DNA of 64,000 nt. Origin: Cellvibrio sp. OA-2007 (lineage in GTDB: Bacteria > Pseudomonadota > Gammaproteobacteria > Pseudomonadales > Cellvibrionaceae). The notes under the pieces were generated by a model. That model worked only from the letters and a program-made list of their open reading frames with translations, was not told where the DNA came from and did no database searches. The stretch lies in NCBI RefSeq assembly GCF_000953825.1, contig NZ_BBUL01000096.1:124001-188000 (forward strand), given 5' to 3'. The translations under genes were made by a program, and so were the position numbers. Positions 1-64,000 of the stretch are shown here, one piece after another; positions within the stretch are counted from its first letter, which is position 1, and every line of letters begins with the position of its first letter.

Positions 1-174
1 ATTGTCGGCCCGGATGAGTTCGATGTAGCAAAACAAAAACTCAGTATGGATGCGCCCTTAGCGCGGGCAATGATGGGCAAACGCGTAGACGACGAACTCG
101 TGTTAAAAAAACCGGAAGGCGAGGAGTTTTTTTACATCACTCGCATTGAATACAAACCCTATGATCAGGAATAA
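1..174 (+). CDS. greB: Transcription elongation factor GreB, C-terminal part (5' end outside window)
   Basis: The first 57 codons are read in frame from base 1 and end at TAA 172-174. The peptide contains IVGPDEF, then DAPLARAMMGKRVDDE and a final PEGEEFFYITRIEYKP. This matches the C-terminal FKBP-like domain of GreB, where E. coli has SPMARALLKKEVGD and a terminal AIEY. GreA/GreB stimulate transcript cleavage by stalled RNA polymerase and so rescue backtracked complexes. The catalytic N-terminal coiled coil lies upstream of the window and cannot be checked. GreB is preferred over GreA from the spacing of the conserved blocks. A lipoprotein gene begins only 3 nt after the stop. Confidence 0.8.
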   Translation: MVGPDEFDVAKQKLSMDAPLARAMMGKRVDDELVLKKPEGEEFFYITRIEYKPYDQE

Positions 175-177
175 ATT

Positions 178-372
178 ATGAAAACTTTATCGTTCTTAGC
201 ACTCGTAATTTTCGCTCTAACAGCCTGTAGTACTGATGAAAAAGCTGCAAAACCAGAAGGAATATTAACCGAAACACAAACCAAAGCGCTTGAACAAAGC
301 AAAGCGCTAGAAGAAACCCTAAAGAAAACAGAAGAAGAGCGCCGCAAAACGCTAGAAGCTGCAGAGCAATAG
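178..372 (+). CDS. Small predicted lipoprotein with helical charged tail
   Basis: This 64-residue protein starts 3 nt after greB and is probably co-transcribed with it. Residues 1-16 form a signal peptide ending in a lipobox (LTAC, acylated Cys17). The mature 48 residues are rich in Glu, Lys and Ala, with a heptad-like region (EQSKALEETLKKTEEE) that should form a single amphipathic helix or coiled coil. No enzymatic motif is present. It is likely a small envelope lipoprotein, perhaps resembling Lpp in shape only. The lipobox makes it a real gene rather than a chance reading frame; its function is unknown. Confidence 0.7.
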   Translation: MKTLSFLALVIFALTACSTDEKAAKPEGILTETQTKALEQSKALEETLKKTEEERRKTLEAAEQ

Positions 373-504
373 CAGCCAAATAATCGCAATAGCTCCGGCC
401 TGATTGCGCCAGCGAAAAATGCTATAGTGCGCCCCATTTTTTCGGCTGGCCGATTCGCATCGCATCGCCCCGCCATAGACTCCCGCTTTGACAGGTTTTT
501 ATTC

Positions 505-2550
505 ATGACTCAATCAGCTCGCAAGATTTTGGTTACCAGCGCCCTGCCCTATGCCAATGGTTCGATTCACCTTGGCCATTTGGTGGAATATATCCAGACC
601 GATATTTGGGTGCGTTTCCAGAAAATGCGCGGCGTGGATTGTACCTATGTGTGCGCCGACGATGCCCACGGCACCGCGATTATGCTCAAAGCTGAGCAGT
701 TGGGGCATTCGCCTGAACAACAAATCGCCAATGTAAAAGCCGAGCATGAAGCCGACTTTGCCGCCTTTAATATTGCCTTTGACAACTATCACTCGACCCA
801 CTCGGAGGAAAACCGCGAGTTGTCGAGCATGATTTATGGCCGTTTGAAAGCCAATGGCCATATCGCCAGCAAAAGTATTACCCAGGCTTACGACCCAGAA
901 AAACAACTGTTTTTGGCCGACCGCTACATCAAGGGCACCTGCCCGAAATGTAAGACGGAAGATCAATACGGTGATAATTGCGAAAAATGCGGTGCAACCT
1001 ATTCGCCAATGGATTTGATTAACCCCAAATCGGCGATTTCTGGCGCAACTCCGGTGGCGAAGGATTCCGAACATTTCTTTTTTACCCTGCCCGAGTTCGG
1101 CGACTTTCTCAAAAACTGGACCCGCGCCGGTCACTTGCAAGATGAAGTAGCCAACAAAATGGCCGAATGGCTCGATGCCGGTTTGCAGTCCTGGGATATC
1201 TCCCGCGATGCGCCCTACTTCGGTTTTGAAATTCCCGGCGAGCCGGGCAAGTATTTTTACGTCTGGCTGGATGCACCGATCGGTTATATCGCCAGCTTGA
1301 AGAATTTATTGGATAAAACCGGCGGCGACTGGGAAGAGTATTGGAAGCCGGATTCGACTGCCGAGGTGTATCACTTTATCGGTAAAGACATAGTCAACTT
1401 CCACGCCCTGTTTTGGCCAGCGATGCTGCACTCGGCCAATTTGCGCACACCAACTAAGGTCTGTGTACACGGATTCTTGACCGTCAACGGCACCAAGATG
1501 AGTAAATCGCGCGGCACCTTTATTAATGCCCGCACTTATCTCGACCATTTGAATCCGGAATACCTGCGCTACTACTTTGCCGCCAAACTGACTTGCAACG
1601 TGGACGACATCGACCTGAATCTGGAAGATTTTATCCAACGGGTGAATTCGGATTTGGTCGGTAAAGTGGTGAATATCGCCAGCCGTACCGCTAAGTTCAT
1701 CAATAACGCTGGTGGTGTGTTGGCGACCGAAATAGCCGATGCGGCCTTGTGGCAGCAGTTTGTCGATGCCGGTGACAGCATCGCCAGCCACTACGAAAAC
1801 CGCGATTACAGCAAAGCCATGCGCGAAATTATGGCGCTGGCCGATGCCGCCAACGAATATATCGCCACCCAAGCGCCGTGGAAGCTGGCGAAAGAGGCCG
1901 GTGCCGAAGCGCAAACTCAAGCGGTTTGCACCCTGGGCATCAATATGTTCCGCGCCTTGCTGACTTATTTAAAGCCGGTATTGCCTGCCCTGACTGCCGA
2001 CGCCGAAGCCTTTTTGGGTGAAACCCTGAGCTGGAATGCGCCGGTGAGCTTCCGCGCCGGTGAACAAATCAACGAGTTCAAACCACTGTTAACCCGTATC
2101 GAAAAAGACAAGGTAGATGCCATGATCGACGCCAGTAAAGACGCCTTGGCAACTGCGGCTGCACCCCAAGCTAGCGCAACGAATGAACAGGCCTCTGGCC
2201 CCTTGGCCGATGAACCCATCGCCGCCGAAATCGACTTTAACGATTTCGCTAAAGTGGATTTGCGCATCGCCCTGATCGCCAACGCCGAACATGTAGAAGG
2301 CTCAGATAAATTGCTGCGCCTGACGCTGGATTTAGGCGGCGAAACGCGCAATGTGTTTTCTGGCATCAAGAGCGCTTACGACCCAAAAGACTTGGTCGGC
2401 AAACTGACCGTGGTGGTCGCCAATCTCAAACCGCGCAAAATGAAGTTTGGTATGAGTGAAGGCATGGTGCTGGCGGCTGGCCCAGGCGATAAAGAAATCT
2501 ACTTATTGGAACCACACAATGGCGCCCAGCCCGGTCAACGAGTGATGTAA
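505..2550 (+). CDS. metG: Methionyl-tRNA synthetase
   Basis: This enzyme charges tRNA-Met with methionine. The start at ATG 505 ([14 protein letters not shown]) is chosen because the family begins right at this Rossmann strand; the frame is open back to 427 but without similarity. The product is 681 residues. The class-I HIGH-type motif is HLGH near residue 24. The zinc knuckle uses Cys146, Cys149, Cys159 and Cys162, and the KMSKS loop is residues 331-335. An Ala/Ser-rich linker near residue 555 leads to a C-terminal tRNA-binding OB fold ([10 protein letters not shown]), the dimerising Trbp111-like domain of the long bacterial form. All motifs are intact. It lies alone between the greB pair and the rsx operon. 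Confidence 0.97.
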
Positions 2551-2572
2551 CTCCCCTTGCCATCGCCCTTCT

Positions 2573-2591
2573 CCCCCTTGTTTTAAGGGGG
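2573..2591 (+). other. Hairpin downstream of metG
   Basis: CCCCCTT and AAGGGGG pair over 7 bp around a GTTTT loop, 22 nt after the metG stop. No U-tract follows, so it is a possible RNA 3'-end stabiliser or a weak terminator rather than a canonical one. Confidence 0.4.
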
Positions 2592-2664
2592 AAAGGCAGA
2601 TGGGCAAATCAGAAGAATCGATTACAGATATTCATAAACCCCATAAGGCTTTATGTCATTTTGA

Positions 2665-2693
2665 TTGAGAATCCTTCTCTGCTTGCCGATAAT
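2665..2693 (+). promoter_or_regulatory. Predicted sigma70 promoter of the rsx operon
   Basis: TTGAGA (2665-2670) is separated by 17 nt from GATAAT (2688-2693). This gives a leader of about 50 nt before the rsxA start at 2749. Both hexamers are close to consensus and the spacing is optimal. Prediction from sequence only. Confidence 0.5.
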
Positions 2694-2748
2694 ACGCAGC
2701 CACAAGCCAAATCCACCCCCAGCGACTTTCCTTTATTGGACAACCACC

Positions 2749-3339
2749 ATGAGTTTCAGCGAATTAGCGATCATTCTGCTCAGTACTGTTCTGGTGAATA
2801 ACTTTGTGCTGGCACAATTTCTTGGCCTCTGCCCATTTATGGGTGTGTCCAACAAGCTTGAAAGCGCCATCGGCATGGCCGGTGCAACCACCTTTGTGAT
2901 GACATTGGCATCGATTTGCACCTATCTGGTCGACAAATGGGTGCTAACTCCACTGGACCTGCAATATTTACGCACCATCGCCTTTATTCTGGTCATCGCA
3001 GCCGTGGTGCAATTCGTAAAGATGTTTATGGAAAAAACCAGCCCGCTGCTGTACCGCGTACTCGGGGTGTTTTTACCGCTGATTACGGTGAACTGTGCAG
3101 TATTGGGTGTCGCGCTGCTCAACACCCAAAAAGCCCATAGCTTTTTTGAATCGACCCTGTTCGGTTTTGGCGGCGCCTTGGGTTTTGCGATGGTATTGGT
3201 ACTGTTTTCCGCAATGCGCGAACGCTTGGCCGTAGCCGATGTACCCGCACCCTTTAAAGGAGCGGCGATTGGCATGATCACCGCCGGTTTAATGGCACTC
3301 GCTTTTATGGGCTTTGGCGGGCTGGTTAGCCTGCAATAA
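2749..3339 (+). CDS. rsxA: Electron transport complex subunit RsxA/RnfA
   Basis: RsxA is one of the membrane subunits of the Rnf-type ion-translocating ferredoxin:NAD oxidoreductase; in E. coli this complex keeps SoxR reduced. The 196-residue protein starts at ATG 2749 ([13 protein letters not shown]), matching the family's usual start and 193-residue length; 28 codons of open frame upstream are not conserved. It has six hydrophobic helices. Conserved blocks are [18 protein letters not shown] near residue 20 and NCAVLGVAL near residue 107, which contain the paired Cys residues of RsxA/RsxE homologues. It is the first gene of rsxABCDGE and is separated from rsxB by three 20-bp tandem repeats. 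Confidence 0.95.
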
Positions 3340-3343
3340 CAAA

Positions 3344-3403
3344 CAAGCCTTACTAACAAAGCGCAAGTCTTACTAACAAAGCACAAGCCTTGCTAAAAAA
3401 GAG
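3344..3403 (+). repeat. Three tandem 20-bp repeats between rsxA and rsxB
   Basis: Units at 3344-3363, 3364-3383 and 3384-3403 follow the pattern CAAGCCTTACTAACAAAGCG with 2-4 substitutions per copy. They fill almost all of the gap between the rsxA stop and the rsxB start (3410). The last copy carries the purine-rich GAG stretch that leads into the rsxB ribosome binding site. Direct observation; a second 20-bp duplication occurs at the rsxB-rsxC junction. Confidence 0.9.
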
Positions 3404-3409
3404 AGACAC

Positions 3410-4078
3410 ATGATCGATTTTATTTTCCAAAACCCCATCCTCAGCGCGCTGCTTGCGCTCGGCGGACTCTCGGCTGCGTTTGGCGCCGTGCTGGGTTTTG
3501 CGGCAGTGAAATTCAAAGTAGAAGGCGATCCGATTGTTGAACAGATCGACGCCCTGCTCCCGCAAACCCAATGTGGTCAATGCGGTCACCCGGGCTGCCG
3601 CCCCTATGCACAAGCCATCGCGGCGGGCGAAGCCATCAACAAATGCCCACCCGGCGGTCAGGCGACCATCAATGCCTTGGCTGACCTGCTCGATGTCGAA
3701 GCGCCCTCACTCGACTCTGAGCACGGCGAACACCTGGATATCAAACGCGTTGCCTATATCCGCGAAGACGAATGTATCGGCTGCACCAAGTGCATTCAGG
3801 CCTGCCCGATGGATGCAATTCTCGGCGCGGCTAAGCATATGCACACAGTGATTGTCGATGAATGCACCGGCTGCGACCTGTGTGTTGAACCCTGCCCGGT
3901 GGACTGTATCGATATGATTCCGGTGGAAACCGACCTCAAAACCTGGAAATGGGATTTGCCGGCGACCAACCAAAAACCCGTATTTCATGTTGTCGCCCAA
4001 GAGGTGAATTTGATCGCCTCTGATTTAGGGCGCGGCCAAGCCTTTGGCGGCACACATGACGGCGACAAAGCCGCCTAA
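3410..4078 (+). CDS. rsxB: Electron transport complex subunit RsxB/RnfB (iron-sulfur protein)
   Basis: RsxB carries iron-sulfur clusters that feed electrons into the Rnf/Rsx complex. Residues 5-33 are a membrane anchor. The Fe-S domain follows with Cys55, Cys58, Cys63 and Cys79 (CGQCGHPGC, then CPPGG). Two ferredoxin-type 4Fe-4S motifs come next: [12 protein letters not shown] and [12 protein letters not shown]. At 222 residues it is somewhat longer than the E. coli protein because of a C-terminal tail after the second ferredoxin motif. The stop codon lies inside a 20-bp tandem duplication that also contains the rsxC start. Confidence 0.96.
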
Positions 4079-4106
4079 ATGACGAGAAAGTTGCCTAGAT
4101 GACAAG
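4067..4106 (+). repeat. Tandem 20-bp duplication spanning rsxB stop and rsxC start
   Basis: AAAGCCGCCTAAATGACGAG (4067-4086) is followed directly by a copy with 16 of 20 bases identical (4087-4106). The first copy contains the rsxB stop and a decoy ATG at 4079, which opens only a 7-codon frame. The second copy contains the rsxC start at 4099. A stop-start junction appears to have been duplicated, moving the rsxC start downstream by one repeat unit. Confidence 0.85.
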
Positions 4107-6474
4107 CCTGATCAAAGTGTGGGAACTGCCCGGCGGTATCCATCCACCCGAACACAAAAGCCAATCCCTGCAATTACCGCTGGGTTCATTGCCCCTGCCG
4201 CCGGTATTGGTAATTCCGCTCAACCAGCACATGGGCACCCCTGCACAACCGGTGGTGCAAGTGGGCGAGCGCGTGCTGGCCGGGCAACTGATCGGCGCAG
4301 CCGACGGTACGTTTAGTGCCAATACTCATGCATCCACCTCTGGCACCGTCATCGCCATTGAAGAGCGGGCAATTCCCCACCCATCGGGCATGAACAGTGA
4401 ATCGGTAGTGATTGAGTCGGACGGCAAAGATGAATGGGTTGAATTAACCCCCTGCGAAAATTACCTCAGTCTGGATCGCTTGGCGCTGCTGGATAAAATC
4501 CGCGCCGCCGGTGTTGCCGGTCTGGGCGGTGCGGGTTTTCCCACTGCAATCAAACTTGCGCCCAAATCCACTCAGGTGATCGACACCCTGATCCTCAACG
4601 GCGCCGAATGTGAGCCCTACATCACCGCCGATGACATGCTGATGCAAGTGCGCGCCGATGAACTGGTCGCCGGCACCTTGCTGCTGAGCCACATATTGCA
4701 TCACCCCAAAAACCTGCTGATCGGCATTGAAGACAATAAACCCAAAGCCATAGCAGCGGTCAGAGCCGCCGTGGCCGGTGCGGCGGTCAATAACCCCGAA
4801 GCAGCCAAGATCCAAGTCGCGGTGTTCCCGACCAAGTACCCCTCGGGCGGAGCCAAACAACTCACCCAAATTTTGACCGGGCGGGAGATTCCCAGCGGCC
4901 ATCACTCAGCCGATGTCGGGGTGATCTGCGTCAATGTGGGCACCGCAGTAGCCGCGTGGCGCGCAGTGCGCTACGGCGAGCCATTGGTCTCCCGTATCAC
5001 CACTGTGGTAGGCGATGCGCTCGGCACCCAGCGCAACATAGAAGTGCTGTTCGGCACCCCAATCAGCTACGTGTTAGAACAACACGGTTTTGCTGCCAAC
5101 CGCGCCTCGCGCGTGGTAATGGGTGGGCCGATGATGGGTTTTACCCTGCTCGATTTGCACTCGCCCATCATTAAAACGACTAACTGCATCCTCGCGCCCA
5201 GCAAACAAGAGTTGCCCGAACCGCAACCGGCGCAAGCCTGTATTCGCTGCGGCATATGCGCGGAAGTTTGCCCTGCCAACCTGCTGCCGCAACAGCTGTT
5301 TTGGTATGCACAGGCGGAAGATTTTGAGCGGCTTGAATCGCACAACCTGTTCGATTGTATCGAGTGTGGCGCCTGCTCTTATGTCTGCCCCAGTACCATC
5401 CCACTGGTGCAGTACTATCGCGCCGCCAAAGGCACGATTCGCCTGCACGAGATTGAAAAAGAAAAGTCTGACCGCTCGCGCCAGCGTTTTGAATTCCGCC
5501 AGCAGCGCATCGCCAAAGAAGAGGCAGAAAAAGAAGCCAAGCGGTTAGCACGCCAAAAAGCGGCGGAAGAAGCCAAGAAAAAACTGGCCGAAAAAGCCGC
5601 GAACGCCAGTGCCGCGCCCGCTGCACCAACGGATGTACTGAGCGCCGCCGTCGCTAGCGCAAATGCCGTACAAGCCGCGCCCGACGAGCAAAAAGCCAAA
5701 CTGGAGCGTTTGGTCACTACCGCCAAAACCGCGCTGGAATTCCAGCAAAAACCGCTGGTGCCCAACAAAACCAACCCGGTAATTAGCGATGAGCAGCTGG
5801 TTAAACAGCAAGTGCGCATCAAACAGGCGGAGTTAAAACTCGCCGAAGCCGAGAAGAAACTCGCTGATTTCTTGGCACAGACAAGTGCCGCCCAGACCAA
5901 TACCGCACCGGCAAACACAGCGCCATCTGTCGCAGCCGCAGTGGATATGAACGATCCGGTCGCCGCCGCCATCGCCCGCGCGCAGGCCAAATTGACCATG
6001 TCGCCGGAAGAGAAGGCTAAAGCCAACCTCGAATCCCTGCGCACCCGTTTGGCCAAAGCGGAAGAAAAAGTTGCCGCCGCCAAAACCGAAGGCAGCGCTA
6101 ACTTGGATGCGTTACAGCAAGGCGCCGACAAACTGCAGCAAAAAATTAGCGAAGCGCTGGCCGAGTTAGCCGCTTTGGGCATTAACGACGAACCGGCACC
6201 CCAAACAACACCAGCAGCAACGCCAGAAACAGCACCGGCAACCGCCGAACAAAGCGCGGCGCAAGCGGCCATCGAAAAGGCCAAAGCCAAAGCAGCGGCT
6301 ATGGCGAGCATGAGCGATGAAGAAAAACGCGCGGAACAGATTCAATCCCTGCAAACCCGCTTGAGCAAAGCGCGCGAGCGTTTAGCCAAAGCTGAAGCAG
6401 AGAACGATGCCAATGTGGACGCCTTCCGCGCAGGTGTTAGCAAGCTGGAAGAAAAGCTACAAGAGTTGGCGTAA
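4099..6474 (+). CDS. rsxC: Electron transport complex subunit RsxC/RnfC with long repeat tail
   Basis: RsxC is the peripheral subunit of the Rnf/Rsx complex and contains NADH/FMN-binding and Fe-S domains. The 791-residue product begins MTSLIKVWELPGGIHPPEHK, as in homologues. A Gly-rich nucleotide-binding block lies near residue 138 (AGLGGAGFPTAIK). Two 4Fe-4S motifs start at Cys381 (CIRCGICAEVCP) and Cys420 (CIECGACSYVCP). From residue 455 to the end the protein is Ala/Lys/Glu-rich coiled coil containing two imperfect repeats of about 70 residues, each with an SMSxEEK block and an LxTRLxKAxE block. Such tails occur in proteobacterial RsxC and vary greatly in length. A 298-residue frame opposite the tail is a composition shadow. 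Confidence 0.96.
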   Translation: MTSLIKVWELPGGIHPPEHKSQSLQLPLGSLPLPPVLVIPLNQHMGTPAQPVVQVGERVLAGQLIGAADGTFSANTHASTSGTVIAIEERAIPHPSGMNSESVVIESDGKDEWVELTPCENYLSLDRLALLDKIRAAGVAGLGGAGFPTAIKLAPKSTQVIDTLILNGAECEPYITADDMLMQVRADELVAGTLLLSHILHHPKNLLIGIEDNKPKAIAAVRAAVAGAAVNNPEAAKIQVAVFPTKYPSGGAKQLTQILTGREIPSGHHSADVGVICVNVGTAVAAWRAVRYGEPLVSRITTVVGDALGTQRNIEVLFGTPISYVLEQHGFAANRASRVVMGGPMMGFTLLDLHSPIIKTTNCILAPSKQELPEPQPAQACIRCGICAEVCPANLLPQQLFWYAQAEDFERLESHNLFDCIECGACSYVCPSTIPLVQYYRAAKGTIRLHEIEKEKSDRSRQRFEFRQQRIAKEEAEKEAKRLARQKAAEEAKKKLAEKAANASAAPAAPTDVLSAAVASANAVQAAPDEQKAKLERLVTTAKTALEFQQKPLVPNKTNPVISDEQLVKQQVRIKQAELKLAEAEKKLADFLAQTSAAQTNTAPANTAPSVAAAVDMNDPVAAAIARAQAKLTMSPEEKAKANLESLRTRLAKAEEKVAAAKTEGSANLDALQQGADKLQQKISEALAELAALGINDEPAPQTTPAATPETAPATAEQSAAQAAIEKAKAKAAAMASMSDEEKRAEQIQSLQTRLSKARERLAKAEAENDANVDAFRAGVSKLEEKLQELA

Positions 6475-6516
6475 ACAATCATGATCCGCCGCAACGATTT
6501 TCAATGAGATAAACGA

Positions 6517-7593
6517 ATGGCGTTATTAAATATCACCTCCCCCCACACCCACGGGGCCAATCGCACCGGGCGCCTTATGCGACTGGTGGTCTATGCCACA
6601 TTTCCCGGCATAGTGGCGCTGACCCACTTTTTTGGCATTGGGGTATTAATCAATGTGCTGCTGGCGAGTTTGAGCTGCATCGCCTTTGAAGCCTTGGTGC
6701 TGAAACTGCGCAACCGCCCGATCCAGTTTTATCTGCGCGACTGCAGTGCCTTGGTGACTGGCGTATTGATCGGTGTATCACTGCCGCCCTATTGCCCTTG
6801 GTGGCTGGTTATCAGCGCTGCGTTTATCGCCATAGTGCTGGCCAAACAACTCTACGGCGGCATGGGGTTTAACCCCTTTAACCCGGCGATGGTCGCCTAT
6901 GTGCTGCTGCTGATTTCCTTTCCGGTGCAGATGACCGCTTGGGCTACACCCCTGCCCTCCCTCGCTGATGGGCAAACTTTACCCAGTTTGGTAGCTGCGC
7001 TCGATAAGATCTTTTTTGGCACAGCTATCGATGGTTACAGCTCTGCCACCGTGCTGGATGTGATGAAACAAAATGCCGGTTTAACGCTGGATGATCTTTA
7101 TAAACAAGAAGCAGTGTTTACCGATGGCCGCTGGGCAGGTGCCGGTTGGGAGTGGGTGAATATTGCGTTTTTGCTGGGCGGGATTTACCTGCTCTACAAA
7201 AAAGTATTTACCTGGCACGCACCGGTTTGCATGCTGCTCGCGCTCGCGCTGATGGCGGGTGTATTTTACGACTCCGGCAGTTCCAACTCAGGCGGTTCAC
7301 CCATTTTCCACCTGCTCTCCGGCGCGACTATGCTCGGTGCATTTTTTATTGTGACCGATCCGGTGAGTTCCGCCGTGAGTGTGCGTGGCCGCATGGTGTA
7401 CGGCGCGCTGATCGGCGTATTGGTTTATGTAATCCGCACCTGGGGTACCAGCTACCCGGACGGTGTGGGTTTTGCGGTATTGTTATTGAACTTCGCTGCA
7501 CCCTTTATCGATTACTACACCACTCCGCGCACCTATGGCCACAAAAAGCCACGCCGCGCGACCGATAGCAGCAAACAGGATGGAGGTCACTAA
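6517..7593 (+). CDS. rsxD: Electron transport complex subunit RsxD/RnfD
   Basis: This 358-residue integral membrane subunit of the Rnf/Rsx complex carries covalently bound FMN in characterised homologues. It has about ten hydrophobic segments. The likely flavinylation motif is DGYSSAT with Thr178, close to the modified Thr187 of the Vibrio protein. A second conserved block, LLSGATMLGAFFIVTDP, surrounds residue 271. The start follows GAGATAAACG. The TAA stop shares one base with the rsxG start (TAATG), which indicates translational coupling. Confidence 0.95.
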   Translation: MALLNITSPHTHGANRTGRLMRLVVYATFPGIVALTHFFGIGVLINVLLASLSCIAFEALVLKLRNRPIQFYLRDCSALVTGVLIGVSLPPYCPWWLVISAAFIAIVLAKQLYGGMGFNPFNPAMVAYVLLLISFPVQMTAWATPLPSLADGQTLPSLVAALDKIFFGTAIDGYSSATVLDVMKQNAGLTLDDLYKQEAVFTDGRWAGAGWEWVNIAFLLGGIYLLYKKVFTWHAPVCMLLALALMAGVFYDSGSSNSGGSPIFHLLSGATMLGAFFIVTDPVSSAVSVRGRMVYGALIGVLVYVIRTWGTSYPDGVGFAVLLLNFAAPFIDYYTTPRTYGHKKPRRATDSSKQDGGH

Positions 7594-8258
7594 TGCTCGG
7601 CCAATCCATAAGTAAAAACAGTTTACTGCTCGCCGCCTTTGCACTGGCCACCGCCGGTACCCTTGCGCTGACCAATCTCGGCACCAAAGACCGTATCGCC
7701 GCCGCCGAGCGCGCCGCACAACAGCGTGCACTGTTTGAAATAATTCCACTGCAAACTCACGACAATGATTTGCTTACCGATATCACCCCGGTACCGCTCG
7801 CAGCGCAGGAAACCTTGCACGTAGGTAGCGCTGCCACTATTCATCGGGCGCGCTTGAACGGCGAGATCACTGCCTTGATCGTTCCGACTGTGGCGCGTGA
7901 TGGTTACTCCGGTGATATCGAACTGATTGTCGGCGTCAATCGCGATGGCAGTGTTGCCGGTGTGCGCGTGATCAAACACAAAGAAACACCCGGCTTGGGC
8001 GACAAAATCGATTTGAAAAAAAATCCGTGGATTTTGAGTTTCAATGGCAAAAGTTTACAACTGCCATTTAGCGATGCGTGGAAAGTTAAAAAAGACGGCG
8101 GCGAGTTTGATCAATTTGCCGGTGCGACAATTACACCGCGCGCAGTGGTCGGGCAAGTAAAACGCGTACTGGAATTTGTCGCCGCCAATCAAGCGCAATT
8201 ATTTAGCGATACCGCTGCCAACAACACCCAGCCACACACAGGTGAACACCATGAGTAA
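7593..8258 (+). CDS. rsxG: Electron transport complex subunit RsxG/RnfG
   Basis: RsxG is a membrane-anchored periplasmic flavoprotein of the Rnf/Rsx complex. The 221-residue product has one N-terminal transmembrane helix (residues 9-27) and an FMN-binding domain. The covalent FMN attachment motif is AGAT with Thr179 ([11 protein letters not shown]). Upstream blocks [14 protein letters not shown] and [11 protein letters not shown] are family hallmarks. The start overlaps the rsxD stop by one base and the 3' end overlaps rsxE by 8 nt, so the three genes are tightly coupled. Confidence 0.95.
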
Positions 8259-8970
8259 TGGCGTAGATTATCAAGAGATTACCCAGAAAGGTCTGTGGAG
8301 CAATAACGCCGCGCTAGTGCAATTGCTCGGACTCTGCCCGCTGCTTGCGGTCAGCTCAACCGTTGTAAATGCACTGGGCTTAGGGCTGGCAACCCTGCTG
8401 GTATTGATTATCTCCAACTGTGTTGTCTCCCTTATTCGCCACCAGGTGAGCGATGCAGTGCGCCTGCCTGCGTTTGTGATGATTATCGCCTCTGCGGTGA
8501 CTTGCACCGAATTATTAATGAAAGCCTTTACCTACGAGTTGTATTTAATTCTCGGTATTTTTATTCCGCTGATTGTGACTAACTGCGCAGTCCTTGGCCG
8601 CGCCGATGCCTTTGCCAGCAAAAACAAATTACTGCCCTCACTGGTTGACGGTTTTATGATGGGCATGGGTTTTATGCTGGTGTTAATTGCGGTGGGCGCG
8701 GTGCGCGAACTGCTGGGCACAGGGCATTTATTTGCCGATATGCAGCTGATTTTTGGTGAGTCTGCACGCAGCTGGCAATTGAATATTTTTGGCGCTAGCT
8801 ACCCCAATGTGATTTTTGCCCTGTTACCACCCGGCGCATTTATTGTGGTAGGGTTTTTAATTGCGGGCAAAAATGCAATCGATGGCCAACTGAAAAAGCG
8901 TGCCGATGCACGCAAAATTCAAACAGCTAAAGGCAGCAAACGTGTGCGCACCACCGGCTCGGTAGCCTAA
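8251..8970 (+). CDS. rsxE: Electron transport complex subunit RsxE/RnfE
   Basis: This last subunit of the Rnf/Rsx complex is a 239-residue membrane protein homologous to RsxA. The start at ATG 8251 ([16 protein letters not shown]) is chosen because the family begins here; the frame is open further upstream only inside rsxG. Conserved blocks are [18 protein letters not shown] and the [12 protein letters not shown] helix, each with the Cys found also in RsxA. The C-terminus is basic. Many gammaproteobacteria have nth (endonuclease III) next; here an mscS gene follows 18 nt later. Confidence 0.95.
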
Positions 8971-8988
8971 CCTAACGAGGAAAATAGA

Positions 8989-9810
8989 ATGTTTGAACAA
9001 GACAATCTGATTCAACTTTTTAATCAGTACGTGGTGCCTTGGAGCATCAAAATTTTGCTCGCCTTCCTGATCTTTTTTGTCGGTCAGTTGATTGTAAAAC
9101 TGGTGAGCAGTGCACTGGGTAAAGTGCTATCACACACCAAACTCGACACTATTCTGATCGACTTTATTAAGTCTCTCGCTCGTGCGCTATTGATGGTGAT
9201 TGTTATCATCGCCGCACTCGATCAATTAGGCGTGAATACCAATTCCGTCATCGCTATTTTGGGTGCTGCCGGTTTGGCCGTTGGTTTGGCATTACAGGGC
9301 TCACTGCAAAATTTTGCCGCTGGTTTTATGCTGCTGATCTTCCGCCCTTTTAAAGCAGGTGATTTTGTCGAGGTGGCGGGTGTTGCAGGCAGTGTCGATA
9401 AAATTGGCATCTTCTCCACCATCCTGCACACTGGCGACAACAAACAAGTCATCATTCCCAACGGCACCATCTACAGCAGCAATATAGTGAACTATTCGGC
9501 GCGCAGCACCCGCCGTATCGATATGATTTTTGGTATCGGTTATGGCGATGATATGCGCAAAGCGCGCGATGTAATCAGCAGCATCCTCGCTCAAGACGAA
9601 CGAGTCCTCAAAGACCCGGAGCCGGTTATTGCAGTGGGTGAGCTGGGTGCCAGCAGCGTGAATTTCTACGTGCGCCCCTGGGTGTTGACCGAGAATTATT
9701 GGGCAGTGAAGTTCGATGTAACCGAAAAAATCAAACAAGCGTTTGATGACAACGGCATTAGCATTCCCTTTCCGCAAATGGATATTCACTGGAACAAACC
9801 AGCTGAGTGA
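8989..9810 (+). CDS. mscS: Small-conductance mechanosensitive channel (MscS family)
   Basis: MscS channels open under membrane tension and release solutes during hypo-osmotic shock. The 273-residue protein has the compact three-helix layout of E. coli MscS (286 residues). The pore-lining TM3 is the Gly/Ala-rich GAAGLAVGLALQGSLQNFAAG region near residues 91-111. It is followed by the beta domain (FKAGDFVEVAGVAGSV) and the C-terminal vestibule. It begins 18 nt after rsxE behind an ACGAGGAAA ribosome binding site, so it may be co-transcribed with the rsx operon. Confidence 0.93.
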   Translation: MFEQDNLIQLFNQYVVPWSIKILLAFLIFFVGQLIVKLVSSALGKVLSHTKLDTILIDFIKSLARALLMVIVIIAALDQLGVNTNSVIAILGAAGLAVGLALQGSLQNFAAGFMLLIFRPFKAGDFVEVAGVAGSVDKIGIFSTILHTGDNKQVIIPNGTIYSSNIVNYSARSTRRIDMIFGIGYGDDMRKARDVISSILAQDERVLKDPEPVIAVGELGASSVNFYVRPWVLTENYWAVKFDVTEKIKQAFDDNGISIPFPQMDIHWNKPAE

Positions 9811-9823
9811 TAAACGCACTATT

Positions 9824-9845
9824 GGCGAGGGTAATTGCCCTCGCC
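9824..9845 (+). other. Hairpin after mscS
   Basis: GGCGAGGG and CCCTCGCC pair over 8 bp around a TAATTG loop, 13 nt after the mscS stop. No U-tract follows. It may be a weak terminator or an RNA stabiliser at the end of the rsx-mscS transcript. Confidence 0.4.
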
Positions 9846-9912
9846 GCCGCTCGCTAACACCATCCAACCTTGGTTCAAGTTAGAACTGTTTGTTTAACAG
9901 GCCAAATTCGCC

Positions 9913-9941
9913 TTGACGCATCCCCCCCCTGCTCTTAACCT
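9913..9941 (+). promoter_or_regulatory. Possible promoter of the Anbu gene with C8 tract in its spacer
   Basis: TTGACG (9913-9918) is 17 nt from TAACCT (9936-9941), 36 nt before the Anbu start. The -35 is strong and the -10 is weak. The spacer contains eight consecutive C residues (9922-9929). Prediction only. Confidence 0.3.
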
Positions 9942-9976
9942 AAGCGCCCTTTTTTTCCTGAGTTCTGGTTGCTGTT

Positions 9977-10699
9977 ATGACCTACTGCGTTGCGATCAAA
10001 GTTGATGCCGGCCTGATTTTTTGCTCAGACTCGCGCACCAATGCGGGTGTTGATCAGGTGAGCACCTACAGCAAGATGTACCAGTTCGGCATTGAGGGCG
10101 ACCGTCAAATCGTCATTAACTCTGCCGGTAACCTTGCCACTACCCAATCTGTGATCGCCAAAATCCGCAAAGACATCAAAGATGGTGCCGATGTCAGCCT
10201 CGCTACGGTTGAGAGCATTCACGATGCCGCCGATTACGTCGGCGAGATCAGTATCGCTATTCAAGAGAAACATGCTCAACATAACAACAATGTGAGCTTT
10301 GAAGCCAGCTTCCTGCTCGGCGGGCAAATTGGCCTGGAATCACCAGCAGTCATGTTGATTTATCCGCAGGGCAATCACATCACCACCTCGGATCAAACCC
10401 CCTACCTGCAGATTGGCGAGAGCAAGTACGGCAAACCGATCCTGGACCGCGTGCTCAAACCGGAAACCGGCTTGGATACCGCCGCTCTCTGCGCATTGGT
10501 CTCTATGGATTCAACTATGAAGTCCAACCTCACCGTTGGCCCACCAATCGAACTCATGAGTTACGCCACCAACAGCGGTTTTATGCAACACACAGTGTTT
10601 GCTGCCGATAACCAATATCTGCACGAACTCACCAAATCCTGGGATCAGCTGATTGTGGCGGCATTCCTACAATTGCCACCACCGCCACCGCAGGTCTGA
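9977..10699 (+). CDS. Anbu-type proteasome-like peptidase
   Basis: The 240-residue protein begins MTYCVAIKVDAGLIFCSDSRTNAG. Removal of Met1 would expose Thr2 as an N-terminal nucleophile. Asp18 and Lys33 (YSKMYQF) sit where the proteasome/HslV family places its catalytic Asp and Lys. Length and sequence fit Anbu (ancestral beta subunit), a self-compartmentalising Ntn-hydrolase relative of HslV. Comparative genomics associates Anbu with transglutaminases, ATP-grasp and alpha-E proteins, and such genes follow here on the same strand. No ATPase partner is nearby. Its substrate is unknown, and proteolytic activity of Anbu has been hard to show. The C-terminus ends in a PPPPPP run. A strong terminator follows. 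Confidence 0.88.
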   Translation: MTYCVAIKVDAGLIFCSDSRTNAGVDQVSTYSKMYQFGIEGDRQIVINSAGNLATTQSVIAKIRKDIKDGADVSLATVESIHDAADYVGEISIAIQEKHAQHNNNVSFEASFLLGGQIGLESPAVMLIYPQGNHITTSDQTPYLQIGESKYGKPILDRVLKPETGLDTAALCALVSMDSTMKSNLTVGPPIELMSYATNSGFMQHTVFAADNQYLHELTKSWDQLIVAAFLQLPPPPPQV

Positions 10700-10720
10700 T
10701 TTGCCAGCACTGAAGAATGT

Positions 10721-10757
10721 AAAAGCGCCAGCATCCACTCGATACTGGCGCTTTTTT
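10721..10757 (+). terminator. Rho-independent terminator after the Anbu gene
   Basis: AAAAGCGCCAG (10721-10731) pairs perfectly with CTGGCGCTTTT (10745-10755) around a 13-nt loop, and a T6 tract follows the GC stem. The Anbu gene is therefore probably transcribed separately from the transglutaminase gene at 10989. Confidence 0.85.
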
Positions 10758-10852
10758 GTTTCAAGCCAACGCATTTGCTTAGCCCCTGCGCTTGTGGTGC
10801 AGTTATTGCCTTAGTAATAACAACAGCCCCTCAATCAATAAAACAGGTAAGC

Positions 10853-10875
10853 TAGGTCACACTCAGCGCGACCTA
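10853..10875. promoter_or_regulatory. Possible operator palindrome before the transglutaminase/DUF2126 gene
   Basis: TAGGTC (10853-10858) and GACCTA (10870-10875) form an interrupted dyad with an 11-nt spacer, about 115 nt before the start at 10989. It could be a regulator site or a chance dyad. Confidence 0.2.
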
Positions 10876-10988
10876 CTTAGCGTAACAACCATTGAGGATG
10901 ATAAGAACTTGCCCTTTTCCCAGTCTGGTACACACTTGAGTGCACCAGCATGATCCATAAACCGCACGATGCAGGAAGGAATTAACTT

Positions 10989-13900
10989 ATGGCTATTCGC
11001 GTTGCCATTCACCACAAGACCCAATATGCATTTGATCGTCTGACCTCACTCTTTCCCCATGTGCTGCGTTTGCGCCCAGCGCCCCATAGCCGCACCAAAA
11101 TTCACAGCTATTCGCTAAAAATTGAGCCCGCCGATCATTTCATCAATTGGCAACAAGATCCGTTTGGCAACTTTCAAGCGCGCTTGGTATTTCCCGAACA
11201 GACCAAAATGCTCTCGTTCGAGGTCGAACTGGTCGCCGATATGACCTCGATCAATCCCTTCGACTTTTTTGTGGAAGAGTATGCAGAGAACATCCCCTTT
11301 GAGTACGACGAGCAATTAAAGCGCGAGTTGGTTCCCTATCTCGAAATCAGCGAAAGCGGCCCGCAATTGATGGAGATAGTCAACAAAATCAAGGCCGATA
11401 TTCAGCATCGCCAAGTCAGTGAAAAACCTTGGGCGGTGAACGATTTTATGGTGAGCATCAACCAGCTGGTACAGCAGGCGATTGGTTATGGTGTGCGCCT
11501 TGAACCGGGTATTCAAACCTGTGAAGAAACCCTGACACTCGCTAAAGGTTCCTGCCGCGACAGCGCTTGGTTACTGGTGCAGATTTTCCGCCACCTGGGT
11601 TACGCCGCGCGTTTTGCCTCCGGTTATTTGGTGCAACTCACCGCGGACGTCAAAGCGCTCGATGGCCCCAGTGGTCCGGAAAAAGATTTCACCGATCTAC
11701 ATGCCTGGACCGAAATTTATATTCCCGGTGCCGGCTGGATCGGCCTTGACCCCACTTCCGGCCTGCTCGCTACTGAAGGGCATATCCCGCTCGCCTGCAC
11801 ACCCGACCCAATTTCTGCCGCGCCGATTACCGGCGCCACCAGCAAGTGCGAAGTGGAATTTTCTTACAGCAACGAAGTGTTCCGTATCCTCGAAGACCCG
11901 CGCGTCACCAAACCCTATACCGAGGAGCAGTGGCAAACCATTAACGCGCTCGGTGCGGCAGTAGACAAAGAATTAATCGAACAAGATGTACGCTTGACCA
12001 CCGGTGGTGAACCGACGTTTGTGTCTATTGACGATATGGAATCCGAGCAGTGGAATACCGGTGCACTCGGTGCCGATAAGTTGCGTCTCGCTAAAGATTT
12101 ATTGCTGCGCATGCGCAAAACCTTTGCACCTAATGGCCTGTTGCATTACGGACAAGGTAAGTGGTACCCAGGTGAAGAAGTGCCGCGCTGGGCGCTGGGC
12201 TGTTTCTGGCGCACCGATGGCCAAGCGCTGTGGAACAATCCAGATTTATTAGCGCGCGCCGATAAAAATTACGGCCTCTCGCACGTGGATGCAAAAAAAT
12301 TCGCGCAACGATTGTGTGAAAAAATTCGCGTCAATGGCGAACATTTAATTCCGGCTTACGAAGATGTGCTCTATTACCTCTGGGCAGAGCAAACGCTGCC
12401 GCATGATATAGATCCGTTAAAAGCCGATTTAAAAGATGATCTAGAACGGCGCCGGATTGCAAAATTATTAACGCGCGGATTAAATACCGAAAGCGGTTAC
12501 GTTTTACCGATTGAATGGAATTACCCCAACCAAAGTTGGTTAACTGGCCGCTGGAAGTTGCGTAACGATCAATTATTTTTAGTGCCCGGCGATTCACCGT
12601 TAGGCCTGCGTTTACCGCTCAACTCACTCGAATTCCCCAAACACGATTACGAGCGCTATCAGCCGGAAAACGATCCGCTCACTACACGTGAGCCATTAGC
12701 GCCAAGCGGCCAACAAGCCACGGCACTTGCGGCAGAAAAAAACGGCGCACGCAAAATGACTATTGCGCAAAAAGTTGCCGAGCAAAAAGCTGCATTGGCA
12801 AATGCCACTAGCCCTGAAGCACACAAACCCAATTATCTCGAAGCGGGTTATGTCATTCGCACGGCGATGTGTTTTGAAGCGCGCGATGGTCGTTTGCATT
12901 TATTTTTACCGCCCCTCACTTATCTCGAACACTACGTTGCATTGATCGAAGCGATTGAAGCAACCGCGGCCGAATTAAATATGCCGGTTGTGCTGGAAGG
13001 TTATGAGCCGCCAAAAGATTATCGCTTGAAGAAATTTTTAATTACCCCTGACCCGGGTGTGATTGAAGTGAATATTCATCCGGTAGAAACCTGGGCGGAT
13101 TTGGTTAACAACACCGAAGCACTTTATGAAGATGCCCGCCAGTGCCGCTTGGGCACCGAGAAATTTATGCTCGACGGCCGCCACTCAGGCACCGGCGGCG
13201 GCAACCATGTCACCTTCGGCGGCTCAACACCGGCGAACAGTCCATTTTTGCGCCGTCCGGATTTGTTGCGCAGCCTGGTTACTTATTGGCAGCATCACCC
13301 CGGCCTTTCCTATTTATTTTCCGGTTTATTTATTGGACCGACTAGCCAATCGCCGCGCGTCGATGAAGGCCGCGCAGAAATGCTGTACGAATTGGAAATC
13401 GCCTTTAAAGAAATGCCCGAAGGCATTGTCGATCAACCTTGGTTAGTTGATCGCCTGATGCGCAATTTATTAATCGACATCACCGGCAATACCCATCGCG
13501 CTGAGTTTTGTATCGATAAACTCTACGCCCCCGGCACCGCCAGTGGTCGCCAGGGTATTTTGGAGTTCCGCGGTTTTGAAATGCCGCCCCATGCGCGCAT
13601 GTCGCTAGTGCAAATTTTATTGTTGCGCTGTTTGATTAGCCGCTTCTGGAAAGAACCCTACAAAAAACCGCTAGTGCGCTGGGGCACTTTGCTGCACGAC
13701 AAATTTATGTTGCCGCACTATGTGTGGGAAGATTTGCGCGATGTGGTTAAAGATTTGAATGAACAAGGTTATCCATTCCAACTCGAATGGTTGGCGGCGT
13801 TTGAAGAATTTCGTTTCCCGCATTATGGCCGTGTGCAGTTGGACGATATTGAAATCGAATTGCGCTGGGCGATTGAACCCTGGCATGTGCTAGGTGAAGA

Positions 13901-14417
13901 AGTCAGCAGCTTCGGCACGTCGCGTTATGTGGATTCGTCCCTCGAACGCTTGCAAGTTAAAGTCAGCGGCTTAACACCGGGCCGTTATGTGCTCGCCTGT
14001 AATGGCCGCCGCGTGTGTTTGAATGCAACGGGAAAACACGGTGAATATGTCGGCGGCGTGCGCTACCGCGCTTGGCAGCCGCCCTCAGCCTTGCACCCGA
14101 CCATCGGTATTCATTCACCGCTAGTGTTTGACTTAATTGATACCTGGAACGGTAAAAGTATCGGCGGCTGCACCTATCACGTCAGCCATCCCGGTGGCCG
14201 CAGCTATGATCGCTTCCCGGTTAACGCCAATGAAGCCGAATCGCGCCGTGGTAATCGTTTCTTTGATATCAACCACACACCGGGAGCCTTACCGATCACA
14301 CCGGCCGGGGAAATTCTGCGTGAATTTTTTGAAAACAAACATCCACCCAGACCTATGGCACCGCCGCCAGAAGAACCGGCAGATGAATATCCACACACGC
14401 TGGATTTGCGTAAATAG
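10989..14417 (+). CDS. Transglutaminase-like protease fused to DUF2126 domain
   Basis: This 1142-residue cytoplasmic protein has two parts. Residues 1-300 are a bacterial transglutaminase-like cysteine protease module. It begins with the typical N-terminal domain (AIRVAIHHKTQYAFDRL) and carries a catalytic triad of Cys189 (GSCRDSAW), His238 (LHAWTEIYIPG) and Asp254 (GLDPTSG). Residues of about 330 to 1140 match the large DUF2126 region found fused to these enzymes, with TTGGEPTFVSIDD, YGQGKWYPGEE and DGRHSGTGGGNHVTFGG blocks. No signal peptide is present. The family lies next to ATP-grasp/alpha-E genes in many bacteria and is predicted to act on the peptides or amides those enzymes make. The substrate is unknown. 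The start follows an AGGAAGGAA ribosome binding site. Confidence 0.9.
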   Translation: MAIRVAIHHKTQYAFDRLTSLFPHVLRLRPAPHSRTKIHSYSLKIEPADHFINWQQDPFGNFQARLVFPEQTKMLSFEVELVADMTSINPFDFFVEEYAENIPFEYDEQLKRELVPYLEISESGPQLMEIVNKIKADIQHRQVSEKPWAVNDFMVSINQLVQQAIGYGVRLEPGIQTCEETLTLAKGSCRDSAWLLVQIFRHLGYAARFASGYLVQLTADVKALDGPSGPEKDFTDLHAWTEIYIPGAGWIGLDPTSGLLATEGHIPLACTPDPISAAPITGATSKCEVEFSYSNEVFRILEDPRVTKPYTEEQWQTINALGAAVDKELIEQDVRLTTGGEPTFVSIDDMESEQWNTGALGADKLRLAKDLLLRMRKTFAPNGLLHYGQGKWYPGEEVPRWALGCFWRTDGQALWNNPDLLARADKNYGLSHVDAKKFAQRLCEKIRVNGEHLIPAYEDVLYYLWAEQTLPHDIDPLKADLKDDLERRRIAKLLTRGLNTESGYVLPIEWNYPNQSWLTGRWKLRNDQLFLVPGDSPLGLRLPLNSLEFPKHDYERYQPENDPLTTREPLAPSGQQATALAAEKNGARKMTIAQKVAEQKAALANATSPEAHKPNYLEAGYVIRTAMCFEARDGRLHLFLPPLTYLEHYVALIEAIEATAAELNMPVVLEGYEPPKDYRLKKFLITPDPGVIEVNIHPVETWADLVNNTEALYEDARQCRLGTEKFMLDGRHSGTGGGNHVTFGGSTPANSPFLRRPDLLRSLVTYWQHHPGLSYLFSGLFIGPTSQSPRVDEGRAEMLYELEIAFKEMPEGIVDQPWLVDRLMRNLLIDITGNTHRAEFCIDKLYAPGTASGRQGILEFRGFEMPPHARMSLVQILLLRCLISRFWKEPYKKPLVRWGTLLHDKFMLPHYVWEDLRDVVKDLNEQGYPFQLEWLAAFEEFRFPHYGRVQLDDIEIELRWAIEPWHVLGEEVSSFGTSRYVDSSLERLQVKVSGLTPGRYVLACNGRRVCLNATGKHGEYVGGVRYRAWQPPSALHPTIGIHSPLVFDLIDTWNGKSIGGCTYHVSHPGGRSYDRFPVNANEAESRRGNRFFDINHTPGALPITPAGEILREFFENKHPPRPMAPPPEEPADEYPHTLDLRK

Positions 14418-14448
14418 ATGAAAAGACTGACTTAAGTTGATGGCACAT

Positions 14449-14520
14449 CGTCATTCTCGCGCAGCGGGAATCCAGCTTTTGCTTTTATGGCTTATGGATC
14501 CCCGCTGCGCGAGGATGACG
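14449..14520. repeat. Long palindrome resembling a REP/intergenic mobile repeat
   Basis: Two 26-nt arms (14449-14474 and 14495-14520) are inverted copies with 24 of 26 positions matching, around a 20-nt T-rich loop. The arm contains CGTCATTCTCGCGCAGCGGG, the GTCATTCCCGCG type of repeat widely dispersed in proteobacterial intergenic regions. It sits 31 nt after the DUF2126 gene and would form a very stable RNA hairpin. No second copy was seen in this window. Confidence 0.7.
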
Positions 14521-14609
14521 ACTCCCCCGTATACTCAGAATGAATTTTCTCACCAAATAGGCTCAGCGGGTTACAATGAAATCCATATCCATAAAAACAA
14601 CCCAATATC

Positions 14610-17168
14610 ATGAAACCTTATTCCACGCTTATGGAAAATCCGGTCACTACCAGCGATATTAAGGCGTTTATGTACCCCTCGCCCCTCGCTGGGATAGATG
14701 AAGCCTATGACAGCGAAGGCGGTATTCGCCCCCACTGGCGCTACCTACTGCACAGTTTGCAAACGCTGGGGCAAGACGCGATTGAAGAGCGGCAGCGCAA
14801 AACTCGCCGCATTCTGCGCGATGATGGTGCAACCTATAAAATTTACGATGAGCCAGATGCAAATCAAAGCTGGCAACTCAACCCCATCCCACTGCTCATT
14901 GACAGCGAAGAGTGGAACCAAATTGAAACCTCGCTGGTTGAACGCGCGGAATTATTTAACTTATTGCTGCAAGATATTTACGGTGAGCGCACACTGGTTC
15001 GCCAAGGTGTGATTCCGCCGGAATTATTATTTTCCCATCACGGATTTTTGCGCCCCTGTCATCAAATTAAATTGCCCGGCGATCACCAACTGATTTTGCA
15101 CGCTGCCGATTTGGCGCGCGCCCCCGATGGCACTATGCGCGTGATGGCCGACCGCACCCAAGCGCCTTCCGGTGCCGGTTACGCCTTAGAAAATCGCACA
15201 GTGATGAACCGCGTATTTCCCAGTTTGTTTCGCGATAGCCATGTGCATCGCCTGTCATTATTTTTTTCGCGCCTGCGCCAGCGTTTGCACGAATTAAATC
15301 CTAATGGCGGCATTGCGCGCATTGTAGTGCTCACCCCCGGTATTTATAACGAAGCGTATTTTGAACACGCCTATCTCGCCAACTATTTGGGTTTCCAATT
15401 AGTACAAGGCAGCGATTTGAGTGTGCGCAATGGTTATGTATGGATGAAAGCACTCGACGGTTTAAAACGTGTCGATGTGATTTTGCGCCGCGTGGATGAT
15501 GTCTATTGCGACCCAGTAGAGTTGCGCGGCGACTCACGTTTGGGTGTGCCCGGTTTATTAGAAGTTGCGCGTATGGGGCACGTGGCTATCGCCAACCCAC
15601 TCGGCTCCAGTGTGTTAGAAAATCCAGCGCTGCTGCGCTATTTGCCTGCCATCTCACAAGCGCTGTTAGGGCGCGACTTGCAAATGCCATCAGTCAAAAC
15701 CTGGTGGTGCGGCAATAGCGATGATTTGGAGTATGTATGCGCCAATTTAAAAGACCTGTTGATCAAACCTACCTATCGCCGCCCCGGCTTGTATGAAGTC
15801 TATGGCGCTGATCTGGACGATAAAAAATTACAGGCCTGGCAAAATCGTATTCGCAAAAATCCGCTGCAATTTGTTGCGCAGGAATATGTTGCCGGCGCGC
15901 AAACGCCCACCTGGCACCAAGGGCAAATTCAACCGCGCGCGTCAGTTTTACGCACCTTTGCCGTGGCCAGTGAAAGTTCTTATTCAGTGATGCCGGGCGG
16001 TTTAACCCGCGTTAATCTTGACGCAGACAAAAAAATTATTTCCAACCAACGCGGTTCCATCTCAAAAGACACCTGGGTGCTGGCATCGGAACCTGAAAAA
16101 CAAATTAGCTTACTCAATATAGATGCCCAATCCTCCAACGAAAGTACCAATGCGCTGCCCAGCCGCGTGGTAGAAAATTTATTTTGGATGGGGCGCTATG
16201 CCGAGCGCGCGGAATCCGCACTGCGTTTACTGCGCACTGTGTTTATTCAACTTAACAAAACCGAAAAATTGCCCGATCCGGTCTGTCGCACTTTATTGAG
16301 TGCCATCACCCATGTCACCGCAACCTATCCCGGTTTTACCAGCTTGCAAAATACGCTGTTTAAAAATCCTGAACCGGAAATGATTTCGATTATTTTAGAT
16401 CACCAGCGGCTCGGTAGTGTGGCCAATAATTTAATCGCCATGATCAATGCCGCAGAACAAGTGAAAGAACAATTTTCCAGCGATACCCAGCGGGTGATTA
16501 ACGATATTGGCGATCAGCTTGAGCAATTAAAACAAACACTGGAACCCAACACTCTTTCCGCACCGGAAGAAGCCTTGGCACCGCTAATTACGACTCTGCT
16601 CGCATTTGCTGGTTTGATTCACGAAAGCATGACCCGCGGCAATGGTTGGCACTTTATGGAAATGGGACGTCGCCTGGAGCGCGCGCTGCAAATTGTGAAC
16701 ACCTTGCGCTCACTATTGGTGACCGGTTTTGAAGAAATTGAACAAGAAACGCTGATTGAATCTAATTTGCTCTGCGGCGAAGCCTTGATTACCTATCGCC
16801 GCCGCTACCAAAATGGCATGCGTATCGAGCAAGGTTTGGAAATGATCATGCTCAACGCAAAAAATCCACGCTCGCTGATTTATCAGTTAACCCAATTAGA
16901 AGAACACTTTAGCAACCTGACTAACAATCAGGATGAATTCAGCGCCGAGCAAAAGTTATTATTGGAAGCCACCACCGCGCTAAGGCTCAGCGACATCAAA
17001 CTGCTGGCCAAAACCACCAATGGTATTCGCTCGGATTTGGATCAACTGCTGTCGCGCTTGCAATATTTAATTACCACCGCAACCAAAGCAATTGGCCAAC
17101 ATTATTTTGATCACACCGACGGGCCGCAGCTGTTGGTGAAAAATACCGAGTGGGAGGATCAACTATGA
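14610..17168 (+). CDS. Circularly permuted ATP-grasp / alpha-E domain fusion protein
   Basis: The 852-residue protein joins two modules that are usually separate. Residues of about 1-490 are a circularly permuted ATP-grasp type 2 domain with the blocks ENRTVMNRVFPSLF, LTPGIYNEAYFEHAYLA, GSDLSVRNG, LDGLKRVDVILRRVDD and VMPGGLTRVN. Residues of about 516-850 are an alpha-E domain beginning SRVVENLFWMGRYAERAES. ATP-grasp members are predicted amidoligases; alpha-E proteins are helical partners of unknown mechanism. The unfused homologues at 26729-28183 and 25757-26725 show the same blocks. The stop overlaps the next transglutaminase gene by 4 nt (ATGA), which indicates coupling. No similar fusion architecture occurs elsewhere in the window. 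Confidence 0.9.
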   Translation: MKPYSTLMENPVTTSDIKAFMYPSPLAGIDEAYDSEGGIRPHWRYLLHSLQTLGQDAIEERQRKTRRILRDDGATYKIYDEPDANQSWQLNPIPLLIDSEEWNQIETSLVERAELFNLLLQDIYGERTLVRQGVIPPELLFSHHGFLRPCHQIKLPGDHQLILHAADLARAPDGTMRVMADRTQAPSGAGYALENRTVMNRVFPSLFRDSHVHRLSLFFSRLRQRLHELNPNGGIARIVVLTPGIYNEAYFEHAYLANYLGFQLVQGSDLSVRNGYVWMKALDGLKRVDVILRRVDDVYCDPVELRGDSRLGVPGLLEVARMGHVAIANPLGSSVLENPALLRYLPAISQALLGRDLQMPSVKTWWCGNSDDLEYVCANLKDLLIKPTYRRPGLYEVYGADLDDKKLQAWQNRIRKNPLQFVAQEYVAGAQTPTWHQGQIQPRASVLRTFAVASESSYSVMPGGLTRVNLDADKKIISNQRGSISKDTWVLASEPEKQISLLNIDAQSSNESTNALPSRVVENLFWMGRYAERAESALRLLRTVFIQLNKTEKLPDPVCRTLLSAITHVTATYPGFTSLQNTLFKNPEPEMISIILDHQRLGSVANNLIAMINAAEQVKEQFSSDTQRVINDIGDQLEQLKQTLEPNTLSAPEEALAPLITTLLAFAGLIHESMTRGNGWHFMEMGRRLERALQIVNTLRSLLVTGFEEIEQETLIESNLLCGEALITYRRRYQNGMRIEQGLEMIMLNAKNPRSLIYQLTQLEEHFSNLTNNQDEFSAEQKLLLEATTALRLSDIKLLAKTTNGIRSDLDQLLSRLQYLITTATKAIGQHYFDHTDGPQLLVKNTEWEDQL

Positions 17169-18106
17169 AATACCGCATCCTCCACAGCACGCGCTATCAG
17201 TACGCATTATCCGTAAGTAACTGCTACAACCTCGCCTATGTATTGCCGCGCGCAACCGAGCGGCAGCGCATCGATAAATTGGATATTAAAGTCTCGCCAA
17301 TGGCGACAACCCGCACCATACGCACTGATTATTTTGGCAATCAGTTTTTACAATTTTCGATTGAAAAAGATCACACCGTATTGGATGTAAGTATCACCAG
17401 CGAGATTTATATTAAAGACGCAACCACCGACCCCAATCTCGATTTCGGCAATCCCTGCACTTACGTGAAGTATTTATTGCAACACAGTAAAGATTGGGAA
17501 ACGCTGTGTGCGCGTGAATTTATGCTCGACTCGCCCATGGTGCAAGCACATAGCGATTTAGCCGAATACGCCGCGCCATCGTTTAGCGACGACCGCCCTT
17601 TTTTATCGGCAGTAATGGAATTAACCCAACGAATTTTTGCTGACTTCACTTACGATCCAACGTTTTCAGATGTCGCCACGCCGCTGGCTGAAGTGCTAAA
17701 ACACAAACGCGGTGTGTGCCAAGACTTTGCGCATTTTGCGATTGGCTGTTTGCGCTCACTGGGTTTTCCCGCGCGTTATGTCAGCGGCTATTTAGAAACG
17801 TTGCCGCCACCCGGGCAAAAAAAATTAGTTGGCGCCGATGCTACCCACGCATGGTTTGCAGTCTATTCCCCCGGTGAAGGCTGGTACGAATTTGACCCCA
17901 CCAATAATAAAATCACCGGCGAACAACACATCACCACCGCCTGGGGCCGCGACTACTCCGATGTAACACCACTCAAAGGCGTTATCTTCGGCGGCGGTCA
18001 CTCACCACAATTATTTGTATCAGTCGATGTGCGACGCATAGCAGAAGATTTCGTTCAAACTCAGACTCAAACCCAGAGTCAGAGCCAAAGCCAAATTCAA
18101 CGCTAA
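17165..18106 (+). CDS. Transglutaminase-like cysteine protease
   Basis: The 313-residue protein starts at ATG 17165, which overlaps the previous stop as ATGA; five upstream codons of open frame are rejected. The N-terminal domain begins MKYRILHSTRYQYALSVSNC and the core follows. The catalytic residues are Cys185 (GVCQDFAHFAIGCLRSLG), His in DATHAWFAVY and Asp in EFDPTNN, all present. The C-terminus ends in a low-complexity run of Gln alternating with Thr or Ser, about 15 residues. It belongs with the ATP-grasp/alpha-E fusion just upstream and is probably made in coupled amounts. Substrate unknown; cytoplasmic, with no signal peptide. Confidence 0.9.
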   Translation: MKYRILHSTRYQYALSVSNCYNLAYVLPRATERQRIDKLDIKVSPMATTRTIRTDYFGNQFLQFSIEKDHTVLDVSITSEIYIKDATTDPNLDFGNPCTYVKYLLQHSKDWETLCAREFMLDSPMVQAHSDLAEYAAPSFSDDRPFLSAVMELTQRIFADFTYDPTFSDVATPLAEVLKHKRGVCQDFAHFAIGCLRSLGFPARYVSGYLETLPPPGQKKLVGADATHAWFAVYSPGEGWYEFDPTNNKITGEQHITTAWGRDYSDVTPLKGVIFGGGHSPQLFVSVDVRRIAEDFVQTQTQTQSQSQSQIQR

Positions 18107-18504
18107 ACTCCCCCCCAAACCTCCTTCGGAATCTACAGTCATCCATTCTTGAACTGTAGATTCCCGCCAAACAAAAGCTCGCTTAGTTATACTGTGTTAT
18201 TGACCCGTCCGGGCAAGCCCGCTAGTGTTCAACAATAAATTATTTATTGAAGGCATAAGCAAGCAGGTTGTTGCGGGTCGCGCAGACTGAATTTACTAAC
18301 CGCAACAGATTGAAGCTCATTACTTCTCCCCAAAGCGGACAGTCTGATATATTCGCCTTGTTCAATCATGATGGATTAACAAGAAGCTTTTTAGATCGCT
18401 ACATGCTTTTGAAAAAGATAGGCGGTTGTGTTACACATGACTGACGCTATCGATGAAATGTTAGATTAATCCGTGCATTAATTTCAGAATATCAAGGAGA
18501 GTCA
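18107..18504. other. Intergenic stretch before the TIR gene
   Basis: About 400 bases without a convincing gene. It opens with a perfect 12-bp stem, GGAATCTACAGT (18128-18139) and ACTGTAGATTCC (18153-18164), around a 13-nt loop. This may end the transglutaminase transcript, though no U-tract follows. From about 18220 the composition becomes AT-rich, as in the following two genes, and stop codons interrupt all frames. No attachment site, insertion sequence end or integron attC could be recognised. Confidence 0.6.
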
Positions 18505-19404
18505 ATGAAAATTTTGTATTTGACACAAAATTCAAAAACCAATAATCCATATTCCAATTCAAAAACTGAGTATGATCTTGAATACATAGGCTCTTTCATA
18601 AAAGAAGCTATATTGCAACATATTCCAGAAACTGAAGTGATATTCGCAAACGAAATAATTAAAGCTGATGCTGATTTTTCCGAACAAATTAGAAAATTTG
18701 ACTTATGTCTCTGCGATGTAACTGCACATAACGGAAACTACACATACCTTGCAGGCTTATCTGAAGGACTTGGCAAACCAGTAATCTATTTCTGCACCAG
18801 CGATCACCCTCCAATCTATATGCTTAGCAGTAAAAACATATTGGTCTACTCAAGCGCATCACTGGAATATGAATTCAAAGAAAAGTTAATCGCCATAATA
18901 AATAAGTTTATTCAGGATCCGTCAGCATTCTATTCTGAAAAAAACACGCATAAACATAAAACAAAGGCTTTTATTAGTTATAGCCACAAAGATAGAATTT
19001 ATTTAGATCGACTTCTTACTCATCTGAAACCATTAGAACGGAAAGGATTGTTAGACGTTTGGCAAGATACAAAAATAAAAACGGGGGAGCAGTGGCAGCA
19101 TAAAATTGATACTGCTCTAAATAATGCAAGTATAGCTATACTTTTATTAAGCGCCGACTTCATGGCATCAGATTTTATTGTTGAGAATGAACTGCCCCCT
19201 ATATTGTCAAATGCCGAAGTAAACGGAACTAAAATAATACCAGTGATACTTTCCCATTGTAGATTTTCAAGAGAACCTTCCCTCAGCAGATTCCAAGCAG
19301 CCAATCTTCCCAATGAGCCTTTATCAGTTATGTCATTAGAAGAAAGAGAAGCCATATACGACAAGCTAGCATTCGAAATTGAATTGGCATTACATGGCAC
19401 CTGA
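18505..19404 (+). CDS. TIR-domain protein with N-terminal nucleotide-processing-like domain
   Basis: The 299-residue protein has two domains. The N-terminal part (1-140) has a Rossmann-like pattern, FDLCLCDVTAHNGNY then LAGLSEGLGKPVIYF, similar in layout to nucleoside 2-deoxyribosyltransferase-like or SLOG-like domains. Residues 152-299 are a TIR domain: KAFISYSHKDRIYLDRL, WQDTKIKTGEQW and ILLLSADFMASDFIVENEL, where Glu229 occupies the position of the NADase glutamate of bacterial TIR enzymes. TIR proteins commonly act as NAD-depleting or signal-producing effectors in anti-phage defence. The gene is clearly AT-richer than its flanks, which suggests acquisition. The start follows AAGGAGAGTCA. 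Function is inferred from domains only; the first-domain assignment is tentative. Confidence 0.75.
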   Translation: MKILYLTQNSKTNNPYSNSKTEYDLEYIGSFIKEAILQHIPETEVIFANEIIKADADFSEQIRKFDLCLCDVTAHNGNYTYLAGLSEGLGKPVIYFCTSDHPPIYMLSSKNILVYSSASLEYEFKEKLIAIINKFIQDPSAFYSEKNTHKHKTKAFISYSHKDRIYLDRLLTHLKPLERKGLLDVWQDTKIKTGEQWQHKIDTALNNASIAILLLSADFMASDFIVENELPPILSNAEVNGTKIIPVILSHCRFSREPSLSRFQAANLPNEPLSVMSLEEREAIYDKLAFEIELALHGT

Positions 19405-19525
19405 CAAACAATAAAATGGGTTACCTTAAAGTAACAACTTTTTCTTTACACTTCGTTCCACTTTACGGGAAAAATTCGATTTAAAAAATATCGGTTATCA
19501 CAATCACTGAAAGGAAAATTCTCGA

Positions 19526-20389
19526 ATGCAAGTTAATTCACTACCCAATCGAAGCTGGCTTCATCAAGTTTGGAATTATAAAACATCTATAATTGGCGGA
19601 TTTCTTGCAATTGTATCCTTATCTCTAGCGCATTACGCCGGCTTTTTAATGAAGGTACCACTACATATTGTAGCCGTGGCCGGTATGCCGCTTGCTAAAA
19701 GCGTCACTGCAACATTTCTATTCTATTTGTTTTTTTCTGCTGTTTCCGCACGCGTAATTACCTCTATGTTACAGCTCATTCTATTACCCTTTTTCGCAGT
19801 ACTCGATAGACTAGAGCCTGGATTTCGTCGGAGAATGAATCGGGCTGATCAGCGTCGCTTTGTCCGTTCGCACAGTCGAACCATAAAATGGGAAGGCTAT
19901 ATTTGGCTAATTATTCAAGCATTGTTTTTTCTACTACTAATGCTTGGAATTTATGTGAAGTTTTCTATTAACTTGGCCAACGGCGTCGCTCTCTTCGCGT
20001 CCTTGGCATTCATTATTTTATCTGGCCTTGTGCGATCTGGATTTTTTCTTCAGCCCAAATTGCACACCTTCATCAGAAAAATAAAGAGCCGTCCAGCACG
20101 ATCAGGTCGTGCCGTATCTGGAGCATTTGTGACAGTTACGGGTGCACTAATTATTATTTCGTTTCTCTTAGGAGGTATGCGAGCGAATTTGTTGCGAGAA
20201 CAAGAACCTCACTTCGTAATGACAAAAGAATTTTCCGGTAGAGCCACAGTAATTGCGAGCGCTGAAGGATCGCTTCTATTATTTCAGAAAGAAGGAAGTG
20301 AATTACGCTATATTTATTTTTCTACTGATTTTACCGCCACAATCGAAACCAAACCTGTGTTCTCACCTTTAAATATTGACAAAATGTAG
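19526..20389 (+). CDS. Uncharacterised multi-pass membrane protein
   Basis: I do not recognise this 287-residue protein. It has about five hydrophobic segments, near residues 20-41, 58-92 (long, perhaps two), 122-144, 153-174 and 195-217. A basic loop rich in Arg lies at 95-118 (RRRMNRADQRRF). A soluble C-terminal region of about 65 residues follows and looks beta-rich. It lies 121 nt after the TIR gene on the same strand and shares its AT-rich base composition, so it may belong to the same acquired segment. A ribosome binding site (GAAAGGAAA) precedes ATG 19526. A role as a membrane partner of the TIR protein is possible but unsupported beyond position. Confidence 0.6.
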   Translation: MQVNSLPNRSWLHQVWNYKTSIIGGFLAIVSLSLAHYAGFLMKVPLHIVAVAGMPLAKSVTATFLFYLFFSAVSARVITSMLQLILLPFFAVLDRLEPGFRRRMNRADQRRFVRSHSRTIKWEGYIWLIIQALFFLLLMLGIYVKFSINLANGVALFASLAFIILSGLVRSGFFLQPKLHTFIRKIKSRPARSGRAVSGAFVTVTGALIIISFLLGGMRANLLREQEPHFVMTKEFSGRATVIASAEGSLLLFQKEGSELRYIYFSTDFTATIETKPVFSPLNIDKM

Positions 20390-20527
20390 TACGTAGATTG
20401 AGCAGTTATGCCCAATCTACCTCAAGCATCAACCCATACCTTTGGCGAAGACGCCCAACAACTAAGTCAAAGAACGCGTTAAAATATTACAACTAAGCAA
20501 CCGCGTTTTATTTTCAAGGAATTCACC

Positions 20528-21085
20528 ATGAAACGCTTTTTATCTATTTTACTGCTAGGCTTCGCAGCAAGTGCGGCGCATGCCCAAGTGGATTGGCCAA
20601 TTGTGCTGCAACTGAAATATTCCCCACTGGGTATTATTGATGCCGATGAAGATAAGTTTGATCATGACGATGGGAGTTATGAAAAATACGAAATGGATTT
20701 TGAACGCAGTTGGGGTGGCAGGTTATTTGTTGGCCCGATTTACGTTGCGGCTACTCGCAACGTGACCGACATCAACACCCCGACTCCCGATGCCATAGTT
20801 GAAACATTGTCCATCGGTTTGGGCGGTATTGGTTATGACCAATTCGCCAGTGACTCAGGTTTCTATCTCATGGGTGGCTTGGGGGTCGGTGCCGGTAGAT
20901 TCAAATTCAAGCAACCCGAATTGAATGACTGGGAGGCGATGATTGAAGGTAATGCAGAAATTGGCCTGCGTCTTCAAGAGCATTTGCTGTTGGGTGTAGG
21001 AGTGGATTATCAACACTTTGGTGAGCCAGGCGAAAGCAAAGCACATTTATGGAATTTATATATAGGCACAGGTTTAACCTTTTAA
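20528..21085 (+). CDS. Predicted outer-membrane beta-barrel protein
   Basis: The 185-residue protein has a clear signal peptide cleaved after AHA near residue 19 (MKRFLSILLLGFAASAAHA). The mature part alternates polar and hydrophobic residues in strand-length blocks: GGRLFVGPIYVAATR, LSIGLGGIGYDQFA and FYLMGGLGVGAGRFKF. It ends in LYIGTGLTF, and the terminal Phe is typical of barrels handled by the BAM machinery. It resembles small 8-stranded barrels of the OmpW/OmpA-like type, but no family could be assigned. A ribosome binding site, CAAGGAATTCACC, precedes the start. The flavin reductase gene starts one base after its stop, so the two are probably an operon. Confidence 0.7.
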   Translation: MKRFLSILLLGFAASAAHAQVDWPIVLQLKYSPLGIIDADEDKFDHDDGSYEKYEMDFERSWGGRLFVGPIYVAATRNVTDINTPTPDAIVETLSIGLGGIGYDQFASDSGFYLMGGLGVGAGRFKFKQPELNDWEAMIEGNAEIGLRLQEHLLLGVGVDYQHFGEPGESKAHLWNLYIGTGLTF

Positions 21086-21086
21086 C

Positions 21087-21659
21087 ATGACAAAACACAC
21101 AGCTATTCCACTCAAAGACAGCTACAAACTTTTTAACCACGGCCCTGTCAGCATAGTGACCAGCGCTTATGGAAACCAGCGAAATATTATGGCGGCCTCC
21201 TGGACTATGCCGGTGGATTTTTCACCGGCTAAAGTCGCTGTAGTAATCGACAAAAATACATTTACGCGTGAACTGGTTGATGCCAGTGGTGAATTTGCTT
21301 TGCAATTTCCTATGCGAAAAATTGCCAAGCTGACGTTGGATGTTGGCGATTCCTCCGGCCGAGATGAGGATAAATTTTCTCGCTATGGGATAAAAACTTT
21401 CCCCTCCTCCATCATCGGCGCACCATTAATTGAAGATTGCATCGGCTGGCTGGAATGCAAGGTGATAAAACAAGGTGCAGAGTCGATGGATGTCATCATC
21501 GGTGAAGTTGTTGCAGCTTATGCAGACGCAGAACAATTTATTGATGGCCGCTGGCATTTTTCTGATAATCCGCAAAAACGCAGCATTCACTATATGGCAG
21601 GTGGCGAGTTTTATATGACGGGTGAAGCATTTACAACGTCGAGTGGTTATTCAGAATAA
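21087..21659 (+). CDS. Flavin reductase-like domain protein
   Basis: The 190-residue protein matches the flavin reductase-like (FMN-binding split-barrel, DIM6/NTAB) family. It has the early block GPVSIVTSAYGNQRNIMAASW, where the substrate and FMN phosphate are bound, then PVDFSPAKVAVVIDKNTFT and GEFALQFP. Such proteins reduce FMN with NAD(P)H or bind FMN in small oxidoreductase systems. No partner monooxygenase is nearby. It starts one base after the outer-membrane protein stop and is followed by a strong terminator. Confidence 0.85.
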   Translation: MTKHTAIPLKDSYKLFNHGPVSIVTSAYGNQRNIMAASWTMPVDFSPAKVAVVIDKNTFTRELVDASGEFALQFPMRKIAKLTLDVGDSSGRDEDKFSRYGIKTFPSSIIGAPLIEDCIGWLECKVIKQGAESMDVIIGEVVAAYADAEQFIDGRWHFSDNPQKRSIHYMAGGEFYMTGEAFTTSSGYSE

Positions 21660-21691
21660 AAAAATCGTGTAAAAAATTATGATTATTCAAC

Positions 21692-21722
21692 AAAAAAACC
21701 CGGCTTTTGGCCGGGTTTTTTA
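21692..21722. terminator. Bidirectional rho-independent terminator
   Basis: A 6-bp GC stem (CCCGGC with GCCGGG around a TTTTG loop) is flanked by A7 on the left and T7 on the right. It can therefore end the flavin reductase transcript (+) and the convergent chitinase transcript (-). Confidence 0.85.
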
Positions 21723-21765
21723 ACAGCACTCGCAATAACGAGTGCTTTATTTTACTGCCAAGGTT

Positions 21766-24700
21766 TTATTGCGGATTCAAACCCATAATCTGTAACACTT
21801 TTATAAAGTGCGCTTTTCTGTCTGCCAAACCATCTACTGCGCCACTGATTGGGCAAGTGGAATCCGGGCAGCCACGGTTAACAATTCCCGATACCGCGTT
21901 GATGAATGCATCGCCTTTCATACCGCCATCAACATAAGCTTTTAATTGCGCATAGTAATCCCAGTTGTACGCAGGGTCGTGGTAGCCCTGCACTTCATTC
22001 ATCCAGAAAAACAAACCGGCGATCCATTTAATTTCACCATGTTCGGTAGATGAACAAACCAGTTGTGGATTGGAACAGAGATCCATATCCGCATACAAAG
22101 GATCAGCTGGTGCGGGTGTTACCGCAATGCCATCGACTACCTTACCGGCATAGGCTGGATCAACATGGCTGCGACCGAGGAAGTGATTCAACTTACCAAA
22201 GTTCAAACGACCCGTTGTTTGGATAACACCACGCCCCCACCAACCACAACCTTCGATACTTTTGCCCGCACTGCCATTCCATACAAATTTACCCGCTTTT
22301 TGGCCATCGTACACTTTGCCCTCTTCGCGCAGATAAGCTTGCGCTGATTTATCAACGGTAGTGACTGCCGGGAACCAGGCGCTGTAATCCCAATAGCCAA
22401 CACTGCCATTTACTAACAAACCTTTTTTCGCCAGCACTCTGTCTGGTGCAGTAAACAAAGGCCCCGGTGCACCGTACCATTTGGCGTTGGTGTTGGCGGT
22501 GATTTCCATTTTAGGATTGCGCGGGCAAGAGTATGGATTATCGCGACCGGTGATTGGGTCTTGGCCGTAAGAGGCATAATCCTGTTGCAGCTGACCACAC
22601 GACGCAGAGATTGGATAGTTCACCGGATCACCGGTATTAATTGACCAGTTATTTTCATCACACGCATCGTATTGAATGGTTTCTTTCATACTTTGCGCAA
22701 GGAATGCAGCAATCGCTACTTTGGCGTACTTAGCGTTAGTTGCATTATCTTTGGTCGGATCGATCAACCAAAATTTGGTTGGCCCTACACCTACGTTGTG
22801 CATTGCATTCAAAGCGACGAGGAAATCAGCCCACTTGTACACGTTGGATGGTTCTTTGGTATTCGATGGTGTGGTGTACAAAAACGCTTGGTTATTCATC
22901 GCACTTTCCACACTCACCAAATCGCTATTCAACTGTGCAATGGTGGTAATCGCGCTAGCCGTTGTTAGTTGGCCAGAACCATACAATGGCATACCTCCCG
23001 CCGCTTTGTTGGCTGCAATTTTATTTTTCAACCAACCATTATCCGTCGCACTGGTTGCTGTTGGCACAACACCCGTACCCGCTTTGCTTCCCCACATAAT
23101 GGCAAACACGTTGCTATAGGCGGCGCGGCGCAATGCCGATGCACCCCAATCATAACCGGGCGTTTGTTGTAACAATGCATTCACGTTACTGGCACCCGCA
23201 TAAGTCGATGCATTAAGTGGGATGCTCAACACTTCACTGCGAATATTACTTACCACAGTACCGATAGTTTTATCGCCCATGAAATAAGTCCCTGCAGTGC
23301 CTGAATCATTGGCCAGATTGTAACTGCCGGTTGACTCACTCACGCTTGCCAAGTGGCCGCCGGGAATTTGCCACAACATCGCCGGGATCGACAATGAATC
23401 AGTTACCTGACGCACATAGTTCAAATAGTTTTCCCACTCTTTTGCACCAAAGGCGTAATTGCCGCGCGCAGAAGGCGAGAAGCCATCATCAGCTGATTTA
23501 TCGAACGCAAGGAAATCGGGACGGTAAGTATTGGTGGTATAAGCACCGATGCTATTGGCAAAGGTTGATACCGAATAAGCCGCTGCATCCCATACATCTT
23601 GCAAGCCAGCAAAATCAGTGTGCACCCAATTGCTATTGCCTGGGCTGGATACACTTGCGACCCAACCGAACGACACATCGGGGCTTAGGCGTTTAATCAA
23701 TAAATTGTGCGCTTGCACCCAACCGGTGATGTTGTTTTGCAATGCACTATCCACTTCGGCTTTCAAACTATTCAGATTGTAAATCGCCGCAAGCGATTGA
23801 CTGCCAATTGCATAATTTGCTTCGTTGGTTAACGCATCTTTCACCGCTTGTTTAACATCAATCGCAACCCAGTTACCTGCGCTGCCAAATGCGGTTTTAA
23901 AGCTGCCATTTTGATTAGCCTGCCATTGCGCTAATAAGCCAGCATTCAAAACCAATGCACCGGGATTAACGTGAGCGGAATCTTTATTGGCTTGCACTGT
24001 AGCGGCTACGCGAATCAAATTTTGGAAATGTTTAACCAGATTAGCGCTATCCAAAATATCTTCAGCACCTATGCCAGATACATCTGCCGTTGCCACACCA
24101 ATTACCGGCAGTACTTTTGCGCCGCTGACATTCTCAATATTGCGCGCTTGCGCAATTGTTTGCGCGGTAACATTTGGAACTATCACTTGGCCGCGATCGC
24201 CAGTGCCATTGCCCTCGTTGGCAAAAATAGAATCTACGCCAGACGCCGCCAACGCATCATTTGCTGTTGCGTTGTTATCGGTGACTGAACCCATTGCCAA
24301 ATCACTTGGCCAACCTTTCACTTTAAGGCTTACCGGATTAGCACGGGTAGGATAATAACCACTAATCACTAGGCTGACGCTGCTACTGCTGGAAGAAACG
24401 GACGGCGCAGAAGACGATACAACCACCACCGAACTTGAAGAACTTTTTGACGAACTGCTCACCACAATCACGCTTAATGAACTTGAGGAGCTCGATTTGC
24501 TGCTGCTCACTGCAGACACGCTGGATGGCGCAACTGAACTGCTTGCAGTAACGTCACAATTTTTCACGAAGGTCCAGGAGCCATCACTACCGGGAATACT
24601 TTGTGTCCACCAATTCGCTTTGTATGCAACACCTTGATATTGCATTTGATCGCCGCCAGTCGCATAGGAAGGATTACCCGCCCAATCTTTTTGCGGCCAA

Positions 24701-25151
24701 TTGGGATACACATTTATCGCCGCACAAATTCCACTCGCTACCGATGCGGTACTGGAAGAAGATTTACTTGCAGGTGCAACACTGCTGGATGTAGGGATAC
24801 TGGAGGGCGCGGCACTGCTAGACGCAGGAACACTTGAGGGCGCAGCGCTGCTGGACGCGGGAACACTGGAAAGTGCAACGCTACTTGTGTAGTAGCTACA
24901 TCACATGCACCCAGTTCAGCCCAAGCATTGCTGGCCGCCCAACCAACATCCGGCTCATAGGGGCCGCCGACTGAACACCAACCGCCGACTGTGCAACTGA
25001 ACGCTTTATTGACATTTTTAACCTTCGCGCCGTTCGCATAAGTTGCACCATTGGTATATGGCGTCAACTGACTGCAGTCGTATGCGTAGGCTGTTGTCGA
25101 TAGCAACAACCCCGCTGACGACACGAGCATTAATGTTGAAATTTTTCTCAT
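21766..25151 (-). pseudogene. Multidomain GH19 chitinase, interrupted by a frameshift
   Basis: Read on the minus strand, the gene starts at 25151 with a signal peptide (MRKISTLMLVSSAGLLLST) and a CBM5/12-like chitin-binding domain ending AWAELGAC. Between 24900 and about 24870 the frame is lost. One frame runs into a Pro/Arg-rich nonsense tail ending at 24738. The other continues as a poly-Ser linker, a second CBM5/12-like domain (YPNWPQKDW), another Ser linker, an uncharacterised region of about 500 residues, and a C-terminal GH19 catalytic domain (AFLAQSMKETIQYD, CGWWGRGVIQTTGRLNFG) ending at 21766. A single missing base would restore a secreted chitinase of about 1,100 residues. Sequencing error cannot be excluded. 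Confidence 0.8.
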
Positions 25152-25183
25152 TGTTTATCCCTCGTGATTGATTTAATTTTTTT

Positions 25184-25216
25184 CGGGCAACAGAACGCCC
25201 GCCCCTGTAACCGGGG
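25184..25216 (-). promoter_or_regulatory. Paired hairpins in the chitinase 5' leader
   Basis: On the minus strand the leader reads CCCC-loop-GGGG (25216-25202) directly followed by CGGGC-GTTCTGTT-GCCCG (25201-25184). Next come an A-rich stretch and the CACGAGGG ribosome binding site. A similar hairpin and CACGAGG arrangement precedes the tonB gene at 38237. It matches no riboswitch class I can name. Confidence 0.35.
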
Positions 25217-25686
25217 TGATTTTTTATCTAACTAAATTCACATAAAAACTACACAGCAGTTATTCCAGCGGAACCCTGCCCTAATAGAAAGGGGGCGTAA
25301 CAAATCCTGTAGCAGGCATAATTCATTAATTATTTTGGGCAATACAACACCGTTTCGAGTTGTACACTCAAATCAAAAAAATGATCAGCGGACTATTCAG
25401 CGATTAACCCGTCATTCGTTAGATTTTTTTATTATTCCCTTGTTGTAACTAACAGCAATCCCAACAAAAGCGTTTCCAACAAATATCGATAACCAACTAG
25501 CAAAGCGACAATTAAACCAACTGTCGTCATGTTGAAAACTACGCCAAAAGGACAACGTTGTCAATAATATCTAGAAGGTGGGAAAATTGGTAACAGGGGG
25601 AATGTAATACCGTAAATTATGCAGTTTTCAGGATATTGCCAAACTGATCAGTAATTCTTCTAGAGAGAAAACAAGAAAAACGCACA

Positions 25687-25714
25687 TAAAAAAAGACCCG
25701 CTCTGTGGCGGGTC
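25687..25714 (-). terminator. Rho-independent terminator of the alpha-E/ATP-grasp operon
   Basis: On the minus strand GACCCGC (25714-25708) and GCGGGTC (25701-25695) pair over 7 bp around a 6-nt loop, followed by a T7 run. It lies 43 nt after the alpha-E stop. Confidence 0.85.
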
Positions 25715-25756
25715 AGTGATCTCAGAGAGACAACACGCAAGAAAATCATGGATGAC

Positions 25757-26725
25757 TTAAGCTGATTTTTGCTCTTGGGATACTACTCCCTGCAGAAACC
25801 AGGTTTCGGCAATTCTGAAATGCAAATTACCAATCTCCAATTGCAACTCATCGATATATTCGTGCAAGCCGGATTTTAGTAATTCATCCACATCGGCTTC
25901 ATCCAATTTGTTTTGAATATTGACAATGGCAGCCAATACTTTTTCACTGTTGGGCAATGCCCATAAACACTGTTCCAATTGTTTAAGGCAGTGTGCAACA
26001 GCACGAGGGAAGTCTTCGTTTTGCAACAAAAAAGTCACCACTGCATTGGCGTTAACGCGGTCGCGAACATGCTGGCGATACATTTGGTAGGCACTGAGGG
26101 AGCGTAATACACTCATCCACAAAATATTGTCGTAAGGCTCCAGCTTTTCAGCACCGCCGGCCGACAAGTGCGGCAACAGATTTACCAAACCTGCATCCAC
26201 AATACGCGTACTCATATCGGCGCGTTCAATATTGCGACCAATGCGCAGTAAATCGTAAGCATTGTTGTGGCTCATACAACCCGCGAGCAAGCCAGAGAAT
26301 TGCTGCACACTGCTGATGACATGCAACAAAATTATGCTGCGATCGCGACGCGACGTTACATTTTCAGCGCGGTCGCGGATGTAGTGATACAAATCATTAA
26401 TTAACTCCCACGCCTCCATCGGCATGGTTTCACGAGTAATACGCGAATTTTCCCGGGCAAAACTGAGCGAGTTAATTAATGAAGCCGGATTTTTTTTATC
26501 CGCCAGAATAAAATTCACTACGGTTTTTTCATCAGCCAATTGGGTATCGCGCTCGAAGTAGCTGCCGGTGCCACTAATATCAATCAGCGAGCCCCAACCG
26601 ACGCGCACACCTGCCGGCAAATCCAATAATAGATTTGAGTTGACGTTGACAAGTCGCGCAATATTTTCGCTGCGCTCCATATAACGACCCAACCAATAAA
26701 TTCGCTCTGCTACACGTGACAACAT
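25757..26725 (-). CDS. Alpha-E domain protein (stand-alone)
   Basis: The 322-residue all-helical protein begins MLSRVAERIYWLGRYMERSEN, the diagnostic start of alpha-E (DUF403) proteins. Other family blocks include FAREN near residue 90, IGRNIERADMSTRIVD, and LPNSEKVLA near the C-terminus. It is paired in families with circularly permuted ATP-grasp proteins and is predicted to act with them in making a peptide or amide bond. Here the ATP-grasp gene ends 3 nt upstream. A GGAGGATTAATCA ribosome binding site covers the junction. It is homologous to the C-terminal half of the fusion protein at 14610-17168. A terminator follows, so the operon holds just two genes. Confidence 0.9.
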   Translation of the reverse strand: MLSRVAERIYWLGRYMERSENIARLVNVNSNLLLDLPAGVRVGWGSLIDISGTGSYFERDTQLADEKTVVNFILADKKNPASLINSLSFARENSRITRETMPMEAWELINDLYHYIRDRAENVTSRRDRSIILLHVISSVQQFSGLLAGCMSHNNAYDLLRIGRNIERADMSTRIVDAGLVNLLPHLSAGGAEKLEPYDNILWMSVLRSLSAYQMYRQHVRDRVNANAVVTFLLQNEDFPRAVAHCLKQLEQCLWALPNSEKVLAAIVNIQNKLDEADVDELLKSGLHEYIDELQLEIGNLHFRIAETWFLQGVVSQEQKSA

Positions 26726-26728
26726 TGA

Positions 26729-28183
26729 TTAATCCTCCACCACAATCCAGGTATCTTTACTGCCACCACCTTGTGATGAGTTCACCACATAGGAACCCTT
26801 GCGCATAGCAACACGCGTTAACCCACCGGGAGTGACGCAACTTTCACGCCCCTGCAATACAAATGGGCGCAAATCGATATGGCGCGGTTCGGCATTACCA
26901 TTAGTGAGAATCGGTGCGGTGGATAGAGAAATTAACGGCTGCGCCATATAGTTGCGCGGATCGGCTTTAATACGCAGGGCAAATTCTTCCAGTTCTTTTT
27001 TGCTCGCTTGCGGGCCGATAATCATGCCGTAACCACCCGATTCATTTGCCGGTTTAACCACCAGCTTATCGAGATTGGCGAGCACGTAATCGCACTGCTT
27101 CTTATCGACACACAGATAACTCGGCACATTGGGCAGAATGGGTTCTTCACCCAAATAATATTTAATCATCGCCGGCACAAAGGTGTAGATCACCTTGTCA
27201 TCCGCCACACCCGCACCAGGCGCATTAGCGAGCGCAACATTACCCTTTAACCAGGCGCGCATTAAACCGCGAACACCGAGCACCGAATCCGGATTAAACA
27301 TGTCCGGATCTAAAAATAAATCATCGATACGACGATAAATAACATCGACACGCTTTAAACCATCAATGCTGCGCATATACACACAGTCATCGCTGTCGAC
27401 AACCAAGTCACTACCCTCAACTAATTCCACCCCCATTTGTTGCGCGAGGTAGGAATGTTCAAAATAGGCAGAGTTATAAATGCCTGGGGTGAGCACTACA
27501 ACTTCAGGGCGATCAGCCTTGCGCGGCGATAAAGACGCGAGTGTATCGAACAGCTGGTTGGGATAGTCGGTGACAGGAACAATATTGTGATTTTCAAATA
27601 ACTCAGGGAAAACACGCTTGGTTACTTTGCGATTCTCCAGCATGTAGGAAACGCCAGAGGGCACGCGCAAATTATCTTCCAGAACAAAAAACTCGCCTTT
27701 GTCATCGCGAATCAAATCGCTGCCGCAGATATGGGACCACACACCATAGGCCGGCTTCATGCCCATACATTCTTTGCGGAAGTTGACCGAGTTTTCAAAC
27801 AAGTATGCGGGTACAACCTTGTCTTTAATGATTTTTTGGTCGTTGTAAATGTCATTGATAAAACAGTTGAGCGCCGTTAAACGTTGAATCAGCCCGCGTT
27901 CTGTTTTTTGCCATTCACGCTGCGGGATAATGCGCGGGATAATATCAAACGGCCACTCGCGGTCGATGTTGCCTGCGTCGCTGTATACCGTAAATGAAAT
28001 ACCCATCGTTTTAATGGCTAGCTCAGCGGACAGCTTGCGCTCTTGCAACTCCGCGCCGGTCAGTGAGGCGAGATATTGGGCGAGATGTTTGGTTTCAGGT
28101 CTGGGCTTGCCGGGCGAGCCAATTAATTCGTCGTAAAAATTGCCAGAATGGTAATTCTGCCAATCAATTTTCATTTCACTCAT
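26729..28183 (-). CDS. Circularly permuted ATP-grasp type 2 protein (stand-alone)
   Basis: The 484-residue protein starts at ATG 28183, because AAGGAAG sits 5 nt before it; an in-frame ATG at 28201 lacks such a site. Family blocks are ENRKVTKRVFPELF, LTPGIYNSAYFEHSYLAQQ, EGSDLVV, IDGLKRVDVIYRRIDDLFLDP, KPANESGGYGMIIGP and VTPGGLTRVA. These proteins have a permuted ATP-grasp fold and are predicted carboxylate-amine ligases. It is a paralogue of the N-terminal half of the fusion at 14610. With the downstream alpha-E gene it forms the conventional two-gene form of the same module. Confidence 0.9.
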   Translation of the reverse strand: MSEMKIDWQNYHSGNFYDELIGSPGKPRPETKHLAQYLASLTGAELQERKLSAELAIKTMGISFTVYSDAGNIDREWPFDIIPRIIPQREWQKTERGLIQRLTALNCFINDIYNDQKIIKDKVVPAYLFENSVNFRKECMGMKPAYGVWSHICGSDLIRDDKGEFFVLEDNLRVPSGVSYMLENRKVTKRVFPELFENHNIVPVTDYPNQLFDTLASLSPRKADRPEVVVLTPGIYNSAYFEHSYLAQQMGVELVEGSDLVVDSDDCVYMRSIDGLKRVDVIYRRIDDLFLDPDMFNPDSVLGVRGLMRAWLKGNVALANAPGAGVADDKVIYTFVPAMIKYYLGEEPILPNVPSYLCVDKKQCDYVLANLDKLVVKPANESGGYGMIIGPQASKKELEEFALRIKADPRNYMAQPLISLSTAPILTNGNAEPRHIDLRPFVLQGRESCVTPGGLTRVAMRKGSYVVNSSQGGGSKDTWIVVED

Positions 28184-28522
28184 GGTGACTTCCTTAAGCA
28201 TGCGCGGCCTCGCCTTATTGTCTCTATAAAAGAGGGAGCTTTTCTGAGCGTGGTATGTTTTTTGTTATAGCGCCCGCTGAAAACTAATCCTCTAGTTCCA
28301 TTTCCTCTCTCCCGGAAGAACTCCAGCGAGCCACAGATCAAGTCTTGCAAAAGCATTGCCAACTAACTTACCTCCTCAGCGGTATTTACCTTCAAAGGGC
28401 TGCAACAAACAGCAGAACTTCGCTATCCGGGAATTTTAGCCGCCGTTATTCCGCAGCCGCAGGATTCACCACCTAATAATCATGCACATTTAGGCTAGAG
28501 AACCCACTATTCGCCTTGTGCT
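28184..28522. other. Intergenic region upstream of the ATP-grasp/alpha-E operon
   Basis: About 340 bases with no supported gene. On the minus strand GCTATAAC near 28265-28272 could be a -10 element, but no convincing -35 is spaced correctly. The 2OG oxygenase gene reads toward this region and ends at 28523, with no recognisable terminator hairpin. Confidence 0.5.
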
Positions 28523-29137
28523 CTAAGGTTTTACCCGAAACCAACCAGCAATACTCTGACGTTGGCGACTCGCGGGTAAGACCTCATGGGGAAAATTCTC
28601 ACTCAGGAACAACACCAATCTGCCGCATTCTGGTGCAAGCCTGAACAACTCTGTGCTCCCCGCTTCATCATAGAGCACTAATTCACCGCCTGCTGCAAAA
28701 TCCCAGTCAGGATTCAAATAAAAAACGCTCGAAACCTTGCGCCCCGGTTTACCGCGAAAAGCATCGCGATGCTTTGCATAAAACGCACCCGGTTTATAAC
28801 ACGCGAAATGCGCTTCATATTCACACAAACCCAAAAACAAGCGCTGATTCAACGCCTCCCTTAGCTTATCCATTGCAGATAAAAATTCTGTGACAGCGGC
28901 TGCACCTGGCTCCAACCATTCAATTACATCACCGCGCACCGAGTCATTGAGTTGAAAGTTATCCGCGCGGCCAATACCCGCTCGTTTCAATTGCACCTCT
29001 TTTGAGCCGATCAATGCAACCAAGTCTTGCGCGAGTTGTGCGGAAAACGCACCATCGAGAATAATAAAACCAGGGCCCGCGAGAGCATCGGCAATCGCAT
29101 CATACTGTGTATGTAGAGGATGATTGAGGTTGGACAT
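28523..29137 (-). CDS. 2-oxoglutarate/Fe(II)-dependent oxygenase, prolyl-4-hydroxylase type
   Basis: The 204-residue protein has the double-stranded beta-helix signature of P4H-like dioxygenases. The iron ligands are His123 and Asp125 (AKHRDAF) and His184 (FPHEVLP). Arg191 or Arg193 is placed to bind 2-oxoglutarate, and KVSSVFYLN precedes the distal strands. These enzymes hydroxylate a protein or small-molecule substrate using O2 and 2-oxoglutarate. The substrate is not predictable here. It stands alone on the minus strand between the ATP-grasp operon and the sugar locus. Confidence 0.85.
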   Translation of the reverse strand: MSNLNHPLHTQYDAIADALAGPGFIILDGAFSAQLAQDLVALIGSKEVQLKRAGIGRADNFQLNDSVRGDVIEWLEPGAAAVTEFLSAMDKLREALNQRLFLGLCEYEAHFACYKPGAFYAKHRDAFRGKPGRKVSSVFYLNPDWDFAAGGELVLYDEAGSTELFRLAPECGRLVLFLSENFPHEVLPASRQRQSIAGWFRVKP

Positions 29138-29305
29138 AGCTACCTGCTGACTTCACGAACATTTGCATCACTAGTGCAAACACGCATTATAAGCAGATAG
29201 CAGCCGAGATGGAGGCGATATCAATATTTACTTTTTATTGTTGCGATTGCAGATGAGCACAGGCGGCCCTTCGACAACAACTTGTGGCCTTCACTATGCC
29301 ACTGG

Positions 29306-30235
29306 CTACTTAACCTTTGATAATGCGAGAGCAGCAATACCCACAATACCCGCCATACCCTGCAAAGGCGTTTGCACAATATAGTCAACCGTATTGGCCA
29401 GGACTGCAGCAGGAGCGTAACCATTAAGCCGCTCTAGAAAATAACGATGAATCATAGGCAACAGATGTGGCTGATCCATCACACCACCACCGAGAATAAT
29501 TTTTTGCGGCGCAATTATTTGAGTCAGGTTTGCGCACATCACCGCGAGATACTGGGCTTCGATATCCCATGCAGGATGATCGTTTTTCAAATGTTTACCT
29601 GAAACACCCCAGCGTGACTCTATTGATTTACCCGAGGCCAACCCCTCAAGGCAATCGCCATGAAATGGACAGCAGCCAGAATAGGCATCTACTGATAAAT
29701 CGCGCGGCATCAACATGTGCCCTATTTCAGGATGCCCCAAGCCGCGCAGGAGTTTATTGTTAACAACTATACCCGCTCCTATTCCCGTACCTATGGTCAC
29801 ATAGATATAGTCACTCAGGTCACGCGCAGCACCGCTAATTTTTTCGCCCCAGGCCGCGCCATTTACATCGGTTTCAAATGCGATGGGAACGTTTAACTCG
29901 CGCGAAAAATAACCGCAGATATCGATGTTGGACCAATTCGGTTTAGGTGTGTTAGTTATGTAGCCATAAGTAGCCGATGAGGGAATCAGATCAACCGGCC
30001 CAAAACTGGCAATTCCCATCGCAATCAGCTCAAGCTGTTGTGCAGCTAAAGTCTGTTGAAAAAAATGATTAACCAGAGCCAGCGTCTGCTCAGGTGTTGT
30101 AGTAGGAAATGCCGCTTGCGCAATAATATTGAGCTCTGTGTCGAGCAAGGCACAATTGAATTTAGTACCGCCCGCTTCAAGCGCCGCAATTACACCAGGT
30201 AAAGATGTACTAGCCATAGAAAATCCACGATCCAT
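29306..30235 (-). CDS. ROK-family fructokinase
   Basis: The protein of about 309 residues (or 303 if Met7 is used, where GTGGA is better spaced) is a sugar kinase of the ROK family. The phosphate-binding block is ALEAGGTKFNCALLD, and a second is YVTIGTGIGAGIV. The zinc-binding motif is HPEIGHMLMPR followed by GCCPFHGDCLEGLASG, the form typical of bacterial fructokinases. It should phosphorylate fructose released by the GH32-like enzyme encoded at 33063-34040. It is separated from the receptor gene upstream by a strong terminator, so expression depends on read-through or a short private promoter. Confidence 0.88.
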   Translation of the reverse strand: MDRGFSMASTSLPGVIAALEAGGTKFNCALLDTELNIIAQAAFPTTTPEQTLALVNHFFQQTLAAQQLELIAMGIASFGPVDLIPSSATYGYITNTPKPNWSNIDICGYFSRELNVPIAFETDVNGAAWGEKISGAARDLSDYIYVTIGTGIGAGIVVNNKLLRGLGHPEIGHMLMPRDLSVDAYSGCCPFHGDCLEGLASGKSIESRWGVSGKHLKNDHPAWDIEAQYLAVMCANLTQIIAPQKIILGGGVMDQPHLLPMIHRYFLERLNGYAPAAVLANTVDYIVQTPLQGMAGIVGIAALALSKVK

Positions 30236-30276
30236 TAACCTGTGGTGAGCAAGGTTAATTCGATTGATAAAAAGGT

Positions 30277-30310
30277 AAAAAAAGCCGGGGAAGAATTCCC
30301 CGGCAAAAAA
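30277..30310 (-). terminator. Rho-independent terminator after the TonB receptor
   Basis: GCCGGGGAA (30284-30292) pairs with TTCCCCGGC (30296-30304) around a 3-nt loop. A-runs on both sides make it work in either direction. It lies directly between the receptor stop and the fructokinase start. Confidence 0.9.
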
Positions 30311-30316
30311 GGCTTG

Positions 30317-32858
30317 CTAGAAGTTGTAACGCAAACCAAGAGACATAGAGCGACCACTGACTGGACGACCACGGATAATACTCCCAACTGCAGCTGACCC
30401 CTCTTCAGCTTCTGTAAGCGCAAACTCATTGGTGAGATTGTTTACATTCAAACTGGTAGTTAACTGCTCGCTAATATTCCAGCTCGCATAGAGGTTCACC
30501 AAGTTGTAACCATTTTGTTTCAAATCATTATTGTCCTGCAGGTAAAAGTCTGTGGTGCCCTGCAGCGCAAGACCTACAGTAAAGTCCTCCATTGAAAACT
30601 CTGGCGCAACGGTCCAAATAAAATCTGCCTGACGACGCGGTGCATTACCTACCACTGCGGCATTAGTTTTATCTTTGGTAATTTCCGCATCTGACCAAGT
30701 AGTGTTACCACGCAGCGAAAAATAATCATTAATCTGATACTTACCTTCCAACTCCAAACCAGTGGCTTCGTATTCGCGAACAAATGTTACGCCCGAGGTA
30801 ATTTCTGCATTGGTCTCTTCAGTAATAGTGTTAAACACAGTGGCGAACAATGACCAATCATCTGCTATTAATTTGTAACCCACTTCCAACTGCTGCACAT
30901 TATCGTAACCATCCATTGTAGCAGAGAGACTACCGTTGGCATTGAGCGAGCCAGCTACTTGGGTTAAGCGATCAGCGACTGCACGGCCGCCATCACTATA
31001 ACGAGCAAAAACGGAGGAGTTATCGTTCAACAAATAGGTTCCGCCGATCGAATAAGATGTATTACTTGCATCGTAATTAACGCGGGTTACCGCCGCATTA
31101 GTTTCATTGAGCACGCGCACACCACCCGCAATAAAACCAGCCGATGTTGCATTCGCATTTTCCATTAAGGCATCAGAGTCCAAACGGGTAATTACACCAT
31201 TCGCAACAGAAAATTGACCTATGCTGCCATTACCATTCAAATCAACAGAGGTATTGCCTCCACAACAGCCATCAAGCCGCACACCACGAGCTTGCACCTC
31301 ATCGCGACGCACACTCATATCAAACGAGAAGTCATCGGAAACTTCAAACGCAACATTTAAATAAGGCGCTGTGGTGGTGTAATCCAAATCCCAATCCCAC
31401 GCCAGAAAACTCTGGGTCAGTGCACCCTGGTTAGCAAGCACCAGGTCAATCGGATTACCCTGTGCATCAATACCAGCGTCTTTTGCTACGTAGTGAATAT
31501 TTTCACCCGTGCCCAAGACCTGCATGCGGGTATGCCAGCTTTCCCAAGCAGTATCAATATTCTGCTGAGAAAAGTAATAACCACCCGTGACCGTCACAGC
31601 ATCAAAACTTTTGGTTAAGCGCAAATCGTTAACTGTCAGCCCTAAATCTTCAAATTTGGTATCAAACATTAAATTAGTAAACGCCAAATCATTTGGGTTA
31701 GCAGTTTTACCGTTTACAGTTGCAACGACTCCACCAGAGCAGTCAATACTGACGCCACCAACAGATGCTTGTGCACAAAGTGCAGCACCTTTATTTGCGA
31801 CAGTATCTGTGCCACCAGCAAAACCATCGGTAAACGGGGAGATAAATCCGCCCGTAATTGATGAGCGGCGAAATTTATTATTGATGACCAAACCATCGCC
31901 AATTTCGTTGTCAAATTCAAACCCAAATGCGTTAACTTTGGATTCAATACCATCGCGTACCGAGCGCTCATGAGCATTACCATAAGCATCAAATGTAGTA
32001 ATTTGTGATGATGCAGAACTTTGCAAAGCGTCAGTGCTGGCGTCAAAGCCGGGAACAGCGCCGTAGGAACCACTACCCTTTACCATAACTGGGGCAGGCA
32101 AGTAAGTTGTAACCTTATCGTTGAGACTTTTGGCATAGACACGGATAAATCCATTATCTAATTCTTTGGTTAGATTAACTTTAATTTGCCCACCGTTATC
32201 GCCGTTAAAGCCCGTTTCGCGCACGCCTTCACCATTGCGATAAAAACCACCAACGTGAAAGTAAATCGTGTCAGTTAGCTCTCCGCCATACTCAAAATCA
32301 GTGCGAAACTCATCGTAATCCAGCCCGGTGGTGATGCCAAAACTGCCCCCCCTCTTCCTCACCGGTTTTACTTAAAATATTGATGATCCCGCCAGGTGAG
32401 TTACTGGCCAGTGTTGAAGCAGAGCCACCGCGCACGGATTCAATTCGCGCCACGCTGGAATCGAAACGTACAAAATTATCGGTATTGCCAAAATTAATGT
32501 CACCAAACTCAAGTACGGGTAGGCCGTCTTCATGAATTTGCATGTATTTGGATCCACCCGTAGCTAGCGGAATACCGCGAATAGTGATGTTTGCATTACC
32601 GCCACCACCCGAAGATTCTGCGCGGATGCCCGGCAAACTGCGGAACGCTTCAGCAATCGAACGTGGTGAAGCTTTTTCCACCTCGGTTGCCGGTAAAGCA
32701 CTAACCGAGATACTTGCGTTCAGCTTGGTAACCTCTTTGCCGACAACACCAGTCACAATCATTTCTTCAACAGCGCCATCCTGCGCAGCCACTGCAAAAG
32801 AAAGGGTGGCGATGGCCAAAGCCAAACTATTAGGTAAAAAAGATGCAGAACGTAACAT
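30317..32858 (-). pseudogene. TonB-dependent outer-membrane receptor, interrupted by a G7 frameshift
   Basis: Read on the minus strand from 32858, the protein starts with a signal peptide (ending SFAVA), a TonB-box-like EEMIVTG, and a complete plug domain (RSLPGIRAE, ANITIRGI, RIESVRGG, NSPGGIINILSKTG). In a run of seven G residues (+ strand C7, 32346-32352) the frame shifts: as sequenced the protein ends after GLR near 32310. With six G the reading GEEEGGSFGITTG continues into the 22-stranded barrel, which ends SLGLRYNF at 30317. The repaired length is about 846 residues. Location next to a GH32-like enzyme, fructokinase and ROK regulator suggests uptake of fructans or sucrose. Homopolymer error, phase variation or decay are all possible. 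Confidence 0.85.
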
Positions 32859-32916
32859 GAGCTCTCTCCTGTGTTATTAATCAATCGTTTTTGTTATTTG
32901 TTGCATTTCGATACTA

Positions 32917-32945
32917 ATTAAATCACTGTGATTTAATATATTCAA
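32917..32945 (-). promoter_or_regulatory. Receptor promoter with ROK-type operator palindrome
   Basis: On the minus strand TTGAAT (32945-32940) is 17 nt from TTTAAT (32922-32917). The perfect 19-bp palindrome TTAAATCACTGTGATTTAA (32918-32936) covers the spacer and most of the -10. A near-identical site lies in the MFS promoter at 35346-35366. Repression by the ROK regulator at 34083 is inferred. Confidence 0.7.
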
Positions 32946-33062
32946 GAAAAATCACACACTCTTTTTGCACATTAATCATTACATTTAGAACTTATTGGAT
33001 TAAAAGCAGGTAAAAAATGAGGGATTCACCACCATTAGGCTTTGAGAGCCAAAGGGTTTAAA

Positions 33063-34040
33063 TCAATCTGCTAGATAAAGGCTGCCATCCTCTGCTTGTT
33101 GCACCAGAATAGGATCGATAATCACGCCCTGAAATTCCCCCTGTTCGTTATTGCCCAAAAACGCCATGAAATACCAGTTACTATCCGGCCCCTGAATAAT
33201 ACGGCCAGCATAAAGGCCATCTTGCTCAGGACGGGTAAGGAACCCATTCCCAATTACTTCATAAGGGCCAAGCATTTGCGCCGATGAAAAATATTTAACG
33301 CCAGTTTGCGGAATAACATTTGCGTCTGCCTTATGTTCCGCAGAGTGGAAACGCGTAGATACAGAGCAAAATAAATAATATCGCTCGCCTATTTTTTGAA
33401 TCTGCGGCACTTCCATTTCGCCGTACCAACCGGGAGCCAAAAAAGCATCCCCTACTTGCCAATCAAATAAATTTGTTGAACTTGCATAACCAATTGCACC
33501 GCGACCATCGGGAGCGCCGCGATTCACACGACAGGTCACCAGCATATGGTAGAGCGGATCACCTGCTGAGTTTTTATCAACAATAATCCATGGATCTCGC
33601 CAAGAGGCATCGTGCCAATATTCCAACTTTAATCCGTCATACCAACGCTCATCTAATTCAACCAATGGGTTTTGGTCGTGCTTATGCCAATGAATTAAGT
33701 CTGGCGAGCGAGCCAAACACACACGCTGAACCAACCCTTTTTCTGCACGCTTAGTACCGGTATAGAACATTAACCACTCGTTTTCATGGCGAAGCACGCT
33801 GCCCGTCCAGGTGGTAAATGAATCAGCGGCATCTTCATCACCAACAGTGGGTGCAAGGGCGTCCGGCAAAATCGTCCAGCTTTTTAAATCCTGCGATAGT
33901 GCATGCCCAACCGAAACATTCCAGTGGCGTAAGTCAGGATTACCTAACGACTTATCCGCTTGTAAATAAAAGAGATGATAGTCCTCACCATCTACCGCAA
34001 ACCAAAAATCCCACACCCACTTATCAGTTAATTGCAACAT
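33063..34040 (-). CDS. GH32-like beta-fructosidase (five-bladed propeller glycoside hydrolase)
   Basis: The 325-residue protein matches the catalytic propeller of clan GH-J enzymes (GH32/GH68). Three acidic sites can be placed: Asp11 in VWDFWF as nucleophile, the stabilising Asp in SWRDPW, and the acid/base Glu in GEMEVPQI. It lacks the C-terminal beta-sandwich of classical GH32 enzymes and has no signal peptide, so it probably acts inside the cell or periplasm on imported oligosaccharides. The WMNDPNG motif of invertases is replaced by WDFWF, so specificity is uncertain (sucrose, levan or inulin oligosaccharides). Neighbouring fructokinase, receptor and transporter support fructose release. 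Confidence 0.8.
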   Translation of the reverse strand: MLQLTDKWVWDFWFAVDGEDYHLFYLQADKSLGNPDLRHWNVSVGHALSQDLKSWTILPDALAPTVGDEDAADSFTTWTGSVLRHENEWLMFYTGTKRAEKGLVQRVCLARSPDLIHWHKHDQNPLVELDERWYDGLKLEYWHDASWRDPWIIVDKNSAGDPLYHMLVTCRVNRGAPDGRGAIGYASSTNLFDWQVGDAFLAPGWYGEMEVPQIQKIGERYYLFCSVSTRFHSAEHKADANVIPQTGVKYFSSAQMLGPYEVIGNGFLTRPEQDGLYAGRIIQGPDSNWYFMAFLGNNEQGEFQGVIIDPILVQQAEDGSLYLAD

Positions 34041-34057
34041 AACGACCTCTGTTTATT

Positions 34058-34069
34058 TCCACATGTGGA
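34058..34069. promoter_or_regulatory. Palindrome upstream of the GH32-like gene
   Basis: TCCACATGTGGA is a perfect 12-bp palindrome 18 nt before the hydrolase start and 11 nt before the position where the ROK regulator gene ends. Its half site resembles the CCAC/GTGA core of the two longer operators, so it may be a weaker site for the same regulator. Confidence 0.3.
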
Positions 34070-34082
34070 TTAGCGTAAAAAA

Positions 34083-35282
34083 TTAATCACCTGTTAGCAT
34101 TACATTCTTGTCGGGCGAGAAATTGGCATAAAAAGGCAGAATTGCCCCGCCTATAGCGCGCGCGTCCGGCCCGACACTGCCACTCAATACTTGTGGTGCA
34201 AGCACTCCTGTCGGTGTTAATAAATTCACACGTACTGCTAGCTTGCCCACAATTTCATGCACCAAATCGCGCGGCAGATTTGCATCTAACACAATGGCTT
34301 CTAGATCCAATACGCCTGTTGCAGAAAAAATGACAAACGAAAAAGCATCGATCGCATCCTCAATCCACTCATCCAATGCCACCTGTGCCGCCGGTAATAA
34401 TAATGGCAGCTGCGAGATGGTATCGATCGAAAAACCGCGCGCATTTAAATGACGACGCAGTGCATAAATAGAAACACGGTTCGCCAGAGTTTCAAACGAA
34501 CCCGCTACGGGTGGCACTGTATCCAGTTGTGAGGCAGTCACCGGCATAGAGGCCAGGGCGCCAGCATTACCGTGCACGCCAGCTTCCAGCTCGCCATGCA
34601 AGACCACACCGCCGCCCACAAAGGTGCCGATAAAGATGTATAGAAAATTATTGATCTTATTACCGCAACCCAATTTCAACTCAGCTACCGCAGCGGCAGA
34701 GCAATCATTTTCGACAAATACAGGCAGATCAATTTTTTTCATTAACTCTTCGCGCGGCTTGAACTGGTTCCAGCGTAAAGCCAGCTCATCACTCATATTT
34801 AGTTCACTTTTCCAAGCCCCCATAAACCAAGGGATTGCAAGACCGACACCAATAATTCGCTGCTGATGCGCCAACGACAAACTGCTACGCAAGTAATTGA
34901 CACCTTGAACGACTTTATCGATTAAAAAATCCGGATCGGGCAAGGTAAATTCGTGTGCAACTTTGCTCAATACGTTGCCACAAAAATCCATTAACAAGAT
35001 TTGTATATCGTTACGCCCTGCATTCACACCAATCGAAAATGCGCCTTTAGGATTTAACGCATACATTGTGGAAGGCTGCCCGAGACCTCGCTGTACCTTG
35101 CCTCGCTGCTCGACTAAATCCGCCTGCTCCAGATCATCAATGATGCGCGTTACCGCTTGAGGCGTTAAATTTGCAAGTTTGGCCAGTTCAAACTTCGATG
35201 CCAAACCAAGCCTACGCAGCTCACTAATCAACACTCGCTCGTTGTACCGACGCAAACCGCTGGAATTGCTACCCTTACTCAT
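34083..35282 (-). CDS. ROK-family transcriptional repressor (NagC/Mlc type)
   Basis: The 399-residue protein has an N-terminal winged helix (residues 12-75: ISELRRLGLASKFELAKLANLTPQAVTRIIDDLEQ) and a ROK sugar-binding domain with FSIGVNAGRNDIQILLMDF. The effector-binding region includes NNFLYIFIGTFVGGGVV. The usual zinc-binding Cys cluster of NagC/Mlc is absent, so it probably senses sugar without the classical Zn site. It lies between the hydrolase gene and the divergent MFS transporter. Two matching palindromes at 32917-32937 and 35346-35366 are its likely targets. A repressor relieved by a fructose-containing sugar is inferred. Confidence 0.88.
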   Translation of the reverse strand: MSKGSNSSGLRRYNERVLISELRRLGLASKFELAKLANLTPQAVTRIIDDLEQADLVEQRGKVQRGLGQPSTMYALNPKGAFSIGVNAGRNDIQILLMDFCGNVLSKVAHEFTLPDPDFLIDKVVQGVNYLRSSLSLAHQQRIIGVGLAIPWFMGAWKSELNMSDELALRWNQFKPREELMKKIDLPVFVENDCSAAAVAELKLGCGNKINNFLYIFIGTFVGGGVVLHGELEAGVHGNAGALASMPVTASQLDTVPPVAGSFETLANRVSIYALRRHLNARGFSIDTISQLPLLLPAAQVALDEWIEDAIDAFSFVIFSATGVLDLEAIVLDANLPRDLVHEIVGKLAVRVNLLTPTGVLAPQVLSGSVGPDARAIGGAILPFYANFSPDKNVMLTGD

Positions 35283-35337
35283 AAATGCCTCACCATTGGG
35301 TTACCCGTATTTCCTTTCAGAATTATGGTCGAATCTG

Positions 35338-35366
35338 TTGACTTAATTAAACCACTGTGAATAAAT
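35338..35366 (+). promoter_or_regulatory. MFS transporter promoter with operator
   Basis: TTGACT (35338-35343) is followed after 17 nt by ATAAAT (35361-35366). The spacer contains ATTAAACCACTGTGAATAAAT (35346-35366, last 20 bases nearly as in the receptor operator), with 18 of 21 positions identical to the receptor operator at the same place in the promoter. Confidence 0.65.
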
Positions 35367-35469
35367 AAGTCAATCAATTTTGTCATCCTAATCATTTGAG
35401 TGCCAAATTGAAACCAAAAGGACCGGTACTAAAGGGCTTCATAACAACAATTTCCCCGAGGGCAGCGTC

Positions 35470-36711
35470 ATGTCAACTGCGTACGAAACTCACAATTTAC
35501 GACTGATCCGCTGGTTAACATTTTTGATGTTCACCATGTTTGCCATGACTACCGACGCCGTTGGAGTCATTATTCCTGAGATTATTAAAGACTTTGGCTT
35601 AAGCCTGACTCAAGCAAGTGCATTTCACTATGCGCCTATGATTGCTATTGCCTTTAGCGGGATTGCTTTCGGCTTTCTCGCCGACAAGCTCGGGCGCAAA
35701 TACACCATCTTGATAGGCTTGGGGATCTTTGCGCTCTCATGCTTTTTATTCTCACTAGGGCACAATTTTGAATTTTTCGTTGCATTACTACTATTGTTAG
35801 GCTGTGCAATAGGCATTTTTAAAACCGGCGCCCTGGCACTGATTGGAGACATATCAACAGATACCCGCGAACACACGCGCACCATGAATACAGTAGAGGG
35901 GTTTTTCGGAGTGGGAGCAATAATCGGCCCAGCAATAGTTGCCTACTTACTGACAACACAAGTGTCATGGATCTATTTGTATTTAGTTGCGGGAGGTATT
36001 TGCGTGTTACTGATGCTAATCGCCAGCTGCGTACAATATCCACGCGCGCAACAAAGCAATGATCATGAAAAAGTTGACCTGAGAAGAACAATAAAAATGT
36101 TGCGCAACCCATATGCGGGCGGCTTTTCAGCAATGATTGCTCTCTATGTCGCTACTGAAGTCGCTATTTACGTGTGGATGCCCACTTTTTTAAAAGACTA
36201 TGACGGAAATTGGCAATGGCTTGCCACTTACGCACTGACCATTTTTTTCGTGCTACGTGCGGGAGGAAGATTTTTAGGTGCATGGGTTTTATTGCGGTTT
36301 GAGTGGTCGCTGGTGATGGCCGTATTCAGCGCAGCAATTTTTTTATGCTTTATTGGGAGCGCTTTAGGTGGACCCGCACTTGCAGTATTTCTATTCCCGC
36401 TATCCGGGCTCTTTATGTCCATGATTTATCCAACACTCAACTCAAAAGGAATCAGTTGTTTCGATAAACACGAACATGGTTCTGTAGCAGGCATAATTTT
36501 ATTTTTTACTGCCCTTGCAGCAGCACTGGGGCCGCTCTTGATGGGGCTGGCAGGTGACTTATTTGGTCATGTGAAATATGGTTTTTATATGGCAACTGCT
36601 TTTGCCGCCTTACTCTGTATCGCACTTTGCTACAACTGGTTACGCAAACCAGCCGAAGCAAGATTAAATCGCGAGCATCAATCACAGCTATGCCCCGAGA
36701 TGATCAGGTAA
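35470..36711 (+). CDS. MFS transporter, probable sugar uptake
   Basis: The 413-residue protein has 12 predicted membrane helices and the MFS signature GFLADKLGRKYTILIGLG between helices 2 and 3, with the motif repeated weakly in the second half. It resembles fucose/hexose or sugar-acid permeases only at superfamily level. It is transcribed divergently from the ROK repressor, and its promoter carries the same operator as the TonB receptor. It is therefore the likely inner-membrane step for the same sugar. Its last 24 nt overlap the 3' end of rsmJ on the opposite strand. Confidence 0.85.
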   Translation: MSTAYETHNLRLIRWLTFLMFTMFAMTTDAVGVIIPEIIKDFGLSLTQASAFHYAPMIAIAFSGIAFGFLADKLGRKYTILIGLGIFALSCFLFSLGHNFEFFVALLLLLGCAIGIFKTGALALIGDISTDTREHTRTMNTVEGFFGVGAIIGPAIVAYLLTTQVSWIYLYLVAGGICVLLMLIASCVQYPRAQQSNDHEKVDLRRTIKMLRNPYAGGFSAMIALYVATEVAIYVWMPTFLKDYDGNWQWLATYALTIFFVLRAGGRFLGAWVLLRFEWSLVMAVFSAAIFLCFIGSALGGPALAVFLFPLSGLFMSMIYPTLNSKGISCFDKHEHGSVAGIILFFTALAAALGPLLMGLAGDLFGHVKYGFYMATAFAALLCIALCYNWLRKPAEARLNREHQSQLCPEMIR

Positions 36712-37506
36712 CTTTTTTAAAGTGTAAATATCGTAGCGACTGGATTTTCCTTCCAATTGATACGAAGGCGCCTGATTATTGAGAAACGGCGCTTTGCGTG
36801 GACGCTTGACCACCACACGATAATTCACATGCGCTAACGCCAAGGGCAGCAGCGCATCGGCATCTTCATCTTTACCCACCACGGAATGAAATGCGGCCAT
36901 TTCTTTTTTGACATCCGCCGTTTTTTGTCGCTCGGGAAACATGGGATCGAGATAAATCACATCGGGAAACTGTTCAGCGCTGAGTGATTCGAGATAAGTG
37001 CGACTGTCCTGCGCAAGCAACTGCATACGATTGATTACCTGCAGCAACTCTGCGTCTTGTTCGCGCGCAAACGCTTGCGCGCGCAAAAGGCCATCCTGCA
37101 ATAACACATGCACTATGGGTGAGCGTTCAATCATAGTGAGCTGGCAACCGAGTGTGGCCAGTACAAAACTATCCTTGCCCATACCCGCGGTTGCATCTAA
37201 CACCTGCGGATAAACACCTGCTTTAACACCAACCGCTTTGGCGATCATCTGCCCTTTGCCGCCACCGAATTTACGCCGATGATCCACTGCTCCTTCGGTA
37301 AACTCCGCAATTATCGGCCCAGGTGCTTTGCGTCCGGTTTGCTGCAAAGCGATTCCGACTGAAGAAAACAGCACAACAAAAGCGTAATCGATAATAGCTT
37401 CCGGCATTTGCTCGACGAGCAAAGGCAACCGCGACACTTGGGAAAGCTGCTCGGCTTGTGCTAAACGCTGCGGGCAATTACATAAAACAGCAAGAGAATC
37501 AGACAT
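36688..37506 (-). CDS. rsmJ: 16S rRNA (guanine1516-N2)-methyltransferase
   Basis: RsmJ methylates N2 of G1516 in 16S rRNA. The start at ATG 37506 (MSDSLAVLCNCPQRLAQAEQLS) is preferred because homologues begin there; an ATG at 37539 would add 11 residues. The protein has the family blocks HRRKFGGGKGQMIAKAVG, the SAM-binding VLDATAGMGKDSFVLA, and VIYLDPMFPERQKTA with the NPPY-like catalytic loop. At 272 residues it is slightly longer than E. coli RsmJ. It is convergent with the MFS gene and overlaps it by 24 nt. Confidence 0.93.
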   Translation of the reverse strand: MSDSLAVLCNCPQRLAQAEQLSQVSRLPLLVEQMPEAIIDYAFVVLFSSVGIALQQTGRKAPGPIIAEFTEGAVDHRRKFGGGKGQMIAKAVGVKAGVYPQVLDATAGMGKDSFVLATLGCQLTMIERSPIVHVLLQDGLLRAQAFAREQDAELLQVINRMQLLAQDSRTYLESLSAEQFPDVIYLDPMFPERQKTADVKKEMAAFHSVVGKDEDADALLPLALAHVNYRVVVKRPRKAPFLNNQAPSYQLEGKSSRYDIYTLKKLPDHLGA

Positions 37507-37583
37507 AAAAACACTGGGTAAAAATAATAGTGAAGACATTATCTATTTGTTACCCAGTGCGAGCAATCTTTTGTTCTACATGG

Positions 37584-38237
37584 TTATTTTTCCATCGCAA
37601 AGCGCACACGATCTTTTACGTCGTAAGTTTTTACCGGGGCGCCATCAACCACATTGGGTTTATATTTCCAACCTTGTACAGCTTTAATCACACTTTTATT
37701 AAACACGGCAGAAGGCACATAAGCGATGATGCGAATATTTTCTGTGGTTCCTAATGTGGTCACATCAAACAGTATATCTACATAACCTTCGGTACCTTTG
37801 GCCGCTGCTGCTTGTGGATATTGAGGAGCAATTTTAATAACAGGCACCATTTGCCCTCCGATGCCAAATACTCCAGTAATAGGTGGTTTGGTTATTACTA
37901 CAGGGCCACCAAAACCAGCACCAGGATTTGAATCGACCTCCATCGGCTCAACTATATTTACACTGGGAGGCGGCGTTTGCTCAATCGGCTTAACAGGCAA
38001 TGCCTCCTGCATCACGGGAATTACTTTTGGAAAATCTGCAATAATCTGTGGCATAGGTGGATGAGTGGGCGGCACCACTATTGGATAATCTTTATGCACC
38101 AACAAATACATTGCATAGAGCAAAATCGACGTAACAATAAACGCTGACGGAATAATGCCCAAGATATTAAGTAACGGATGAAACTGAACACTTGGCAACG
38201 ACATAGTTTTTTGATCGAAAATCAATGATGAGTTCAT
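37584..38237 (-). CDS. tonB: Energy transducer TonB
   Basis: TonB couples the proton motive force to outer-membrane receptors. The 217-residue protein has an N-terminal membrane helix (residues 27-47), a Pro-rich periplasmic spacer (PIVVPPTHPPMPQ and others), and a TonB C-terminal domain (QYPQAAAAKGTEGYVDILFDV, GWKYKP). Upstream is an M56 peptidase gene that itself ends in a TonB-like domain. No exbB/exbD genes are near. The leader carries a hairpin and CACGAGG ribosome binding site similar to that of the chitinase. Confidence 0.88.
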   Translation of the reverse strand: MNSSLIFDQKTMSLPSVQFHPLLNILGIIPSAFIVTSILLYAMYLLVHKDYPIVVPPTHPPMPQIIADFPKVIPVMQEALPVKPIEQTPPPSVNIVEPMEVDSNPGAGFGGPVVITKPPITGVFGIGGQMVPVIKIAPQYPQAAAAKGTEGYVDILFDVTTLGTTENIRIIAYVPSAVFNKSVIKAVQGWKYKPNVVDGAPVKTYDVKDRVRFAMEK

Positions 38238-38322
38238 GGTTATTTCCTCGTGGGTTTTATTTCAGGCAAGACAATGCCCTGCCAGTGACTAGCAACACAA
38301 AAAAACGGAGAGAGAGGGGAAA

Positions 38323-39912
38323 TTATCGTCGGCGGTTATCGAGCAAGATTTGGTCGTGACTAACCTGCTCGCTATCAGCGACTAAATTAAAACGAAACAG
38401 TTCGGTCACACCCTGTACCACAACGGGCTGACCGTCCAATAACAAGGGGCGATAGCGGAATTTTTTCAGCGCCGCCAAAACACTGCGATCAAAAATACGG
38501 GAAGGGGAATGGGCGCGGACCTGTGGATCCACAATATTGCCCTGCGCATCAATGGAAAATATTACTTCCACCCAACCCTCAATACCTTTCGCCAAGGCTT
38601 GCGCTGGATACTCTGGCTTCGCCATATCAATCGGTAAAAAACCTTGTATCTGTATACTTGGAACTGCAATAGCGTGCTTATGGGATTCCACTGCACTATG
38701 CAATCCTTGCAAGTCGTGCAGCTCTTGTTTGGTTGGACGCGCAACATGAACACGCACTTGTTCAACATTGTCTATAGACGCGGGAAGCGAATCGACTTGC
38801 GGTTTTAGCTGCTGTAATAACACCCAACTAAATTGCTCGGTATTGACTGCGCTTGGTTCAACAACAGCCGCGTCTTGCTGCTGAAAATCAATGCGCAGCA
38901 TATGCGCAACTCGCTCGCGCATCTGTTCTTGCAGCGGAATAATTTGCACACTGGCAAACAATACCAATAACAAACCACCGACAATTAACCAGTATTGCGC
39001 AGCCTCTACCGGCACCGGCTGATGCGGGCGGTGTTTATCCAACACCAGTATGATGCGCTGATAGACAGGTGATTGGCCGCGCATATTTAACGCATCATTA
39101 TCAACATTTTTATGGGTATCGCCGCTGGCAATAGCCAATAAATTTTGTGCGTATGCGCGATGTTTATCGCGTAATTTATAAATGTAATCATCACAAGCAA
39201 TTTCAGCTTGCTGATAAATTTTTTGCGCCAGCCACCAAATCGGCAATAAAAACCAAAAGCATGCACAGGTGACTTTTACCAAAAGCGTGGTGAGCCAATC
39301 CCAGCGAGCGATGTGGCCCAACTCATGAATAAATACACTCAGCTGTTTTTCTTCATCCCACAACAATGCTTCGCGGGGCAACATAATCACCGGGCGCAAC
39401 ACACCCCAGGTTTGGGGTGAACTGACTTCACGGGAGGTCATGACTTTTACCGGGCGAGCAATATCAATCAACTCACACAATGCAGTTACTTGCGCGCGCA
39501 TTGCATCACACTCCACTGATTGCGCACGCGCTGCAATGCGAGATAAGCCAAACACCCCCAGCGCTAAATAAAATAACAACCAGGTTGCGGGCAACAAATA
39601 CAGCCCGATAAGAATCATTAACTCATTTTTGCCCAGCGAACTTATTAGCATCGGTAGCAACGCACTTAACCAGTCTTGCGGTACACGAATAATATTGCTG
39701 AGCAGTGGTACAGCCCGATCCTCAACCGCTGGCAAGATACTCGCTAATAGCGGCAGTAAAAGCACAGCAATCACCCCAAGACTCAAGACAAAATGTTGCA
39801 ATGCGGCTGATTGTTTGCGCACACATAGCCACAGTAAAATAATGACGAGCAACAAAATAATCGGCTTGATTAAACCGGTCACTATCAGGCTAATCGCAAG
39901 GGTAGTATCCAT
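38323..39912 (-). CDS. BlaR1-like M56 membrane peptidase with C-terminal TonB domain
   Basis: The 529-residue protein starts at ATG 39912; the frame is open to a TTG at 39936. The first half has four to five membrane helices and the M56 zinc protease motif HELGHIARWDWL near residue 200. This is the BlaR1/MecR1 type that cleaves BlaI-family repressors. Instead of a penicillin-binding sensor, the C-terminus (about 440-515) is a TonB-like domain (PEYPAQALAKGIEGWVEVIFSID, KKFRYRPLLLDGQPV). The blaI-like gene lies 33 nt upstream and tonB 85 nt downstream. The signal it senses is not predictable, and nothing here points to beta-lactams. Confidence 0.88.
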   Translation of the reverse strand: MDTTLAISLIVTGLIKPIILLLVIILLWLCVRKQSAALQHFVLSLGVIAVLLLPLLASILPAVEDRAVPLLSNIIRVPQDWLSALLPMLISSLGKNELMILIGLYLLPATWLLFYLALGVFGLSRIAARAQSVECDAMRAQVTALCELIDIARPVKVMTSREVSSPQTWGVLRPVIMLPREALLWDEEKQLSVFIHELGHIARWDWLTTLLVKVTCACFWFLLPIWWLAQKIYQQAEIACDDYIYKLRDKHRAYAQNLLAIASGDTHKNVDNDALNMRGQSPVYQRIILVLDKHRPHQPVPVEAAQYWLIVGGLLLVLFASVQIIPLQEQMRERVAHMLRIDFQQQDAAVVEPSAVNTEQFSWVLLQQLKPQVDSLPASIDNVEQVRVHVARPTKQELHDLQGLHSAVESHKHAIAVPSIQIQGFLPIDMAKPEYPAQALAKGIEGWVEVIFSIDAQGNIVDPQVRAHSPSRIFDRSVLAALKKFRYRPLLLDGQPVVVQGVTELFRFNLVADSEQVSHDQILLDNRRR

Positions 39913-39945
39913 GCTCGCTACTCGATAGGTGGGCAACCCAACAGG

Positions 39946-40359
39946 TTAGGATGAGGTTTTATCGTTATCGGAAGCAGCATCAATTGCCTGCTGCAACTGC
40001 TCAATCTCTTCTGCGCTAAGCTTTTCTTTATTCATCCCCAACAATGCATTAACAGCGGCGGCAGTTGATCCGGCAAAAAATGTTTTTAATAATTTTTGCA
40101 ATGCGGAGGCACGCGCCTCTTCTTGAGCTACAACGGGAAAATAGATATAGCGCGGGCCGTCTTCACGAAAATCGACAATTTTTTTCTCAACTAATTTTGC
40201 AAGCATTGCCCGAACTGCTGAATAGCCTGGCGCATCGGGCAGCGCCGCGCGCACATCTTGAGCGGATAACTCACCCGCCTCAAACAATGCGTCCATAATT
40301 TGCCGCTCACGGCGACTCAGCTGCGCGACGGCAGTTTTATCCAGATCATCAACAGTCAT
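39946..40359 (-). CDS. blaI: BlaI/MecI-family transcriptional repressor
   Basis: The 137-residue protein has a winged helix in residues 13-80 (LSRRERQIMDALFEAGELSAQDVR, SAVRAMLAKLVEKK) and a C-terminal dimerisation region with the LLKTFFAGS block where BlaI-type proteins are cleaved. It binds as a dimer to TGCTA-type operators. Three such sites precede the gene, so autorepression is expected, with relief when the M56 peptidase cleaves it. The downstream genes (M56 peptidase and TonB) are the obvious members of the regulon. Confidence 0.92.
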   Translation of the reverse strand: MTVDDLDKTAVAQLSRRERQIMDALFEAGELSAQDVRAALPDAPGYSAVRAMLAKLVEKKIVDFREDGPRYIYFPVVAQEEARASALQKLLKTFFAGSTAAAVNALLGMNKEKLSAEEIEQLQQAIDAASDNDKTSS

Positions 40360-40389
40360 AAGAACACCCAGAGAGTTAACATTCTAACA

Positions 40390-40468
40390 TGCTATTTTTA
40401 TAGCACCATGCTAATAAATTAGCACCCATGGTATTTTAGTCAAGCCATAAGTGCTAAAAAAATAGCAC
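40390..40468 (-). promoter_or_regulatory. Three BlaI-type operators over the blaI promoter
   Basis: Dyads of form TGCTA-N6-TAGCA occur at 40390-40405, 40409-40424 and 40452-40467 (the last extended by one G:C pair). On the minus strand a promoter TTGACT (40443-40438) with TAATTT (40421-40416) at a 16-nt spacing places its -10 inside the second dyad. Occupancy would block RNA polymerase. Confidence 0.8.
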
Positions 40469-40505
40469 AAATTACTTAATGTTTTGATTTATATGGATTT
40501 TTTAA

Positions 40506-40543
40506 TAAAAAAAGCCGCTGCGGTTGCCCGAGCGGCTGTTTTT
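40506..40543 (-). terminator. Rho-independent terminator of the OmpA-like lipoprotein gene
   Basis: AGCCGCT (40513-40519) and AGCGGCT (40531-40537) pair around an 11-nt loop. On the minus strand a T7 run follows, 15 nt after the stop at 40558. Confidence 0.8.
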
Positions 40544-40557
40544 GGAGCGGGTGACAA

Positions 40558-41211
40558 TTATTCGTTAGGTACTAATTCCAACTCAACGCGGCGGTTTTGC
40601 TCACGGCCAGAGGGAGTATCGTTGCTAGCAACTGGGTAACGTGAACCATAACCGTATGACTGGATGCGAGCACTGCTGACTTTTTGGCTGCGCAAATACA
40701 TAGCAACGCTATCGGCGCGGCGTTCACTCAATGGTTGATTAATCTTATCGCCACCAGTTGAGTCAGTATGGCCGGTGATGCGAAGCGAAGTCTGATTAAA
40801 CTCAGCCACAACCTTGGCAACTGAATTCAATACCGGGAAAAAGTCTGAGCGAATATCGGCGCTGCTTGAAGCAAACGTAATATTGCCTGGCATAATCAAG
40901 GTCAAGTTATTGCCATCGCGCTGCACCTGTACACCTGTACCCTGCAACTCTGCGCGCAGCTTGCTCTCCTGGCGATCCATATAATTGCCGGCACCGCCGC
41001 CAATCGCGCCACCCAGCACCGCACCTTTTAAGGCACGTTCACGGCGATCTTTTTTATCATCGCCAGTTGCAGCACCCAGTACTGCGCCAGCCAGTGCGCC
41101 TATGCCTGCCCCCTTTACTGTTTTACTGGTTTTTTGTTCACCGGTATAAGGATCTGTTGTGGTACAACCCATAATGGTGAACGACAAAATGATAGCGAGG
41201 ATATATTTCAT
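40558..41211 (-). CDS. OmpA-family peptidoglycan-associated lipoprotein (YiaD-like)
   Basis: The 217-residue protein has a signal peptide with lipobox MGC (Cys16). Next is a Gly-rich glycine-zipper segment (KGAGIGALAGAVLGAATGDD and GAVLGGAIGGGAGNYMDRQE). A C-terminal OmpA domain includes ITGHTDSTG, LSERRADSVAMYL and SREQNRR-like residues that bind diaminopimelate of peptidoglycan. Order and length match the YiaD/YfiB-type lipoproteins. It should tie the outer membrane to the cell wall. A GGAGAGTCTCGT ribosome binding site precedes the start, and a terminator follows. Confidence 0.92.
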   Translation of the reverse strand: MKYILAIILSFTIMGCTTTDPYTGEQKTSKTVKGAGIGALAGAVLGAATGDDKKDRRERALKGAVLGGAIGGGAGNYMDRQESKLRAELQGTGVQVQRDGNNLTLIMPGNITFASSSADIRSDFFPVLNSVAKVVAEFNQTSLRITGHTDSTGGDKINQPLSERRADSVAMYLRSQKVSSARIQSYGYGSRYPVASNDTPSGREQNRRVELELVPNE

Positions 41212-41391
41212 ACGAGACTCTCCAATAAAACAAAAAACGAGGGGGAACTAACTATATGTACTGATGTAATGATTGTTGAATACTGGAACTGAATAAATAC
41301 TGAATTCTATGATTGCTGCCGCCTCCAGATCTGATTACAGTGGCGAAATAATTCGCGCTCAATTTTCCGCTTCAACCCAGGAAAACTCCAT

Positions 41392-41913
41392 ATGCATAGT
41401 AAATCTTTGTTACTTTTTTGTGGGCTAGTCACCAGTTTGTTAACCAGCGGGTGTAAAAATTATTCCGTCAGCGTGAATGAAAATGTTGTCTACACTCCAC
41501 CATCAATCTTTAAAGATTATCAATTGGCTGATGCACACCTGCACAACTGCGTAGAGCAAACGATTTACGATTTGCATATCACCAGCGCAGAAGAATTAAC
41601 GCGTCTGAATTGCAGTAATGCAGGTATTACTTCGCTGGCGGGCTTAGATAAGTTTTTTGCAATGAAGGAACTCAATCTTGCGGACAATCAAATAATAGAC
41701 ATTAGCCAAATTGGGCAGTTGGGTCGGCTGGAAAAACTGGTGCTAACCAATAACAAGATTAACAACCCCGCACCGCTGCTGAACTTACTGCACCTCGCAC
41801 AATTACATTTGGATAACAATCCTCAAATGACGTGCAAGGATTTACATCAGTTACAGCAAAATCTTAATCACCAAAAATTAGATTTAAAACTACCAGCCCA
41901 ATGCGCAAACTAA
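41392..41913 (+). CDS. Leucine-rich-repeat lipoprotein
   Basis: The 173-residue protein has a signal peptide with lipobox LTSGC (Cys21). About four leucine-rich repeats follow residue 60: LTRLNCSNAGITSLAGLD, MKELNLADNQIIDISQIG, LEKLVLTNNKINNPAPLL and LAQLHLDNNPQM. The consensus LxxLxLxxNxI is of the internalin-like short type. Such lipoproteins usually mediate protein contacts in the envelope; no partner is known. A possible ribosome binding site is CAGGAAAACTCC. Confidence 0.82.
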   Translation: MHSKSLLLFCGLVTSLLTSGCKNYSVSVNENVVYTPPSIFKDYQLADAHLHNCVEQTIYDLHITSAEELTRLNCSNAGITSLAGLDKFFAMKELNLADNQIIDISQIGQLGRLEKLVLTNNKINNPAPLLNLLHLAQLHLDNNPQMTCKDLHQLQQNLNHQKLDLKLPAQCAN

Positions 41914-41936
41914 TCAGCATGGTGTACGGGGGCAGA

Positions 41937-42221
41937 TTACAGAGCGCCCCGCACAAACATCAAACCAAGGGTGTTGCGCAGCTGATGCACAACACGCATA
42001 CGCACTGGCTCAGCATTAATCGCACCTACTGCTTTTTTAAATTTAACTGACACTTCTGTACCCACTGGCGGGCAGACTTGATTTTCAATTTGCACTTGCG
42101 CGCCGCCATCAGAAATATCTTTGGCAAAACCGACAATCGTGCCAAAACTTGGGTGGGACATTTCAACGCGTACTGACGTTGAGGTGCGCTCAAAGATGCG
42201 GCGTTCGTTCACTGTAGGCAC
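41937..42221 (-). CDS. PilZ-domain protein
   Basis: The 94-residue protein is a single PilZ domain, the c-di-GMP receptor fold. The N-terminal RRxxER-type block (NERRIFERTSTSVRV) provides arginines that stack on the dinucleotide. DISDGGAQVQ is the DxSxxG motif. It is short, with no other domain, like stand-alone PilZ regulators. A large GGDEF-EAL protein is encoded 6 kb away (47876-51763). The specific target process is unknown. Confidence 0.9.
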   Translation of the reverse strand: MPTVNERRIFERTSTSVRVEMSHPSFGTIVGFAKDISDGGAQVQIENQVCPPVGTEVSVKFKKAVGAINAEPVRMRVVHQLRNTLGLMFVRGAL

Positions 42222-42290
42222 TCCATGATGTTATTAGCCGTTTACTACATTGTTTGAGTATAGATACTAATCGTTAAAATTCACCTGCAA

Positions 42291-42316
42291 TAAAAAAGGG
42301 GCCTAAGCCCCTTTTA
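42291..42316 (-). terminator. Rho-independent terminator of purC
   Basis: AAAAGGGGC (42294-42302) pairs with GCCCCTTTT (42307-42315) around a CTAA loop. On the minus strand a run of six T residues ends the stem, 20 nt after the purC stop. Confidence 0.85.
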
Positions 42317-42334
42317 GCGGCGCGAAACTCTTGA

Positions 42335-43045
42335 TTAGAACGTTAAACCAAGACGCTGACCAACCATTTCGTAGGACTCGACAACATTGCCAAGGTTCTG
42401 GCGGAAACGGTCTTTATCCAATTTCTCGCGAGTGTCTTTATCCCACAAACGACAGCCATCGGGTGAGAACTCGTCGCCAAGAATAACTTCGCCTTTGTGC
42501 AGGCCGAATTCCACTTTGAAATCCACCAGCAGCATATTGCCTGAGGCAAACAAATCTTTAAGCACAGCGTTGATTTTAAAGGTTAATTCTTTCATGCGCG
42601 CCAACTGCTCTGGGGTCGCCCAGCCAAATGATTGCACGTGGGATTCATTGACCATTGGGTCACCCAAAGCATCATTCTTCAAAAACAGCTCAAACGTTGG
42701 TGGATTCAATTCCAAACCTTCTTGCACGCCCAAACGGCGCACCAAAGAGCCAGCAGCCAGATTGCGTACCACACACTCAACCGGAATCATCTGCATGGTT
42801 TTCACCAGCACTTCGGTATCCGACAGTAGTTTCACGAAATGCGTAGGTACACCTGCTTCCTGCAGCTTGGTCATGATGAACGCATTAAACTTGTTATTCA
42901 CCATACCTTTGCGATCAAGTTGCTCAATGCGCTTGCCGTCAAAAGCGGACGTATCGTTGCGGAATAACATGATCACATGATCAGGATCATCCGTTTTGTA
43001 GATAGATTTGGCTTTGCCAGCGTAGAGTTGTTCGCGCTTTTCCAT
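42335..43045 (-). CDS. purC: Phosphoribosylaminoimidazole-succinocarboxamide synthase
   Basis: PurC (SAICAR synthetase) ligates aspartate to CAIR in purine synthesis. The 236-residue protein begins [22 protein letters not shown] and carries [37 protein letters not shown], and [24 protein letters not shown]. All are hallmarks, and the length equals the bacterial norm. An AGG-type ribosome binding site is 7 nt before ATG. The order dapA-bamC-MBL-purC is that of Pseudomonas. Confidence 0.97.
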
Positions 43046-43109
43046 TGATAGACCTGCTATTCAAAAGTATGTTTTAAGAAACAAAAAGATAAAAAACAAA
43101 ATAAAAAAT

Positions 43110-43880
43110 TTAACAAACAGACAACCAGTCAAAACCCTGATTTTGACATGCAAAGGTGACTTGTTTTACCTCGGCTGTCACCGGTGCTAAAGCGGCCTGC
43201 GCCAACTCCAGCGAATTATTCTGCTGACTGATATGCGCTACCACTAGATGCTGCAACCTTGCACAATTGAGCCGCTGTAAAAAACCGGCGGCCTGTTGGT
43301 TACTCAAATGCCCCCAGAGCCCTCCTACCCGCTGCTTCAGTGAAGGAGGATAGGAACCCGAGGCAAGCATTGCCGGATCGTGATTGGCCTCCAGCACCAT
43401 GGCATCAAGATCCTGGTAATGCGCTTCAACATGGGCGGTAATACTGCCGAGATCGGTCAGTATGCCCAACCGCAATCCTGCGTATTCAAAAACAAATTGC
43501 GTGGGCTCACGGGCATCGTGTGGCACCGCAACCGGGGTAATCTGCAAATCGTTGAGCACAAATGGTGTGTAGGCCTCTATCAAACGCAAATCAGGTAACT
43601 CACCTAAATTGCGACTGTGATAAGTGCCCGGTGTCATATAAACCGGCAGATCATAGCGCCGCGCCATAGTAGCGACACCCTTGATATGATCGGCGTGCTC
43701 ATGGGTAACCAATATCGCCAGTAGATCTTCCGCGCGTTTACCCAAGCGCTCAAGCCGCTGATTAGCTTCTTTGACGCTAAAGCCACAGTCAATCAGCAGC
43801 GTGCGTGCGCCCCACTCCACTAGAGTAGAGTTGCCGCGGCTACCACTCCCCAGTGAGGCAAAACGCAGCGGAGCGAGCAT
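43110..43880 (-). CDS. MBL-fold metallohydrolase (YycJ/WalJ-like)
   Basis: The 256-residue metallo-beta-lactamase-fold protein has the zinc motif LVTHEHADHIKGV and downstream metal ligands in TDLGS and VVAHIS regions, with GSGSRGNSTLVEWG at the start. It matches the YycJ/WalJ group of putative phosphodiesterase or 5'-exonuclease-like enzymes. Its ATG follows the bamC stop immediately (TAGATG), so translation is coupled to bamC. Substrate is not known for the Pseudomonas equivalents either. Confidence 0.9.
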   Translation of the reverse strand: MLAPLRFASLGSGSRGNSTLVEWGARTLLIDCGFSVKEANQRLERLGKRAEDLLAILVTHEHADHIKGVATMARRYDLPVYMTPGTYHSRNLGELPDLRLIEAYTPFVLNDLQITPVAVPHDAREPTQFVFEYAGLRLGILTDLGSITAHVEAHYQDLDAMVLEANHDPAMLASGSYPPSLKQRVGGLWGHLSNQQAAGFLQRLNCARLQHLVVAHISQQNNSLELAQAALAPVTAEVKQVTFACQNQGFDWLSVC

Positions 43881-45095
43881 CTAAATCAGGTTTCTCCGCA
43901 ATACGGTGAGCAGTTCACGCGCTTCATGTGGCGTCAAACGCTTGCCATAAGGGTCGCGCACACGCACAACAAAATCACCTTCATCGCCAGTCACCACAAT
44001 CAGGTAGCCAGGTGCATCGGGTAGCACTTTCTCTTCATCGCGATCTGAACGCGGCGCCTTTTCAAAAGCATCGCCAGTCAGCATATTGGCTTTAAGCTGC
44101 GCCACTGAATAAGGCGATGAGGGCGGTTTGGGATTCAAGCCTATGTGGAAAGTTCGTTTGAACCAACCCGGTTTAGCATCTTCAGGATCGATGTAATGAA
44201 CATAATAAAGACCCGCTTCAGTATCCACATCAAGCGTTGTAAAACCATCGCGCTTAGCCGCATAAGTCAAGGTCGCAAATGCGCGCTGGCGATCCAATTT
44301 AATAGTCATTACCGGCTCAGTGCGCAATACAGTTAAGCTCGCCTTTACCGAGCCGCCAATCGCTTGCGCAAGCAGTGAGGTACCACCTTCAGCGGTTTCA
44401 CTGGCCAGAGTCGCCGCCAGCTCATCCAACATCCATTTTTCGCGCTCGGCATTCACAGAGCGGCGTGGCCAAGGCATATCGGGCGCAGGTTTTTCGGCGA
44501 CGGGGACACTCATATGGGTGATATGAATTTCGGTAGTTTCAGGCTGTACTCCCTGATCGATCTGCAGGCGATAGCGGTCATAGGTCGATAAATCAGTTTT
44601 GAATTGCAGCCAACTGGTTTCAATAATGCCTTTGCCGATATCCGCTTTGCTCACCGCCAAAGTGTTCACATTAAGAAAGTTGCGAATACGTGGCCAAACC
44701 TCGCCGGGTGCGGCGTTCAGCAGAATCCAGCTCTCGCTGCCAACACGTTGAATTTTGACGTTTTCCTGCTCCAAATTAGCCGATAACGGCATGGGGCGCG
44801 GAACCTCATAATCATCTGCGGTAGGGTCATAACCAAAGTCAGTTGCAGTGATCGGCGGGATGGGATAAAGCTCGCCCATGGTTTCTGATTTTTTACCCGC
44901 AGGTAAAACCAAAGGCGGAATATTGTCGGCTTTAACGTAATCGCCTTCACGATTACGGAACACACCCTCATCGCCAAAAAACATACCGCAGCCAGAGAGG
45001 GAAACCGTCAAACTGGCAACCAGAAACGCCAACAATGGGCGCTTGATCGACAGCAAAGGAGTTGTTGTTATGGTCATTGCTTTAATTGGACTCAT
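43881..45095 (-). CDS. bamC: Outer membrane protein assembly factor BamC
   Basis: BamC is the lipoprotein of the beta-barrel assembly complex. The protein has a signal peptide and lipobox LSGC near residue 36, then an unstructured N-terminal segment (RNREGDYVKADNIPPLVLPAG) that contacts BamD, and two helix-grip domains. The start at 45095 has GAGATG upstream; Met7 at 45077 would also give a working signal peptide. At 398-404 residues it is longer than the E. coli protein (344). It follows dapA by 37 nt and is directly adjacent to the MBL gene. Confidence 0.92.
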   Translation of the reverse strand: MSPIKAMTITTTPLLSIKRPLLAFLVASLTVSLSGCGMFFGDEGVFRNREGDYVKADNIPPLVLPAGKKSETMGELYPIPPITATDFGYDPTADDYEVPRPMPLSANLEQENVKIQRVGSESWILLNAAPGEVWPRIRNFLNVNTLAVSKADIGKGIIETSWLQFKTDLSTYDRYRLQIDQGVQPETTEIHITHMSVPVAEKPAPDMPWPRRSVNAEREKWMLDELAATLASETAEGGTSLLAQAIGGSVKASLTVLRTEPVMTIKLDRQRAFATLTYAAKRDGFTTLDVDTEAGLYYVHYIDPEDAKPGWFKRTFHIGLNPKPPSSPYSVAQLKANMLTGDAFEKAPRSDRDEEKVLPDAPGYLIVVTGDEGDFVVRVRDPYGKRLTPHEARELLTVLRRNLI

Positions 45096-45132
45096 GAATC
45101 ATCTCATCGACAACCTGCACGCAGGGATTGGA

Positions 45133-46005
45133 TTAAACCCCGGCAGCTTGCATGGCTGTTTTAAGCTGTTGGTGATACTGCTCTGACAGACGTGTCAGCG
45201 GCAGGCGAATACCCGATTGGATAAGACCCAATTGTTCAACTGCCCATTTGACGGGGATCGGGTTGGACTCAACAAACATGGCCGTGTGCAAAGGCAGCAA
45301 CCGCTGATTAATCGCACGCGCTTCTTCTGCATTACCAGCCAGTGCTAATTCACACATACGTGCAATAGCAGCAGGTACGACATTCGCCGTGACAGAAATA
45401 TCCCCTTTGCCCCCTAAAAGAATCAATTCAACCGCCGTGGCATCATCACCCGAGATAATTGCGAAGTCAGCGGGAGCTTGTTCGATAAGCACTTTGGCGC
45501 GCTCAAGATCACCCGTAGCCTCTTTGATACCAACAATATTGGATATTTGCGCCAAGCGCAGAACCGTTTCCGGCTTCATATCCACACCGGTGCGCCCCGG
45601 CACATTGTAAAGAAACTGGGGAATAGCAACCGCCTTGGCGATATGCGCGTGATGCAAAAACAAACCTTCCTGCGTCGGTTTGTTGTAGTAAGGCGTTACC
45701 AACAGACAGGCATCGGCACCCAAATCTTTTGCCGCCTGCGTCCACTCCACTGCCTCGGCAGTAGCATTAGCGCCGGTTCCAGCAATCACCGGGATGCGAC
45801 CATTGACCTGATCGACCACTTTTTTGATCACCGCCAAATGCTCTTCAATATCCAGCGTTGGCGACTCGCCAGTGGTGCCGACCGCTACAATCGCGTGAGT
45901 ACCCTGCTCCAGATGCCAGTCCACCAGCTTATGCAAACCAGCCCAATCGAGGGAATTGTCTGCATTCATTGGGGTTACCAGGGCAACCATACTGCCGTGA
46001 ATCAT
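45133..46005 (-). CDS. dapA: 4-hydroxy-tetrahydrodipicolinate synthase
   Basis: DapA condenses pyruvate with aspartate semialdehyde in the lysine/diaminopimelate pathway. The 290-residue TIM barrel begins MIHGSMVALVTPMNADNSLDW. It has VGTTGESPTLD (substrate-binding Thr pair), YYNKPTQEGL with the catalytic Tyr, YNVPGRTGVDM, and the Schiff-base Lys in IVGIKEATGDL. Length and motifs are canonical. It heads dapA-bamC-MBL, with GGAGC before the start. Confidence 0.97.
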   Translation of the reverse strand: MIHGSMVALVTPMNADNSLDWAGLHKLVDWHLEQGTHAIVAVGTTGESPTLDIEEHLAVIKKVVDQVNGRIPVIAGTGANATAEAVEWTQAAKDLGADACLLVTPYYNKPTQEGLFLHHAHIAKAVAIPQFLYNVPGRTGVDMKPETVLRLAQISNIVGIKEATGDLERAKVLIEQAPADFAIISGDDATAVELILLGGKGDISVTANVVPAAIARMCELALAGNAEEARAINQRLLPLHTAMFVESNPIPVKWAVEQLGLIQSGIRLPLTRLSEQYHQQLKTAMQAAGV

Positions 46006-46142
46006 CGGGAGCTCCGTTAGCTAGCAAAATAATGTAGCGTAAAAAGTTGGGGGAAATGTAAGTGGATTAACAACGAAAGGCGCCATGGTACTGAGTGGGG
46101 CCAGACGAAACAAGCAAAACACCATCAACAGACCGTGAAACC

Positions 46143-47198
46143 TTATTTTTTAAAATCCAGCATACGCTGCAGTGGAATCATTGCCTGTTTACCCAAAGCA
46201 GGATCGACATGAATTTCATTGTCTGACCGTTCAAATACTGTGGCGAGGTTGTCGAGCACATTCATCGCCATCCAGGGGCAGTTAGCGCAGGAACGACAAG
46301 TCGCACCACTACCGGCAGTCGGAGCGATATGGAATATCTTGTCGGGATTAACCTGCTGCATCTTGTAGAAGATGCCTTGATCTGTCGCAACGATAAACTC
46401 TTTGTTAGGCAAAGTGCCCGCTGCTTTAATCAGCTGCGAGGTGGAGCCAACTACATCAGCCAAATCCACCACCGACTTGGGTGATTCAGGGTGCACCAAT
46501 ACCGCCGCATCGGGATACAGGATTTTAAGATCCTCCACCCCCTTGGCTTTAAATTCTTCATGCACAATGCAAGCGCCATCCCAGAGCAATACATCGGCAC
46601 CGGTTTTTTGCTGTACATAGCCACCGAGATGTTTATCCGGCGCCCAGAGAATTTTTTTGCCCTGGCGGTCCAGATAGTCCACCACATCCAACGCAATACT
46701 GGAGGTAACCACCCAATCGGCGCGCGCTTTTACCGCCGCCGAGGTATTGGCATAGACAACTACGGTGCGGTCCGGATGTTGATCGCAGAATGCGGAGAAC
46801 TCATCGATAGGGCAACCCAAATCCAGCGAGCAGGTCGCTTCAAGTGTGGGCATAAGCACGCGTTTTTCTGGGGTGAGAATCTTGGCGGTCTCACCCATAA
46901 ACTTCACCCCGGCAACGATCAAGGTGTCAGCTGAGTGATTTTTACCAAAACGCGCCATTTCCAGCGAGTCCGACACGCAGCCGCCCGTTTCTTCGGCGAG
47001 CGCTTGAATTAACGGATCTGTGTAGTAGTGTGCAACCAGGACGGCATTGTGCTGCTTGAGCAGGGCTTTAATACGGGCCTTGTAGTCAGCCTCTTGCTCG
47101 GGAGTGTACTGGGGGGCACTCCAGATACGTGCAAGATGCTGCTTGACCAGATCTTCAGCGGCACTATCGCGCACAGCCAAATTCAAAAACTCAGACAT
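46143..47198 (-). CDS. nadA: Quinolinate synthase A
   Basis: NadA condenses iminoaspartate with dihydroxyacetone phosphate to quinolinate, the precursor of NAD. The 351-residue protein has the three cluster Cys positions in [26 protein letters not shown] and [13 protein letters not shown], and [17 protein letters not shown] near the start. The sequence fits the longer proteobacterial form. GAGGCGATTAT precedes ATG. It lies upstream of the tRNA-Lys genes on the same strand, as in Pseudomonas-like chromosomes. Confidence 0.96.
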
Positions 47199-47326
47199 AT
47201 AATCGCCTCACTCAAGCTCACCCGCATTAACGGGCAGTAAATTTGCGCGCAATTTTATCACAGAGCGGCATTTGGATTAGCAGTAATACAAATCACCAAT
47301 AACCGGGCAGCAGGATTTTTACCCAA

Positions 47327-47358
47327 TAAAAAAGGGCGCTTTGCTAAGCGCCCTTTTT
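47327..47358 (-). terminator. Rho-independent terminator of the tRNA-Lys pair
   Basis: AAAGGGCGCTT (47331-47341) pairs with AAGCGCCCTTT (47346-47356) around a 4-nt loop. On the minus strand a run of T follows, 18 nt after the second tRNA. Confidence 0.85.
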
Positions 47359-47375
47359 AAAACTTACTCTCAATA

Positions 47376-47451
47376 TGGTGGGTCGTGCTGGATTCGAACC
47401 AGCGACCAATTGGTTAAAAGCCAACTGCTCTACCGACTGAGCTAACGACCC
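47376..47451 (-). tRNA. tRNA-Lys (UUU), copy distal to promoter
   Basis: The minus strand gives a 76-nt cloverleaf beginning GGGTCGTTAGCTCAGTCGG and ending in CCA encoded in the gene. Anticodon loop CTTTTAA has TTT. The T-arm GGTTCGAATCC is canonical. It is identical to the copy at 47496-47571; 44 nt separate the two. Confidence 0.97.
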
Positions 47452-47495
47452 ACAGGGTTCGCATTTACTATCTTTTTCTGCACCATTTAAGAAAA

Positions 47496-47571
47496 TGGTG
47501 GGTCGTGCTGGATTCGAACCAGCGACCAATTGGTTAAAAGCCAACTGCTCTACCGACTGAGCTAACGACCC
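47496..47571 (-). tRNA. tRNA-Lys (UUU), promoter-proximal copy
   Basis: This is an exact 76-nt copy of the neighbouring tRNA-Lys, with anticodon TTT in CTTTTAA and an encoded CCA end. Both are transcribed from the minus strand. The upstream -10 is followed by a GC-rich discriminator, typical of stringently controlled stable RNA promoters. Confidence 0.97.
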
Positions 47572-47875
47572 TAAATGCGAGGCGCGTATAATAATGTTTT
47601 GGGCCGAAAAAACAAGGTTTTTTTACGAATAAATGCACATCACTCATTTGGGAAAGATGAATTGGTTATTAAAACGGCTTTTTGTTAATTTTATCGACGC
47701 ATTCATCAAACCCCGGTGCATAGCGCTTCTTATATTGTCGGAAGAGAAAAACTTTCGCGACAAGGGCACTGGATTTAACCTATCCTTAGCAGGTAATAAA
47801 CCGAGACCTGAAGTACCGCATCAGGCTCAGAAGGATTAGCGGATTAGTTATCCCAGTCGATAATGAGAACGACGC
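47572..47875. other. Intergenic region between tRNA-Lys and the GGDEF-EAL gene
   Basis: About 300 bases. The left edge holds the tRNA promoter. The rest has a 68-codon open frame at 47633-47839 with no ribosome binding site and no recognisable family; I do not call it a gene. No repeat or riboswitch was seen upstream of the large signalling gene. Confidence 0.6.
47588..47615 (-). promoter_or_regulatory. Predicted promoter of the tRNA-Lys operon
   Basis: On the minus strand TTGTTT (47615-47610) is 16 nt from TATTAT (47593-47588), followed by the GC-rich discriminator ACGCGCCTCGC before the tRNA. Prediction only. Confidence 0.45.
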
Positions 47876-50800
47876 ATGCTTTTTGCCTCACCCGGGGAAG
47901 GAATATCGCAGCCACAGCTACCCAGGCTCGCTCAATTACTATTGGTATTCATGGCCTACAGCCTCACCGGCTGGCTGGGTCTTTGTGTACCGTTTGAAAG
48001 CGACAGAGTCACGCTCTTCTGGTTGCCAGGAGGGATTGCATTAGCAGCGTTTTATCGCTGGTCACCGCGCCTTTGGCCTGCGGTTTTTTTAGCCGCACTA
48101 TTGTTGCAAGTATACAGTGGTGCCAACCTCGCCATTAATTTGCTATTGGCGACCAGCAATACTCTCGCCCCGTTATGTGCTCTGTGGTTGTTACGCCGCG
48201 CGCACTGCAACCCCACTCAATTACGCCGCGCCAACACTTTCTATTTTCTTATTCTGGGCGCATTAGGCATGCTGGTATCCGCCAGTGTTGGCGGTTTTGC
48301 CCTCAACTATTACAACCAAGGCTCATTCGAGACAGGTCTCTACACCGCACTCATCTGGTGGATGGGCGACAGCCTGGGTGTATTTCTCGCAGCACCGCTG
48401 CTCACCAATATTAATCGAACCAGTATCGATAAAGTGCTACAGCGCAAACTGGATTTTTTTATTGTATTTACGGTGAGCTTGGCCGTGGGACTCTTTTGCT
48501 TTCCGCTTAACAATTTCGACAACAACTTACACTTGCCTATAGTGTTTACCAGTTTTGTTTGTGTCGCTTGGGCAGCACTGTCCTTCGGCTTGCTAGGCAG
48601 CGGATTAACTACCATTGGTTTCAGCTTTTTAGCAATTTGGTCTACCGTCAACCAACTAGGTCCATTCGCCCTACCCTCGCAACAACTGAGTTATTGGGTA
48701 ATTTGGATTTACACCGCGAGTATGACCATTCTGGGCTTGATGATTGCCGCCGCCCACACTGAAATTGCCACCACTACCCACCAGCTGGGAGAGTCCAGCC
48801 ACGAGCAAGAAAAACAAAAAAAGCACCTGGAAGCTGTTTTGCATGCAATCCCAGATTTGTTGTTTGAAATTGATCGCCAAGGGCATGTGCTGTCTTTTAA
48901 TGACACCAATCAACATCATATTTTGTCCGCACCCGATGTGTTGGGTCGAAATCTATCAGAGACACTGGCGTCATCATCTGTAACGGTATGGATGAATGCC
49001 CTAAGCGAGGCAGATAACTGGGGCATATCACAAGGAAAAAGTATTCGCATATCGCAAGACGAAACCACACTTTGGTATGAACTCTCCATTGCCAAACTAG
49101 CTGGCGCACATCGCGAAAGTGATCGATTCATTTGTCTTGCACGCGACATCACCAAACGTGTTCATACCCATCAAACCGACCTTGAAAATGAACAGCGCTT
49201 TCGCAATATTTTTGAAGCGACACGCAATATTGCCGTACAGGGCTACAATCGCTTTCACGAAGTGATTTTTTGGAATAAAGCGAGCGAAGATCTCTATAAA
49301 TTTAGCGCCGCCGAAGCGATGGGGAAAAAGCTGGAAGACCTGATTATTCCCGGTTTTATGCGCGAAGGGGTACATCAGGCAATTGAAGACTGGCATGAAA
49401 AAGACGAAGCCATTCCCTCGGGAGAGCTAGCCCTGAAAGATGCCCACGGCAATGAGGTCTGGGTGTATTCCAACCATGTGCTTATCGACACTCCCGATCA
49501 CAAAGAAATGTATTGCCTCGATATAGATTTGGGCCCGCAACGAAAAGCCCTACTGCAAGCCGAGCAAGAGCTGGTTGAACGCAAACAAGTAGAAGTTGCA
49601 TTGCGACAAAGTGAGCAGCGTCTGGAAAGTGCGCAACTCATGGCGCGCATTGCGCACTGGAGCTGGAATCCCGCATCGGACAACTACCAGTTCAGCTCAT
49701 CCATGAAAGAACTATTTTCCCTACCAGATGAGTTTCTCAATGCAAAAATGAGTGACTTCATTAATCAATTTATCTACGTTGATGACCGCGATGCGGTTAC
49801 CCACGCACTCACTGAAAGCCTACGCTACCACCAACCCCTGGCACTGGAAGCTCGCGTAGAAATTGCCGGACAAAAATTCTGGTTACAACTGCAAGGCGAC
49901 ACTATCGCCGACACAGAAGGCACCAGCATACAAGGCACTATGCAGGATATTACTGAGCGCAAAGGTCTGGACCTAGCCCTCACGGCAGCCGCAGCTGCAG
50001 ATGCAGCCTCAGCTCCCGACTTTTTTGTCACCATTCTCAATGCCCTCACTCATGCAATTGGTGCACAGCACGCGGTGATCAGTCTAATAGATAAAGACAA
50101 CCCCACCATGGCAACCACCCACACCTATTTAATCAACGGGCAGGTACAACCCAACATCAATTACGCACTGCACAACACACCTTGCAGCGATGTGATGGAA
50201 GAAAACTTTTGTTTTATGAGCACCGGGGCGCAAAAGCGCTACCCACACGACGAAATCTTGCGCGATTACAACATTGATAGCTACCTAGGCGTCGGCATCA
50301 AAAATGCCCAGGGCGCAGCCATTGGTATTCTGGTATTAATGGCCGAACACCCACTGCCTATTTCAGCGCAAATCAATTCCTTACTACTTATTTTTGCTGA
50401 TCGTATTGGCGGTGAATTGCGCCGCGCCCAAGATCAGGAAAAAATATTTAACCTCGCCTTTTTTGACCCGCTCACTCACTTGCTCAACCGACGCATGCTG
50501 CAGGATCGACTTAAATTACTGACTGCACAAAGTGCACGCACCCATCAACACGGCGCACTATTATTTATCGATATAGATCACTTCAAATTGCTCAACGACA
50601 CCCGCGGACACCACATTGGCGACCAACTGCTCGTTCAAGTAGGCGAGCGAATTAGCAGTATTATCCGCGCAACTGATTTGGCGGCACGCTTGGGCGGCGA
50701 TGAATTTGTGGTGGTGTTTGATAACCTGGGCGATAACGCTGAAATGGCGGCACAAGAAGCCAAAAAACGCGCAGAAGAACTACATGATTTAATTAATTTA

Positions 50801-51763
50801 CCCTATCCACTACAACAATCCGTTTTTCATTGCACCATCAGTATTGGGGTGAATTTATTTAAAGGCCAGACCCGCAGTATTGATGATTTATTGCGCCATG
50901 CCGATGTTGCCATGTACCAAGCCAAAGACAGCGGCCGCAACGCAATTCGTTTTTTTGATCCCAATATGCAATCACATCTGGAAAAACGCGCAGCTATTGA
51001 AGCAGATCTGCGCACCGCCTACGAATCCCAGCAACAGCTAATCCCTTATTATCAAGTACAAATCAACAGCCAGGGCAAGGCACTCGGCGCAGAACTTTTA
51101 TTGCGTTGGAAGCACCCAGTTAACGGCATGATTTCACCCGCTGACTTTATCCCCGTGGCGGAACAAACCGGTTTAATTATCGCCATCGGGCGCCATGTGA
51201 TTCGCCAAGCCTGCGAACAATTGCGGCAATGGAGTCAGCATCCCCAATTTGCATCACTCAGCATTGCCGTTAATGTTAGCCCCATTCAATTCAATCAGGC
51301 TCAGTTTGTAGAGGAAGTGTTAGATATAGTCAAAAACAGCAATATTAAGCCGCGCCTATTAAAACTCGAACTCACCGAAAGCTCACTGCTGAAAAATGTT
51401 GATCAAAGCATTGAAAAAATGCAGCAATTGCAAGACAACGGTATCGGCTTTTCCATGGATGATTTTGGCATCGGCTACTCCTCGCTGTCCTATCTCAAAC
51501 GCCTGCCGCTTGACCAATTAAAAATTGATCAAACATTTGTGCGCGATATTGCGATTGACCCTAACGATGCGATTATTGCGCGCACCATTATTGCGATGGC
51601 ACAGAATATGAATTTGCAGGTTATTGCAGAAGGTGTAGAAACTGAGGCGCAAAAAACATTCCTGGAACAAAATGGTTGCTCCATGTTCCAGGGTTACTAT
51701 TTTGGTAGGCCAGTGGCAGTAGCAGAATTTGAGCAGCAGCTCATCGAGCGGAAGTACTGTTAA
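47876..51763 (+). CDS. Hybrid c-di-GMP enzyme: MASE1-PAS-GAF-GGDEF-EAL protein
   Basis: This 1295-residue membrane signalling protein makes and/or degrades c-di-GMP. Residues 15-300 are about eight membrane helices of the MASE1 sensor type. Three PAS-like domains follow (about 320-430, 440-560, 575-700) and then a GAF-like domain (700-855). The GGDEF motif is intact at residues 940-944 (RLGGDEF). An RxxD I-site (RATD) lies five residues before it, so product inhibition is likely. The EAL domain begins with GAELLLRW (Glu1073) and retains ELTESSLL, DDFGIGYSSLSYL and ETEAQ blocks, so it also looks active. The signals sensed are unknown. It is convergent with queC with a 4-nt gap and no terminator. 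Confidence 0.95.
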   Translation: MLFASPGEGISQPQLPRLAQLLLVFMAYSLTGWLGLCVPFESDRVTLFWLPGGIALAAFYRWSPRLWPAVFLAALLLQVYSGANLAINLLLATSNTLAPLCALWLLRRAHCNPTQLRRANTFYFLILGALGMLVSASVGGFALNYYNQGSFETGLYTALIWWMGDSLGVFLAAPLLTNINRTSIDKVLQRKLDFFIVFTVSLAVGLFCFPLNNFDNNLHLPIVFTSFVCVAWAALSFGLLGSGLTTIGFSFLAIWSTVNQLGPFALPSQQLSYWVIWIYTASMTILGLMIAAAHTEIATTTHQLGESSHEQEKQKKHLEAVLHAIPDLLFEIDRQGHVLSFNDTNQHHILSAPDVLGRNLSETLASSSVTVWMNALSEADNWGISQGKSIRISQDETTLWYELSIAKLAGAHRESDRFICLARDITKRVHTHQTDLENEQRFRNIFEATRNIAVQGYNRFHEVIFWNKASEDLYKFSAAEAMGKKLEDLIIPGFMREGVHQAIEDWHEKDEAIPSGELALKDAHGNEVWVYSNHVLIDTPDHKEMYCLDIDLGPQRKALLQAEQELVERKQVEVALRQSEQRLESAQLMARIAHWSWNPASDNYQFSSSMKELFSLPDEFLNAKMSDFINQFIYVDDRDAVTHALTESLRYHQPLALEARVEIAGQKFWLQLQGDTIADTEGTSIQGTMQDITERKGLDLALTAAAAADAASAPDFFVTILNALTHAIGAQHAVISLIDKDNPTMATTHTYLINGQVQPNINYALHNTPCSDVMEENFCFMSTGAQKRYPHDEILRDYNIDSYLGVGIKNAQGAAIGILVLMAEHPLPISAQINSLLLIFADRIGGELRRAQDQEKIFNLAFFDPLTHLLNRRMLQDRLKLLTAQSARTHQHGALLFIDIDHFKLLNDTRGHHIGDQLLVQVGERISSIIRATDLAARLGGDEFVVVFDNLGDNAEMAAQEAKKRAEELHDLINLPYPLQQSVFHCTISIGVNLFKGQTRSIDDLLRHADVAMYQAKDSGRNAIRFFDPNMQSHLEKRAAIEADLRTAYESQQQLIPYYQVQINSQGKALGAELLLRWKHPVNGMISPADFIPVAEQTGLIIAIGRHVIRQACEQLRQWSQHPQFASLSIAVNVSPIQFNQAQFVEEVLDIVKNSNIKPRLLKLELTESSLLKNVDQSIEKMQQLQDNGIGFSMDDFGIGYSSLSYLKRLPLDQLKIDQTFVRDIAIDPNDAIIARTIIAMAQNMNLQVIAEGVETEAQKTFLEQNGCSMFQGYYFGRPVAVAEFEQQLIERKYC

Positions 51764-51767
51764 TAAA

Positions 51768-52445
51768 TTAACTTTGATAATGCGTAGGGTCTGCAATACC
51801 CGCTTGCACAAATCCCTGCTTGCGCAGGCGGCAGCTATCGCATTTTCCGCAAGCTTCACCCTGATCGTTGGCCTGGTAACAAGACACGGTCAAACTGTAA
51901 TCCACCCCCAGCGCCAAACCTAACTGCACAATTTCCGCTTTGCTTAAGTGAATCAGCGGGGTGCGGATACGCAACTTATTACCCTCGGCACCCGCACGAG
52001 TTGCCAAGTTCGCCATGGCCTCATAAGCGGCAATATATTCGGGGCGACAATCAGGATAGCCAGAAAAATCCACCGCATTTACGCCGATAAAAATATCGTC
52101 GCAACCCAGCACTTCCGCCCAACCCAATGCAATCGACAAAAACACCGTATTGCGCGCAGGCACATAGGTAACTGGAATCCCGCCCGTCTCCTCTTCCGGC
52201 ACTGCAATCGCATCATCGGTCAGCGCTGAACCGCCAATGGAGCGCAAATCCAATTTAATAACCTTGTGTTCAACTGCACCCAAGGCTTTGGCCGTGCGCT
52301 CCGCCGCGCGCAACTCTGAACTGTGACGCTGACCATAATCAAAACTCATGGAGTAACAGGCATAACCTTCACTGCGCGCAATTGCCAATACTGTGGTGGA
52401 ATCCAGACCGCCCGAGACAAGTACTACGGCTTTTTTTTGCGTCAT
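51768..52445 (-). CDS. queC: 7-cyano-7-deazaguanine synthase
   Basis: QueC converts 7-carboxy-7-deazaguanine to preQ0 in the queuosine pathway. The 225-residue protein starts at ATG 52445 ([21 protein letters not shown]); a TTG at 52457 would add four residues. The ATP-binding PP-loop SGGLDS and the zinc-binding [20 protein letters not shown] are intact. queE lies 72 nt upstream on the same strand, so the two probably form an operon. Confidence 0.97.
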
Positions 52446-52517
52446 AAGAACTACCAAGAAATAAGTATAAAAAGGAGAAATGATTAAATTGGCGATCAGT
52501 AAAAAGTGGCGGGATTA

Positions 52518-53180
52518 TCAATGACCAGGAGCGTCATTCCACAAGAGTTTGTGCAACTGCAATTGAAAACGAACCGGCAGATTATCCGCCAGAATCCACT
52601 CCGCCAACGCCAGTGGCGTGACTTGGCCAAAACTGGGGGAGAACAAAACCTCTGCTACCTTGCCCACCAATTGATGCTCATCCAATTTGAAGCGCGCCCA
52701 CTCGTAATCGGCGCGATCGCAAATCACAAATTTGATCTGGTCTTGATTGCTAAGCAACGGAATATTTTCCCAGCGATTGCGCCCTACTTCACCCGAGCCA
52801 GGGGTTTTTAAATCCATTACTTTGACTACGCGAGAATCCACATCATCCACCGGCAGAGCGCCGCTGGTTTCAAGCGATACACTATAACCCGCATCGCAGA
52901 GCGCGCTCAGCAACGTCAGGCACTCGCGCTGCGCCAGCGGCTCACCACCGGTCACACAAATATAGCGCGGGTTAAAACTGGCTACTTTGGCGAGAATGGC
53001 ATCGAGCGACAGCCGCTCGCCGCCATAAAAGGCATACTCGGAATCGCAATAACCACAGCGCAGCGGGCAACCGGTCAGGCGCACAAAAACCGTCGGCAAC
53101 CCGACTGTAGTGGATTCGCCCTGCAGCGAATAGAAAATCTCGGTAATTTTTAAGCTGGCCTGAGTCATTGGCTGGGTCAT
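52518..53180 (-). CDS. queE: 7-carboxy-7-deazaguanine synthase
   Basis: QueE is a radical SAM enzyme of queuosine biosynthesis that forms the deazaguanine ring. The 220-residue protein has the radical SAM cysteines Cys38, Cys42 and Cys45 (GCPLRCGYCDSEYAF), the leading IFYSLQGES block, and VTGGEPLAQ for SAM binding. The start could be Met1 or Met5, since MTQ is repeated. It sits 72 nt upstream of queC. No preQ1 riboswitch was recognised in the leader. Confidence 0.96.
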   Translation of the reverse strand: MTQPMTQASLKITEIFYSLQGESTTVGLPTVFVRLTGCPLRCGYCDSEYAFYGGERLSLDAILAKVASFNPRYICVTGGEPLAQRECLTLLSALCDAGYSVSLETSGALPVDDVDSRVVKVMDLKTPGSGEVGRNRWENIPLLSNQDQIKFVICDRADYEWARFKLDEHQLVGKVAEVLFSPSFGQVTPLALAEWILADNLPVRFQLQLHKLLWNDAPGH

Positions 53181-53355
53181 TGGTTAACATTGCTAGCGCA
53201 TTGGCTAAAAAGACGCGCAGTTTACCTAAAGGTGGCGCGCGATGCGAGGACAATGCCCAGCGGCGATTTGCCCTGTGAGCGCTGGCGCTGGTATGCTGGC
53301 AGATCGCGTTTTTTATCGGAATTGCCCTTAACATTATCAGTCAGTATTGGAATCA

Positions 53356-53673
53356 ATGATCAAACCGACCAAAACCCGCCGTCAACTGCATCAGGAGCTG
53401 GAGCAACAAGTCCAAGAGTTCTTGCATAAAGGCGGGCATGTCAATGAAGTTCCGCGTGGCTTGAGTGGTCGTCTGGATGCCAACGGCCCGCTAATCAGTA
53501 TTTTTGACGGTTCCAGCCAGGAAGATCGCACTCCACTACCGGAAGTGGTGGCGGCCATCGAGGCGCGCAAAAAACCACTGCTGGCATCCAAACCGCAAAA
53601 GAAACGCCCCCGTAAAAAAGTGATTCTGGACGACTTCGGCCAACCATTGCGCTGGGAATGGGTTGAAGAATAA
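53356..53673 (+). CDS. Small basic conserved-type protein, function unknown
   Basis: The 105-residue protein starts at ATG 53356 (MIKPTKTRRQLHQELEQQVQEFL). Residues 10-36 form a helix followed by LHKGGHVNEVPRGLSGR, a short Gly-turn resembling the FLxxGGxVxEV element of small gammaproteobacterial regulators such as SutA. Residues 75-93 are very basic (KPQKKRPRKKV). It may bind nucleic acid or ribosomes; this is inference from composition. It is monocistronic between queE and a strong terminator. Confidence 0.65.
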   Translation: MIKPTKTRRQLHQELEQQVQEFLHKGGHVNEVPRGLSGRLDANGPLISIFDGSSQEDRTPLPEVVAAIEARKKPLLASKPQKKRPRKKVILDDFGQPLRWEWVEE

Positions 53674-53697
53674 CTTGGGTTACCAACGTTAGACCAT

Positions 53698-53736
53698 AAA
53701 AAACGCCAGAGTAGTGGCCTACTCTGGCGTTTTTTA
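53698..53736. terminator. Bidirectional rho-independent terminator
   Basis: ACGCCAGAGTAG (53703-53714) pairs perfectly with CTACTCTGGCGT (53719-53730) around TGGC. A-rich and T-rich flanks serve both the small + strand gene and the convergent corA. Confidence 0.92.
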
Positions 53737-53755
53737 TGGATTTGGATAAGTGAAA

Positions 53756-54712
53756 CTACAGCCAATCTTTGCGTTTGAAATACCAGTAGGGCAAAACGGC
53801 CGACAGCAGCATCAGCATCACCGCTACACCAAATCCATATTTCCAATGGCTGTGCGGGATAAATTCAAAGTTCATCCCATAGGCACTGGCGACCACTGTA
53901 GGCGGGAGAAATACCATCGCCGCGATAGAGAATATTTTAATGATCTGGTTTTGTTCGATATTGATAAAACCCTGGGTCGAATCCATCAAAAAGTTAATCT
54001 TGTCGAACAAAAAGGCGGTGTGCGACATAAGCGTATCCACATCGCGCTTGATCTCACGCGCGGTCTCTTGCAGCTCAAAGGATTCACGCAGATGGCGCTG
54101 CAAAAAAGAAATCGACCGCTGGGTATCCATCAGGCACAAACGAATCTTACCGTTGCTGTCTTCCAATTTGGCGAGGCGGTCAATTGCATCTTCTAATTCC
54201 GCATCGGCATCTTCCAACACCATATGACTGACATCTTCGAGTTTGCGATGAATGTCCTCCAAGGCGTCGGCGAGGTTTTCCACCTTCTGTTCAAACATGG
54301 TTACCAACAGATCCTGCGGTGATGAGACATGCACTTGTCCGGCGCGCGCGCGCATGCGCAGCAAACGGAAATCGGCCAGATCGCCATCGCGCACGGAGAT
54401 CAAACGCTTGTCTTGTAAGATAAAGGCAACGGTCGCGGTACTGTGGCGACCAGACTCACCGGGCGCCAAAAACAACGAGTGCACATGGATACCGACGCCG
54501 TCCTGAAAGTAGCGCGCGGAGAATTCAATCTCTTCTACGTCATCGGACTCAGGCAATTCTGCGCGTAGAAAGGTATTTAACTCTTCGCGCTCTTCGTCGC
54601 TGGGCTCGCGAGCATCAATCCAAAGCGCGCTGTTAAGCGCAAGTTTGGTATTTTCCTCTGACTGTTTGTCTTCACGCAGGGTATTACCTTGAACTTTAAA
54701 CATTCTTAACAT
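53756..54712 (-). CDS. corA: CorA-type magnesium/divalent cation transporter
   Basis: The 318-residue protein has a long N-terminal cytoplasmic domain, a coiled helix with QELTSRI-like heptads (TAREIKRDVDTLMSHTAFLFDKINFLMDS), and two C-terminal membrane helices. Between them is YGMNFEFIP, the GMN selectivity motif of CorA channels. The C-terminus ends in the basic tail YFKRKDWL. CorA forms a pentameric Mg2+ channel gated by internal Mg2+. The start has AGGAG about 10 nt upstream. It is probably monocistronic. Confidence 0.93.
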   Translation of the reverse strand: MLRMFKVQGNTLREDKQSEENTKLALNSALWIDAREPSDEEREELNTFLRAELPESDDVEEIEFSARYFQDGVGIHVHSLFLAPGESGRHSTATVAFILQDKRLISVRDGDLADFRLLRMRARAGQVHVSSPQDLLVTMFEQKVENLADALEDIHRKLEDVSHMVLEDADAELEDAIDRLAKLEDSNGKIRLCLMDTQRSISFLQRHLRESFELQETAREIKRDVDTLMSHTAFLFDKINFLMDSTQGFINIEQNQIIKIFSIAAMVFLPPTVVASAYGMNFEFIPHSHWKYGFGVAVMLMLLSAVLPYWYFKRKDWL

Positions 54713-54839
54713 CGGTGTTTATCTCCTAAAGTTTCAAGGTTTGCGGGGCGCCTGAGCAATTTGGCGGCTTTATAACATAGGCCAATAAAACTTAATCTAT
54801 TTTATTAAGTTTTCACGATAAATCGCGCATACAAGGGTA

Positions 54840-55787
54840 TTACTTCTTTTTCTGGTAGAAGCTTGGCTCCCCCGGCGGGCGGGTTTTAAAGCGGCGATGC
54901 ACCCAAAGATACTGGTCGGGTTTGACACGCACCATGTCCTCAATGATCTTGTTGATACGAGTTGCGTCTACTACATCATCACCACTGGGGAAGTTTTCTA
55001 GCGGTGCACCAAAGATCAATTTGTAGTGCCCATTGTCTTCACGGTAATGGGCATAGGGCAACACTACTGCTCGCCCCAATTGGGCAATACGCGCAGTCCC
55101 TAATACCGTTGCTGCGGGCACCCCAAAAAAAGGGGCAAACACACTTTGGTCTTTGCCATAGTCCTGGTCCGGCGCGTACCAAACAGCTTCCCCCTGGCGC
55201 AACTTTTTAATCAGCTGGCGGGTATCGCTAAACACAATGGCTGAAGTCAGGTATTTTTCACGGGCTTTAATCAAGGCATAGGCTAACAATGGATTGGGGT
55301 CTTTGCGATACAACATATGCGCTTGAGCATGGTAGGCAAAAATACGGCCAGCGGGGTCCATAGTCGTGAAGTGACAGCCCAACAACAGCGCACCGCGGCC
55401 TGCCGCTTTGGCCGCTTCAATATGCTCCAAGCCTTCAAAGGTATGGCGATCGCGCAGCTTATCTTGCTGCCCCCAGAGTGCCATCACCGATTCCATAATA
55501 CTAACGCCGCAGTTGCGGATGACACCATCGACAATCTTCTTTTGCGCTTGTGCATCTAGCTCAGGAAAACACAATGCAATATTGGTTTCAGCAATCCGGC
55601 GGCGAGCGGGAGCCAACAGATTAAACAACACCCCAATAAACCGGCCAATGGCCATGTTGATAGGTATAGGTAAAAGCGCGCAAACGCGAAAAAAAGCCAG
55701 CAGTATCCAAGTCGGCCAATAGCGCGGGCCATAAAATGATGAGTGAAATTTGGGAGAGCTATGTATATCCAAAATATTTACTCGCAC
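54840..55787 (-). CDS. lpxL: Lipid A biosynthesis lauroyl/myristoyl acyltransferase (LpxL/HtrB family)
   Basis: The protein of about 315 residues adds a secondary acyl chain to Kdo2-lipid IVA. It has the family catalytic HX4D motif in LGCHFTTMD, RRRIAETNIALCFPEL near residue 70, and a C-terminal YLWVHRRFKTRP block. An N-terminal hydrophobic region is membrane-associated. There is no ATG before the conserved FYGPRYWPTW; start options are TTG 55799, GTG 55787 and a later TTG, and I place it at GTG 55787 provisionally. The family has several paralogues, so LpxL rather than LpxM is provisional. Confidence 0.85.
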   Translation of the reverse strand: MRVNILDIHSSPKFHSSFYGPRYWPTWILLAFFRVCALLPIPINMAIGRFIGVLFNLLAPARRRIAETNIALCFPELDAQAQKKIVDGVIRNCGVSIMESVMALWGQQDKLRDRHTFEGLEHIEAAKAAGRGALLLGCHFTTMDPAGRIFAYHAQAHMLYRKDPNPLLAYALIKAREKYLTSAIVFSDTRQLIKKLRQGEAVWYAPDQDYGKDQSVFAPFFGVPAATVLGTARIAQLGRAVVLPYAHYREDNGHYKLIFGAPLENFPSGDDVVDATRINKIIEDMVRVKPDQYLWVHRRFKTRPPGEPSFYQKKK

Positions 55788-55966
55788 AGAAAAGCACAAA
55801 AAAAAGCAGCCCCACTTACAGCTACCAATCCTGAAGGCGTGCGGATTATAGCAATCGTATTAAACAGACGAGTAGCTGAAGCAGCAACCATGAGGAAAAA
55901 CACTTCCAAGGACAAACAAGGCGGGTTTCTGCTAAGGTTAGCCCAGCCCCAAAATGAGCCTTTATT

Positions 55967-56281
55967 ATGCAAATTCGTCAGGTATCCGCCGCGCTGGATC
56001 AAAAGCTTGCGCAGCTGGATAAACAACTTAAAAAAGCCGAAGCACAGCGCGCACAACAACATAGCAGTGAGCCAAATCCACAATTAGAGCAGGATATCCT
56101 CGCACTCCAGCAAATTCGCGCGAAACTGGTTAAGTCCAAAGACCTCGCCTGGCGCGCACATCAACTGCAATTTCAAAACGATGAGCACAACCGCGCACGC
56201 CAGCGTGTTATTGGCTTATCGCTCTGCATTTTTAGTGTGATAGGTGCGGGAGTATTACTGTATTTTGCATTGAATCAATAA
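55967..56281 (+). CDS. Small coiled-coil protein with C-terminal membrane anchor
   Basis: This 104-residue protein starts MQIRQVSAALDQKLAQLDKQL. Residues 1-75 are a charged helix with a heptad pattern. Residues 81-102 (VIGLSLCIFSVIGAGVLLYF) are a single membrane helix at the C-terminus. It is a tail-anchored or single-pass coiled-coil protein of unknown function. GAGCC lies 7 nt before the start. It is flanked by divergent lpxL and convergent grxD. Its helical charge pattern supports a real gene over the opposite frame. Confidence 0.6.
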   Translation: MQIRQVSAALDQKLAQLDKQLKKAEAQRAQQHSSEPNPQLEQDILALQQIRAKLVKSKDLAWRAHQLQFQNDEHNRARQRVIGLSLCIFSVIGAGVLLYFALNQ

Positions 56282-56293
56282 TCAGGTGATGCG

Positions 56294-56322
56294 AGCCGGT
56301 TGACAGCAACTGTCAACCGGCT
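56294..56322. terminator. Perfect 13-bp hairpin between convergent genes
   Basis: AGCCGGTTGACAG (56294-56306) pairs with CTGTCAACCGGCT (56310-56322) around a CAA loop. It sits 12 nt after the coiled-coil gene and just after the grxD stop. There is no U-tract on either strand, so it is a possible factor-assisted terminator. Confidence 0.5.
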
Positions 56323-56329
56323 AAAAACA

Positions 56330-56647
56330 TTAGCCGGCAACCGCGGCGTCAATCAAAGGCTTCAATTCGCCATTCTCGCTCATCTCGGTGATGATATCGC
56401 AACCGCCGATCAACTCACCTTTGACCCACAACTGTGGAAAGGTTGGCCAGTTAGCGAACTTGGGCAACTCGGAGCGGATTTCCGGATTGCTTAAAATATC
56501 CACATAGGCAAAACGTTGACCGCAGGCCATCAATGCCTGGGAGGCGCGCAGTGAAAAACCACATTGAGGCGCACTCGGTGAGCCTTTCATATAAAGAATT
56601 ACAGCATTTTCGCTAATTTGTTGTTTGATCGTATCTAATACGTCCAT
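56330..56647 (-). CDS. grxD: Monothiol glutaredoxin (Grx4/GrxD)
   Basis: The 105-residue protein has the monothiol active site CGFS (Cys29), with GSPSAPQCGFSLRA before and WPTFPQLWVKGELIGGCDI after; the TFPQL and GGCD blocks bind glutathione. Monothiol CGFS glutaredoxins bind 2Fe-2S clusters with glutathione and take part in iron-sulfur delivery. Length and motifs are typical. It stands alone on the minus strand, convergent with the coiled-coil gene. Confidence 0.95.
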   Translation of the reverse strand: MDVLDTIKQQISENAVILYMKGSPSAPQCGFSLRASQALMACGQRFAYVDILSNPEIRSELPKFANWPTFPQLWVKGELIGGCDIITEMSENGELKPLIDAAVAG

Positions 56648-56900
56648 CTTATCTACCTCGATATTCAGTATGGGGGTTCAATAGGGGCTGTTAATTGGGG
56701 CGATTGGGATAATCACAACAGGGCAAGGCCGGATATATCCGAGTATTTTGCTCAAGTATTGCCATTTTACCTCAGCCAGCACCAGCAGGCCAATCGCCAT
56801 GCGATTGCCAAATCGCTGTTTTTGCTTATCTTGTCTTCAATAGATAGTCTGTCACTAGCGATTTCGCATTCTAGCCATTGCATGAGGGTGATCCAACACC

Positions 56901-58427
56901 GTGAAGTTCAATCTCCGTATTCAAGTATTTTTAGTCTTTGCCTGTTTTGCTGTACTGCTGACTGGCGGTTTATTTTTGTATTCACGCCTGAGTTTTGAGC
57001 ACAGTTTCAATCATTACATGGAGCAAAAAGAAGCATCGCGCAATGCCCGCCTTATCGCCGCACTGGAGCGTCACTTCAGCCTCAATGGCAATTGGGGAGC
57101 ATTTGAAATCAATCCACATTATTGGGAAATATTTGTGTGGCAATACAGCGCCAATCAACGCCAACGCAGTGAGCGACCTATCCCCTTTCCATTTCCACCA
57201 GAATTGAATGCGCGAATTAATGATGATGACGAGGATGACAATAAACGCAATCCATTTTTCATGCGCAAGAATACGCAGGAATCGCGCCGGGATGAGCGAC
57301 GCGACGCAAATGATTTTTTACGTCATCAACCCTACAAACGTTTTATTTTGCTCGATCACCAAGAAACCCTAATCAGCGGAAAAAAATGGCGCAATGAAAC
57401 CTATTTTTTCAGCGATCTCAATATCAAGGTCGATGGCAAACAGAAATTAATCGGCTACTTGGGCACGCCGATGAATCCCGCCCTGCGCGACCTGCGCGAT
57501 AATGAATTCGCCAAGCGTCAACAAAATCATTTTTTATTAATGGCTATGGTTGCCCTCGCTATCGCATTAATCTGCGCCATCCCTCTCTCTTATTTATTGA
57601 CCCAACGCGTAAAAAAATTAGCCGCACACGTACAACAATTAAGTAAAGGTGAATATCAACAACGCCTATCCACTCAAGGCCAAGACGAAATCTCAACGCT
57701 TGCGGAAAACCTCAACCATCTCGCTCATACGCTCAACCAAACTGAGCAGGCGCGTAAACGCTGGGTAGCCGATATATCCCACGAGTTGCGCACACCCTTG
57801 GCGGTACTCAAAGCAGACCTAGAAGCACTGGAAGATGGCATCAGAAAATTTGATGCGAAAGCAATTACTCGCCTACAAAAACATGCTGCACGGCTCGCCA
57901 ACTTGGTGAATGATTTATACCAATTATCGCTCACCGACATAGGCGCCATGAGCTACCGCAAACAAGAATGTAATATTGGTGAAATACTCGAAGAATTAAG
58001 CATTTCCTTACACGACAAACTCGGCCAGAGCGGACTTACCTTGGAGACGCAATTTCCCGCGGAGCCACTCTTATTATTTGCCGACCCTGAGCGGTTACAT
58101 CAACTATTCTTGAACTTATTTAACAACAGTATTAATTACACCGAAGCGCCTGGAACGATCCGAGCGACCTTATCTGCCGATACGCAGCAGGCAATTTTTG
58201 TCATTGAAGATTCCGCTCCCGGTGTAGCCCCAGAACTGCATGAAAAACTGTTTGAGCGATTGTATCGCGCGGAATCTTCACGCAGCCGTGAAACTGGTGG
58301 CGCAGGTTTAGGTCTGAGTATTTGCCGCAATATTGTGGCGGCACACGCAGGCCATGTCAGCATTGAAACAAGCGAACTGGGCGGGCTCAAAGTCTCTGTC
58401 TATTTACCACTACAGGAATCTGCATGA
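56901..58427 (+). CDS. Sensor histidine kinase (BaeS-like) with acidic periplasmic loop
   Basis: The 508-residue kinase begins at GTG 56901. Two membrane helices (about 7-28 and 213-233) flank a periplasmic domain of about 185 residues. A HAMP domain follows (RVKKLAAHVQQLSKGEYQQRL). The phosphoacceptor is His294 in ADISHELRTPL. ATP-binding boxes are LFLNLFNNSINYTE (N), EDSAPGV (G1) and GGAGLGLSI (G2). The periplasmic part has an unusual acidic cluster, DDDEDD, followed by a run rich in Arg and Asp. The response regulator start overlaps the stop by 4 nt (ATGA), giving a BaeSR-type two-component system. Confidence 0.93.
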   Translation: MKFNLRIQVFLVFACFAVLLTGGLFLYSRLSFEHSFNHYMEQKEASRNARLIAALERHFSLNGNWGAFEINPHYWEIFVWQYSANQRQRSERPIPFPFPPELNARINDDDEDDNKRNPFFMRKNTQESRRDERRDANDFLRHQPYKRFILLDHQETLISGKKWRNETYFFSDLNIKVDGKQKLIGYLGTPMNPALRDLRDNEFAKRQQNHFLLMAMVALAIALICAIPLSYLLTQRVKKLAAHVQQLSKGEYQQRLSTQGQDEISTLAENLNHLAHTLNQTEQARKRWVADISHELRTPLAVLKADLEALEDGIRKFDAKAITRLQKHAARLANLVNDLYQLSLTDIGAMSYRKQECNIGEILEELSISLHDKLGQSGLTLETQFPAEPLLLFADPERLHQLFLNLFNNSINYTEAPGTIRATLSADTQQAIFVIEDSAPGVAPELHEKLFERLYRAESSRSRETGGAGLGLSICRNIVAAHAGHVSIETSELGGLKVSVYLPLQESA

Positions 58428-59086
58428 ACATTTTAATTGTTGAAGATGAAATTGATCTGGGCGAGATATTGCAAGACTATTTAACCAGCGAAGGTTTTTC
58501 CGCAACCCTGATTAGTGACGGTGAATTAGGACTGCAAAAAATTCTGACCGAAAAATGGGATTTGATACTGCTGGATTTAATGTTACCCAAACGCGATGGC
58601 CTAAGCATTTGTCAGGAAGTGCGCAAAACATCGCAAGTGCCCATTATCATGACCACTGCCAAGGTAGAAGAAATTGATCGTTTGATTGGCTTGGAATTGG
58701 GCGCAGATGATTATATTTGCAAGCCCTTTAGCCCGCGCGAAGTGGTTGCACGGGTTAAAGCCGTATTGCGCCGCAGCAATAAAACCAATGACCAACAAGA
58801 GGAAGGATTACGCCTAGACAAAGAGCGTCAATACGCTTGTGTTGGTGATAAATGTGTGGAGCTAACCAGTATTGAATTTCGTATTTTGGAAACACTACTG
58901 CTTAACAAACAGCGAGTTATTTCGCGCAACTTACTCTTGGAAAATGCTTACACAGATCACCGTGTAGTCAGCGATAGAACCATGGATTCACACATCACCA
59001 AATTGCGCAAAAAATTACAACCTATTTGCGATGACGACATCATCCACTCAGTCTATGGCGTAGGCTATCGGCTGCAAATATCCTGA
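58424..59086 (+). CDS. OmpR-family response regulator (BaeR-like)
   Basis: The 220-residue protein has a receiver domain with acidic pocket Glu7/Asp8, phosphoacceptor Asp51 (LILLDLMLPKRDG), Thr near 78 (MTTAK) and Lys in ICKPFSP. A winged-helix DNA-binding domain of the OmpR/PhoB type follows, with ELTSIEFRILETLLLN and DHRVVSDRTMDSHITKLRKKL. It is translated with the kinase through an ATGA overlap. The cognate signal is unknown; BaeR resemblance is at sequence level only. Confidence 0.93.
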   Translation: MNILIVEDEIDLGEILQDYLTSEGFSATLISDGELGLQKILTEKWDLILLDLMLPKRDGLSICQEVRKTSQVPIIMTTAKVEEIDRLIGLELGADDYICKPFSPREVVARVKAVLRRSNKTNDQQEEGLRLDKERQYACVGDKCVELTSIEFRILETLLLNKQRVISRNLLLENAYTDHRVVSDRTMDSHITKLRKKLQPICDDDIIHSVYGVGYRLQIS

Positions 59087-59266
59087 ACAGTTCACATTAC
59101 AAGCCACGGAAGGCGCAACAAAAAACCACTCGCCTCTGCCCCTGATTTTGGCTTTTTTGCACGCTACCACACGGAAATATCACGCACAAAAATCACTTGC
59201 ACAATTTTTTCATAGTTCTTACGCAATTTTTTCACAATTTTATTCTGTCGGTGCCAAAGTTCCACA

Positions 59267-60865
59267 TCAGGTACGAAATACACTCAGCAAGCCATCGAGT
59301 TTACGAAGTTCTCGCTCAAGATAATCGCGCGACTGGCTAGTTTGCTCACCGGATTCATGATTCTGTTTCGCTTGCTGCAAGATAACATCCATACTCCCGG
59401 TGATCTGCCGCATAGAATTTTTTTCCTCCTCAGAAGCGCGCTCAATTTGTGAATTCATTTGTCGAATTTGATCGACAGCATTCACAATATTTGAAAAAGC
59501 TTGCGATGTATTGGCAATTCGCTCTTTGATGATCAGGGCTTTTTGTTGTGCATCTGCCATCACCTCAACAGCCTTGCTGGAACCCGTGGTTAAATTAGTA
59601 ATAATTGTTTCAATCGCCTGGGTAGACTCTTGCGTACGTGAGGCAAGGCTGCGCACCTCGTCAGCTACCACAGCAAACCCGCGCCCGGTTTCACCGGCAC
59701 GCGCCGCTTCAATCGCCGCATTTAATGCCAACAAATTGGTTTGCTCGGCAATACTGCGAATCACCTCCAACATTGCACCTATATTGCGACTATCCGCTAC
59801 CAGCGCAGAAATAACCTGTGATGCGTTATCAACCTCCTGCACTACCTCATCCACTCCTCGCTGAGCTGACGCCACAATTTGATTGCCCGCATCGGTAATG
59901 GCAGTAGCGTCGGTAGACGCACGATTCGCACCTATGGCCGCCTCGGCAACTTTATTGAGCGTGCTGGCAATTCGCTCTACTGCACCTGCCACCTGTGAGA
60001 TCTCGCGTAACTGGGTGTCACACCCTTTGGCAGCCTGTGTTATCGACTGCGTAATCTGTACGCTGGCCGCCGTAAGAGTATTGTTGCTCAACTGCGCCTG
60101 ACTAATAAGCGCCTGTAGTTTTTCGACAAAACGATTGAAAGAAAAAGCGAGCAAACCTAACTCAGTAGTAGTATTTTCATTCGGTAGTCGCGCAGTTAAA
60201 TCGCCAGAGCCAGACGCCAATTCCTGTAGATTTTCAGTAACCCTCAATACAGGTTGCACTATCTTGTTATTGGCAAAAATGAAAATAGCTGCCGCCATGA
60301 TAATACTGACCAACAGCGCACCAAATAACTTAACCGTTGCCGCGCTCTGCAAAGCAGCCACATTGCCAGTTTCGCTTTCAACCTTACCATCAGCCTCCTC
60401 TTCCATTTCACCAATAAACATTAGCAGTTCATCTAACTGGCTATTCAGCGTTTGATATTCCACTGTTGCGTCTGTAGCAGACTGCATTTTATATAATAAT
60501 GCAGTGCGGGTTTCGCGATACGCGGCAAGCTTTTGATCTAATTCTGCCACTGTATCGCGACTCATTAATCCAGAGCTTTTCATCCGACCAAGCGCATCGT
60601 TCTCCATAGCGATAGCATCATCAAACTGCGTTTTTACTTCAGCATACTCTTTCTCTTTGTAATAAAGTTTTTGCAACACAATAATTTGTGCCTCCAAACC
60701 AATTTGCCCCTCCATCGCCCCATCAGCCGCATTCCAGGCAGGACCAGAGATATAATCCAATAATGCTCCAAGCTTTTGGGTGGAACTAAACCCAACATAA
60801 GTATTAATTCCGATCAGCGTTATAAATACCGCAACTACAAGTATTATCGACTGCTTGATATTCAT
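59267..60865 (-). CDS. Methyl-accepting chemotaxis protein
   Basis: The 532-residue chemoreceptor starts at ATG 60865 ([19 protein letters not shown]) because GCGAGGGAAAG precedes it; the frame is open 7 codons further. One membrane helix lies at 5-25 and another near 185-205, flanking a helical periplasmic ligand-binding domain of about 150 residues of the four-helix-bundle type. A HAMP domain follows. The signalling hairpin is intact around [19 protein letters not shown] and [20 protein letters not shown]. No C-terminal CheR-binding pentapeptide is visible. The porin gene lies 60 nt upstream on the same strand. Confidence 0.93.
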
Positions 60866-60925
60866 CTTTCCCTCGCCATATTTCAAAAAATAAAATGTTT
60901 AGCTAATTGATAAAAGTGACAACAA

Positions 60926-62029
60926 TTAGAATTCAATATAAGCACGCGCACCTACCGCAAGGGCATCATCAAGACGCTTTTCCATTGCCGGGTTTTGAAT
61001 ATAGTAAAAACTACCCTGTACACTAAGGTGTTCTACCAGCGGGGCAAAATAAGTCAGTTCCCAAGCGGTTTCAGCACGGCCAGATTCACTGTTAGCCACA
61101 AGATAAGGATCGCCGTTGCGGGCATAGGCTACCGCCAAACCTAAACCGTCACCTTCCTGCCAAAAACCATTGAATGTAACACCCGTGCCGCCGTAATAGG
61201 CCAGCTGATTAAATTCATCATCGGCTTGCCCGAGCTGCAAAAAAATGGCTGCTACATCATTAATATTTTTTTCGGCAATAAAATACACCCCGGTATTTTT
61301 ATCATTCATTTCACCACTCACCGGGTTTTCCACTTCTGCCGTGTGCTGCCAAGCACCCAAAGCAATTTTATCGCTACTGTCGTTAACCCAACCCCATTCA
61401 AGTGCACCAAATACACCATCACCACTATTAAATTGCACATGTGTACCACGTGGATTATCAGGGTCTCCAGGAATACCATCGTAAATCGCAGCCAACAAAT
61501 AATTTTGTTCGCCGGAAAAGGTAAAATGCAGAGCGGTAGCAGTGGTTGAAAAAATAGAAGGGCCGACCTGTGAGGTGTCCGGCCCTATACCAAAGGATGG
61601 ATGGGTAAATAAACCCGCCGCTTCAAGCGAGTAAAAAGTGGAATTGTAATCGTGCAAACCAAACAACACTTTTACACTGTCATTGGCAAAACTGTGTTGA
61701 TACCAAAACTCGTATAACTTTATAGCTTCGTCAGTTGCTATATTAGATACACCCTGCACATCGCCAATATCATCAGATGGGTTTGCGCCCGCATCACCTA
61801 ATACATATACAAACCATTCACCATTGTCCCACCAGCCTGCAGATTCGGTATCTATCGCCAAGGTCAGATCAAGGTTGGCGAGTTCACTGGAACCTTTCTG
61901 AACTCCACCGTCCAAATTAGTAACCGATTCAAGCGTCAGGGCAGCGCCCCATTCGTAGGGAGACTCTGCATAAGCAGAGCCGCAAACGCTTGCCGTAATA
62001 GACAAACACAGCGCCAATGTTTTTTTCAT
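60926..62029 (-). CDS. Carbohydrate-selective porin (OprB-like)
   Basis: The start at ATG 62029 (MKKTLALCLSITASVCGSAYA) gives a clear signal peptide cleaved near residue 21; codons upstream to 62086 are not signal-like. The 367-residue mature protein is a beta-barrel with blocks typical of the OprB family: DLTLAIDTESAGWWDNGEWFVYVLGDAG, FGLHDYNSTFYSLEAAGLFTHPSFGIGPDTSQ, and AETAWELTYFAPL. It ends ARAYIEF with terminal Phe. OprB-type porins admit sugars. It lies just upstream of the chemoreceptor, which might sense a related sugar; that is speculation. Confidence 0.85.
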   Translation of the reverse strand: MKKTLALCLSITASVCGSAYAESPYEWGAALTLESVTNLDGGVQKGSSELANLDLTLAIDTESAGWWDNGEWFVYVLGDAGANPSDDIGDVQGVSNIATDEAIKLYEFWYQHSFANDSVKVLFGLHDYNSTFYSLEAAGLFTHPSFGIGPDTSQVGPSIFSTTATALHFTFSGEQNYLLAAIYDGIPGDPDNPRGTHVQFNSGDGVFGALEWGWVNDSSDKIALGAWQHTAEVENPVSGEMNDKNTGVYFIAEKNINDVAAIFLQLGQADDEFNQLAYYGGTGVTFNGFWQEGDGLGLAVAYARNGDPYLVANSESGRAETAWELTYFAPLVEHLSVQGSFYYIQNPAMEKRLDDALAVGARAYIEF

Positions 62030-62218
62030 AGCCAACAATCCTTCTGCCTCTATTGGGATGACAGCCCCTACCAAGTGGAGGAGCATCAGGGCAATGCTGA
62101 CTAGCAGTATAGACAGGGATTACAGGTGCCAAGGCGGGGAGTGAAAAAACCTTTTTATTAGCACTGGTTGTTAGTGTTGAAAGATATTTAAAAACACTCT
62201 CTTAGACTCAAAAAATAA

Positions 62219-64000
62219 TTAGGTCTGTGGATACTGCTGCGCCAACTTTCTTTTGGTCAATGCCGTTGCCTCATGCTCCAGGGGATTTTCTGGCCAAGGG
62301 TGGCGCGGGTAGCGGCCGCGCATTTCTTTGCGTACCTCGGCATAGGCTTGCTGCCAAAACGTTTGCAAATTGGTGGTGATGGCAAGCGGGCTGCCGTTAG
62401 GTGAGAGCAGATGAATTTTTAACGGGATTTTTCCGCCACCGAGTTGCAGCTGCTCGCAGCCAAAAAACTCCTGCAATTTAGCCGAGATTTGCGCGCTGCC
62501 ATCGCTGGTAAATTCAACACTGACATTGCGCCCACTCGGCAAGGTAATTTTTTCCGGCAGCAATTGCGCAATTTTTTGGCAGTGATCAAAACCCAGATAA
62601 AATTCCAAAGCCTCTTGCAGCGGCAATTGATCTAAACGTGTTGTTTCATTTAAAAACGGCAGCAGCCATTGCTGCAAATTACCAATCAGTGTTTCATCAT
62701 CCAGCGCAGGCAAGTCGCATAACTGATGCCTTGCAACCAAACGTGCGCGCTCCAGCAATGCATGCACTTTATCACTCCAGCCTAACTGCGCTATGCCTTT
62801 TTCGTTAATTAATCCGCGAATATGTTCCAGCAGCTTTTGCGCAATCTCATTGGCGGGAATTATTTTCCATGCCTCATCAATGACCACACCACCCATTGAC
62901 CAGCGGGTGTGCTCCTGCCAGCGCTGCTGTTTAAATACCAGTGCCGTTTGCGCTTGGCTTAATTGCCGCTGTTGCTCTGCGGTTAACTGCACAGCGATGC
63001 CAACACCGGAATGGCTTTTAGGTTTGGTATTGATCAGCGGGAATACTGCCCAAGGCGATTCCAACTTGCCTTGCACATCCACACTCATGCCGGAATTTAG
63101 CCGGTAGCGCCCCGATTCCTGCTTAAAACCTATGCGATCACTAAATGCGCGCGCGAGCAACAATGGTTCCAGCGGTGCCGCATTTTTTTGCAGCGCGAGC
63201 ACACCGAGCCACCGCTTTTGCTGTTGCTGCCACTGGCGATTGCGCGCGAGTTCACGCGCGGCATCATCTAACAATGCAGAAAAATCTTGCTCTGCGCTCA
63301 ATTCAAAATGCAGCGCGAGTGCAAGCAACAAGGCTTCATCGCCAATTGTTTTTTCATGCAGTAATAAAAACGCAGCGATGCGTGGATGAGTGCCGAGGGC
63401 GCTGACATTTTTTCCCTGCGCACTAATCTGCCCACTGGCGTCCAACAACTGCATTTTTTGTAATTGCTGCTCGGCAAAATTGAGCGCGAGTCGATTCGGC
63501 GCCTCCAGCCATGACAGTGAATTAGCCGGGCTGCCCCAGTGCGCAATACGCAGCGCCAGCGGTAAATAATCCGTCGCGCGAATTTCCGGCATATCCGCTG
63601 CGGCGAGCGGTTGATCTTGCGACCAGAGACGAATGCAATGCCCTGCCTGCACCCGCCCCGCGCGACCACGGCGCTGTTCAGCGCTGGCCATGCTGATGCG
63701 CGATGTGCGCAAGCGCGTAATACCCGTGCGCTGTTCGTAATCGGCGCGGCGCGCCAAGCCTGAATCAATCACCAAGGTCACATCGGCAATGGTGAGCGAT
63801 GTCTCGGCAATATTGGTCGCCAAAATTAAACGTGCACCTTGCGCCGGATCTAAGGCCGCGGTTTGTTCATTGGAAGGCACCCGGCTGTGCAAACGAAACA
63901 GTTTATGGCTGGGAAATTTTTGTGCGATGAGCGCAGCGCAATTTTCTATTTCGCGCCAACCAGGCAAAAACACCAATGTGGTTGTCGTTTGCCACTCGGA
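62219..64000 (-). CDS. hrpB: ATP-dependent helicase HrpB, C-terminal part (5' end outside window)
   Basis: The frame is open to the right edge, so the gene starts beyond base 64000; no start codon in the window should be used. About 593 codons are present. Helicase domain 2 motifs are ATNIAETSLTIADVTLVIDSG and QRRGRAGRVQAGHCIRLW (motif VI), followed by the HA2 region and the HrpB-specific C-terminal domain ending RGRYPRHPWPENP. HrpB is a DEAH-box helicase of unclear cellular role in bacteria, conserved in proteobacteria. The stop at 62219 is in AT-rich DNA with no clear terminator. Confidence 0.95.
   Translation of the reverse strand, partial: SEWQTTTTLVFLPGWREIENCAALIAQKFPSHKLFRLHSRVPSNEQTAALDPAQGARLILATNIAETSLTIADVTLVIDSGLARRADYEQRTGITRLRTSRISMASAEQRRGRAGRVQAGHCIRLWSQDQPLAAADMPEIRATDYLPLALRIAHWGSPANSLSWLEAPNRLALNFAEQQLQKMQLLDASGQISAQGKNVSALGTHPRIAAFLLLHEKTIGDEALLLALALHFELSAEQDFSALLDDAARELARNRQWQQQQKRWLGVLALQKNAAPLEPLLLARAFSDRIGFKQESGRYRLNSGMSVDVQGKLESPWAVFPLINTKPKSHSGVGIAVQLTAEQQRQLSQAQTALVFKQQRWQEHTRWSMGGVVIDEAWKIIPANEIAQKLLEHIRGLINEKGIAQLGWSDKVHALLERARLVARHQLCDLPALDDETLIGNLQQWLLPFLNETTRLDQLPLQEALEFYLGFDHCQKIAQLLPEKITLPSGRNVSVEFTSDGSAQISAKLQEFFGCEQLQLGGGKIPLKIHLLSPNGSPLAITTNLQTFWQQAYAEVRKEMRGRYPRHPWPENPLEHEATALTKRKLAQQYPQT

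Follow-up and report, generated by a model that had tools for sequence, protein, structure and literature searches.

A predicted ATP-grasp pseudo-ligase encoded with a transglutaminase-like peptidase in an Anbu gene neighborhood of Cellvibrio

The window, a stretch of 64,000 nt from Cellvibrio sp. OA-2007 (contig NZ_BBUL01000096.1), encodes ATP-grasp and alpha-E domains twice, once fused in a single protein and once as two proteins, in the company of an Anbu peptidase and transglutaminase-like peptidases (table 1), which raises the question which of the two sets is a working ligase and what the other one is for. Gene sets of this kind are widespread in bacteria; their function has been predicted since 2009 but is unproven, and Anbu is without a known substrate. 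Iyer et al. 2009 reportedly predicted a peptide-synthesis or tagging system of a circularly permuted ATP-grasp, alpha-E, a transglutaminase, a glutamine synthetase (GS)-like ligase, and Anbu. The same families and their linkage are attributed to Iyer et al. 2009 in PMC5666114 and PMC6376114.

A Pfam scan of the window's open reading frames (ORFs) revealed that all genes named in the initial annotation are open and domain complete, including Anbu with Thr2, Asp18, and Lys33, two transglutaminase-like proteases that have the catalytic Cys within complete Cys/His/Asp triads, the fused ATP-grasp/alpha-E gene, and the unfused pair on the other strand; the DUF2126 domain fused to the large transglutaminase had been missed. 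The distance of 9 kb between the two sets is 8.6 kb measured from the end of the fusion, and the gap from TG2 to the unfused alpha-E gene (18106-25757) is 7.65 kb.

Table 1. Features of the two gene groups, in window positions
Feature	Position	Strand	Remarks
Anbu (ancestral beta subunit), Ntn-hydrolase fold	9977..10699	+	PF00227; PDB 5LOX/5LOY; T2, D18, K33 intact
Sigma54-like -24/-12 element TGGTGCAGTTATTGCC	10795..10810	+	194 nt upstream of TG-DUF2126 gene; weak alone
Transglutaminase-like peptidase domain fused to DUF2126, putative GS-like amidoligase (TG-DUF2126)	10989..14417	+	Peptidase domain about 1-280; C189/H238/D254
Fused predicted pseudo-ATP-grasp + alpha-E	14610..17168	+	A180-D-R182 (DRTQ) in place of E-x-N; without Gly-rich loop
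Codons of A180-D181-R182	15147..15155	+	Matching place of unfused E-D-N motif
Transglutaminase-like peptidase TG2	17150..18106	+	C190/H233/D249; overlaps 3' end of fused gene
Unfused alpha-E protein	25757..26725	-	PF04168, 295 bits
Unfused circularly permuted ATP-grasp	26729..28201	-	PF14403, 558 bits; intact E175-D176-N177 and Gly loop SGGYG
Codons of E175-D176-N177	27671..27679	-	E-x-N metal motif
Sigma54-like -24/-12 element TGGCAATGCTTTTGCA	28346..28361	-	160 nt upstream of unfused ATP-grasp gene
Putative 2OG-Fe(II) oxygenase	28523..29137	-	Upstream of ATP-grasp gene; flank marker, not counted as component

The window's Anbu matches five PDB sequences at E <= 0.001 (5LOY, 5NYW, 5LOX, 5NYJ, and 5NYF), all of which are Anbu or designed Anbu and none HslV or proteasome; two are titled only "Peptidase" (5NYW and 5LOX), and of these we take 5NYW to be Anbu. 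5LOX is Anbu according to PMC8665760. Among 45 aligned Anbu proteins, T2, D18, and K33 (counting Met1, that is, the N-terminal Thr, Asp17, and Lys32) are conserved in 44, 45, and 44, two of 47 rows, from G092 with its gene split in two frames, having been left out by length. In published assays Anbu was without peptidase activity, and Yersinia bercovieri Anbu had no specific interaction with its operon partners (PMC6376114). The transglutaminase Cys, His, and Asp are conserved in 128/129, 129/129, and 128/129 rows that combine TG2 with the transglutaminase domain of TG-DUF2126 (3/79 and 3/56 rows, respectively, left out by length), and the solved structure closest to TG2 by sequence is 3ISR. 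Residues 286 to about 1141 of the large transglutaminase match the Pfam model DUF2126, "putative amidoligase," with 1344 bits. Six DUF2126 residues (E693, N695, N739, H740, E859, and R861) are invariant in 53/53 sequences, 3/56 being left out as fragments; matches are fragmentary in G116, G145, and G159. These residues may form an acidic/His/Arg site that resembles GS motifs. We regard DUF2126 as a putative amidoligase with a probable GS-like fold.

The CP_ATPgrasp and Alpha-E domains of both the fused and the unfused set score far above the Pfam cut-offs. The unfused copy combines the CP_ATPgrasp domain, the E-x-N motif, and the Gly loop expected of a circularly permuted ATP-grasp, has a homolog of solved structure (3N6X), and keeps E-x-N in 84/84 relatives (3/87 rows, all from G022, left out by length, as was 1/86 for alpha-E); in the cross-phylum comparison it is represented by the 28 ORFs longer than 400 aa. 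The Yersinia ATP-grasp releases phosphate (PMC6376114). The fused copy also has the ATP-grasp fold and evolves faster than the unfused one. Both E-x-N residues together are found in 0/55, 0/12, and 0/80 fused domains, which are overlapping sets, the 80 being the best 80 loci (overlap with the other genome sets at L232, L239, and L242). The fused domains have lost the Gly-rich nucleotide loop, and the sequence in its place varies, with GG in 1/55 and in 1 of the best 80, and the N177 position is occupied by Arg in 44/55, 10/12, and, across phyla, 76 of the best 80. Judged from its sequence, the fused ATP-grasp/alpha-E is a conserved pseudo-ligase that has lost its catalytic residues. Among the best 80 loci, which spread over many bacterial phyla, it mostly retains D162 (70/80), R290, D298, N326, and K383 (68/80), and some ligand binding may remain because of these residues. 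The fused-gene counts leave out 2/57 by length (G022 and G059), and the fused gene of G044, cut at the border of two sequence stretches, is in none of them. Residue equivalence to Escherichia coli Gss is based on motif and fold, hhalign having given no alignment between this ATP-grasp family and Gss; the Gss Arg two before the Asp corresponds to Gly160 here. Where the initial annotation had counted ATP/Mg residues missing from both copies as evidence against its reading, they are missing from the fused copy only, and the fused protein, which it had proposed for a ligase assay, is a poor choice for one. Among the open-access papers covered, none calls this ATP-grasp inactive. Long alpha-E frames in G254, G326, G320, and G094 were considered as active fusions and rejected; they are overlapping frames, and a separate ATP-grasp ORF keeps E-x-N.

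To determine the co-occurrence of these genes we used order, family, and class samples (G000 is in all three, G057 in order and family), in all of which Anbu, DUF2126, and alpha-E were searched, the ATP-grasp family being searched in the family sample of 61 genomes. In these 61 genomes alpha-E is present exactly where Anbu or DUF2126 is (38/38) and is lacking in all of the remaining 23 (Fisher p 2.7e-17). Anbu is accompanied by alpha-E in 26/26 order, 23/23 family, and 45/48 class genomes (exceptions G192, G240, and G339), as is DUF2126 wherever it occurs in the three samples (32/32, 28/28, and 35/35). This genome-wide co-occurrence supports the earlier proposal that the families belong to a single predicted system for making and cutting amide bonds. 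That Anbu might be unlinked from the other families had been named as evidence against it, and this is so in part: in 12/25 mapped genomes having Anbu and DUF2126, Anbu stands without another system gene in its sequence stretch, although it keeps company with alpha-E at the level of the genome.

Fused and unfused copies were told apart by open-frame length and then, for the majority of the order and family genomes, at the loci themselves; in the class sample, the loci read were those of 12/15 fused genes and, for unfused genes, three doubtful cases. Anbu-only genomes have one unfused alpha-E in 36/39 cases and none in three, and the fused copy in 0/39. Genomes with both Anbu and DUF2126 have one unfused alpha-E in 51/55 cases and two in 4/55. 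Because the copy number mostly stays at one when both are present, the unfused pair is best described as a hub. DUF2126 genomes without Anbu carry an unfused pair of their own, whereas the window, G115, G144, G162, G025, and G109 each have a single unfused pair, which is of the Anbu type. An obligatory partnership of the fused gene with DUF2126 holds in the order and family samples and fails in the class sample (13/35); the fused gene is therefore optional, being absent from 22/35 DUF2126 genomes there, and it occurs without DUF2126 in eight genomes (six order, two class). In 57/57 mapped loci the fused gene is immediately followed by TG2, an intact transglutaminase. Since the dead copy persists across many phyla and its gene almost always precedes that of the transglutaminase without a gap, it probably steers this enzyme.

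Sigma54-like sites were scored against a weighted consensus, the p values being derived from 60 single-base shuffles of each region. The element TGGCAATGCTTTTGCA reaches 0.91 of the consensus score, with 0/60 shuffles as good, and TGGTGCAGTTATTGCC reaches 0.81, with 12% of shuffles as good, and is weak alone; three genus-mates have a site like the latter at the corresponding position of the alignment. By this scoring, sigma54-like matches are enriched and common to genus-mates. No site at threshold was found upstream of 41/86 ATP-grasp genes (for G115, 159 nt upstream were covered), the window's site before the ATP-grasp gene has no visible counterpart at the matching position in the sister clade G131/G154/G171, and a site precedes Anbu in 1/46 upstream regions. 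Because both loci carry sites shared with genus-mates, one strong and one weak alone, the sequences suggest that both may belong to one nitrogen regulon.

We lean slightly towards reading both loci as one rearranged pathway that would form and cut an amide (isopeptide-like) bond and would probably be induced by nitrogen limitation. It would comprise a single ATP-grasp ligase and a single GS-like ligase, together with a dead ligase that serves as adaptor and hydrolases that can replace one another. As its intact residues imply, the unfused ATP-grasp with alpha-E would activate a carboxylate with ATP and join it to an amine as the shared hub, and the probably GS-like DUF2126, carried with its own transglutaminase-like peptidase domain, would be the second real ligase. 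The fused pseudo-ligase would most likely be an adaptor, because it retains the fold of a ligase without the metal motif or nucleotide loop and its gene accompanies that of TG2; it would recognize the ligase product or dock on the active ligase and bring TG2. TG2, the fused transglutaminase domain, and Anbu would substitute for one another as amide hydrolases, trimming or recycling the product. Rather doubtful, though possible, is the sharper version in which the fused protein is a dead writer that has become a reader, still having the product-binding site of the ligase and handing the product to the transglutaminase-like hydrolase made right after it. If true, ligase, pseudo-ligase, and hydrolase would form a circuit acting on an amide conjugate under nitrogen control, such as a protein tag or storage conjugate, with Anbu, transglutaminase, or Zn-metallopeptidase as exchangeable erasers. 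A vague "peptide-tag system" gives way to specific tests, in that the likely enzyme is told from the pseudo-ligase, one unfused pair accompanies both Anbu and DUF2126, and the dead copy is linked with TG2. A Zn-metallopeptidase stands in the place of Anbu in sister clades.

Other explanations have to be weighed against this pathway. The initial annotation's two working ligases, yielding two products or mutual backup, would fit two complete domain sets with high Pfam scores and a fused form that is widespread and maintained; we consider this model very improbable, since the fused module lacks E-x-N and the Gly loop and tracks DUF2126 and not Anbu, and since the unfused copy number stays mostly flat when both are present. 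A fused domain that is repurposed rather than dead, its conserved DRTQ-PSG motif forming a new active site (e.g., for metal-independent transfer or hydrolysis) as in other "dead" folds that came to catalyze a different reaction, would explain why the replacement motif with its Arg is itself conserved and why D162 to K383 are largely retained, and in PafA/Dop one ligase fold serves both ligation and hydrolysis (PMC7947786). However, the nucleotide loop is lost and variable and a hydrolase, TG2, is already co-encoded, and we regard repurposing as unlikely.

It is also conceivable that the loci are functionally unrelated, Anbu with the unfused pair lying by chance near an independent DUF2126/fused/TG2 system, and both the solitary Anbu genes of 12/25 mapped genomes and the near absence of sigma54-like sites upstream of Anbu agree with this. 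If the DUF2126 system were independent, however, it would be expected to come with an unfused pair of its own, as it does in genomes without Anbu, whereas the sole pair is of the Anbu type in the window and five other genomes, two unfused alpha-E genes are found in only 4/55 genomes with both, and alpha-E is present in all sampled DUF2126 genomes, which makes a chance neighborhood quite unlikely.

The single rearranged pathway that we favor has relatives among known systems. Glutathionylspermidine synthetase, the YgiC/YjfC peptide-spermidine ligases, and Cp1B share the ATP-grasp fold; they have no alpha-E and are not known to have an Anbu or transglutaminase partner, and their substrates need not be those of the window's system. 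Compared with the system of Iyer et al. 2009, the window's genes lie in two separate operons, the window has no equivalent of the sister clade's Zn-metallopeptidase, and the fused ATP-grasp is without metal-binding residues. The four-gene Anbu operon of Y. bercovieri (PMC6376114) and the Anbu of Pseudomonas aeruginosa (PMC5666114) have in common with the window the Anbu catalytic residues, the unfused ATP-grasp and alpha-E, and a transglutaminase-like partner; in the window, unlike there, Anbu adjoins the TG-DUF2126/fused/TG2 genes, and the unfused pair lies about 15 kb away on the opposite strand. The two-locus arrangement arose when a convergent Anbu cluster was rearranged. Burkholderia cenocepacia I35_5080-83 encodes DUF404/DUF407 (ATP-grasp), DUF403 (alpha-E), a transglutaminase, and a large transglutaminase protein, all shared with the window, in one NtrC/sigma54-dependent cluster (PMC5491218); the excerpt of that paper names no fused ATP-grasp/alpha-E, whereas the window has two gene groups, each with a sigma54-like element. 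PafA/Dop pupylation with the proteasome, RimK/RimB, and RloABC share the writer/eraser logic, a ligase being paired with a hydrolase or an inactive enzyme, but their ligase families differ from the window's, and the inactive partner in Rlo is a transglutaminase domain, borne by RloB, and not a ligase (PMC12239564).

When neighbors within 4 kb were clustered, no family other than the known parts occurred in more than 14 genomes; the most frequent of these extra families is by appearance an ABC ATPase, a broad family. In G057, G109, G131, G144, G147, and G154, too, a homolog of the flanking oxygenase is encoded close to the unfused pair.

The initial annotation took the two ligase modules as a sign of two products or of backup. 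Separate Anbu and DUF2126 systems would lead one to expect two unfused alpha-E genes per genome with both; however, 51 of the 55 different genomes with Anbu and DUF2126 have a single one (17/17 in the family, 9/10 in the order and 27/30 in the class sample; exceptions G003, G213, G271, and G289), and the earlier reading is not supported. We infer that Anbu and DUF2126 share one hub, the unfused pair of ATP-grasp and alpha-E genes, rather than having two modules. Among the 61 family genomes, alpha-E was present in 38/38 with Anbu or DUF2126 and in 0/23 others, and CP-ATP-grasp was likewise found in 38. The corresponding alpha-E counts were 44/44 in the order sample (n = 115), where nine further genomes carry alpha-E without Anbu or DUF2126, and 50/53 in the class sample (n = 185), where five do. 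The three class genomes missing alpha-E are G192 and G339, whose Anbu matches are partial, and G240, which is 78% complete; these also account for the zeros among Anbu-only genomes, 36 of 39 of which have a single unfused alpha-E.

Alpha-E gene fragments lie close to DUF2126 in G251 (C39, near 7480-7927), whose intact unfused alpha-E sits with Anbu on a different contig; they could be the ongoing loss of a redundant pair. Anbu is read in two overlapping frames in G092 (C125, L121), and the Anbu genes of G092, G192, and G339 are possibly decaying. Five class genomes (G353, G213, G324, G218, and G332) encode an extra protein of ~713 aa beside full-length DUF2126 that matches DUF2126 in parts only (about 23-165 and 343-826).

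The fused gene (pseudo-ATP-grasp plus alpha-E) is an optional part of the system. It accompanies DUF2126 in 32/32 family, 28/28 order, and 13/35 class genomes, occurs without DUF2126 in six order and two class genomes, and is absent from Anbu-only genomes (0/6, 0/16, and 0/18 by sample, or 0/39 different genomes with G057, present in two samples, counted once). In all three samples fused-gene genomes also have an unfused alpha-E, save G129 (68% complete) and G059 (520 contigs). The transglutaminase-like (TG) peptidase TG2 lies immediately 3' in all 57 mapped loci with the fused ORF in one stretch, overlapping or within 10 nt in 51. Among the best 80 named loci, a strict script alone detected TG2 at 67; inspection of the 13 misses revealed nine TG2 ORFs starting inside the fused gene, two loci cut by contig ends and left out of the count (L246 and L264), and two without TG2 (L248 and L270), giving 76/78.

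Locus maps revealed three layouts. In the convergent one, Anbu faces a run of ATP-grasp, alpha-E, and zinc-ribbon/Peptidase_Mx metallopeptidase genes; the collinear one reads ATP-grasp, alpha-E, TG, Anbu; and the DUF2126 type, of which variants occur, reads ATP-grasp, alpha-E, TG-DUF2126, fused gene, TG2. The window's unfused ATP-grasp falls within a convergent clade of nine rows (support 98; the others are G115, G144, G046, G057, G147, G131, G154, and G171), and a 2OG-oxygenase-like neighbor is retained in G057, G131, G144, G147, and G154. The split in the window is a rearranged convergent Anbu cluster. The window's fused gene clusters with those of genus-mates. One of these, G162, differs from the window in having a collinear Anbu-type unfused pair; the DUF2126/fused/TG2 module therefore stands beside two different Anbu-linked pairs in one genus. 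The only unfused pair of G025 and of G109 is collinear. Of 25 mapped genomes that have both Anbu and DUF2126, 12 show no other gene of the system in the fetched stretch that contains Anbu. Fungal E-64 synthesis also pairs an oxygenase with an ATP-grasp (PMC12568646), probably a coincidental likeness to the 2OG-oxygenase-like neighbor.

Of 13 convergent loci, 11 have a Zn-metallopeptidase gene and two a TG gene between Anbu and the pair; in 11 of 12 collinear loci, TG takes that place. This zinc-ribbon plus Peptidase_Mx gene (PF10005+PF15887, assigned from three scanned loci) lies directly 3' of alpha-E, in the transglutaminase's place (G046, G057, G078, G040, G064, G077, G024, G154, G171, G131, and G147; among L092-L103 and L162-L165); a search for the family was negative in G115, G144, and the genome to which the window belongs. 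Exchange at one position favors hydrolysis over protein cross-linking as the TG role.

Sigma54-like sites, counted when at most 5% of shuffles equaled their score, precede the ATP-grasp gene in 45/86 cases, TG-DUF2126 in 16/55, and the fused gene, usually operon-internal, in 3/56. The site of the unfused-pair group has the same sequence in G115 and a similar one in G144, but was not seen at the corresponding alignment position of G131, G154, or G171; that of the TG-DUF2126 group recurs in G115, G144, and G162 with one to few changes, in poorly conserved DNA. Published work lends support: B. cenocepacia I35_5080-83 is NtrC- and sigma54-dependent (PMC5491218), Anbu is raised in P. putida under nitrogen limitation (PMC5666114), and, in marine metagenomes, these families are associated with domains of urea metabolism (PMC3597751). 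Anbu itself, which we take to be COG3484, is preceded by a site in 1/46. This near-absence contrasts with the predicted sigma54 targets of PMC12316311, which include COG3484, a proteasome-type protease. In collinear operons Anbu comes last, and transcription from the promoter of the first gene could reach it. The DNA that separates the TG-DUF2126 start from its sigma54-like site contains an inverted-repeat-like sequence around ACACTTGAGTGCACC, a possible regulator site with greater symmetry in G115 and G144.

Features of the window and their coordinates
Feature	Position	Strand	Remarks
Sigma54-like site, TG-DUF2126 group	10795-10810		weak alone
Inverted-repeat-like stretch	about 10928-10952	+	
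TIR-domain protein	18505-19404	+	shortly downstream of TG2; PF13676; PADLOC ThsB-like match, E 4.5e-24
ORF without Pfam match	19526-20389		follows TIR-domain gene
Putative chitinase-like secreted gene (name inferred)	21766-25151	-	two frames, 137 aa + 981 aa
Sigma54-like site, unfused-pair group	28346-28361		strong
Putative 2OG-Fe(II) oxygenase	28523-29137	-	near ATP-grasp gene, also in several relatives

This analysis establishes genes, residues, copy numbers, and linkages. In the mechanism that we propose, the unfused pair and DUF2126 would form amide bonds, the fused pseudo-ligase would serve as an adaptor for TG2, and Anbu, TG, and the metallopeptidase would cut. Against this mechanism stands published work in which Anbu preparations left every tested peptide uncleaved and Anbu showed no specific interaction (PMC6376114); the optional fused gene also counts against it. 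The system is already known as a prediction. This analysis adds its split layout, the recognition of the fused copy as a pseudo-ligase, and the rule that Anbu and DUF2126 share one unfused pair; we found no statement of this ATP-grasp inactivity in the open-access papers surveyed, and Iyer et al. 2009 may discuss it.

Between the two groups, the TIR-domain gene and the next ORF are a possible anti-phage insertion; the loci fetched from G115 and G144 contain a homolog of neither. The frames of the chitinase-like gene split at a serine-rich linker, and the relative G144 has one 3.4-kb open frame; the gene is either broken or phase-variable.
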